DNA from: Acidobacteriaceae bacterium
Lineage (GTDB): Bacteria > Acidobacteriota > Terriglobia > Terriglobales > Acidobacteriaceae
Length of the DNA: 33,334 bases
Assembly (NCBI GenBank): GCA_003131635.1
Contig: PKVZ01000071.1
Coordinates: forward strand, 17,813 to 51,146
Direction: 5' to 3'
Position 1 is the stretch's first letter. Each line of letters starts with the position of its first letter. The position numbers were made by a program, and so were the translations under genes. Shown here in pieces: positions 1-33,334 of this stretch. The notes beneath the pieces were generated by a model that did not search any database, had not been told where the DNA came from, and saw only the letters and a list, made by a program, of their open reading frames with translations.

Positions 1-812
1 TTGCAACTGTAGCCACAGTTGTTGGCCGTGACCAAATCCAGTTTCCCGTCGCCATTCAGATCAGCCGTGATAATCGCCACCGGAGCGATTCCGGTCGAGA
101 AATTCACCGCATTTTGGAACGTGCCGTCCCCATTCCCCAACAGGATCGAAATCTCCCCCGCGGGACAATTAAAGAACTGGCAGTTTTCGTTGACCACCGC
201 CAAGTCAAGCTTCCCATCCCCGTTGAAGTCGCCGCCCGTAATCGAAACGGTCTCAAGTCCTGCGGCATACGTCTGGCCTTGCAGAAATGTACCGTCAGCG
301 TTGCCCAGCAAAATTGTGACGCCGCCGGTGTCGCAATTCTGGGAGTTAAAACAGCCGATCGCCACCGCCAGATCCGGAATCCCGTCACCGTTGAAATCGC
401 CGGTAAAAACCGACTGCACGGTCTCCGACAAATAGTCAGCTCGACTGAAAAATCCCAGGTTGGAAGTCGGCGCCGTAATCTCGAACCAAACTGGACTCGA
501 AATTCCTCCGCCCGGGGACGGATTCACCACAGTCACTGAGGCCGCGCCCGCCTTCGCAATTTCCGACGCCGCAATTGCCGCGGTGAGCCGCGTTGTGCTC
601 TCGAACTGAGTCGGACGCGCCGTTCCGTTCCAGTTGACCGTCGAAGCGGAGACGAACCCAGTGCCATTCACCGTCAGATTGAATCCCGGTCCGCCCGGCA
701 CCGCGCTCATGGGTACGAGCGGCTGCTCAACAAATGGAATCGCGTTAGATTGCGCCCACGCCCCGACGCTGGCAATCAACAACAACCCACAAAATAAAAA
801 AAAAGATCTCAT
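1..812 (-). CDS. FG-GAP/VCBS-repeat exported surface protein, 3' part outside window
   Basis: The reading frame runs open from an ATG at 812 to the window edge, giving 270 residues with no stop, so the C-terminus is missing. The N-terminus is a signal peptide: a short Arg-containing start, a Phe/Leu-rich core and a probable cleavage after AWAQ near residue 21. Residues about 25-125 form an IPT/TIG-like immunoglobulin fold ([25 protein letters not shown]). From about residue 135 come repeats of the FG-GAP/VCBS type, with Ca-binding DFNGDG and DLNGDGKLDL loops alternating with ILLGNADGTF/ILLGNGDGTF, consistent with the start of a beta-propeller. Such proteins are normally secreted or surface attached, often in adhesion; the ligand cannot be told. 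The IPT module closely resembles that of the lipoprotein encoded at 3591-5117. Confidence 0.85.
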   Translation of the reverse strand, partial: MRSFFLFCGLLLIASVGAWAQSNAIPFVEQPLVPMSAVPGGPGFNLTVNGTGFVSASTVNWNGTARPTQFESTTRLTAAIAASEIAKAGAASVTVVNPSPGGGISSPVWFEITAPTSNLGFFSRADYLSETVQSVFTGDFNGDGIPDLAVAIGCFNSQNCDTGGVTILLGNADGTFLQGQTYAAGLETVSITGGDFNGDGKLDLAVVNENCQFFNCPAGEISILLGNGDGTFQNAVNFSTGIAPVAIITADLNGDGKLDLVTANNCGYSC

Positions 813-898
813 TGGCGGACGGCTCCTGGTCACGGACAGAACCCAGAACTGAAGAGCTAAACGGCCCCGGCGCTCAAGAACCGCGCGCCGCGACGAGA

Positions 899-912
899 GG
901 AGAATATTCTCC
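899..912. promoter_or_regulatory. 14-bp perfect palindrome upstream of the FG-GAP gene
   Basis: GGAGAATATTCTCC is self-complementary over its full length. It lies 87 nt upstream of the ATG at 812, in the 179-bp gap before the aldo/keto reductase gene. It could be an operator for the FG-GAP protein gene. No regulator is identified and chance occurrence is possible. Confidence 0.3.
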
Positions 913-991
913 CGCCCAACACCCGTCAATGTGCAGGATCTTGCAATCGGACGAAAGAGAATCGGCCCCCGGTTGGTTTAGCCCGGGGAGG

Positions 992-2038
992 TCAGCTACT
1001 TTCCGGTGTCGCATCCACAGGCCGCGGATTCCGCTCTTCAAACTGCCACTGGTGCCAGTAAGGATAAACCGCCGCCACAGCGCTGGCCGCATCCAACTTC
1101 GCAATCTGTTTGCTCGACAAATTCCATCCCACCGCGCCTAAATTCTGCCGCAACTGCTCCTCGTTCCGCGCCCCAAAGATCACGGTTGAAATCGACGGCC
1201 GCTGCACCAGCCAATTCAGCGCCACCTGCGGCACCGTCTTTCCCACCTCTTTGGCAACTTCATCCAGGGCATCGACAACTTTATACAAGTGCTCATCCGC
1301 AACCTGCGGCCCCTGCTCGGCAGTTTTATGCAACCGACTCTCCGCCGGCAACGGCTTTCCGCGCCGGATCTTCCCCGTCAACCGCCCCCACCCCAGCGGA
1401 CTCCACACCAGCGCCCCCACTCCCTGGTCGAGCGCCAGCGGCATCAATTCCCATTCATACTCTCTGCCGATCAGCGAGTAATAAACCTGATGCCCCACAT
1501 ACCGCGCCCATCCGTACCTGTCCGCAACCGCGAGCGACTTCATCAAATGCCAGCCGGAAAAATTCGAGCACGCAATGTATCTCACCTTCCCGCTCACCAC
1601 CAGCTGATTCAGCGTGCTCAGAACTTCGTCCACTGGCGTCAGCGCGTCAAACCCATGCAGATGATAAATGTCGATGTGATCCGTACCCAGCCGCCGCAAG
1701 CTCGCCTCGCAAGCCCGAATCAAGTGATAGCGCGACGATCCTACATCGTTCGGCCCCTTGCCGAAGCGGAAAGTAGTCTTGGTCGAGATCAAAACCTCGT
1801 CGCGCCGCCCCGCAACCGCCTTCCCCAAAATTGTTTCCGAAAGCCCGTCCGAGTAAACATCGGCAGTATCAAAAAGATTGACTCCAGCTTCCAGGCAAAC
1901 ATCTACCAGCCGAGTGGCCTCGGCTACATCGCTCGCGCCCCACGCTTTAAAAAACTCGTTCCCACCGCCAAATGTTCCCGTGCCGAAACTCAGCACCGGC
2001 ACCTTCAAACCAGAGCGTCCCAACGTTCGAAATTCCAT
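992..2038 (-). CDS. Aldo/keto reductase
   Basis: 348 residues. This is a cytoplasmic NADPH-dependent reductase of the aldo/keto reductase superfamily, closest in feel to the YajO/voltage-channel beta-like group; the substrate is unknown. The start is placed at the ATG at 2038 because the family begins MEFRTLGRSGLKVPVLSFGTGTFGG; an upstream extension of 50 residues is open but lacks family character. The catalytic tetrad is visible: Asp57 and Tyr62 in FDTADVYSDG, Lys87 in LISTKT, and His128 in YHLHGFD. The late segment NWLVQRPSISTVIFGARNEEQL is the usual cofactor-binding region. It stands alone, with 180 bp separating it from the regulator gene upstream. Nothing shows how it is regulated. Confidence 0.93.
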   Translation of the reverse strand: MEFRTLGRSGLKVPVLSFGTGTFGGGNEFFKAWGASDVAEATRLVDVCLEAGVNLFDTADVYSDGLSETILGKAVAGRRDEVLISTKTTFRFGKGPNDVGSSRYHLIRACEASLRRLGTDHIDIYHLHGFDALTPVDEVLSTLNQLVVSGKVRYIACSNFSGWHLMKSLAVADRYGWARYVGHQVYYSLIGREYEWELMPLALDQGVGALVWSPLGWGRLTGKIRRGKPLPAESRLHKTAEQGPQVADEHLYKVVDALDEVAKEVGKTVPQVALNWLVQRPSISTVIFGARNEEQLRQNLGAVGWNLSSKQIAKLDAASAVAAVYPYWHQWQFEERNPRPVDATPESS

Positions 2039-2113
2039 GAACACTAGATGCCTGATCTGCAGGGAACGATGCGCCGAGAAAGCAGGATCATCCGAAGTCA
2101 TCCGCGCAAAGAT

Positions 2114-2146
2114 TGTCATCACGAGCGAAGCGAGGGACCTTGGTCC
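2114..2146. repeat. Dispersed-repeat-like intergenic element
   Basis: The segment contains CGAGCGAAGCGAGGGACC followed by the inverted repeat GGACC-TT-GGTCC (2135-2146). From memory, GTCATC-CGAGCGAAGCGAGGGACC-like elements recur in intergenic DNA of many bacteria, including Acidobacteriota. Only this clear copy and a weak relative near 2940 (CGTCATCCTGAAC) are seen here, so the repeat assignment rests on recall. Confidence 0.35.
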
Positions 2147-2170
2147 TTCTCGGCTGTCACATCCGGTGCC

Positions 2171-2197
2171 AATAAAAAAGCCGCCCAAGCGGGCGGC
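2171..2197 (-). terminator. Rho-independent terminator of the LuxR-type regulator gene
   Basis: On the minus strand a perfect 7-bp stem GCCGCCC/GGGCGGC with loop GCTT is followed directly by TTTTTTATT. It lies 22 nt past the stop codon at 2219 and has the textbook form of an intrinsic terminator. Confidence 0.9.
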
Positions 2198-2218
2198 CCG
2201 AATCCGAAATGAAGGTTG

Positions 2219-2893
2219 TTACGGCATCACTCCCGCCGGCGTTTGCGGCGCGGGTCCTGCCGTGGTCGCGGCCGCCGCTTCGTTCAAAATCCGGTGATGG
2301 ATGGTGAACAGCGCCAGCTCCAGCCGGTCGGAGACTCCAATCTTGTCATACACGTTACGCAGATAATTCTTGATAACCTGCTCCGTCGTTCCGAGCTGCG
2401 TCGCAATTTCCTTATTCTTATAGCCTTGCACAATCAGCGCCACGATGCGCAGCTCTTTCGCCGTCAGACGATCGCGCACGCGCAATCCGACCATATCGTT
2501 TTCGGTGAGCTCGCTCGGCACCGCGACGTCCTGCACCCAGGTCTCCCCGCGCGCCACTTTGCGCACGCAGTCGACCAGCGCCGCGCTGGTCACATTGCGG
2601 TAGACCACGCCATGCGCGCCGTTCGCCATGTGGCGCTGCGCGCTTTCGCCGGTATCGGCGAGCACGACCACACGCGTCTTCGCCTTGTTGGCGCCCTGCA
2701 CGATGGCCGCAAAATCGTTGTGAAAGCCCGCAGCCACCACCAGCACCGCGGCGCGGAATTTGTCCAGAGCCATAAACATCTGCTCCGGCGTCTGAGCCTG
2801 CGCTACGATGCGCATCTCGTCTTCCACCGCCAGCACCTTTGCAATGCCGGCCCGGAAGATTGCCTGGTTATCGGCCAGAATCAGTTTGAGCAT
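2219..2893 (-). CDS. NarL/LuxR-family response regulator with degenerate receiver
   Basis: 224 residues in two domains: a receiver-like fold (about 1-115) and a LuxR-type DNA-binding helix-turn-helix (about 141-200: RLTAKELRIVALIVQGYKNKEIATQLG, then VIKNYLRNVYDKIGV). The acidic pocket residue Asp8 is kept. The strand that normally ends in the phosphorylated Asp reads VLVVAAG (50-56), with Ala at the expected site near 54. The conserved Thr/Ser is Ala79, and the conserved Lys is replaced by Arg99 in VVYRN. The protein is therefore unlikely to be switched by a histidine kinase in the classical way. No kinase gene is adjacent. An Ala/Pro-rich tail follows the HTH. A strong terminator lies just downstream. 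Targets are unknown. Confidence 0.92.
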   Translation of the reverse strand: MLKLILADNQAIFRAGIAKVLAVEDEMRIVAQAQTPEQMFMALDKFRAAVLVVAAGFHNDFAAIVQGANKAKTRVVVLADTGESAQRHMANGAHGVVYRNVTSAALVDCVRKVARGETWVQDVAVPSELTENDMVGLRVRDRLTAKELRIVALIVQGYKNKEIATQLGTTEQVIKNYLRNVYDKIGVSDRLELALFTIHHRILNEAAAATTAGPAPQTPAGVMP

Positions 2894-3076
2894 GTGATTG
2901 GCACTCCAAAATTTCTCTCTTAATGACTAATGATTAATGACCGTCATCCTGAACAAGCGTTCTTTGCGCAGTGAAAGCCTGGCCTGAGCTGCAGGCGAAG
3001 GCGATCTAGGCGAGCCGCTCCGCCGGTCGTGTTTTTTGCGACCGATAAGTAGCGCGTTTGGCTCGTACCCTTAATA

Positions 3077-3400
3077 TTACGAGTTCCTCACGAACTCGTA
3101 CGAGTCGATCACGCAAGCCACACCCTTACCATCGGCGCTGGCGCCCGTGGGATCAGTGCGCACCACCCGACCCTTGCACTGAATCACCACATTTTCCTGC
3201 CCTCCCGTCACATCCGGCGGCAGTGTAATCTCAAACTCCACCGGCGACCCAATCTCCAGCGACGCGTCGGCGCGAATATAAACTCCCGCCGCGCTCAAAT
3301 TTCCTGTCGTCCCCTTCGCGTCGCCGCTCGCCGCTTCGCCGTGCAATTTGATCGGCAACTCCAGCGGAAACCTTTTTCCGGTCCGTGCTTCTTCGGACAC
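3077..3400 (-). CDS. PilZ-domain protein (probable c-di-GMP receptor)
   Basis: 107 residues from a GTG at 3400. That start is chosen because AGAGGAGG lies four bases before it; an ATG at 3460 would add 20 residues without family character. The PilZ signature is complete: RTGKR near the N-terminus (the RxxxR arm) and NLSAAGVYI (the D/NxSxxG motif), followed by beta strands up to CVIDSYEF. Proteins of this fold bind cyclic di-GMP and alter motility, secretion or polysaccharide synthesis. With only one domain it would act on a partner. An HD-GYP phosphodiesterase-type protein is encoded at 10860-12827, but not in the same operon. The downstream partner and regulation are not visible. Confidence 0.88.
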   Translation of the reverse strand: MSEEARTGKRFPLELPIKLHGEAASGDAKGTTGNLSAAGVYIRADASLEIGSPVEFEITLPPDVTGGQENVVIQCKGRVVRTDPTGASADGKGVACVIDSYEFVRNS

Positions 3401-3590
3401 AGTCCCTCCTCTTTCGTGGCTTGGTCCATCTCTCTTTGCGAACGAGGCCAATACCATCAAAATACGCTCCTGGCAGGCAATTCAACCACTCTTATTGCTC
3501 AGGGCAGGTTATATCACGGATGAGCGCTCGATAAAAGCCTGATAACGAATTAGTTAAGGGTAGAAGTTAGGTTCCCCCGGTGGAATTGCG

Positions 3591-5117
3591 CTACTGGGCC
3601 GGGCACTGCGCCATCATGTCCTGTTGAATCGCGTCGGTGCCGTCGAGGTTGTTCAGAGCGGGAACGGTGGCGTTGGTACCATTTACGCCTTCCGAGCCAT
3701 CGCAGTTTTGCACGGCATAGATGGCGTAGTGCGCCTGCGGTGTAATACTGCCGCTCGTGATCCTCTCGTAAAAGATTTCACCCTGCGAGCTGGAATTATT
3801 GGGGCAGTAGTCAACCGGGCTCCCGCCCTGCCCGCCCACGCACTGGCTGCTGTCATACACGCTCTGGCACAGCCAAGCCGTCATCGCAGTCTTGGGATAG
3901 CTGTAGGTCGGGTTATTGGTTCCGTCATTGACGATGCTCTGCTGCAGCCATGCCAAGTCGGACGCAGGCGTGGTGTTGGTGTTCGGGACAGCGCAAGAGC
4001 TGTCGTTCGTCCAATTGCGAACCGTGGCGGCCTGCTGATCGTAGGTCGGGCTTAGCATCCAGGGCGAACTTCCGCCGAGTTCACAGCCGATCTGTTGGTC
4101 ATTGTTCTGGCCGCAAATGGTCACGTCGACCGGAGCCGGCTCCTCGCAACCCTGCTTGATATCGGCCAGCGGCGGCCCCGATTTCAACTCCACCGCATCC
4201 AGATAATTTCCCGCTCCATAGAAAGCCAGGGAGTACGCGATCGCTGCCGATCCCGCGCTGCTCCCCTGCGCGCAGCGCCCGCCTCCACTGTAAAGCGTGG
4301 TATTACTGGTATTGAAAATGAAGTTAAGGAAGGTCGCTTCCCGGCAAGCCGCGACCTGAATGTTGGCGGGATAATTGGTCGAGCTGTTGTTGCCCGTGTC
4401 TGCCGCCGGAGCATTGGTAATTTCCCAGTCGTTGGCCCATTCGATCTGCACGATTTCGTAGCCCAGGCTGAAGTAATAGGCGGCAGGCGTCTGGTCTCCG
4501 TTCGCGCTGGTACCGCTGCTGCCGGGGAAAAACACGATGGTCCCTTTGGGCGATCCGGGATTGTCGTAGCTGTAAGTGAAGTTCAAGTTGGATGCGTTGG
4601 GACAGTTCGCGAGATTGGCGGTGTAACAGACCGCCGCAATAGTACTGTTCGAGTAGAAATCACTGTTGCATTGCGTTTGGGCTCCGACAACCACGCTGGG
4701 CTGCGGAGTGGCGCCGTTTATGGTGAAGGTCGCCGCAACGGACGAGCCACCACCGGGCGCGGGGTTCACCACCGTGACACTTGCGTTTCCCGCGGTAGCA
4801 ATGTCAGCGGCAGTAATGGAGGCGGTGAGTTGCGTTGCGCTGATATAAGACGTTGTCGTGCTGCCGCCGTTCCACTGCACCGCCGAAGTAGAGATGAAAT
4901 TGGTTCCATTCACAGTCAGAGTAAAGGCAGCCCCGCCGGCGGTCGCGGCGGAGGGGGAAAGTGAAGTGATCGATGGGACTGGATTCGATATAGGCGGCGG
5001 AGGCGAAGTGGAAGTCGACGACGAACCGCCACAAGCGGACAATCCGGTAATAGCAAGCAGAGGAACGATCAGCCAAAGATGAATCCTGATGTCCCTGCCA
5101 CGCAGTCGGTTTTCCAT
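3591..5117 (-). CDS. Lipoprotein with IPT domain fused to an alpha/beta-hydrolase-like domain
   Basis: 508 residues. A signal peptide ends in a lipobox (LSAC, lipidated Cys29), followed by a Ser/Pro-rich linker (30-47), so the protein is probably anchored in a membrane. Residues about 48-135 are an IPT/TIG domain ([28 protein letters not shown]). Residues about 145-508 look like a secreted alpha/beta hydrolase: [11 protein letters not shown] is a plausible oxyanion-loop strand, GSSAGS (285-290) is a GxSxG elbow with nucleophile Ser287, and His463 in [10 protein letters not shown] is a candidate triad His; the acid is not assigned. At least 14 Cys after the lipobox suggest disulfides. An esterase or depolymerase activity is possible but I do not recognise the exact family. 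It is divergent from the SDR at 5222 with a 104-bp gap. Confidence 0.8.
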
Positions 5118-5221
5118 CGATTTGCAATCACCCCTGCTTCCCAGATTAAGCCATACCTACCCTCGCTCGCCAAGCGCTGGGAAAAATTCGCGACCGATTT
5201 TGATATTATGTGCGCCGGTGA

Positions 5222-6283
5222 ATGCAAATGGCTAAAGTATTGAGTAATGTGCCAAAAAGACTCGCCAACAAATTCCCAAATAAATCCCTGCAAGGCAAAA
5301 TCGTCCTGGTCGCCGGAGCCACTCGCGGCGCCGGACGCGGCATCGCCATCGCCCTCGGCGAGGCCGGAGCGACGGTCTACTGCACCGGCCGCAGTTCGAG
5401 AAAAAATTCGAGAAAACCTTCACAAGAAAAGTCCCCCCGCCCCGAAACCATCGAGGAAACCGCAGAACTCGTCACCGCCGCCGGTGGCCACGGCATCCCC
5501 GTCAGAGTCGATCACACTATCCCTGCCGAAGTTAAGAAACTCGCAGCCCGCATCCAGCGCCAACACAAAGGCCTCGACATCCTGGTTAACGACATCTGGG
5601 GCGGCGACCCGCTCACCGAATGGGGCAAGCCTTTCTGGACCGTCAACCTCGAAAACGGCCTGCAGATGCTCAAACAAGCCATCCATTCCCACATCATCAC
5701 TGCCCACTACGCCGCGCCATTAATGCTGGGCCGGCCCGGCGGAATCATCTTCGAAATTACCGACGGCGACGCTTTCTACTACCGCGGCAACCTCTTCTAC
5801 GATCTCGTCAAGATCTCCGTCATCCGCCTCGCCTTCGCCATGGCCCGCGAACTCCGCAAACGCGACATCGTCTCCGTCGCACTGACTCCCGGCTTCCTGC
5901 GCTCCGAAGCCGTCCTCGACGTCTTCAAAGTCACCGAAGCCAACTGGAAGGATGTCGGGAAGAGAAAGAATAAGAAGAAAGATGAGAACAGCAAAGACCA
6001 GAACGACGCGCCCAACGATTTCATGGTCTCAGAATCGCCGCGCTACATCGGCCGCGCCGTCGCAGCCCTGGCCACCGATCCCAAAGTAAAAAATAAATCC
6101 GGACGCGTCTTCAGCTCCTGGGCCCTCGCCCGCGAATACGGATTCACCGACCTCGATGGCTCTCAGCCCCACTGGGGTGATTATGCCCGCAAAAAATACG
6201 GCAAATACAAAATCTGCGACGACCGATTCTATTCCTACTGGGTCCCCGGCCTCATTGAACTTGTCTTCCCCGACTGGTTCTGA
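5222..6283 (+). CDS. DHRS1-like short-chain dehydrogenase/reductase
   Basis: 353 residues, longer than the usual 250 for classical SDRs. The N-terminal Rossmann motif GATRGAGRG (32-40) binds NAD(P). NDIWGG (about 123-128) replaces the usual NNAG. The catalytic pair is Tyr193 and Lys197 in YDLVK; the position of the catalytic Ser is occupied by Thr180 in EITDGD. The overall pattern, with an extended C-terminal segment after SGRVFSSWALAREYGFTDLDG, fits the DHRS1-like subgroup; the substrate is unknown. A strongly charged insertion, KRKNKKKDENSKDQND (247-262), is unusual. The start is uncertain: ATG at 5222 or 5228, neither with a convincing ribosome site. A weak terminator-like hairpin follows. 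Confidence 0.88.
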   Translation: MQMAKVLSNVPKRLANKFPNKSLQGKIVLVAGATRGAGRGIAIALGEAGATVYCTGRSSRKNSRKPSQEKSPRPETIEETAELVTAAGGHGIPVRVDHTIPAEVKKLAARIQRQHKGLDILVNDIWGGDPLTEWGKPFWTVNLENGLQMLKQAIHSHIITAHYAAPLMLGRPGGIIFEITDGDAFYYRGNLFYDLVKISVIRLAFAMARELRKRDIVSVALTPGFLRSEAVLDVFKVTEANWKDVGKRKNKKKDENSKDQNDAPNDFMVSESPRYIGRAVAALATDPKVKNKSGRVFSSWALAREYGFTDLDGSQPHWGDYARKKYGKYKICDDRFYSYWVPGLIELVFPDWF

Positions 6284-6641
6284 CAGTGCACGCGCAGAGC
6301 GGACGCCCTCGTCCGCTGCCTTTGACCTTTTTCTCACCTCCCCGCGAACGTCAGCATCTGGATACCCCAGCTGAATTAGCGACGGCAGGCATCAGTCGTC
6401 ATGGACCGTCCGCCGACACTAAGAAGGTAAGGAGAAATGGCGCAGCCCCAGGGGAGGGTTAACGATCAATGAGACGATCCGACTGCGCCACCAGAGAAAC
6501 AACCGGCCGGGCGCCGGAAGTTCCTTCACATCTATTCTGAAGAACACACTAAAACTTTCTCATCCTCGGTGAATGTTCACAATTGATCAGTTTCCCAAAA
6601 AAACTTCGGCGCATGATGGCAATCGCCTGTATGCCGATTCG
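6284..6641. other. 358-bp non-coding stretch with several inverted repeats
   Basis: No convincing gene is seen between the SDR and the convergent PEP-CTERM gene. It contains the hairpin at 6298-6317, a long-range inverted repeat TGGCGCAG (6438-6445) / CTGCGCCA (6483-6490) enclosing 37 nt, and a GC hairpin CCGGC-CGGGC-GCCGG (6503-6517). An AT-richer part near 6540-6600 leads to the 3' end of the PEP-CTERM gene. The inverted repeats could be a structured RNA or 3'-UTR structure; no known RNA family is recognised. Confidence 0.4.
6298..6334 (+). terminator. Weak intrinsic terminator candidate after the SDR gene
   Basis: A perfect 8-bp stem AGCGGACG/CGTCCGCT with loop CCCT lies 14 nt past the stop codon. 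The T-rich stretch (CTTTGACCTTTTTCT) begins only after a few bases and is interrupted, so termination may be inefficient. Confidence 0.45.
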
Positions 6642-7439
6642 CTAGATGTTCAACTTCCGCCGTACCGCGCCGCCCAGAATTACGAGCCCCGTTCCCAAAA
6701 AACCAATCGTGCCGGGCTCTGGAACTCTCGTCGTTCCGCCGCAACCGCCGATGCTGTTGCCCTGCAGCGTTACCGCGCCGTTTTGCGCCAGCGCACTCCC
6801 GCAAGTAATGGTTGCGCCGGTATTCAGCGTGATGCTGGTGAGCGCAAGTATATTTCCCTCGAAGGCGGTGGTTGTGCCAAGAGTCGCGGAGCTGCCCACC
6901 TGCCAAAATATGTTCGGATCGGTCATCGGCTTGCCGGTCAGGCTATTGATAAAAATAATGGCCGAGCCGGTTCCGGTCGTCAGCGAACTGCCGATCTGAA
7001 AAACAAACAACGCACCCGGCGTACCCTCGAGGGTCAGCGTCATCCCCGTCGCCAGGTCTGCGGAACTGCTGAACAGATATACGCCGGACTTCAGCGTCAA
7101 CCCACCCAGGTCGGTACCCGTCAAGTTGCCCGTGGGCTTCAGGCTCTGTGCCTGTAGGTACGCTGTAGTCAGAGCACTCTGAGCCTTACCTGCGGCCGCG
7201 TTACATAAGTTCGTCGCTCCACCCACGGTCATCGTTCCCGCGCCGCTCAGCGCACAACCCGGACTGACGCCCAGGCTTCCGCTCAGCACGGTTGTACCGG
7301 TATTCGTAACGGCTGAACCCGCCAGCACGGAATACCCGCTGGCCGCTCCCAGATTGATCGAGTCGGCATAAGCACTGAGTACCAACAACGGAAGCAGCAA
7401 GAACCACAAAGCCAAGCACCGAATAGCTCGGAATTTCAT
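6642..7439 (-). CDS. Ice-binding-like (DUF3494) protein with PEP-CTERM sorting signal
   Basis: 265 residues. The start at ATG 7439 is set by GGGAGG six bases upstream and by a clear signal peptide (MKFRAIRC followed by a Leu-rich core, cleavage after AYA near 25). The mature part begins INLGAASGYSVLAGSAVTNTG, typical of the DUF3494 / ice-binding-like beta-helix family. Further family motifs are GDLGV-like SLGVSPG, LTTAYLQAQ, LTGTDLGG, LKSGVYLFSSS, ALFVFQIGSSLTT, NIFWQVGSSATLG, FEGNILA and ITLNTGATI. Residues 239-265 are a PEP-CTERM tag: VPEP, a hydrophobic helix, then RRK, normally cleaved by exosortase A. No exosortase gene is in the window. Many DUF3494 proteins have no antifreeze activity, so a cell-surface or matrix role is equally likely. 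Confidence 0.92.
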   Translation of the reverse strand: MKFRAIRCLALWFLLLPLLVLSAYADSINLGAASGYSVLAGSAVTNTGTTVLSGSLGVSPGCALSGAGTMTVGGATNLCNAAAGKAQSALTTAYLQAQSLKPTGNLTGTDLGGLTLKSGVYLFSSSADLATGMTLTLEGTPGALFVFQIGSSLTTGTGSAIIFINSLTGKPMTDPNIFWQVGSSATLGTTTAFEGNILALTSITLNTGATITCGSALAQNGAVTLQGNSIGGCGGTTRVPEPGTIGFLGTGLVILGGAVRRKLNI

Positions 7440-7740
7440 TATGTCCTCCCTACCTTTGACTTCTGCATCAGGAAAACCAGGCCGGCGCTCCAAGGGCCAG
7501 AAAACGCGGGCCAATCCAGACTGATATTTTCCTCCCTTAGAATCCACAAATCTGTTCAAAATTGCACACTTTCCGGCGGCAGCACAGCAGATTTCGCTCC
7601 ACCATAACCGGGTCACTGTCGAATTATTGTCCTAAGCGCAGGGACGCTTGCAAAAAATGCGAGGCTGAGGCAGCCTCATTATGGGATTGGCCGACGAAAC
7701 CAGAAGTACGGCGCCTGGAGCAACCCCACAACCACAGTCT
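7440..7740. other. 301-bp intergenic region: PEP-CTERM gene leader and vapC terminator
   Basis: No coding sequence is supported. The part nearest 7440 is the 5' leader of the PEP-CTERM gene and contains a second purine-rich GGGAGG about 90 nt upstream of the start, unused by any frame seen. The part nearest 7740 carries the intrinsic terminator of the VapBC genes. The gene's promoter must lie in between, but no convincing -35/-10 pair is seen. Confidence 0.5.
7652..7677 (-). terminator. Intrinsic terminator of the VapBC gene cluster
   Basis: On the minus strand a 7-bp stem GAGGCTG/CAGCCTC with loop CCT is followed after GCA by six T. It lies 64 nt beyond the stop codon of the toxin gene at 7741, the last of four co-oriented genes. 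Confidence 0.75.
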
Positions 7741-8187
7741 CTACACGCCACTCGGATGCACTGCCGTGATCCCAGCGTAACGGCCGAAGTCCGTAACATT
7801 CAGCGTGAGTATGCAGCCGATGCCGTGCACGAGCATGGCGGCCGCGAGCCGAGCGTCATACACCTGCACTCCCGAGACGGCGTGCTGCACCACGATCCTG
7901 CGCCACTCCCGATAGATGGCTTCGTCGTCTGGCAAAAGGCTCATGCCTGCCTCAATCACGCGGACTTCGCGCTCAGCGTCGGCCACCGTCAACCCGAAGC
8001 CGTTGCGGGCAACGGGCCTGGTCATCACGTTCCACAGTTCCGCAATGTTCTGGTGGGTGTAGTGCAGAGTGGCGCCTTCCAAGGCCAACTTGGCGAGGGC
8101 GGTATCAATCAGTTTGTGTTGCGGATCGGAACCTCGCGCGACGCGGAGCAGAACATTCGTGTCGACTAAACACGAGACGATGGCCAT
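7741..8187 (-). CDS. vapC: PIN-domain ribonuclease toxin (VapC-type)
   Basis: 148 residues, a typical VapC length. The PIN-domain acidic metal site is complete: Asp9 in LVDTN, Glu50 in NIAELW, Asp111 in VYDARLAAAM and Asp133 in NVTDF. VapC toxins are Mg-dependent RNases that cleave tRNA or rRNA and are held inactive by a cognate antitoxin. The ATG at 8187 abuts the stop codon of the antitoxin gene (TAGATG), so the two are translationally coupled. It is the promoter-distal gene of a four-gene toxin-antitoxin array. The RNA target cannot be read from sequence. Confidence 0.92.
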   Translation of the reverse strand: MAIVSCLVDTNVLLRVARGSDPQHKLIDTALAKLALEGATLHYTHQNIAELWNVMTRPVARNGFGLTVADAEREVRVIEAGMSLLPDDEAIYREWRRIVVQHAVSGVQVYDARLAAAMLVHGIGCILTLNVTDFGRYAGITAVHPSGV

Positions 8188-8433
8188 CTAGTCGTGGTCC
8201 TGATAGATCCAGTCACGGGAGATGGTCTCGGGCAGCGGCGGAATCTTGTCCGAGAACTGCGCCAGAGAGTCGAGCCAGGCACGAATCTGTTCGGGCGTTC
8301 GCGATTGCCCGCCTCCAGCCGGGGGCACGGTCACCTGCTGGGCCAGAAGCTCTTCGACATACGCTTTCACCGGCACGCCGCGCGCTTGTGCCTGCGTGGC
8401 CAGTTCGTCGGGAACATTCACCCTAATCTCCAT
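8188..8433 (-). CDS. Antitoxin of the first VapBC module
   Basis: 81 residues from ATG 8433; an in-frame TTG two codons earlier is possible. The N-terminus MEIRVNVPDELATQAQARGVPVKAYVEELLAQQ reads as a ribbon-helix-helix-like or related DNA-binding element. The C-terminus is Pro/Gln-rich followed by an acidic/aromatic segment ending SRDWIYQDHD, as expected for the toxin-binding tail. Its identity rests mainly on position: it immediately precedes and abuts a PIN toxin gene. It is unrelated in sequence to the other antitoxin of this cluster. The gap to the upstream toxin gene is 55 bp, so all four genes may share one transcript. Confidence 0.75.
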   Translation of the reverse strand: MEIRVNVPDELATQAQARGVPVKAYVEELLAQQVTVPPAGGGQSRTPEQIRAWLDSLAQFSDKIPPLPETISRDWIYQDHD

Positions 8434-8488
8434 CACCAAACTTTAGCACGAAGCCGGAGCCGGGTGAAGGACGTGTGAAGCAAGAGGT

Positions 8489-8890
8489 TCACCCCGCCGC
8501 ATGCAGCACCTGCAACCCAAGCACCTTCTCAAAGCAATCGAAATCGTGATCGCGATGCAGCAGTTCGTGCCTGCCCTGCAAGCAAAAAGTGGCGATGAGG
8601 CAATCGATGGTCTTGTGAACGGTGTAGCCGCGCTGGCGCAAGTCTCGGTAGCTCTGAGCGGCCGCAATCGCCAGGCCCCTGCCGCCCGTCTCAAAAACCT
8701 GGAACTTCAACAAGTCGGCTCGGACCCGCGCGAACGCGCTCTGCTCCCGAATACCTTGCAATACTTCGCAAAGGATCAGATCGGTCAGGCCCAGCCTTTG
8801 CCGCTGCAGTTCCCGATCCAGCCACAGTGTCTCCGGGTTCTGGCTGCCGCGCAGGTAATCGATCCACACGGTTGTGTCGATGATGACCAC
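8489..8890 (-). CDS. vapC: PIN-domain ribonuclease toxin (VapC-type), second module
   Basis: 133 residues starting with GTG at 8890 (VVIIDTTVWIDYLRG). The PIN active-site acids are Asp5, Glu42 in ILCEVLQG, Asp96 in KTIDCLIATF and Asp114/Asp116 in HRDHDF. IREQ.AFARV and LLHRDHDFDCFEKVLGL are typical of the VapC group paired with VapB-type antitoxins. A Shine-Dalgarno sequence (AGGAG) overlaps the end of the antitoxin gene, whose stop codon is only 5 nt away, so translation is coupled. Like its neighbour it should be a Mg-dependent RNase. No residue needed for activity appears lost. Confidence 0.92.
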   Translation of the reverse strand: MVIIDTTVWIDYLRGSQNPETLWLDRELQRQRLGLTDLILCEVLQGIREQSAFARVRADLLKFQVFETGGRGLAIAAAQSYRDLRQRGYTVHKTIDCLIATFCLQGRHELLHRDHDFDCFEKVLGLQVLHAAG

Positions 8891-8895
8891 CCACC

Positions 8896-9099
8896 CTACT
8901 CCTGATCCCGCGCCCGGCGCGATTGATCAAGGTCGCCCTCCCAGGCTATTTTCCCCCGCAGTCGGCGGATCGTGCCTTGCGCGTGCGTCTCCGCCAGCAA
9001 CCGTAGCCCCGCTTCCACGGCGGCCCGCTTGGTGGGAGCTCCACTGCGCCGCATTGCCTCCCGCATTAAGCGGTCATCGATGTCAATATTTGTACGCAC
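8896..9099 (-). CDS. vapB: VapB-family antitoxin (DUF2191 type)
   Basis: 67 residues from a GTG at 9099, giving the family start RTNIDIDDRLMREAMRRSG. GGAG lies eight bases upstream. An ATG one base away is out of frame, and upstream in-frame residues do not fit. The N-terminal ribbon-helix-helix binds DNA. GLRLLAETHAQGTIRRLRGKIAWEGDLD is the conserved toxin-binding part of this family. It is the first gene of a four-gene toxin-antitoxin array and probably autoregulates it. Two copies of ATCTCAT (9122-9128 and 9150-9156), 28 nt apart, lie just upstream and might be operator elements. Confidence 0.9.
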   Translation of the reverse strand: MRTNIDIDDRLMREAMRRSGAPTKRAAVEAGLRLLAETHAQGTIRRLRGKIAWEGDLDQSRRARDQE

Positions 9100-9121
9100 G
9101 CATAATCTCCGATGTGTAAAT

Positions 9122-9156
9122 ATCTCATAGTTATGTGTATTGCACAAGCATCTCAT
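9122..9156 (-). promoter_or_regulatory. Possible operator repeats upstream of vapB
   Basis: ATCTCAT occurs at 9122-9128 and again at 9150-9156 (ATGAGAT on the coding strand), within an AT-rich segment 23-57 nt before the vapB start. Position and period (28 nt) fit a promoter/operator bound by the VapBC complex. No clear -35/-10 pair is seen. Confidence 0.25.
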
Positions 9157-9235
9157 CGACCGGTTAAAGTGCAACCAAACCCCGCGTGCTACCGTCAGAT
9201 GAGTATTCTTTCTTCTCTCACAGGAGAGCTAACTC

Positions 9236-10777
9236 ATGCTCGGACCATCTTTCTGCCGCGCGCACGCCATTCGCCGCCCGCGCCTGTGCCTCTGCCACCT
9301 TGCCGCTCTGCTTCTGGCCTCGACCCCATGCCTTATGTCGCAGCAGTCGCCGTCTCAAAATCCCGGGACTCCAACTCCCGCCACCAAAGTTGGGGACGCA
9401 AAGGCCGCGCCCGAAAAGCAGCAGCCTAAGCCCGACGAATCCGCCCCAGCCGCCGCCGCCCTCATGCAGCTCAACAATGCCCTCGAAGGCCTCGCCGCAA
9501 AAGTCTCGCCCGCCGTAGTTCAGATTCTGGTCACCGGCTACGGCACCCAGCACGAAGAAAACCGCGCGCAGACGGCTCTCATCGTGCGCCAGCACGCCGT
9601 GGGCTCCGGCGTCATCGTCGATCCCTCCGGCTACATCATGACCAACGCCCACGTGGTCGAAGGCGCGCAACGCATCCGCGTTGCCTTGCCCCTGCCCCTC
9701 GACACCGGCCGCGCAGTGCCCGTCGGCAAACGCCAACTCCTCGAAGCCCGCCTCGTCGGCGTTCACAAAGATACCGATCTCGCTCTACTTAAAATCGATG
9801 AAAGAGACTTGCCCACACTCCCGCTGCTTTCACAACAACGTCCTCGCGTAGGACAACTCGTCTTCGCCATCGGCAGCCCCGAAGGCCTGCAGAATTCCGT
9901 CACCATGGGCGTCGTTAGCGCCGTCGCCCGCCAGCCCGATCCCGATAAGCCGCTCACCTACATCCAGACCGACGCCCCCATCAACCCCGGCAACAGCGGC
10001 GGACCGCTGGTCGATATGAATGGCTCGGTGGTCGGCATCAATACCTTCATCCTCTCGTCCGGCGGAGGCAGCGAAGGCCTGGGCTTCGCCATCCCCGCCC
10101 GCATCGTCGATTTCGTCTACCACAGCCTGCGCAAATACGGTCACGTACATCGCGTCGAAATCGGCGCCGTAGCCCAGGAAGTCACCCCCACCCTCGCCGA
10201 CGGCCTGCATCTCGCGCAACGCTGGGGCGTCATCATTGCCGACGTCAAACCCGACGGCCCCGCCGCCACCTCCGGTTTGCGGGTTCAAGATATCGTTCTC
10301 ACCGCCGATGATCGCCGTATTGAAACCCTCCCCTCTCTTTCCTCAGCGCTTTATCTTCACCGGCTCGACCAATTATTGAAGCTGGAAATTTTGCGCGGCG
10401 ACCAAAGGAAAATCATCTACATTCCGGCCATCGAGCAACACGATCCCATGGATCAACTTTTCGACGCTGCCGATCCCGAGAAGAGCCTCATTTCGCGCCT
10501 CGGCATTCTCGCTACCGATTTAACCCCCGCCTTGCAAACAGAAATCGGCACCATGCGCATTTCTTCCGGAGTAATCGTGCTGGGCCGCGCCGCCACTCTC
10601 ATCACTCCCGAAACCGGCCTGCAGACCGGCGACATCATCCATGCACTCAACACCACTCCGATTACGTCGATGGATGGATTGCGGGCCGCGGTTGTCGCCC
10701 TGAAAGTCGGCGACGCGGTCGTGCTGCAAGTCGAGCGCAGCGACGGCCTCTCGTACTTGAGTTTCGAGATGGAATAA
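9236..10777 (+). CDS. htrA: HtrA/Deg-type serine protease with two PDZ domains
   Basis: 513 residues. An N-terminal export signal (Leu/Ala-rich, about 16-35) is followed by a Pro/Ala/Gln linker up to about 75, so the protease works in the periplasm. The trypsin-like domain spans about 85-300 with the complete triad: His139 in TNAHVV, Asp181 in KDTDLALLKI and Ser254 in NPGNSGGPL. A first PDZ (about 305-400) contains GVIIADVKPDGPAATSGLRVQDIVL. A second, more divergent PDZ (about 420-510) contains SGVIVLGRAATLITPETGLQTGDIIHALN. Function is degradation or chaperoning of misfolded envelope proteins. AGGAG lies nine bases before the ATG. It is monocistronic and convergent to the HD-GYP gene. Confidence 0.95.
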   Translation: MLGPSFCRAHAIRRPRLCLCHLAALLLASTPCLMSQQSPSQNPGTPTPATKVGDAKAAPEKQQPKPDESAPAAAALMQLNNALEGLAAKVSPAVVQILVTGYGTQHEENRAQTALIVRQHAVGSGVIVDPSGYIMTNAHVVEGAQRIRVALPLPLDTGRAVPVGKRQLLEARLVGVHKDTDLALLKIDERDLPTLPLLSQQRPRVGQLVFAIGSPEGLQNSVTMGVVSAVARQPDPDKPLTYIQTDAPINPGNSGGPLVDMNGSVVGINTFILSSGGGSEGLGFAIPARIVDFVYHSLRKYGHVHRVEIGAVAQEVTPTLADGLHLAQRWGVIIADVKPDGPAATSGLRVQDIVLTADDRRIETLPSLSSALYLHRLDQLLKLEILRGDQRKIIYIPAIEQHDPMDQLFDAADPEKSLISRLGILATDLTPALQTEIGTMRISSGVIVLGRAATLITPETGLQTGDIIHALNTTPITSMDGLRAAVVALKVGDAVVLQVERSDGLSYLSFEME

Positions 10778-10790
10778 AGCGGAGCGTCGA

Positions 10791-10850
10791 TTTTCTTTGC
10801 GTTCTTCGCGGCTTCTCTCAGCGACCTTGGCGGTTAAAGGCTTTTGCGGA
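10791..10850. repeat. Imperfect CTTTGCG-type short-repeat stretch
   Basis: Between the convergent htrA and HD-GYP genes lie variants of one short word in a row: CTTTGCG, CTTCGCGG, CTTGGCGG and CTTTTGCGG. From memory, such runs recur in Acidobacteriota intergenic DNA; this window shows only one. No stem with a T tract is present. Confidence 0.35.
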
Positions 10851-10859
10851 AACGCCCAG

Positions 10860-12827
10860 CTAGTCAGCGCCGGCGGACGCCGCCAGGGCAGAAGGTGCGA
10901 TCCCAGCATTTGCGGGACGGGAATGCTGCAAAGTTTTTTCGATGGCGAATCCCACCTGTGACGCCAGGGCTTGCAACACACTCAACTCCTCCCGCCTAAA
11001 CCCATCCTGTTCGACGCGGTACAGCGCCAGCACGGCCACCACGCTCGATGCCCCTTCCAAAGGCACGGCCAGTGCGGATCGCAAGCTGCTGTACTTCGTG
11101 GGGTCACTGAGATAGCCGGGTTCCACCGACGGATTCCCGTTCAGAATCGGCTTGCTGTTCTGCGCCACCCACCCCGACAGCCCTTCTCCCATCGGAATCC
11201 TAAGGCAGGAGAACAGACGAAAATTTTCGCCGCTCACAAACTCCGGAACCAGAACTTCTTTCCTGAGAACGTACACCGCCATGGAGTCATGCGGAACAAT
11301 CTTCTTCACCCGCACCGCCAGCAGCGACAGCATGTCATCCAAACTGAGAGCGGTGCCCTGGCTCAGTCCGAACTCGGCGAGCGCTCGGCCTTGCTGCCGC
11401 GCACTCGCAACCAGCGTGGCATAATCCCCGCCCGGCTTCACATTGTCATCCACAGCTTCTTTCGACTCCGCAAAACCCGCTGCGGGAGCCAATCCCCGCT
11501 CCACCTTGACGTCGGTAGACAATTTCGGCGGAGCCTGAAAAGGTTGCTCTTTGGCGAGTTTCTCAAGTTCCACATAGCGACGCTGCAGAATGCCAACCAC
11601 GCGCGGATCGAAACTGCTGCCCGCTTCCGAAGCCACCTTATCCATGGCTTCGTTCAACGGCAAAGCTCTCCGGTATTGCCGGTCCGAAGCCAGCGCGTCC
11701 AGGCAATCGACCGCCGCCAGTATGCGCGCCCCGATCGGTATGGCTTCGCCCACCAACCCATTCGGATACCCGCTGCCGTCCCATTTCTCATGATGCGCGC
11801 GCACGATGGGCACAACCGGATAAGGAAAATCCACCTGCTCAAGAATCTCCGCCCCAACAATAGGATGGATTTTCATCTTTTCGAATTCTTCCGGCGTAAG
11901 CTTTCCCGGCTTTGAAATAATATGTTCCGGCACGGCAAGCTTCCCGATATCGTGCAGCACCGACGCGGCCCGCAAAGCTTCGCTTTCGTCTTCGCTCAAA
12001 CCCAAGTCCCGCGCCAGTTCCATGGCATAAATGCGAACGCGCTGCAGGTGTTCTCCGGTAGTTTGATCTTTGGCCTCAATGGCCAGGGCTAAAGCCTCGA
12101 TGGTTCGCAGGTGAAGCGTGGAAACTTTCTCCGCATGCAGTTTCTCCGCTTCCAGTTTTCCCAGGTACACACGATACGACCGGTACATCAGGTAGATGGG
12201 CGCTAAAACCAGCAGAGAACCCTGCCATCCGAAGTGCCGGTTCAACAAACTGACTAATCCGGCAATCGCTGCCCCCACCATGTAGTAAGGGAAGGTCCAG
12301 AGGTAGATCCCGGTCCATACACTCGAGATCGGCTTATCTTCCGTCAGACCGAGAATGATCGACATTGCGGCGGTGTTGACTGCAAACTGCGTAATCGCCG
12401 CCGCCAGAAGGCCCAACGGCATGGACCCAGGAAATAGCTGGAATGTCAGTTTGTAAGCGCCGTAGGATGCCGCGCTGCATACCGTTACCTGCGACAAATT
12501 GAACACTAGCTGCACCAGCTTCAGTTGTCGCGTCGGTTTCCAATAAAATTGCGCAAGCGTTTTTACCAGGCCGATGAGCAGCGTTTCCGGCAACCCCAGC
12601 TCCAGTATGCAGAGCAGCGTCAACAGGAAACTCATCGACATCGTTCCTTCGACACCCGGTATGCTTATTTTGAAGGACGAGGCCAACACGGCCACGGCCA
12701 TATAGAGTATGAATCTGGCCACGTCGGTTGACCGCCAGTGAGCCAGCGCGAAGGCCAGGCAGCCCGCACCCGCCAGAGTCATTCCGGCGATATACACACG
12801 TATGCCAATTTGTCGCACCGATGACAT
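10860..12827 (-). CDS. Membrane HD-GYP phosphodiesterase with C-terminal GAF domain
   Basis: 655 residues. Residues about 8-215 hold about seven hydrophobic helices forming a membrane sensor module. A short coiled region (221-240) links it to an HD-GYP domain (about 240-420). The metal and signature residues are present: HLQRVRIYA, LHDIGK with His292/Asp293, HHEKWDGSGYP with His345/His346 and the GYP at 353-355, and DCLDAL. This domain normally hydrolyses cyclic di-GMP. Residues about 480-640 read as a GAF domain (MAVYVLRKEVLVPEFVSGE, GLSGWVAQN, SALAVPL), a possible second ligand sensor. AAGGA precedes the ATG by a few bases. It is not in an evident operon; the TA genes upstream are co-oriented but 177 bp away. 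Confidence 0.93.
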   Translation of the reverse strand: MSSVRQIGIRVYIAGMTLAGAGCLAFALAHWRSTDVARFILYMAVAVLASSFKISIPGVEGTMSMSFLLTLLCILELGLPETLLIGLVKTLAQFYWKPTRQLKLVQLVFNLSQVTVCSAASYGAYKLTFQLFPGSMPLGLLAAAITQFAVNTAAMSIILGLTEDKPISSVWTGIYLWTFPYYMVGAAIAGLVSLLNRHFGWQGSLLVLAPIYLMYRSYRVYLGKLEAEKLHAEKVSTLHLRTIEALALAIEAKDQTTGEHLQRVRIYAMELARDLGLSEDESEALRAASVLHDIGKLAVPEHIISKPGKLTPEEFEKMKIHPIVGAEILEQVDFPYPVVPIVRAHHEKWDGSGYPNGLVGEAIPIGARILAAVDCLDALASDRQYRRALPLNEAMDKVASEAGSSFDPRVVGILQRRYVELEKLAKEQPFQAPPKLSTDVKVERGLAPAAGFAESKEAVDDNVKPGGDYATLVASARQQGRALAEFGLSQGTALSLDDMLSLLAVRVKKIVPHDSMAVYVLRKEVLVPEFVSGENFRLFSCLRIPMGEGLSGWVAQNSKPILNGNPSVEPGYLSDPTKYSSLRSALAVPLEGASSVVAVLALYRVEQDGFRREELSVLQALASQVGFAIEKTLQHSRPANAGIAPSALAASAGAD

Positions 12828-12901
12828 AAGGAGTTCCTTTAGATTTTTGCTGAAGATACGGTCGATGTCCGCGCAAAAGTGACCGCGCCGGTTACCATCG
12901 T

Positions 12902-12922
12902 GTCCCTCAGTATTGGAGGGAC
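12902..12922. repeat. Hairpin in the leader of the HD-GYP gene
   Basis: GTCCCTC-AGTATTG-GAGGGAC is a perfect 7-bp stem with a 7-nt loop, 75 nt upstream of the HD-GYP start. No T tract follows on the coding strand of either neighbour, so it is not a standard terminator for them. It could be an operator or leader structure. Confidence 0.3.
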
Positions 12923-13004
12923 GGGGGCTTTTAGCCGCGAAGCGGCAAGATCGGGGTAATAGCGGACGGAGGCCTCGTAGACGTGCGGAGGCGTTTTGTT
13001 GGAC

Positions 13005-13423
13005 TTAGGCCCTTGCTCCCACGGCTCCCTTTGTGATGAAAACATCAGCGGGAAGTTTGAACCGAGCGCTCAATCTCCGCACTTGTTCTATGGTGAGATT
13101 CCGTTGCCCCGACAAGAACATCGAAACCGCACTTTCCGAACCAAATTGAGGAATCAGGTCACGTTGCGTGAGATTCTGCTGTTCAATGAGAAACCGCACA
13201 ACGGAAGCCGGATCCGCCGCGGGAATCGAGTAATGCTCCTGCTCGTAACGTTCCACCAGCAAGGTTAGGAGTTCGATTGCGTCCACTTCAGAGCGAGAGG
13301 GGCTTTCCAGCGCCGTTAGTTGGAAGAGAGGTTGGTATGCGCTTCAAGTTCCGCGTCATTGTGTATGACGCCGGGAGCCCCGCGCGCAATCATCTCCGCA
13401 GGGTTTGCGTGACCTGTGCTCAT
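13005..13423 (-). pseudogene. higA: HigA-type antitoxin gene split by a frameshift
   Basis: Two reading frames together give one HigA-family antitoxin. The first starts at ATG 13423 with GGAGGAGG upstream, reads MSTGHANPAEMIARGAPG then VIHNDAELEAHTNL, and stops at 13316 after 35 codons. The second reads FQLTALESPSRSEVDAIELL then LTLLVERYEQEHY, continues through the HTH (LTQRDLIPQFGSESAVSMFLSG, RKL-like RNLTIEQVRRLSARFKLPADVFI) and stops at 13005. They join seamlessly if one CT is removed from CTCTCT (13325-13330). Without frameshifting, only a 93-residue product from a GTG at 13286 could be made; it lacks the first third but keeps the DNA-binding domain. No HigB gene is directly paired with it. 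The cause could be a real mutation, a sequencing error or recoding. Confidence 0.8.
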
Positions 13424-13484
13424 TTTGTCCCGAGACCTCCTCCATAGGAACGTAACCGGTTCTCACCCGCGTAGGACCAGTGCT

Positions 13485-13787
13485 TCAACGCACGCAGTGC
13501 GCGCCGGCGGCTCCCCGCGTACGAGCCTGCTTCTTCGTGGTCTTGATCTCGGTTCGCAGCCCCAGCAACTCGGCGTACACCACTAATGTGTCCAGGCTGA
13601 ACTTGGACATCTTACCTCGCAACAGGTCGCTAACCCTGGGTTGAGAGGTTCCCAACATATCCCGTAACTCCTGTTGCGTGTAACCTGCCGCCGCCTTCAC
13701 GATCCGGGTGTTCAGGTCCGCCTTCAGCTTCAACGCTGCAGCTTCTTGAGGCGAGAACCCGAGGTCCTCGAACAGCTTCTGTGACAT
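13485..13787 (-). CDS. higA: XRE-family antitoxin of a HigBA-like module
   Basis: 100 residues from ATG 13787, with AAGGA five bases and AGGAG thirteen bases upstream. The N-terminus MSQKLFEDLGFSPQEAAALKLKADL is the oligomerisation/toxin-facing part. ITKAA-like IVKAAAGYTQQELRDMLGTSQPRVSDLLRGKMSKFSLDTLVVYAELLG is an XRE-type helix-turn-helix of the COG5606-like antitoxin group. The tail is basic (KTTKKQARTRG). It follows the Gp49-like toxin gene by 56 bp, in the toxin-first order typical of higBA. It is expected to neutralise the toxin and repress the shared promoter, where an AT-rich palindrome is found (14236-14253). Confidence 0.88.
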   Translation of the reverse strand: MSQKLFEDLGFSPQEAAALKLKADLNTRIVKAAAGYTQQELRDMLGTSQPRVSDLLRGKMSKFSLDTLVVYAELLGLRTEIKTTKKQARTRGAAGAHCVR

Positions 13788-13843
13788 TGGTCCTTGCTCC
13801 TGTTGGCGGGTCCGCTTCCGTCCCCGAATTCGCGCGGCGAGCC

Positions 13844-14203
13844 TTAGTTCTTCTTCCTTTTCTGTTCCGCCAGCCTTTCCTTTAGCCTGGTAAGACGTTC
13901 TCGTGCAATCTTGATGTCGTTCAGCGAAGTCTTGTTGGTCTTCTTCTTGAAGCAATGGAGAACATAAACCACACCCTCGATCTGCTTGTACAGCACCCGA
14001 TACCAGAAGCTCTGGTCATCGCCCCGCAACTCGAACACCCCGGGAAGAATCGGCGACATCGGCGCGGAGTCTAACGGCTTCTCTCCGTTCTGCACGCGAT
14101 CTAAGTCAGCTCCCAGATCGGACCGAATGTCCTTGGGGAACGACCTTATGATGTCACGCGAGTCCCCCTCGAAAACCACGTTCGGTGGCGAGGTGTCGCT
14201 CAC
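13844..14203 (-). CDS. higB: HigB/Gp49-like ribosome-associated RNase toxin
   Basis: 119 residues from a GTG at 14203. This start is preferred because the palindromic promoter region lies just upstream and would otherwise sit inside an atypical N-terminal extension (to 14269). Family features run throughout: VVFEGDSRDIIRSFPKDIRSDLGADLDRVQNGEKPLDSAPM, GVFELR, WYRVLYKQIEGVVYVLHCFKKKTNKT and DIKIARERLTRLKE. These match the phage-derived Gp49-like / HigB group (RelE fold), which cleaves mRNA at the ribosome. The conserved KKT segment and the preceding Arg are present. No clear Shine-Dalgarno sequence precedes the GTG, which may keep toxin yield low. The antitoxin gene follows. Confidence 0.88.
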   Translation of the reverse strand: MSDTSPPNVVFEGDSRDIIRSFPKDIRSDLGADLDRVQNGEKPLDSAPMSPILPGVFELRGDDQSFWYRVLYKQIEGVVYVLHCFKKKTNKTSLNDIKIARERLTRLKERLAEQKRKKN

Positions 14204-14235
14204 AAATAATAAAGTAGCATGCTTCGGACCGACTG

Positions 14236-14253
14236 TATATAAATATTTATATA
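14236..14253 (-). promoter_or_regulatory. 18-bp AT-only palindrome, probable higBA promoter/operator
   Basis: TATATAAATATTTATATA is perfectly self-complementary and stands out in GC-rich surroundings. It ends 32 nt before the higB GTG, where a -10 region and an autoregulatory operator would be expected. Binding by the XRE antitoxin is inferred from how higBA modules are regulated. Confidence 0.55.
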
Positions 14254-14321
14254 GCCCCGGAAACGCCATCTGGACCCACCCAACTTCGGAAAACTCGAAC
14301 CTTTGTCCTCACGAGCGCCTT

Positions 14322-14364
14322 GGGACAATTTGTCCCCCGCCCAGAACATGGGACAAGCTGTCCT
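14322..14364. promoter_or_regulatory. Two related GGGACA-N3-TGTCC palindromes
   Basis: GGGACAATTTGTCCC (14322-14336) has perfect 7-bp arms around a central T. GGGACAAGCTGTCCT (14350-14364) is a close second copy. Their centres are 28 bp apart. A TTGTCC half-site lies at 14303-14308, and the same GGGACAA word sits at 13424-13430 just before the start of the frameshifted higA. The arrangement looks like a regulator binding site or a small repeat element; the regulator is unknown. Confidence 0.45.
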
Positions 14365-14504
14365 CTTGCCCGAGGCGGTCACCGCCCCTAACTCATTGAT
14401 TTGCCAGCATGATCGCTTTCCCACTTTGGAACCCCATCTGCACTTCCAATCCCGGAAGTTCCGTCCGTCGCCACGGCAGATGTGGGTCTGCCTTTTGGGG
14501 GATT

Positions 14505-16247
14505 ATGAAAAGATTTCTTGCAGTATTGCTGATCGTCACAGGAACGATTGTCAGCGCAACGTCGGCCTATGCCGACAACACGAAGATATCGCCGGAACTG
14601 CGCAATCTGCCGTCGAACCAGCAGGCGCAAGTCATCGTTCAATATGCGCCCGGAACCCAGCTGACCTGCACCGGGCTGCTCGGCTTGCTCGATTGCGTAT
14701 TAAATGACGTTGTTCAGCTGGGCGGCACCATCCTGGGACAACTCCCGCTGGTCAATGGCCTGGTCGCGCAACTCGATGGCAATGGTATCGTCAGCCTCTC
14801 GAACCAGTCAAATGTTGTCTACATCAGCTCCGACCGCCCATTGGCGCCTTCGGACACCAATGCTAACGTCGCCATCAACACGCAATTCGCTTGGCAATCG
14901 GGCTATAGCGGAACTGGAGTTGGCGTAGCCCTGATCGACAGTGGCGTCAACAATCATCCCGACCTGTATCAGGGGATCCTGCCGTTCTCGCGAGTCGTTT
15001 ATCAGCAATCCTTCGTGCCGGGAAATTCGAGTTCCGCCGATCAGTTTGGTCACGGTACGCACGTCGCAGGCCTGATTGCAGGCGACGGCCTCAGTTCCAC
15101 CGGACCTTTTTTCAGTCAGACCTTTAAAGGCGTTGCGCCCGGCGCAAACATCGTCAACCTGCGCGTACTGGATCAGAACGGCGCGGGGACCGATAGCCTG
15201 GTGATCGCCGCCATCAATCAGGCAATCTCTCTCAAATCGCGCTACAACATTCGTGTGATCAACCTTTCGCTCGGCCGTGCCGTATACGAAACCTACACGC
15301 TCGATCCTCTTTGCCAGGCGGTCGAAGCGGCATGGAAAAATGGAATCGTGGTGGTTGTGGCTGCCGGCAACAATGGCCGCTATCAGCCCACCGAGGGCTA
15401 TACCACCGTCACTTCGCCCGGCAACGACCCCTACGTCCTCACCGTCGGTGCAATGAAGCCGATGGGTACGCCCACGCGCACCGATGACTTGATCGCCAGC
15501 TACAGCTCCAAAGGTCCAACCGTAGTTGATGCAGTCGTCAAACCGGATCTCGTCGCCCCCGGCAACCTGCTGATTTCGCTGGCAGCGCCCAGCTCATCTC
15601 TTTACACTCAGAATCCTGGCAATCAGGTTCCCTACACCTACTATGTCAACGGAGGCAGCAGCTCACCTTCGTCCGCCTACTTCACGCTGAGTGGAACCAG
15701 CATGGCCACCGGCGTGGTCAGCGGAGTCGTCGCCGACCTGCTGCAGCAAAATCCGCGCCTTACTCCCGATCAGGTCAAGGCCCGGCTAATGCTGACGGCA
15801 TACAAGACCTTCCCGCAATCCAGCAGCACGACCGATCCCACCACCGGCATCACCTACACCGATCAGTACGACGTCTTCACCGTCGGCGCCGGTTACGTCG
15901 ATGTCGAAGCCGCTCTCAACAGCTCCGTCGTGGCGAAAGGGACAGCAATGTCTCCCATCGCGACGTTCAATTCCAATACCAATGAAGTGACTCTCACCGA
16001 CGATCCCTCCGCCGTCTGGAATACTTCCTCCACCTGGTCGAACACAGCCGTGTGGGGCGCGTCGCAGTTCGTGACCGGCGCAATCACAACCTCGACCGGC
16101 GCCACAGCATCGAGCAGCACACTATCGGGCAACCAAGCCCTGTGGGGCTCCCAGGCGTTATGGGGTAGCCAGGCCCTGTGGGGCTCCCAGGCGCTGTGGG
16201 GAAGCCAAGCTCTCTGGGGCAGCAATGTCGCCGCCGGAGAAAACTAA
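14505..16247 (+). CDS. Exported subtilisin-like serine protease (S8) with QALWGS repeat tail
   Basis: 580 residues from ATG 14505, chosen because it begins a clear signal peptide (MKRFLAVLLIVTGTIVSATSAYA, cleavage near 23) with a G-rich site just upstream. Residues about 25-115 act as an inhibitor-like propeptide (VIVQYAPG..., VVYISSDRPL). The S8 domain spans about 125-475 with the full catalytic set: Asp145 in ALIDSGV, His183 in FGHGTHVAG, oxyanion Asn289 in AAGNNG, and Ser399 in LSGTSMATG. The tail holds TWSNTAVWGAS and then five perfect QALWGS units (residues 544-573) before NVAAGEN. The last part may bind surfaces or guide secretion; this is unknown. An intrinsic terminator follows. Confidence 0.94.
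   Translation: MKRFLAVLLIVTGTIVSATSAYADNTKISPELRNLPSNQQAQVIVQYAPGTQLTCTGLLGLLDCVLNDVVQLGGTILGQLPLVNGLVAQLDGNGIVSLSNQSNVVYISSDRPLAPSDTNANVAINTQFAWQSGYSGTGVGVALIDSGVNNHPDLYQGILPFSRVVYQQSFVPGNSSSADQFGHGTHVAGLIAGDGLSSTGPFFSQTFKGVAPGANIVNLRVLDQNGAGTDSLVIAAINQAISLKSRYNIRVINLSLGRAVYETYTLDPLCQAVEAAWKNGIVVVVAAGNNGRYQPTEGYTTVTSPGNDPYVLTVGAMKPMGTPTRTDDLIASYSSKGPTVVDAVVKPDLVAPGNLLISLAAPSSSLYTQNPGNQVPYTYYVNGGSSSPSSAYFTLSGTSMATGVVSGVVADLLQQNPRLTPDQVKARLMLTAYKTFPQSSSTTDPTTGITYTDQYDVFTVGAGYVDVEAALNSSVVAKGTAMSPIATFNSNTNEVTLTDDPSAVWNTSSTWSNTAVWGASQFVTGAITTSTGATASSSTLSGNQALWGSQALWGSQALWGSQALWGSQALWGSNVAAGEN
16134..16223 (+). repeat. Five in-frame 18-bp repeats encoding QALWGS
   Basis: Five consecutive 18-bp units each encode Gln-Ala-Leu-Trp-Gly-Ser without any amino-acid change. 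Synonymous bases vary (CTG/TTA/CTC for Leu, TCC/AGC for Ser), so the peptide and not the DNA appears to be conserved. No spacers exist, so it is not a CRISPR array. Confidence 0.95.
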
Positions 16248-16249
16248 GA

Positions 16250-16269
16250 TTCACCTCTCGTGAGGTGAA
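16250..16269 (+). repeat. Perfect hairpin directly after the subtilase gene
   Basis: TTCACCTC-TCGT-GAGGTGAA forms an 8-bp stem two bases past the stop codon. It shares two A with the larger terminator stem that follows, so the two structures are mutually exclusive at their edges. Confidence 0.6.
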
Positions 16270-16304
16270 GGGGCCGGATCCTTCGCGACCGGCCCCTTTT
16301 ATTT
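16268..16304 (+). terminator. Intrinsic terminator of the subtilase gene
   Basis: A 10-bp stem AAGGGGCCGG/CCGGCCCCTT with an 11-nt loop is followed by TTATTT. It lies about 20 nt past the stop codon. Confidence 0.9.
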
Positions 16305-16328
16305 CCTGGAAAATATTTCCTGGAAAAT
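16301..16328. repeat. Perfect 14-bp tandem duplication
   Basis: ATTTCCTGGAAAAT occurs twice head to tail. Each copy contains TTTCC-T-GGAAA, a 5-bp inverted repeat. It lies between the subtilase terminator and the tRNA gene. Confidence 0.85.
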
Positions 16329-16404
16329 TCCGCCCGTCGCTGGCCACCACCGCAGCAACCTCAAGTTTTGCGCCTTGATTTGCCGTAGAATGTATTTCTG
16401 CATC

Positions 16405-16481
16405 GCGCCCGTAGCTCAATCGGATAGAGCATCTGCCTTCGGAGCAGAGGGTTGGGAGTTCGAGTCTCTCCGGGCGCACCA
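16405..16481 (+). tRNA. tRNA-Arg (anticodon TCG), CCA end encoded
   Basis: The 77-nt sequence folds as a cloverleaf. The acceptor stem is GCGCCCG/CGGGCGC. The anticodon stem TCTGC/GCAGA carries the loop CTTCGGA with anticodon TCG at 16439-16441, and the T-loop is TTCGAGT. The discriminator A and CCA are genomic. It decodes the Arg codon CGA. It stands alone between the subtilase and the convergent LysR gene. No integrase gene or duplicated tRNA 3' end is seen nearby. Confidence 0.95.
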
Positions 16482-16528
16482 GATTTCGATCATCGGATAA
16501 CTAAAACGCGTTGCCGACCCGCCGGAAG

Positions 16529-17509
16529 TCATCGGCGCCTCGCATCGAGATGCCGGGCGGGGCGTCGCTTTCCATCGGCTTTGCGTTTAGCTTTCGACAC
16601 CGGCGGTTCCAACGCCAGGACGTCTTCGATCTGCTCCCGCAGCCAGCGGTTTGCCGGATCATTCTCTACGCTTTCGTGCCAATACAAGTGGGCTTCCAGA
16701 CGGGGCGCGGGAAGCGGGAAAGCATGTATCTGGTTTATCGGACCAGTGTTCAGCAACCGCGCGTGGCGCTCCGGCAAAGTCAATAACATCTCGGTCTTAT
16801 TTACCACCAGACAGGCAGTGAAATTGTGCTGGCTGCGCAGAAACACCTGCCGGCGAAGTCCGCGCCGGCTAAGTTCGACATCGATCAAACTGGGACCCTG
16901 TCGCCGCGAGGACACTTGAATGTGGCGCTGAGCCAGGTAAGTCTCCAGGTCGAGAGTGCCCGCGATCGCGGGATGACCCTGACGCGCAACCACCACGAAT
17001 CCTTCATTCAAAAGCCATTTGTGCCGAATGCGATCGCTTATCGTCATCGGGATTTCGATGGCCAGATCGACGGAACCACTGGCCAGTTCGGTCTCGAGGT
17101 CCCTGCGTTTGACCCGCGATGTCGTGATCGACATTCCCGGCGCGGCCTGCGCCAAACGGTTCAACAATGGCGGCAGGATCAAGGCTTCGAGATACTCCCA
17201 TAGCGACAGGTGAAAACTCCGCCGGGCGTGTTCGGGAACAAAGTTGTGACTCTGGCTGAGGTTTGCCTCGAGGATTTGCAACGCCTGCCGCACTTGTTCA
17301 ATCATGTTGCGGGTGAACGGAGTCGGCATCATGTGCGCGCCCTGGCGCACGAACAAAGGGTCCTGCAGCAGATCGCGCAATCTCTTCAGCGCGTGGCTGA
17401 TGGCGGGTTGGGTGAGGTTCAGTTGCTGCCCCGCGCGAGTGATATTGCCCTCGCGATAGATGGCCTCCAGCACCACGAACAGGTTCAAATCTACCTGGCT
17501 TAAATGCAC
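16529..17509 (-). CDS. LysR-family transcriptional regulator
   Basis: 326 residues from a GTG at 17509 (MHLSQVDLNLFVVLEAIYREGNITRAGQQLNLTQPAISHALKRLRDLL). Residues 1-65 are the winged helix-turn-helix typical of LysR-type regulators. Residues about 90-300 form the two-lobed effector-binding domain (FHLSLWEYLEALILPPLL, SGSVDLAIEI, LLNEGFVVVARQGHP), resembling the NodD/PnbR-like subgroup. A basic tail (KAKRKADGKRRPARH) ends the protein. It is divergent from the ACAD10/11-like gene with 88 bp between, and a LysR-type T-N11-A site lies in that gap. It probably controls that gene, with an acyl-type or aromatic effector; the effector is not predictable. Confidence 0.94.
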   Translation of the reverse strand: MHLSQVDLNLFVVLEAIYREGNITRAGQQLNLTQPAISHALKRLRDLLQDPLFVRQGAHMMPTPFTRNMIEQVRQALQILEANLSQSHNFVPEHARRSFHLSLWEYLEALILPPLLNRLAQAAPGMSITTSRVKRRDLETELASGSVDLAIEIPMTISDRIRHKWLLNEGFVVVARQGHPAIAGTLDLETYLAQRHIQVSSRRQGPSLIDVELSRRGLRRQVFLRSQHNFTACLVVNKTEMLLTLPERHARLLNTGPINQIHAFPLPAPRLEAHLYWHESVENDPANRWLREQIEDVLALEPPVSKAKRKADGKRRPARHLDARRR

Positions 17510-17519
17510 GCTGCATATA

Positions 17520-17534
17520 CTACAAGATTCGTAG
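17520..17534. promoter_or_regulatory. LysR-box candidate
   Basis: CTAC-AAGATTC-GTAG contains the T-N11-A core expected for LysR-type regulators. It lies in the 88-bp divergent gap, 11 bp from the lysR start and 64 bp from the dehydrogenase start. Confidence 0.45.
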
Positions 17535-17597
17535 AATTCATTTGGAGAATTATGCGGGACTGGTTAGGCTAAGTTGCTTCGGAGAGAGCCGGTTTAC

Positions 17598-18830
17598 ATG
17601 GATTTTTCTTCGTCACCGAGAGCCCAAGGCTATGTTCAGCGCCTCTCTGCGTTCATGCACGAGCAGGTATTGCCGGCGGAGCCTGAGTATTGCGCGCAAT
17701 TGCAGAATGTTTCCGACTGGCGCAGTTGGAAGCAGCCTCCGGTGATGGAGACGTTGAAGGCCAAAGCGCGGGCGGCTGGACTGTGGAACCTGTTTCTTCC
17801 CGATGGGAAATATGGCGCCGGCCTAAGCAATGTGGAATACGCGCCTTTGGCGGAGATTACCGGGCGATCTTTGATCGCGCCCGAAGTTTTCAACTGCAAC
17901 GCTCCCGACACGGGCAATATGGAAGTTCTGGTGAAGTATGGCTCGGAAGCGCAAAAGCTGCGCTGGCTTGCGCCTCTGCTGGCCGGCGAAATTCGCTCCG
18001 CATTTTGCATGACAGAACCGGATGTGGCTTCCTCGGACGCCACCAACATGCAAGCCACGGCGCTCATTGAAGGCGACCACGTCGTCCTCAACGGTCGGAA
18101 GTGGTGGAGTTCGGGCATCGGGCATCCTCACTGCCGGCTGCTGATCTTCATGGGGTTGACTGAACTTTCTGCCCCGAAATACGAGCGTCATTCCATGGTC
18201 CTGGTGCCGCTCGCTACTCCGGGAGTGAAGATCGAACGTATGGTGCCGGTATTTGGTTCTTATGACGAGCCTTTCGGTCATGGTGAGGTTCGGTTCAGCA
18301 ATGTTCGGGTGCCACGCGACAACATTATTGCCGGGCCGGGCCGCGGCTTCGAAATCGCGCAGGGCCGGCTTGGTCCCGGCCGCATCCATCACTGCATGCG
18401 CACGCTGGGAGCGGCGGAACGCGCGCTTGAACTTTTGTGCCGCCGCTCGCTGCAGCGCGTGGCCTTCGGCAAGCCTTTGGCCGAACTGGGTGGGAACGCC
18501 GACGTGATTGCCAATGCACGAATCAAGCTGGAGCAAGCCCGGCTTCTGACTCTGAAGGCGGCGTGGATGCTCGATGAAGTTGGGACCAAAGGCGCGCGCA
18601 GCGAAATCTCCCAGATCAAGGTCGCGGTTCCGAACATTGCTTTGGAGATTATCGATCAGGCAATTCAAATGCACGGTGGCGCCGGCGTCTCTGACGATGT
18701 TCCCTTGACCGAATTGTTTGCCACGATTCGCACTCTACGCATTGCGGACGGGCCCGACGAAGTGCATCGCGCTCTGATCGCCAAGCTGGAACTGAACAAA
18801 TACAAATCCAGGATTATGGCTACGGCCTGA
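17598..18830 (+). CDS. Acyl-CoA dehydrogenase, ACAD10/ACAD11-like
   Basis: 410 residues from ATG 17598, with GGAGAGAG about a dozen bases upstream; an in-frame TTG eight codons earlier is less likely. It is a FAD flavoprotein with the usual three-part ACAD fold. Signatures are [17 protein letters not shown] (flavin/substrate loop), [81 protein letters not shown] at the C-terminus. The WWSSG and [10 protein letters not shown] pattern is that of the ACAD10/11 group, which processes phosphorylated 4-hydroxyacyl-CoA. In those human proteins the dehydrogenase is fused to an APH-type kinase; here such a kinase is encoded separately at 26666-27730. It is probably controlled by the divergent LysR gene. 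Confidence 0.93.
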
Positions 18831-18961
18831 GCGCGCAGCGAGAGCCGTTCAGGGGGACGCTTTCCAGTGCCGACGAGTCGCCAGTCTGTAGGACGCCCAT
18901 AAGCATTGCGGGCCTGAGTTCCCCAGAGGCCCTCCTCAAGTGCGGAACAATCTAACCGCTT

Positions 18962-18981
18962 CGCACGTAGAACCACGTGCG
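18962..18981. promoter_or_regulatory. Inverted repeat upstream of the SnoaL-like gene
   Basis: CGCACGT-AGAACC-ACGTGCG has perfect 7-bp arms and ends 26 nt before the ATG at 19008. It could be an operator or a leader hairpin. Confidence 0.4.
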
Positions 18982-19007
18982 GATACCTCGCAGAGAAGGA
19001 TTCCTTC

Positions 19008-19499
19008 ATGAAAAAGACCTTTGCTCCGCTGCCAGCGCTTCTCTTTACAGCGCTGCTTGCTGCACCGCTTGCTCACATCCAGGCACAGGCTGCGCCTGCA
19101 CCCGATCCACTTTTTCAAACGATCCAGACGTTGGACGCCAAACTTTTCGACGCCTACAACCATTGCGATTTGGAGAAACTCGGATCGCTGTTGGCCGACG
19201 ATTTGGAGTTCTATCATGACAAGAGCGGCTTAACCAGCGGACGGCAAGCTCTGGTTGAGGGTGTGAAGAACAACATCTGTGGCAAGGTGACCAGAGAACT
19301 CGTTCCAGGGACGCTTGAGGTATACCCCATTGCCAACTACGGCGCAGTGGAGATTGGCGTTCACCGTTTCCACCATCCCGGACACGAGAATACCGAGTCT
19401 GTCGGCGAGGCGCAGTTCATTCACCTCTGGCAAAACAAAGATGGAGTATGGAAGATCACTCGTGTTATCAGCTTCGACCACCATTCCCTGACAAAGTGA
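19008..19499 (+). CDS. Secreted SnoaL/NTF2-like (DUF4440-type) protein
   Basis: 163 residues with a signal peptide (MKKTFAPLPALLFTALLAAPLAHIQAQA, cleavage near 26-28). The mature part is a single NTF2-like cone fold: LDAKLFDAYNHCDLEKLGSLLADDLEFYHDKSGL, then strands with VEIGVHRFHH and AQFIHLWQNKDGVWKITRVISFDHH. This fold hosts many small-molecule enzymes and binding proteins, and the His-rich strands (FHHPGHE, DHH) might bind a metal or ligand. No specific function can be given. GAGAAGGA lies six bases before the ATG. It is separated by 177 bp from the dehydrogenase gene and convergent to the receptor gene. Confidence 0.85.
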   Translation: MKKTFAPLPALLFTALLAAPLAHIQAQAAPAPDPLFQTIQTLDAKLFDAYNHCDLEKLGSLLADDLEFYHDKSGLTSGRQALVEGVKNNICGKVTRELVPGTLEVYPIANYGAVEIGVHRFHHPGHENTESVGEAQFIHLWQNKDGVWKITRVISFDHHSLTK

Positions 19500-19585
19500 A
19501 CAGTGACCGGCTGATTGCGATGCTGTCCAGAGGTTCAGTCGTACATTCCCGGCTCACGCCGTTCGCGAGCGGATGAGCGCCCGCC

Positions 19586-22500
19586 TCAGAACGACAAGCG
19601 CACGCCGAGTTGCACCTGCCGCTTCGGAAACGCGGAAGTGAAGGCCAGCGGCGTGCTGGAAGTGGCCGTCCCGCCGCCCGGCAGCGCCGTGCCCGGCCGG
19701 ATCCCGCTTACGTTGAAGGTGGTGAACCCCGGGGTCAAACCAAAGAGCGGGCTGACCTCATTGTTTACGCTGGCAAAATTCGTCCGGTTCGCAATGTTGA
19801 ATCCTTCCGCAGTGAACTGCAGGTTTGCCTTTTCGCCCAGCTTGTGCGCCCAGGTCAAGCGCATGTCAAAGTCAATGTAATCGGGACCAAGGCCAGTGTC
19901 GCGCGGCGCTCCGATGGGACGTTCATTCGTTGTATGGTTGTCGCCGTTCACTTCTCCGCCCGCCAGCAAGTTGAAAGGATGCCCGCTGTGGGCCGAAAAG
20001 ATGGGAGCCAGCTGAAAGCCCGACAAAATATTTTCTTTCCACGGACTGTCGAGCACACCCGCAATCACTACTTTGCTCCGCTGATCGAACTCGGAAAGGC
20101 TGCGATCCAGGTTGATGTTTGTCGGATCCTGTGGACCGTAATCGGAGTTGTAATCCGTGGACGTGTCATAGCCTTTGCTGAATGTGTAATTGCCAAACAA
20201 AGTGAAGTGCTGGCGGAAGCGCTTCTTGACCTCCACAATGGCGCCCTCGTAAAGCGCATAGGCCTGTGAGCTGTACTGGTTGTTCTGCACCACCAGCGGA
20301 TTTACAAAGCACTGAATGTTTGGGTTATCACAGGGCAGGCCGCCAGGCTCAGTTCCTCCCAGCGGATCGGCGCCCGCGGCTGTGGTGTTCCAGTTGCGAT
20401 AGGAAATCGTTTGACCATTGGCCAGAGTCAGCGTGGTGAATGGCGCCGGCAGCAGGTTGGTATCGATCGCGATCGGGAGCCTTTGCGTGTGAGTATAGAT
20501 TCCGCTCACAGAAATCGAGAACCCGGTTCCCATCTCCCGTTCAATTCCGAAGGAAGCCTGTTGCGCGATGGGCGGGCGATATCCGGGTTGATTCACGAAC
20601 ACCACCTGCAGCGGACCGACGGGACCGCTATTCGTAACATTGATGCCAAACGGAGCCACAGCAGCCGGCGTGATGCAGGCCGCATTCCCCGGGGTCGGGG
20701 TTGTGCACTGAATTAATCCCTGCGCAAAGAGTGTCTGGAAAACGGTGGGCGCGCCCGCCAACTTTAAGGCCGGCACCCCGCCAATCGGATCTACATAAAT
20801 AGAAATTTCGCGGTTGCACGGGCTAGAGCCAGTACCGGGGATTATCGGTACACCGAACTGGGAGACTCCGCAAGTCGCCGTCAGATTTGCGACCTGGCTC
20901 GGTCCTCCGATGTTCTCGACCGCAGACTTATTCTGGTTAACCGCCCCCAGGCTTAAGTCGACGTCGGGAATTTGTACGTCCACGGGTCCGTAGAAAATTC
21001 CGTACCCGCCGCGGACCACAGTCTTATGATCCTTGAATGGATCCCATGCGAATGAAACCCGGGGCGCAAAATCTTTCTTATAGGTTGTCAATGGGGCGAA
21101 TTGCGAGTCCAGGTCGTAGCGGAGACCGTAATCAAGAGTGAGGTTTGGCGCGATCTTCCAGGAATCCTGCCCATAGAACGCGGTCAGCGGCCGGCTGTAA
21201 TACGGGTATGTGGGATTTCCGAAACCTTGCTGGTAAACCTGCGGCAAGCCAAACGATGCCGATTGCAGCGGGTTGATGGTGGTGGTAGCAAGCTGTGGGC
21301 TGATCAGAAATCCAGGCAGAGAACCGAACACAAAACGGCCGGGAAAGAAGGTGTGCGATTCGGTGTGATTGCCGCGGAGTAGTTCGTAGGCGCCAAACTT
21401 GAGGTTGTGATGGCCGCGGGTCACGGAGAAATTGTCCGCGAATTCGTAACGCCGCAGGATGGTGAGATTGGGTATGAAAATGTTCGTTCCCAAATTATTG
21501 ATGAAGCTGGGAATCTGGAGCCCAACCTGTCCCGGTTCGTTCGGAATCACGTTAAAGCTGTTGTAATCCCATTGCACCCGAGCCTCGTTCCCAGCAGTCG
21601 AACTGAACTGGCGATACCAGGCGGCTTGCAAATTGTTATCGTAGGTGTGGAGCGAACTTCCCGCTGAATAAGCAGTCAACGACTGCACATCTGGAGACTC
21701 TTCCAGATCGTGCCCATATCTGTACGTTACGGAGATCTCGTTGTTCGTATCGAAGCGGTGATCCAGGCGGCCCGACGCCAGGTATTCCCGCGTGTCGTAG
21801 GGGAAAAGTCCGCCCTGAGTTTCGAACTGATCGATCAGGAAGCCGTTCAATGCGCCCTGCCCCGGAGTTATGAATGGGTTCGCACCTCCGGGATTCGGGT
21901 TGACCGTTAAAATGCTCTGCAGAGCAAAACCGCAAACACTCGGCGGCAGGGGTACGCTGGGCAAGCAAGGCACCGGCGCCGGTGATGGGTTTGTCTCCAG
22001 CGTGCCAATAATGGCATTCTGCGCCGCCGTCGGACGAAAAACATTCGTGTCGGTCAACAGAGGAACCGCGTTCTGCGCATTTTGCCGCAAGCCCTCGAAT
22101 GCGGCAAATAGAAACGTCTTATCTTTCTTGATCGGGAAACCCACCGTGCCGCCGTATTGCTGGCGGCTCAAATTATCCTTTATCGGCGAACCCAAAGTAT
22201 CGGGGTTGGCAGGATTGAAGGTCTGTCCGGGCTGCAATGCCTGGCTGAAGGAAAACGGATTTGCGGCGTCCAACGCATCGTTGCGGAAAAACCCATAGAG
22301 CGTGCCGTGCACTTTGTCGGTGCCGGACTTGGTTACAATATTGATCGACGCCCCGGTGGCTGCGCCCAGGTCTGCAGCGTAGTTGCTGCGATTGATCTGG
22401 AATTCCTGCACATCGTCCTGGCTCACTGTCAGGCGCACGCCCCCGCTATCTCCCGAGGTCTCGCCCCCATCCACCGTTATGCTGTTTCCCCGGCCATTGC

Positions 22501-23158
22501 TGCCGTAGAAGGACAATCCGCTTTGCGGCGTTTGTTTGACTCTGAAATCCTGGTCCCCCGCCAGTCGGGTGGCATCGGAGACCCCGGGTGCAAGCAAGGT
22601 AAACGTAAGATAATCGCGCCGGTCAATCGGCAGGTCGGCGATGTACTGTTGCGAGATTCTGTCCGCCTGGCTGCCTCGTTCAGTCTCCACCTGCGGGGGT
22701 TGGTCCGTTACCTCGACCACCGTTGCAACCCTGGAAGGATTCAGTTTGAAATCGGAGATGACCGTCTGGCCGACCTCGACGGTGACTCCCCTTCGAATCT
22801 GTGTGCCAAACGTTGCCATTTCCGCGCTGACGTCATAAGTCGCGGGCGAAAGCCCGGTTACTCGGAATTGACCGGTGGAATTTGTCGTGGCGGTGCGCTT
22901 CAGACCAGTTTGTGTATCCCCCACAGTGACCGTAGCTTTCAGCAAAACGCCGCCCGCAGCGTCGGTCACCGTCCCGGTAATTTCTCCCGAAGAGCCCACG
23001 CCCTGTGCGTAAGCTATAGAGGTTGCGAGCAAGAAGCACGCCAGGATACCTATACGTGAGACTGCGGCAATCCCTGAATAGAAAAATCCGCGTTTCCAGT
23101 AGCGCGTCCGTTGACCTGAAGCCGCACAATTACCAATACTGCTCCGTTCGAGACTCAT
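19586..23158 (-). CDS. Oar-like TonB-dependent outer-membrane receptor with carboxypeptidase-regulatory domain
   Basis: 1190 residues. The signal peptide has its hydrophobic core at about 34-50, with cleavage after AYAQ near 52. Residues about 57-140 are a carboxypeptidase-regulatory-like beta-sandwich (GEITGTVTDAAGGVLLKATVTVGDTQTG). A TonB plug follows (about 155-275: LPIDRRDYLTFTLLAPGV, FYGSNGRGNSITVDGGE). The rest is the 22-strand barrel, including YRYGHDLEE, FKLGAYELLRG, FGNYTFSKGYDTSTDY and a C-terminus RQVQLGVRLSF ending in Phe, as required for BAM insertion. This architecture is expanded in Acidobacteriota and serves energy-dependent uptake, often of oligosaccharides or other polymers. 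The substrate is unknown. GAGGG precedes the ATG by five bases. It has its own upstream region of 377 bp. Confidence 0.95.
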   Translation of the reverse strand: MSLERSSIGNCAASGQRTRYWKRGFFYSGIAAVSRIGILACFLLATSIAYAQGVGSSGEITGTVTDAAGGVLLKATVTVGDTQTGLKRTATTNSTGQFRVTGLSPATYDVSAEMATFGTQIRRGVTVEVGQTVISDFKLNPSRVATVVEVTDQPPQVETERGSQADRISQQYIADLPIDRRDYLTFTLLAPGVSDATRLAGDQDFRVKQTPQSGLSFYGSNGRGNSITVDGGETSGDSGGVRLTVSQDDVQEFQINRSNYAADLGAATGASINIVTKSGTDKVHGTLYGFFRNDALDAANPFSFSQALQPGQTFNPANPDTLGSPIKDNLSRQQYGGTVGFPIKKDKTFLFAAFEGLRQNAQNAVPLLTDTNVFRPTAAQNAIIGTLETNPSPAPVPCLPSVPLPPSVCGFALQSILTVNPNPGGANPFITPGQGALNGFLIDQFETQGGLFPYDTREYLASGRLDHRFDTNNEISVTYRYGHDLEESPDVQSLTAYSAGSSLHTYDNNLQAAWYRQFSSTAGNEARVQWDYNSFNVIPNEPGQVGLQIPSFINNLGTNIFIPNLTILRRYEFADNFSVTRGHHNLKFGAYELLRGNHTESHTFFPGRFVFGSLPGFLISPQLATTTINPLQSASFGLPQVYQQGFGNPTYPYYSRPLTAFYGQDSWKIAPNLTLDYGLRYDLDSQFAPLTTYKKDFAPRVSFAWDPFKDHKTVVRGGYGIFYGPVDVQIPDVDLSLGAVNQNKSAVENIGGPSQVANLTATCGVSQFGVPIIPGTGSSPCNREISIYVDPIGGVPALKLAGAPTVFQTLFAQGLIQCTTPTPGNAACITPAAVAPFGINVTNSGPVGPLQVVFVNQPGYRPPIAQQASFGIEREMGTGFSISVSGIYTHTQRLPIAIDTNLLPAPFTTLTLANGQTISYRNWNTTAAGADPLGGTEPGGLPCDNPNIQCFVNPLVVQNNQYSSQAYALYEGAIVEVKKRFRQHFTLFGNYTFSKGYDTSTDYNSDYGPQDPTNINLDRSLSEFDQRSKVVIAGVLDSPWKENILSGFQLAPIFSAHSGHPFNLLAGGEVNGDNHTTNERPIGAPRDTGLGPDYIDFDMRLTWAHKLGEKANLQFTAEGFNIANRTNFASVNNEVSPLFGLTPGFTTFNVSGIRPGTALPGGGTATSSTPLAFTSAFPKRQVQLGVRLSF

Positions 23159-23283
23159 ATTCCCTCTGCCTCACCAGGCTTGTCTTAAATCGCGATAAAG
23201 ATCCTCCGGCGGCTCAACCGGCGACCGGACAGGTTTCTTCCAACCCGACTGCTTCCAGGACAGAACGCCTTCGCGCTTCTTCT

Positions 23284-23314
23284 CTTGTTTTTGTTTTTTT
23301 TGTTTTTGTTTTGA
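23284..23314. repeat. Low-complexity (CAAAAA)n-like tract in the receptor leader
   Basis: On the receptor's coding strand the tract is runs of 4-8 A separated by single C (on + TTGTTTTTG...TTTTTTTTG...TTTTG). It lies about 130-155 nt upstream of the receptor start, within the probable 5' UTR. Confidence 0.7.
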
Positions 23315-23389
23315 ATTTGCTGAATGAGAACGGACAAAAAACTCCCCACGCTCCTCGCTTCAGGGCGCCGTATCTCCATAATGGCGCGT

Positions 23390-23418
23390 AGCGTATCCGC
23401 ATTCGCAAAATTCATCAA
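23390..23418 (-). promoter_or_regulatory. Candidate promoter of the receptor gene
   Basis: On the minus strand TTGATG and TACGCT are spaced by exactly 17 nt. The -35 match is good and the -10 match is modest. The site lies about 235 nt upstream of the receptor start. Confidence 0.35.
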
Positions 23419-23425
23419 ATGAATT
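23409..23425. promoter_or_regulatory. Palindrome overlapping the receptor promoter
   Basis: AATTCAT-CAA-ATGAATT has perfect 7-bp arms and covers the proposed -35 element of the receptor promoter, a typical place for an operator. Confidence 0.4.
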
Positions 23426-23535
23426 GTTTTGATAATGCAGTATGCTTGCCGAGAATCTAGACGGGTATTCGTTTCGCAGCGGAAAATTGGCTCATGACAT
23501 CCCTGTTCGCGGGATTAACTCCTTTCAGCGTGCGA

Positions 23536-24312
23536 CTAAAGGAATTCGCGAATATGGTTGTGAGCCGCCTGAGTCTGATCCGTAAGAAACAGATGACTCG
23601 CATGATCGAGCAAAACCAGCTTTGCGCCGGGAATACGCGCCGCAATCAATTCCCCGTTGCCGGGTGGCACCAGCGCATCCGACTTTCCGTGGATAACCAG
23701 CGTCGGCGCCGTGATCTGCGCGATACGACTGTATGCCTCCCACGCCAGAATTCCCTGCAGTTGAGCGGTGTAGCCTTCCTGCGAAGGCAGGCATTGCCGG
23801 CGCAAGGTCACATCTTCCTCAATTTTCTCTCGCGGCGTATCCGCATCGTAGATGTAGGGAAGTATGGCCGCCCGTGCCTGCTCCAGCGACATGTCACGGG
23901 CCATCAGAATGTCGGACACTTTGCGCTCGGCCCGCACTACCGAAGGTCCGCCGGGCGAAGTGCAGCCGAGAATGAGTGAGCGCGTCCGCGCCGGATATTG
24001 CAGAGCGAATTCTTGTGCAACCATGCCTCCCATCGAGACTCCGAAAACGTGAGCGTTGGAAACTCCGGCTGCGTCCAGAACCGCGGCCGCGTCCGATGCC
24101 ATAGTGGAAATTGAATACGGGCCGGAGGGAACGTCGCTCAATCCCACGCCTCGATTGTCCAGCGCCACCGTGCGGAAGTCTTGTGCAAGCATCGGTCGCG
24201 TGCGGTGCCACAGGCTCGAGGGGTATCCCAGGCCCATGATCAGCAGAACCGGTTCCCCTCGCCCTTGTTCGTCCCAATAAAGCTTTGTTCCTTGATTCTG
24301 AACGAATGACAT
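23536..24312 (-). CDS. Alpha/beta-fold hydrolase
   Basis: 258 residues from ATG 24312 (MSFVQNQGTKLYWDEQGRGEPVLLIMGLGYPSSLW). The triad is readable: nucleophile Ser93 in FGVSMGGM, the acid Asp in IHGKSDALVP and His in LLDHASHLF. The oxyanion element is MGLGYP. DNRGVGLSD is typical of the 3-oxoadipate enol-lactonase/haloperoxidase-like branch, but the branch does not fix the substrate; esters, lactones or thioesters are possible. It starts 14 bp past the stop of the long acyl-CoA dehydrogenase gene at 24326-26095 and is probably co-transcribed with it. A role in releasing or opening an acyl intermediate is inference from context. Confidence 0.92.
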   Translation of the reverse strand: MSFVQNQGTKLYWDEQGRGEPVLLIMGLGYPSSLWHRTRPMLAQDFRTVALDNRGVGLSDVPSGPYSISTMASDAAAVLDAAGVSNAHVFGVSMGGMVAQEFALQYPARTRSLILGCTSPGGPSVVRAERKVSDILMARDMSLEQARAAILPYIYDADTPREKIEEDVTLRRQCLPSQEGYTAQLQGILAWEAYSRIAQITAPTLVIHGKSDALVPPGNGELIAARIPGAKLVLLDHASHLFLTDQTQAAHNHIREFL

Positions 24313-24325
24313 TGGAGTCTTTCCC

Positions 24326-26095
24326 TCAAACCGTATACTTTTCGCTGGCCAACAACCGCCGCGCAATCTGGCGCCGCAGTTCGATCGAATTCACCGGATC
24401 GTGAGCGCCATATGCGCGCAAACGGGAAAGATTCCAGCGCAGTTCCTCGCCCTGGGAACAGGCGCTCAGCACCGTTCTTGACGCGAGTTCGATTTTGCCG
24501 ATGGCATCACGCAGATACACGGCACAGGCATCCGCCGCGTTCGCTCCGCCACCGGCCGCCGCCAGTTTCCGGCTGCGCAGCAGGCTCGACTCCATGGCAA
24601 ACACTTCCATGATGATGTCAGACATATTCATGATGATCTCCTGCTGCTGTTCGAGCTTCGCGCCGTGCTTCTGGTGTGCGATCCCCAGGGTCAGCAGAGC
24701 AATCTTTTTCGCATTCTGAACCAGGCTCAGTTCCGGATCACCGGCCACTTCCGCAGGTTGCGCTCCGGCTTCTTTCACCGCAGCGCGGGCGGCTTCGAGC
24801 AGAGGCAGAATTCCCCGAGCTGCACGCTTCAATGGCATGCCCGTGATCACCAACCGGTTAATCTCGCTGGTTCCTTCAAATAGACGATTGATCCGCGAAT
24901 CACGATAGGCCCGCTCGACTGCGTAGTCTTTATGGTATCCGTAGCCTCCGTGGATTTGGACTCCCTCATCGACCACGTAGTCCAGCATTTCGCTGACGTA
25001 GACCTTGATCATCGAGCACTCGGCGGCAAATTCCTCGATGGCCTTCAGCTCTTGTGTACCGTCGGACGATTCCGGAGAAGCGACGGGCATTTGATTCTCA
25101 ATCAGCCCAACCACACGCCACGTCATCGACTCCGCCACAAAAATACGGATCGCCATTTCAGCCAACTTATGTTGAATCGCGCCAAACTCGGCAATCGCCG
25201 AGCCGAATGCTTTGCGCTGTTTGGCATACTTTATACAAATAGCGAACACGTTTTTCGCCGCCCCGACCCCCGCCGGTCCCAGCTTCAGCCGTCCAATGTT
25301 GAGGATGTTGAATGCGATCATGTGGCCGCGTCCAATCTCACCCAGCACGTTTTCCACCGGCACCGGGACGTTATCGAGATACACCGCCGTAGTGGAACTG
25401 CCCGTGATACCCATCTTGTGTTCTTCCGCGCCGCTGCTGACGCCGGGAAAATTCCGCTCCACCAGAAATGCGGTAAATTTTTCGCCTCCAACCTTGGCAA
25501 ACACCGTAAACAGATCGGCCGCGCCCCCGTTGGTAATCCACATCTTCTGGCCATTCAAAATGTAGTGCTTGCCATCGGGCGCGAGATCGGCGCGAGTTCG
25601 CGCGGCCAGCGCATCGGACCCCGCCAGTGGCTCGGTGAGCGCATAGGCCGCCAGCATCTCCACTTTGGCCAGCTTCGGCAAATACCTGCGCTTTTGCTCT
25701 GGAGTTCCAAAGTAAACCACCGGCAGCGTGCCGATTCCGGTGTGCGCCGAGTGCCAGCCTCCGTAAGAGCCGTCCTGTCCCATACGCTCGGCCGTTACCA
25801 TCAACGAGGGCAGATCCATGGCCATGCCGCCATACTCCTCCGGAATCGCCATTGCAGTCAGACCCAATTCCACCGATTTGCGCAATACTGCCATCGCAAC
25901 CCCTGGCTTTTTTTCGCGGATCGCTGGAAGATTCGGCTCGACCTCGTTGGCCCAGAATTCGTCCACCATGTGGCCGACAGCGAGATGTTCTTCGCTAAGA
26001 TCTTCCGGGGTGAAGATGTCTTGCGGTGTCGATTCTTCGAGCAGAAATGCAGTTCCTTTTGTCGTCTTGTGCGAGATGTCTGTTAATGTCGTCAT
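24326..26095 (-). CDS. Long (VLCAD/ACAD9-type) acyl-CoA dehydrogenase
   Basis: 589 residues, about 200 more than short ACADs, because of a C-terminal helical extension (about 425-589) as in VLCAD-type and related bacterial enzymes. The start at ATG 26095 begins MTTLTDISHKTTKGTAFLLEE, typical of this family. Key motifs are AYALTEPLAGSDALAART, LNGQKMWITNGG, NIGRLKLGPAGVGAAK, QIHGGYGYHKDYAVERAYRDSRINRLFEGTSEINR, with catalytic base Glu407. It catalyses FAD-dependent alpha,beta-dehydrogenation of acyl-CoA, passing electrons to an electron-transfer flavoprotein not encoded here. The start codon overlaps that of the divergent MaoC gene by two bases, so the promoter must lie inside the MaoC coding sequence. 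The hydrolase gene follows directly. Confidence 0.95.
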   Translation of the reverse strand: MTTLTDISHKTTKGTAFLLEESTPQDIFTPEDLSEEHLAVGHMVDEFWANEVEPNLPAIREKKPGVAMAVLRKSVELGLTAMAIPEEYGGMAMDLPSLMVTAERMGQDGSYGGWHSAHTGIGTLPVVYFGTPEQKRRYLPKLAKVEMLAAYALTEPLAGSDALAARTRADLAPDGKHYILNGQKMWITNGGAADLFTVFAKVGGEKFTAFLVERNFPGVSSGAEEHKMGITGSSTTAVYLDNVPVPVENVLGEIGRGHMIAFNILNIGRLKLGPAGVGAAKNVFAICIKYAKQRKAFGSAIAEFGAIQHKLAEMAIRIFVAESMTWRVVGLIENQMPVASPESSDGTQELKAIEEFAAECSMIKVYVSEMLDYVVDEGVQIHGGYGYHKDYAVERAYRDSRINRLFEGTSEINRLVITGMPLKRAARGILPLLEAARAAVKEAGAQPAEVAGDPELSLVQNAKKIALLTLGIAHQKHGAKLEQQQEIIMNMSDIIMEVFAMESSLLRSRKLAAAGGGANAADACAVYLRDAIGKIELASRTVLSACSQGEELRWNLSRLRAYGAHDPVNSIELRRQIARRLLASEKYTV

Positions 26096-26657
26096 GAAAA
26101 CTCCTATGCCACCTTTTGAGATTGAGAATCTAAATTCCCTGAAACAGTTCGAAGGACGCGATTTCCCCGCAACCGAGTGGTTTGTGATCACGCAGGATCG
26201 CATCCTGAAATTTGCCGACGCCACCGAGGACCGCCAGTGGATTCATGTGAACCCGGAGCGCGCCCAAAGCGAATCGCCCTTCGGCGGCTCCGTTGCCCAT
26301 GGCTTTCTCACTCTTTCGCTCCTGAGTCACTTTCTTAAACAGGCAATCCATATCCGTTCGGGGGTCGCGTTGAGCGTCAACTATGGACTGAATAAGGTTC
26401 GTTTTCCTTCGCCCGTTCGTGCCGGCTCGGCGGTCCGCGCCCGCGTCACCCTGCTTTCGGCGAAGCTGCCGGAAAAAGAATCGCGCGGGTTTATGAAAAA
26501 AGAGTCGGGCGAGTTTATGAAAAAAGAGGTGGGCGAGTTTACGGAAAAAGATTCGCGCGGGTTTCTGGACGCTGCATTCCTCATTCACGTCGCGAGCGAA
26601 TCCGCCGAAAAACCCTGCTGCGTCGCGGAGTGGCTGGTTCGGTATTACCCGGAGTGA
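26094..26657 (+). CDS. MaoC-like (R)-enoyl-CoA hydratase with an internal repeat insertion
   Basis: 187 residues, somewhat longer than the usual 140-160. A hot-dog fold is indicated by ITQDRILKFADATEDRQWIHVNPERA, PFGGSVAHGFLTLSLLSHFL and LNKVRFPSPVRAGSAVRARVTL. The catalytic dyad is Asp46 and His51 of the FADATEDRQWIH hydratase motif. It should hydrate trans-2-enoyl-CoA to the (R)-3-hydroxy form. Residues 127-158 are four near-identical eight-residue units of the type (K/E)KESRGFM/KKESGEFM inserted before the late strand LDAAFLIHVASE, an unusual expansion. ATG 26094 is chosen; ATG 26106 is an alternative. The start overlaps the divergent dehydrogenase start. The gene is convergent to the kinase gene with an 8-bp gap. 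Confidence 0.92.
   Translation: MKTPMPPFEIENLNSLKQFEGRDFPATEWFVITQDRILKFADATEDRQWIHVNPERAQSESPFGGSVAHGFLTLSLLSHFLKQAIHIRSGVALSVNYGLNKVRFPSPVRAGSAVRARVTLLSAKLPEKESRGFMKKESGEFMKKEVGEFTEKDSRGFLDAAFLIHVASESAEKPCCVAEWLVRYYPE
26472..26567 (+). repeat. Four 24-bp in-frame tandem repeats inside the MaoC gene
   Basis: Units start at 26472, 26496, 26520 and 26544. Each fits RAAAAAGA-TCG-GCG-GTTT-TG with few changes. Units 1 and 4 share GAAAAAGA-TCGCGCGGGTTT; units 2 and 3 share AAAAAAGAG-GGGCGAGTTT. All are in frame. Confidence 0.95.
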
Positions 26658-26665
26658 TCGTTGCT

Positions 26666-27730
26666 TCATATCGTCCCGCTTTCCGCGCCCTGCCATGAAG
26701 CACGCAGCAAGGTATGGATTCTCTGCGGCATGGCCGCGAAACGTTCGTCCTGGGTAAGCCCTTGCGCGTAACGGTAGTAAATCTGCTGAATGATGACGGC
26801 GACTTTGAAGCGGGCAAAAGTCAGATAGAAATTCATGTCGCTGGCATCGCAGCCCGTGGCTGCCGCATAGCGCTCGACCAATTGTGCGCGCGTCAGTGTG
26901 CCCGGCAGCGTAGTCGGCGCGCTCCGAATTTCCTGAACTTCTTCAGCATCTTGCGGATCAACCCAATATGCCAGGGCAGTCCCCATGTCCGTCAGCGGAT
27001 CTCCCAGCGTGCACATCTCCCAATCTAAAACCCCCACGATCCTGGTCGCATCACTCGGGTCGAGCACTACATTGTCATACTTGTAATCGTTGTGAATCAG
27101 TGCGGTTTGATGGCTCACCGGAATTCGCTGCACCAGCCAGGCGGAAATGCGTTCGACCTCGGGCAGGTCGTGCGTTTTCGAATTATGGTAGCGTTCGATC
27201 CAACCTTTGACCTGGCGTTCAAGATAGCCCTGTGGTTTGCCCAGATCGCCAAGCCCAATCGCGGCGTAATCGACACTGTGGAGACGCACCAGGTTATCGA
27301 GAAACGCTTCGCTTAATTTCTGTGCGGTCTCCGCCGGAAAGGGCACATCCGTGGGCGGGTCGCGGCGAATGATCATTCCGCGAATCGGCTCCATCAGGTA
27401 GAAAGGCGCATTGAGAATCGAAAGATCGTCGCAATAAAGGATCGCCTTCGGCGCCACAGGATAAGCGGCGTGTAGTTTGGACAGCACGCGATACTCTCGC
27501 GACATGTCATGTGCCGTCCGCACTTTGCTGCCAAAAGGCGGGCGCCGCAGCACCACTTCCCGGCTCCCCAGCCGCACCATGTAAGTCAAATTGGAATGGC
27601 CGCTGGGAAATTGTTCGATCGAAACCGGTCCGCTGTGAGCGAAGTGACCGCGCAGAAATGGAACTAGACGGGCGAGATCAAGTTCTTCGCCGGCCCTCAC
27701 CGTTCCCGCTTGATCGCAGAACGCCACCAT
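26666..27730 (-). CDS. APH-fold acyl-CoA kinase, ACAD10/11 N-domain / LvaA type
   Basis: 354 residues from ATG 27730, which has AGGAC about nine bases upstream; a TTG at 27757 is possible but would overlap the preceding gene. It is a phosphotransferase of the aminoglycoside/choline kinase fold. LIHNDYKYDNVVLD supplies catalytic Asp215 and metal-binding Asn220. GVLDWEMCTLGDPLTDMG supplies the second acidic motif (Asp236). FPSGHSNLTYMVRLG is the nucleotide loop and VVLRRPP carries the ATP-contact positive residue. The pattern is that of the kinase half of ACAD10/ACAD11 and of P. putida LvaA, which phosphorylate 4-hydroxyacyl-CoA. It is the last gene of the ligase/FadB operon, 20 bp after the phosphatase-fold gene. 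Confidence 0.92.
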   Translation of the reverse strand: MVAFCDQAGTVRAGEELDLARLVPFLRGHFAHSGPVSIEQFPSGHSNLTYMVRLGSREVVLRRPPFGSKVRTAHDMSREYRVLSKLHAAYPVAPKAILYCDDLSILNAPFYLMEPIRGMIIRRDPPTDVPFPAETAQKLSEAFLDNLVRLHSVDYAAIGLGDLGKPQGYLERQVKGWIERYHNSKTHDLPEVERISAWLVQRIPVSHQTALIHNDYKYDNVVLDPSDATRIVGVLDWEMCTLGDPLTDMGTALAYWVDPQDAEEVQEIRSAPTTLPGTLTRAQLVERYAAATGCDASDMNFYLTFARFKVAVIIQQIYYRYAQGLTQDERFAAMPQRIHTLLRASWQGAESGTI

Positions 27731-27750
27731 ACTCGCAAGTCCTGTATCGG

Positions 27751-28470
27751 CTACCAATACGTCAGCATTGAATCCTCATCGAGATGCGGGTGGGCATTGA
27801 ACGCGCTCAGCGCCAATCTCTCGCCCGACGCACGAAACTCGCTGAACGAAGCGTTGCGCGACATCCAGGACATCTGCAGCGTGTCCTCCGGAGACAGATG
27901 CAGCGCGCAGCGCACGGCCGCCCCAATCGGTCCCGCGGAAGTGAAGATCACCGCGCTCGCCGCCGGAGTAATACCGCGCATCACTTGCACCACCCCGCGT
28001 TCCACCCGCAAACAGAACTCATGCCAGGATTCAATGCCGTCCGCGGCAGTCTCCCCCGCCACCCACTTGCCGGTTACTGCCTCGAACAGTTTTTGAAAAG
28101 TCCTGCGCCGCTCTCCGGGCTCGCAGGCGCTCTCATGCGCGCTGCTCAGTTCGCTAATCCCGGAGTCCACTTGCCTTAATTGTGGAAGGCACGTGCGCAT
28201 CACGGCCTCGGCTTGATATTCATCGAATTCGCTCATCACCGCGATCTCCGGAAAACTATGACCCGCGTTGCGAAAGACTTCGGCCACGATCCGCGCCGTC
28301 TCCTGTTGCCGCAAACGCGGGCCCGCGTAAGCGTTGTGAAAAATCATGCCCCGCCGCAACCAGTACTTTCCCAGCAATCTGGCTTGCGCCTCGCCGTTCG
28401 CACACAACTTGTCGTAATCCGCCTCCAGAAAAGACGCTTGCCCGTGGCGCACCAACGTGATGTGCTTCAT
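27751..28470 (-). CDS. Histidine-phosphatase-fold protein lacking the second catalytic His
   Basis: 239 residues. It begins with the phosphoglycerate-mutase-like signature LVRHGQAS (phospho-acceptor His8 or His9 by numbering), followed by AGPRLRQQETARI with the pocket Arg, and EFDEYQAEA. The strand that usually carries the second His (SHGG) reads VIFTSAGPIGAAV, so that His is missing. The related group seen next to ACAD11-type kinases often has TSGGP here, from memory. Activity as a phosphatase or mutase is therefore uncertain; it may act in a modified way or bind the phosphorylated intermediate. ATG 28470 overlaps the stop of the FadB-like gene (ATGA), showing tight coupling, and the kinase gene follows after 20 bp. 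Confidence 0.88.
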   Translation of the reverse strand: MKHITLVRHGQASFLEADYDKLCANGEAQARLLGKYWLRRGMIFHNAYAGPRLRQQETARIVAEVFRNAGHSFPEIAVMSEFDEYQAEAVMRTCLPQLRQVDSGISELSSAHESACEPGERRRTFQKLFEAVTGKWVAGETAADGIESWHEFCLRVERGVVQVMRGITPAASAVIFTSAGPIGAAVRCALHLSPEDTLQMSWMSRNASFSEFRASGERLALSAFNAHPHLDEDSMLTYW

Positions 28471-30614
28471 GCCGAATTCGTCCGCTCCAACAACCCGGTC
28501 GTACCCTGCTCCTTGTCAAACTCGGCAAAAGTTTTGCCCGCTTCCGCCAGGCGCTTTAGCAGAGGAGCCGGCGCCCACGCTTCTCCGTGTAGTTGGTGGA
28601 ATTCGCAAACGCGTTGGTAAACGTTTTGCAATCCCACCGTGTCGGCGTGCCACATGGGGCCGCCTCGATAAGGTCGAAAGCCATAACCGTTGAGGTAGAT
28701 GATGTCGATGTCGACCGCGCGCAGCGCGTATCCTTCTTCGAGAATGCGCGCGCCCTCGTTGACCAGCGCATAGATGCAACGATCGACGATCTCCGCGGCG
28801 GAAATTTGCCGCTGCGGGATTCCGGCCTCTGCGCTCCACTGCCGCACCAGGGCGGCGACTTCGGGATCCGCGCTCGCACGGCGGTTCTCGTCGTATCGAT
28901 ACCATCCTTTCATCGTTTTCTGGCCGTAGCGCCCCAGTTCGCAAAGACGGTCTTCGGCAAAGGGCTGGCGGATTCCGGGTTTTTCCAGGTGCCTGTACTC
29001 TTGGCGAATGCGCCAGCCCACATCGAGACCCGCCAAATCGCCCGTCGCTAGCGGGCCCATGGCATTTCCAAAATCGAAGAGCGCCTTATCCACGGCTTCT
29101 ACATCCGCTCCTTCTTCCACGAGAAATTGCGCTTCGCGCCGATACGGGCCGAACATGCGGTTACCAACAAAACCGCGGCAGTTCCCTACCAGCACTCCGA
29201 TCTTGCCCAGCTTTCTGGAGAGTTGCATGCAAGTGGCGACCACTTCTTTGCTCGATTTTTTTCCGCGCACAATTTCAAGCAAGCGCATTACATTGGCCGG
29301 ACTGAAGAAGTGGGTTCCGATCACAGCTTCCGGCCGCGACGTGGCTGCGCCGATTTCGTCGATGTTCAGCGTCGAGGTGTTGCTCGCCAGAATTGCTCCC
29401 CGCTTACACGCTTGGTCCAAATCCGCAAACACACTTTTCTTCAGTGCCATGCCTTCGAAAACCGCCTCCACCACCATGTCCACATCGGAGAACGCATCGT
29501 AGGTGAGCACGGGCGTGATCAGCCACAGGCGCTCATCCATGAACTCCTGGGTGAAGCGCCCACGCTGCACCGAACTGGCGTAGTTCTTGCGGATCTTCCC
29601 CATGCCCAGATCAAGCGCCGCTTCATCCAGATCCTTGAGCAGCACCGGAATGCCGGCGTTGGCAAACACCATGGCGATGCCTCCGCCCATGGTTCCGGAA
29701 CCAACCACTGCGACTCGGTTCACCGGCATCAGCGGAGTTTGTTTCGGAATGTCAGGAATCTTCCCCACCTCGCGCTCGCCAAAGAATACATGGATGAGCG
29801 CCTTCGACTGATCGGAGAAAAGACAGTCGGTGAAAAGTTTCTGTTCGGCCTGGCAGCCTGCTTCAAACGATAAGCGAGTCGCGGCTTCCACCGCCTCGAT
29901 CGCCGCTAGCGGAGCTTTCATGCCTCGTTGTTTTTTGTGAGCGGCGTCGCGGGCCGCGGAAAAAATCGCGCCGTTGTCCGCTATAGTTCCCAGCTTCTCT
30001 GTTCGCTCTCGCGTCTTCGGAGCAGGCTTCTCTGCGATTTCGCGCGCGAACACCACTGCGCCCGAGAGTAGGTCCCCCTCGATCAAACGATCAATCAGTC
30101 CAAGCGCGGCAGCATCCCGCGCCGAAACCGGCTTGCCCTCGGCACACATCTCCACTGCCTTGGCGACGCCCACAAGCCGCGGCAAACGCTGGGTTCCGCC
30201 GGCTCCGGGAATAATTCCCAGTTTCACTTCCGGCTGGCCAACCTGCGCCGTGGGGGCTGCCACCCGGTAGTGGCCGGCCATGGCCAGTTCCAGTCCGCCC
30301 CCAAAAGCCGTGCCGTGAATCGCCATCACCACTGGCTTGCCGCTCTCTTCGAGGTGAAGCAGAAGTGGTAACAGTGTTCTACGGGGTGAGGCGCCGGAAG
30401 TCATCTTGCCGAATTCCCTTATGTCGGCGCCGGCGACAAACGTACGGCCAGCACCGATTACGACCGCGGCTCTGATGGCATTGTCGGCATTCACCTGATC
30501 GATCGCCGCCCAGATTCCCTCCGGCACTCCGGGACTGAGCGCGTTCACCGGTGGATTGTCGATCGTGATTACTGCGACATCGTTGTCTTTGTTGATTTTG
30601 ACAAGGTCGTTCAT
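28467..30614 (-). CDS. FadB/FadJ-like enoyl-CoA hydratase / 3-hydroxyacyl-CoA dehydrogenase fusion
   Basis: 715 residues from ATG 30614 ([27 protein letters not shown]). The extra open sequence up to 30767 overlaps the ligase gene and is not used. Residues 1-200 are a crotonase: [21 protein letters not shown] with Glu109 and [21 protein letters not shown] with Glu129, both catalytic glutamates. Residues about 297-480 are the NAD-binding domain ([21 protein letters not shown]) with catalytic His435 in [18 protein letters not shown]. Two C-terminal dehydrogenase domains follow ([49 protein letters not shown]). It performs hydration and NAD-dependent oxidation in beta-oxidation. A thiolase is not in the window. 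It is 44 bp after the ligase gene and overlaps the next gene by four bases. Confidence 0.96.
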
Positions 30615-30658
30615 CGGCGCTCTCACCAGCTTCCCGAACTCCTGCTCCGGCCACAGCC

Positions 30659-32242
30659 CTAATGAGGAGCAGAATCCGTCAGATACTTTTTTCGCAACTC
30701 CCGCTTCAAGACTTTGCCTGTCGCTGTTCTGGGCAAGCTCTCGCAAAAGTCGATCGATTGCGGACACTTGTAATGCGCCAGACGTGAGCGGCAGAACTCG
30801 ATCAGCTCCGCTTCACTCAGCTTGCATCCTGGCTTGGCCACCACAACGGCTCTCGGCACCTCACCCCATTTCGAGTCGGTCACGGGAATTACGGCGGCTT
30901 CGTAAACGCCGGGGTGTGCCGACAGAACTTTTTCAACGTCGAGCGACGAAATATTTTCTCCGCCGCTTACAATGATGTCCTTCTTGCGATCCACGATCAG
31001 GATGTAGCCGTTCTCCGCGATCACGGCCATGTCGCCGGTGTGAAACCATCCGCCCCGCAAAGCTTCCGCCGTGGCTTGCGGCTGTTGCCAATAACCCGCC
31101 ATCACTCCGTCGCTGCGGGCAATGATTTCTCCCATCGTCACCCCGTCGTGCGGCACATCGTTGTCTTTGGCATCGACCACTCGAAGCTCGCATCCCGGAA
31201 AAGCCCAGCCGGTCATGGCTTGCACAACGTACCGCTCCTCCGGCGTGCATTGCATCTCCGGTTTCAGTTCGGCGGTGGAAAGCGAAGGCGAACACTCGGT
31301 CAGTCCGTATCCCGAGAAGCATTTAAATCCCAACGTCTGCTCCGCGTCCCGGATCAAATTCGGAGAAGATGCCGCGCCGCCAATCGACGCCCACTCCACA
31401 CTGCTCAAGTCATACTTCGAACGCGCCGGCGACTGCACCAATGCGGCGGCCATAATCGGCACCAGGCTCAGCTGAGTGACGCGCTCTCGTTCCACCAGTC
31501 GGAATATTTCCTCCGGCACAAAGCGCGGAAGCATGACATGCGTCCCTCCCACCATCGTGACCGTATGGGCCGCTCCCCAACCGTTGGCGTGAAACAAAGG
31601 GATGGTGTGCAGCACCACGTGGTCATTAGCGATGTGGTAATGCAATGCGATGTTCATCGCATACAGGTGCACGTTGCGGTGCGTGAGCATCACACCTTTC
31701 GGGCTGGCGCTGGTTCCGCTGGTGTAGAACATTTCTGCCACGGAGTTTTCGTCGAACGCCATCAATTCCTCCCGGTAAGGGGCGGCTGAGGCCAGCATCT
31801 GCTCGTAAGTCTGACCGGAAAGCCAGGCCGCTTGCGGAGTTCCATCCATCTGGTGGAACGCGATCACCGTCGGCAGCTCCCGCCGAAACGTATCCACCAG
31901 GCCAGCAAACTCTTCTTCCAGGAACAGCACCGCCGCACCCGAATCGTTCAGAATGTAAGCCAGCTCTAGACCTGACAGGCGGATATTGAGCGGAAGCAAA
32001 ATGCAGCCCGCCTCGAGAACTCCGTAATAAGCTTCGAGCAGGCGATGGCAGTTCAGACTAAGAAACGCAATGCGATCGCCAGGCTTCACTCCGGCGCGGC
32101 GCAGCGCGCCCGCCAAACGCGCTACACGATCGCCAAACTCGGCGTAGGTAAACCGGTGTTCCTGGCACACTACGGCCGTCTTCCGGGGAAACTGCAACTC
32201 CGAATAGCGCAGAAAACGGACCGGTGTCAGTGGCAAGTTCAT
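30659..32242 (-). CDS. AMP-forming acyl-CoA ligase (fatty-acid type)
   Basis: 527 residues of the ANL adenylate-forming superfamily. Motifs in order: FYTSGTSASPKGVMLTH (phosphate loop), IPLFHANGWG, SGYGLTECSP, GWFHTGDMAVIAENGYILIVDRKKDIIVSGGENIS (the hinge and A8 motif) and RTATGKVLKREL with the catalytic Lys of the C-domain. It activates a carboxylic acid to acyl-CoA via acyl-AMP; chain length cannot be read, though the family includes medium- and long-chain and LvaE-type ligases. It is the second gene of the operon, 9 bp after the SDR, and would supply acyl-CoA to the FadB-like enzyme that follows. Confidence 0.95.
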   Translation of the reverse strand: MNLPLTPVRFLRYSELQFPRKTAVVCQEHRFTYAEFGDRVARLAGALRRAGVKPGDRIAFLSLNCHRLLEAYYGVLEAGCILLPLNIRLSGLELAYILNDSGAAVLFLEEEFAGLVDTFRRELPTVIAFHQMDGTPQAAWLSGQTYEQMLASAAPYREELMAFDENSVAEMFYTSGTSASPKGVMLTHRNVHLYAMNIALHYHIANDHVVLHTIPLFHANGWGAAHTVTMVGGTHVMLPRFVPEEIFRLVERERVTQLSLVPIMAAALVQSPARSKYDLSSVEWASIGGAASSPNLIRDAEQTLGFKCFSGYGLTECSPSLSTAELKPEMQCTPEERYVVQAMTGWAFPGCELRVVDAKDNDVPHDGVTMGEIIARSDGVMAGYWQQPQATAEALRGGWFHTGDMAVIAENGYILIVDRKKDIIVSGGENISSLDVEKVLSAHPGVYEAAVIPVTDSKWGEVPRAVVVAKPGCKLSEAELIEFCRSRLAHYKCPQSIDFCESLPRTATGKVLKRELRKKYLTDSAPH

Positions 32243-32251
32243 GAAATTTTC

Positions 32252-33028
32252 TTACCAGGCCGACTGGCCTCCATCGACCACCAGCACGTGCCCGGTCACA
32301 TAAGCCGAAGCGTCCGACGCCAAAAATACCGCCGCACCTTTCAGATCGTGATCGCCCCCAAAACGGCCCGATGGAATCTTCTCCAGGAGCGAATCTCTCC
32401 GGTGCTCGATGACCCAATCCGACATGTGCGTTGGGAACCAACCCGGGGCAATCGCGTTCACCTGTACGTTGTGTGGCGCCCACTTGCATGCCAGGTCTTT
32501 GGTAAAAGCGATCACACCCCCTTTGCTCGCGTGGTAACCGATCGCCTGCAGCTCCGCCGACGCTCCGCCCAGTCCCGCCACGGATGCGATGTTGATAATT
32601 TTGCCCGACTTTTGCGCGACCATGGCCTTGCCCGCCGCCTGGCTAAATAGAAATGTGCCGGTCAAATTAGTGGAGAGGACTTTATCCCATTGCTCCAGCG
32701 TCATTTCTTCCACCGGAGCCGCCCATGACACTCCAGCATTGTTGATCAGAATGTCGATTCGTCCGAACTTTGCCAGGGTCGCGTTCACGACTTCCTGAAT
32801 CGCGGCCTTGTCTTTGACATCGCAACCCAACGCCAGAGTTTGCACACCCAGGGCGCGCAACTCCTCCGCCGCATGCTCACAGCGTTCCTTCTTGCGCGCA
32901 CAGAGAACCAGGTTGGCGCCCATCTCCGCCAGACCCTCAGCCATCTGACGCCCCAGTCCGATCGATCCGCCCGAGACAACGGCCACGCGTCCGCTCAGAT
33001 CGAAAAGCTGCTTGACATTCACCTGCAT
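32252..33028 (-). CDS. Classical SDR oxidoreductase (FabG/gluconate-5-dehydrogenase-like)
   Basis: 258 residues, normal for classical SDRs. The cofactor motif is SGGSIGLGRQMA (19-30), followed by NNAG (96-99). The catalytic triad is Ser149 in NIASVAG, Tyr165 and Lys169 in YHASKGG. The C-terminus DASAYVTGHVLVVDGGQSAW is typical. It is the first gene of the acyl-CoA catabolic operon. In P. putida lva clusters an SDR (LvaD) acts on the hydroxyacyl intermediate; a similar role here is inference. The ATG at 33028 has only a modest AAAGG site upstream. A promoter with an overlapping palindrome lies 36-64 bp upstream. Confidence 0.95.
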   Translation of the reverse strand: MQVNVKQLFDLSGRVAVVSGGSIGLGRQMAEGLAEMGANLVLCARKKERCEHAAEELRALGVQTLALGCDVKDKAAIQEVVNATLAKFGRIDILINNAGVSWAAPVEEMTLEQWDKVLSTNLTGTFLFSQAAGKAMVAQKSGKIINIASVAGLGGASAELQAIGYHASKGGVIAFTKDLACKWAPHNVQVNAIAPGWFPTHMSDWVIEHRRDSLLEKIPSGRFGGDHDLKGAAVFLASDASAYVTGHVLVVDGGQSAW

Positions 33029-33061
33029 TGCCTTTCCACTCGCGATCCCACAAAAGTGATA

Positions 33062-33092
33062 GTTAATAACATATTATAGTTACTAACGTCAA
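33062..33092 (-). promoter_or_regulatory. Promoter with overlapping operator of the acyl-CoA operon
   Basis: On the minus strand TTGACG is followed after 17 nt by TTATTA, a plausible sigma-70 promoter (33064-33092). Overlapping it, GTTAATAAC (33062-33070) and GTTACTAAC (33079-33087) form an inverted repeat with 8 of 9 pairs and an 8-nt AT spacer. The site resembles operators of TetR-like repressors; none is encoded next to it within the window. Confidence 0.5.
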
Positions 33093-33166
33093 CGAACCTT
33101 TGCGAGACCGTAAAAACTTGCCGAGCAGCCGATAGGGGATAGGGTGCGCTGAATACCGCAACGGAA

Positions 33167-33334
33167 TCAGTCCCGTAAGCGCAGCACAGCCCGTCCTGTG
33201 ACCTCACCGCGGCTTAGTTGCCCAAAAACCTCGCCGACGTCGGCGAGCCGGCGTGTCGTCAGCTGGCAACGGACCGTTCCGGCGGCTCCCATCGCCAGCA
33301 CCTCGCGCAGATCTTCCCGCGTGCCCACGGCGGA
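33167..33334 (-). CDS. Zinc-type medium-chain alcohol dehydrogenase, C-terminal end only
   Basis: The last 55 codons and the TGA stop of a gene that begins outside the window. The readable part contains VGTREDLREVLAMGAAGTVRC, LADVGEVFGQLSRGEVTGRAVLRLRD, the standard C-terminus of MDR alcohol dehydrogenases and quinone reductases (GTRxDL...L..G.V.GR.VL). Catalytic zinc ligands lie in the missing part. It is co-oriented with and 138 bp upstream of the acyl-CoA operon, which has its own promoter. Confidence 0.85.
   Translation of the reverse strand, partial: SAVGTREDLREVLAMGAAGTVRCQLTTRRLADVGEVFGQLSRGEVTGRAVLRLRD

Follow-up and report, generated by a model that had tools for sequence, protein, structure and literature searches.

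A probable split ACAD10/11-type locus for the breakdown of 4-hydroxy acids in an acidobacterium

The window, by which we mean the whole stretch of 33,334 nucleotides of Acidobacteriaceae DNA that was analysed, carries an acyl-CoA dehydrogenase gene (P0001) and an APH-fold kinase gene (P0002), together with a set of genes of fatty-acid metabolism (Table 1). Both open reading frames are open and intact where the first-pass annotation had placed them, and its claim that the kinase belongs to one operon with an SDR, an acyl-CoA ligase, a FadB-like enzyme and a histidine-phosphatase-fold protein was confirmed: the order is SDR-ligase-FadB-phosphatase-kinase, all on the minus strand and with gaps of 9, 44, -4 and 20 bases, the kinase being the last gene. 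The palindrome described before the SDR gene is also real and consists of two GTTANTAAC boxes, a pair that occurs once in the genome (0 times for the reversed control pattern) and is present as well in the nearest relative (G036). At the other end, a LysR gene is divergent from the dehydrogenase gene, and such divergent LysR/ACAD pairs recur in Azospirillum (L035, 52% identical to the LysR of the window), Pseudoalteromonas (L038, 34%) and Pseudomonas (L157, L159, L164). The proposed different control of the two key genes is supported by the arrangement of the divergent LysR gene and the palindrome, which suggests that dehydrogenase and operon may be separately controlled.

Table 1. Features of the locus, with positions in the window
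Feature	Position	Strand	Evidence
LysR-type regulator	16529..17509	-	Pfam LysR_substrate 72 bits, HTH_1 62 bits
ACAD10/11-type dehydrogenase P0001, predicted 4-phosphoacyl-CoA phospho-eliminating flavoenzyme	17598..18830	+	PDB matches, signature, trees
DUF4440 gene	19008-19499		
TonB-type outer-membrane receptor with CarboxypepD_reg domain	19586..23158	-	Pfam
Alpha/beta hydrolase, putative esterase or lactonase	23536..24312	-	Abhydrolase_1 100 bits
FadE-type acyl-CoA dehydrogenase, ordinary beta-oxidation	24326..26095	-	NCBIfam NF058590 744 bits (cut-off 600)
MaoC-like hydratase	26106..26657 (start 26094 or 26106)	+	MaoC_dehydratas 76 bits
APH-fold kinase P0002, predicted 4-hydroxyacyl-CoA kinase, clade K1	26666..27730	-	Pfam, PDB matches, kept residues, tree
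Histidine-phosphatase-fold protein, Ser178 replacing second catalytic His	27751..28470	-	His_Phos_1 52 bits
FadB/FadJ-like hydratase/3-hydroxyacyl-CoA dehydrogenase	28467..30614	-	NF008363 520 bits, under curated cut-off 869
Acyl-CoA (AMP-) ligase	30659..32242	-	PRK06187 subfamily 544 bits (cut-off 476)
SDR oxidoreductase, possible 4-oxoacyl-CoA or 3-hydroxyacyl-CoA step	32252..33028	-	PRK08213 subfamily 357 bits (cut-off 279)
Paired GTTANTAAC boxes, upstream of SDR, probable operator of operon	33062..33087	.	Unique pair in genome

The interval also holds a TonB-type receptor, an alpha/beta hydrolase, FadE, MaoC and a DUF4440 gene, which the first-pass annotation had left out. The receptor adjoins the operon in G002, G006, G035, L040, L041 and G474, the hydrolase adjoins the SDR gene in G002, G006, G014 and G035, and MaoC converges on the kinase/phosphatase genes in the window as well as in G002, G006 and G014. 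Since receptor, hydrolase and MaoC are thus also common to relatives, the interval looks like a whole catabolic locus. We found no thiolase either in the window itself or in the adjoining contig over about 37 kb; in three relatives a thiolase lies beside the operon.

P0001 has the N-terminal, middle and C-terminal acyl-CoA dehydrogenase domains. Its best PDB sequence matches are 4hr3 (570 bits) and the ACAD11 entries 8v3u, 8v3v and 2wbi (464, 461 and 453 bits), and it is 55% identical to mouse ACAD11 (439 bits). H228, R257, R262, H265, R268 and D384 correspond to mouse H597, R626, R631, H634, R637 and D753, with the Arg/His/Arg of the phosphate-binding helix (mouse R626, H634, R637; here R257, H265, R268) and the catalytic Asp (D753; D384) complete. 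This HRRHRD signature was found in 116 of 119 aligned rows, P0001 and mouse ACAD11 among them, all 119 having been chosen as nearer to ACAD10/11 than to FadE, and it is absent from the FadE of the window and from two other ACADs of the same genome. For the alignments, score and length cut-offs let through 141 dehydrogenase and 175 kinase matches, of which 115 and 142 were different in sequence, counting those of the window; trees of the larger sets were made with FastTree, and IQ-TREE in quick mode was run on hand-picked sets of 38 dehydrogenase and 37 kinase rows. In the IQ-TREE tree, with one ordinary ACAD as outgroup, P0001 falls inside a clade of 24 rows with mouse ACAD11 (support 100). 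Phylogeny, named beforehand as the check on the ACAD10/11-like identity of the dehydrogenase, hence places it, with FastTree as with IQ-TREE, among ACAD10/11 and not with ordinary ACADs. We also rejected an assignment as an ordinary short-chain ACAD, given 141 bits to SCAD, the best ordinary ACAD, against 464 bits to ACAD11, and the intact signature. P0001 is the sole ACAD10/11 found in the genome, the other four matches (E<=0.001) being 28-31% identical, in an assembly that is 88.5% complete and where a further copy of kinase or dehydrogenase may be missed. Judging from its sequence, P0001 is predicted to act on 4-phosphoacyl-CoA, eliminating the phosphate.

The kinase P0002 matches Pfam APH with 167 bits. 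Its best PDB matches are 9o56 (384 bits), 3dxp (183 bits) and the ACAD11 kinase (170/167 bits), and it shares 32% identity with the kinase of mouse ACAD11 (173 bits). P0002 keeps R78, E79, R172, D215, N220 and D236, and the kinase residues are kept in 143 of 146 rows; D215, N220 and R172 correspond to the catalytic Asp, the Asn and the CoA-side Arg of the APH fold (mouse D220, N225, R176), and R86, in the published numbering, had no matching column in the kinase alignment. In the tree of 37 rows (IQ-TREE quick), P0002 does not group with the ACAD11 kinase domain: its clade of 24 rows (support 100) is separate from mouse ACAD11 and 3dxp (support 92). The kinase phylogeny thereby speaks against membership in the ACAD11 or the LvaA clade; P0002 sits in a clade of its own, nearer to the ACAD11 kinase than to LvaA, and would work like the ACAD11 kinase rather than be its orthologue. 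It is the single match of its type in the genome, and no fusions of kinase with phosphatase or with ACAD were seen among the loci scanned. In the open-licence literature searched, we found no report of biochemistry on the P0002 clade and no mention of 9o56, which is titled only 'aminoglycoside phosphotransferase'.

The two genes occur together far beyond this genome. Among 297 genomes of the phylum, 64 have both, two the kinase alone (G316, G486), one the dehydrogenase alone (G446) and 230 neither (Fisher p = 1.5e-61, a value that overstates independence, the genomes being related, and that comes from searches with different thresholds for the two genes), and the co-occurrence is nearly one-to-one even where the genes are unlinked. 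Among 61 relatives, the kinase was found in 9, the dehydrogenase in 8 and both in 8, the ninth kinase-bearing relative (G006) having a dehydrogenase fragment at a contig end. Moreover, the genes are close neighbours in several phyla. In Pseudoalteromonas the two are adjacent and accompanied by LysR, phosphatase and SDR genes, and on an Azospirillum thermophilum plasmid (NZ_CP029357, L035) a LysR gene (52%) is divergent from the ACAD gene (73%), which is followed by kinase (47%), phosphatase (32%) and SDR; unlike in the window, all stand in one row, and no ligase, FadB, MaoC or TonB receptor is annotated in 17 kb. That an antibiotic- or thiamine-type kinase merely happens to lie beside unrelated fatty-acid genes is extremely improbable: APH-fold matches are common in the genome (24, mostly weak short stretches), but both genes are present in 64 of the 67 genomes of the phylum that have either, they are neighbours in several phyla, and the NCBIfam models of drug and thiamine kinases reach at most 33.1 bits with P0002, far under their cut-offs.

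At the same time, the two genes have different relatives. The kinase clusters with L040-L042 and G474, which are acidobacterial loci (support 98). The dehydrogenase clusters with those of Azospirillum and Pseudoalteromonas, with 4hr3 and with two genomes from the same phylum (support 100). That P0001 forms one clade with its counterparts in L040-L042 and in the genus relatives was rejected (p-AU 4.7e-63, for a group named after the tree had been inspected). P0001 was thus not inherited together with the operon, and, with its own LysR, it probably displaced a dehydrogenase native to the locus. Such a displacement would account for the 8 kb separation and the different control of the key genes.

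The gene families, intact catalytic residues, operon-like spacing, co-occurrence and conserved synteny make it likely that the interval forms a single catabolic locus acting on 4-hydroxy acids, or on 4-oxo acids once these have been reduced to 4-hydroxy acids, and feeding beta-oxidation via a phosphorylated intermediate; from these observations we infer every reaction and the substrate. The TonB-type receptor, a probable importer, and the hydrolase would import and free the acid, and the ligase would form the CoA ester, with the SDR possibly reducing a 4-oxo group. Next, the kinase would phosphorylate the 4-hydroxyl, and the ACAD10/11-type flavoenzyme would remove the phosphate, using FAD transiently, to give a 2-enoyl-CoA that MaoC and FadB would hydrate and oxidise, with FadE serving later rounds of beta-oxidation. 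The SDR, the ligase and FadB are members of broad families, which leaves their substrates unspecified. We think it rather unlikely that the kinase clade uses another hydroxyacyl-CoA, with a 3- or 5-hydroxyl or a hydroxyl on the side chain of an acid resembling steroids or terpenoids, whose phosphate the ACAD10/11-type enzyme eliminates, 4-hydroxy fatty acids not being the substrate. The kinase does stand in its own clade, with 32% identity to the ACAD11 kinase and 26% to LvaA, and bulky acyl chains are hinted at by two adjacent extra ACAD-like genes in the related locus L040 and by an SCP2 gene in a Pseudomonas operon (L158); against this, P0001 keeps the residues that hold the 4-phosphate in ACAD11, and the elimination mechanism proposed for ACAD10/11 employs a leaving group at the gamma position.

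The histidine-phosphatase-fold protein (P0003) is predicted by AlphaFold2 with a pLDDT of 95.5 and has PDB phosphatase matches; in searches, P0003 alone found no PDB relative and the profile of its family does. It has the branch 1 fold, the RHG motif (RHA in 7 of 59 family rows), the second Arg and the Glu. The second His is part of the catalytic core of histidine phosphatases, and its position is Ser178 here. Ser stands there in 59/59 rows (58 different members) of the family, a count that holds for members collected through their similarity to seeds with Ser; the three PDB relatives shown have His. Of the 60 kinase loci having 3 kb on both sides, 23 lack a phosphatase of this family within 5 kb, and 33 of 80 kinase loci are from Pseudomonas or Stutzerimonas. 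In Thermus (L172), kinase and DUF6285 genes are followed by a phosphatase that carries the canonical His and was missed by the family profile, and in Haloferax (L166) a HAD protein with a single Asp in its DxD motif is encoded near the kinase; HADs of that kind can be active. The protein of the window is a frequent companion of such kinases and probably limits the phospho-intermediate, either by weak phosphatase activity or as a non-catalytic regulator. It is quite possible, if short of likely, that it is an active phosphatase clearing excess or dead-end phosphoacyl-CoA or sharing in phosphate removal: nucleophile His9, Arg8, Arg54 and Glu84 do not vary among the rows covering them, the fold matches active phosphoserine phosphatases, and Habe et al. 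(2019) suggested such a role for a Pseudomonas citronellolis gene (PMC6692424), but the second catalytic His is replaced by Ser in all 58 different members collected. In the open-licence literature searched, we found nothing useful on phosphatases lacking the second His or on 4-hydroxyvalerate with a histidine phosphatase. The His to Ser family recalls the regulatory HAD domain of ACAD10, and we speculate, tentatively, that 4-hydroxyacyl-CoA kinases repeatedly gained a catalytically impaired phosphatase-fold partner as brake or sensor (the bacterial His to Ser protein, the HAD of ACAD10, perhaps the Haloferax HAD); the protein of the window would be the bacterial case, preventing phosphoacyl-CoA from building up at times when the dehydrogenase, which is exchangeable and under separate regulation, is in short supply.

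ACAD10/11 chemistry, the lva operon and a Pseudomonas citronellolis cluster with a phosphatase gene are already known. The lva operon of Pseudomonas putida (LvaA-LvaG) shares with the window a kinase, a signature-bearing ACAD, an SDR, a ligase and the same proposed phospho-intermediate, and the window adds phosphatase, FadB, MaoC and TonB receptor. LvaA and LvaC were recognised in Pseudomonas genomes by gene order and Pfam rather than by accession (LvaB as DUF6285, a PrpR-type sigma-54 regulator, DUF485, a sodium:solute symporter). While the proposed match to the two halves of ACAD11 stands, that to LvaA/LvaC is looser (kinase 26%, 71 bits; dehydrogenase 36%, 221 bits, against the representative lva operon L238). 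The P. citronellolis LA18T cluster has a kinase, histidine phosphatase, ACAD, SDR and ligase as here, the phosphatases being matched by gene description only; it differs in that its kinase (59% to LvaA) and ACAD (78% to LvaC) are both of Lva type and its regulator of sigma-54 type (PMC6692424). Levulinate catabolism proper, with the locus an lva operon orthologue, is improbable. The gene classes (kinase, ACAD, SDR, ligase) are the same, and in P. citronellolis a phosphatase gene lies beside the LvaA homologue in a levulinate-responsive cluster without lvaB (PMC6692424). On the other hand, LvaA is not in the clade of P0002, nor LvaC in that of P0001, tblastn with LvaB, LvaR, LvaF and LvaG of L238 gave no match in the window, and LvaB matches (E<=1e-3) are confined to lva loci among the loci compared. 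The suggested breakdown of 4-hydroxy fatty acids or levulinate-like acids would concern 4-hydroxy or 4-oxo acids, among which levulinate is not favoured. About 13 kb outside the window there is a 21% LvaG-like match. On a link of ACAD11 with LvaA in bacteria, the open-licence literature searched gave nothing useful.

Our reading would extend the ACAD10/11 chemistry, described in mammals in 2024-2025, to various bacteria, where two unfused genes would encode it. Genomes retain or lose this pair almost as one, and its dehydrogenase is exchangeable. The reading also offers a simple functional prediction for many genes annotated as 'phosphotransferase family', 'histidine phosphatase family' or 'acyl-CoA dehydrogenase family'. 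If the altered phosphatase does regulate the kinase, the comparison would help explain why ACAD10 has a HAD domain with negligible phosphatase activity. A split ACAD10/11-type system, as first proposed, is supported by family, active-site signature, dehydrogenase tree, co-occurrence and relatives in which the genes are neighbours, with the qualification that the kinase forms a separate clade. Two reports (PMC12440821, PMC11342911) describe the chemistry as demonstrated for ACAD10/11 and Burkholderia orthologues, and mammalian ACAD11 and ACAD10 likewise combine a kinase with an ACAD bearing the R626/H634/R637/D753 signature. In the window, by contrast, the two are separate genes 8 kb apart and the kinase is of another clade, and where ACAD10 has a fused HAD domain, the window has a histidine-phosphatase-fold protein beside the kinase.

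Taken as a whole, the locus is well supported, from its sequence, as a predicted bacterial system of the ACAD10/11 type acting on 4-hydroxyacyl-CoA. The dehydrogenase (P0001), which the first-pass annotation had read as ACAD10/11-like, held up in that reading: its top PDB matches were 4hr3 (570 bits) and ACAD11 (464-453 bits), against 141 bits for the highest ordinary ACAD, and its signature was complete. In mouse ACAD11, R626, H634 and R637 are described as holding the 4-phosphate beside the catalytic D753 (Rashan et al., PMC12440821; the PDB chain numbering is off by one from theirs), and their counterparts in P0001 are R257, H265, R268 and D384. The full signature was found in 116 of 119 aligned rows, which comprised 115 different relatives, P0001, mouse ACAD11, 4hr3 and the FadE of the window; one of the other three was cut short, one had Tyr for His, and FadE had the general Arg only. 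Two more ACADs of the same genome lacked the signature. Judged in this way, P0001 is a genuine ACAD10/11-type enzyme.

For the kinase (P0002), proposed earlier as the counterpart of ACAD11 and LvaA, the claim stood for the ACAD11-type residues and the partner but not for descent. P0002 is intact; its catalytic and acyl-CoA-side residues are common to it and ACAD11 and were kept in 143 of 146 rows (two of the others were cut short and one had Gln). In the tree, however, P0002 fell in a clade of 24 rows including PDB 9o56 (support 100), mouse ACAD11 and 3dxp formed a separate group (support 92), and LvaA was far from P0002. P0002 is therefore ACAD11-like by residues and partner, yet not an orthologue of the ACAD11 kinase domain.

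The two genes occur together almost without exception. The source genome, a draft of 5.3 Mb in 308 contigs with a completeness of 88.5%, gave one close match to each query, and the named organisms nearest by kinase match were Acidobacteria (64, 63 and 59% identity). Of 61 close genomes, 9 carried the kinase; 8 of these also carried the dehydrogenase, which occurred in no other, and the ninth kinase genome (G006) had a dehydrogenase fragment at a contig end, 61% identical over 147 residues. Across 297 genomes of the phylum (kinase E<=1e-30, dehydrogenase E<=1e-60, lists compared by hand), 66 had the kinase, 65 the dehydrogenase and 64 both, the exceptions being G316 and G486 with the kinase alone and G446 with the dehydrogenase alone (Fisher p 1.5e-61, inflated by the kinship of the genomes). 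Linkage is not the cause of this pairing, since the genes were far apart or on different contigs in some of the genomes (G314, G383, G282). The phylum dehydrogenases were of two types, at least 56% or 38-45% identical to P0001, both with signature-bearing rows, and the same kinase clade was paired with either (in G474, kinase 65%, dehydrogenase 43%).

Locations of the features discussed (window positions unless a comparison locus is named)
Feature	Position	Strand	Remarks
Subtilase-family gene	14409-16247		36/18-base units repeated at 3' end, 16122-16223
tRNA-Arg	16405-16481		Just beyond repeat-bearing end of subtilase-family gene
LysR gene	16529-17509	-	
ACAD10/11-type gene (P0001)	17598-18830	+	Divergent from LysR gene
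DUF4440 gene			Between TonB-type receptor and ACAD10/11-type gene
TonB-type receptor		-	After MaoC gene
Alpha/beta hydrolase		-	After MaoC gene
FadE-type ACAD	24326-26095	-	After MaoC gene
FadE and MaoC starts	26093-26108		Divergent; 26095 (FadE), 26094 or 26106 (MaoC)
MaoC gene			Beyond kinase; convergent with kinase operon
Repeat within MaoC gene	26473-26564		In-frame tandem, 24-base unit, 3.8 copies; adds Lys/Glu-rich repeats
APH-fold kinase (P0002)	26666-27730	-	
Histidine-phosphatase-fold protein (P0003)	27751-28470	-	
Two adjoining ACAD-like genes	L040:4659-6973		Acidobacterial locus; between ligase and FadB
HAD protein	L166:3861-4583		Haloferax plasmid; near ACAD and kinase pair
LvaB	L238:8098-8451		lva operon
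DUF6285 protein	L172:9128-10128		Thermus; between kinase and His-bearing phosphatase

The dehydrogenase of the locus has probably been exchanged, to judge from the trees. The window kinase clustered with those of three acidobacterial loci (L040-L042) and G474 (support 98). P0001 clustered with the dehydrogenases of Azospirillum, Pseudoalteromonas, 4hr3 and two phylum genomes, G436 and G234 (support 100), and not with those of L040-L042 or the genus relatives G013, G014 and G034; a single clade uniting P0001 with the latter, a group chosen after viewing the tree, was rejected (p-AU 4.7e-63). The dehydrogenase adjoins MaoC in G002, G006, G014, L040 and L041; in the window FadE occupies that place and the LysR-dehydrogenase pair lies 8 kb off, a gene order shared by the nearest relative, G036. 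Such an exchange is consistent with a phospho-intermediate that is released rather than channelled, as reported in vitro (Rashan et al., PMC12440821).

The minus-strand run within 17598-33028 reads SDR, acyl-CoA ligase, FadB-like enzyme, histidine-phosphatase-fold protein and kinase, with gaps of 9, 44, -4 and 20 bases. Four genus relatives (G002, G006, G014, G035) and two acidobacterial loci (L040, L041) contain the greater part of the set (receptor, hydrolase, SDR, ligase, FadB, kinase, phosphatase, MaoC, dehydrogenase). The locus has the look of a cluster devoted to uptake and breakdown, in which the functions of receptor and hydrolase are putative. G002, G014 and G035 carry an extra thiolase and MFS transporter between FadB and kinase (Pfam check on G002), neither of which was found in the window. 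The adjoining ACAD-like genes of L040 could mean that the substrate is bulky; in their stead the window has one FadE, at another place. The MaoC proteins of G036 and the window share just 85% identity, against 92-97% for adjoining genes. The FadE and MaoC starts overlap or nearly so, with no space between them for a promoter each; a start may be misassigned, or one of the promoters may lie inside the other gene.

Of 149 genomes sampled from the Pseudomonas vranovensis genus, 147 had a P0001-like gene (E<=1e-60), and in the three such loci examined (L157, L159, L164) a LysR gene diverges from it. The kinase lies away from this pair (order phosphatase, SCP2, kinase, SDR in L158), and the window shows the same separation. 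In two Pseudomonadaceae loci (L162, L163; dehydrogenase 51-52%) neither LysR nor kinase adjoined the dehydrogenase. Azospirillum thermophilum and Pseudoalteromonas have these pieces together with LysR in a single locus. It is the recurrence of the pairing that supports LysR as the predicted partner of the dehydrogenase. Upstream of the SDR lie two GTTANTAAC boxes, a pair that occurs once in the genome; the boxes are also present in G036, and similar, not identical, sequence precedes the SDR of L041 (by eye).

A P0003-family phosphatase lay no more than 5 kb from the kinase in 43 of 80 loci, and in 37 of the 60 having 3 kb on both sides. All 58 different members, the window's included, have Ser at the second-His position, where three aligned PDB phosphatases have His; since the profile was built from Ser-bearing seeds, this invariance describes the family and not every phosphatase near a kinase (in Thermus a His-bearing one adjoins the kinase). 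P0003 may have the same role as the regulatory HAD domain of ACAD10 (Paquay et al., PMC11342911), by analogy. Alternatively it could be a weak true phosphatase: wherever covered, members of the family retain the first His, both Arg and the Glu, and the confident AlphaFold2 model (pLDDT 95.5) matches phosphoserine phosphatases and PGAM5.

Known systems offer several comparisons. Habe et al. (2019, PMC6692424) describe a levulinate-responsive region that has a histidine phosphatase gene but lacks lvaB, suggest that the enzyme might take phosphate off the intermediate, and call for functional analysis. LvaB itself and the Thermus protein are both members of Pfam DUF6285 (76 bits each), and DUF6285 is likely a kinase partner. 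The Haloferax HAD protein, with just one Asp of DxD (by eye), is reminiscent of the ACAD10 HAD domain. Both the chemistry and some of the genes were already known; what is new is the near-strict pairing of kinase and dehydrogenase across a phylum, the exchanged dehydrogenase, the separate clade of the kinase, and the replacement of His by Ser throughout the phosphatase-fold companion family.
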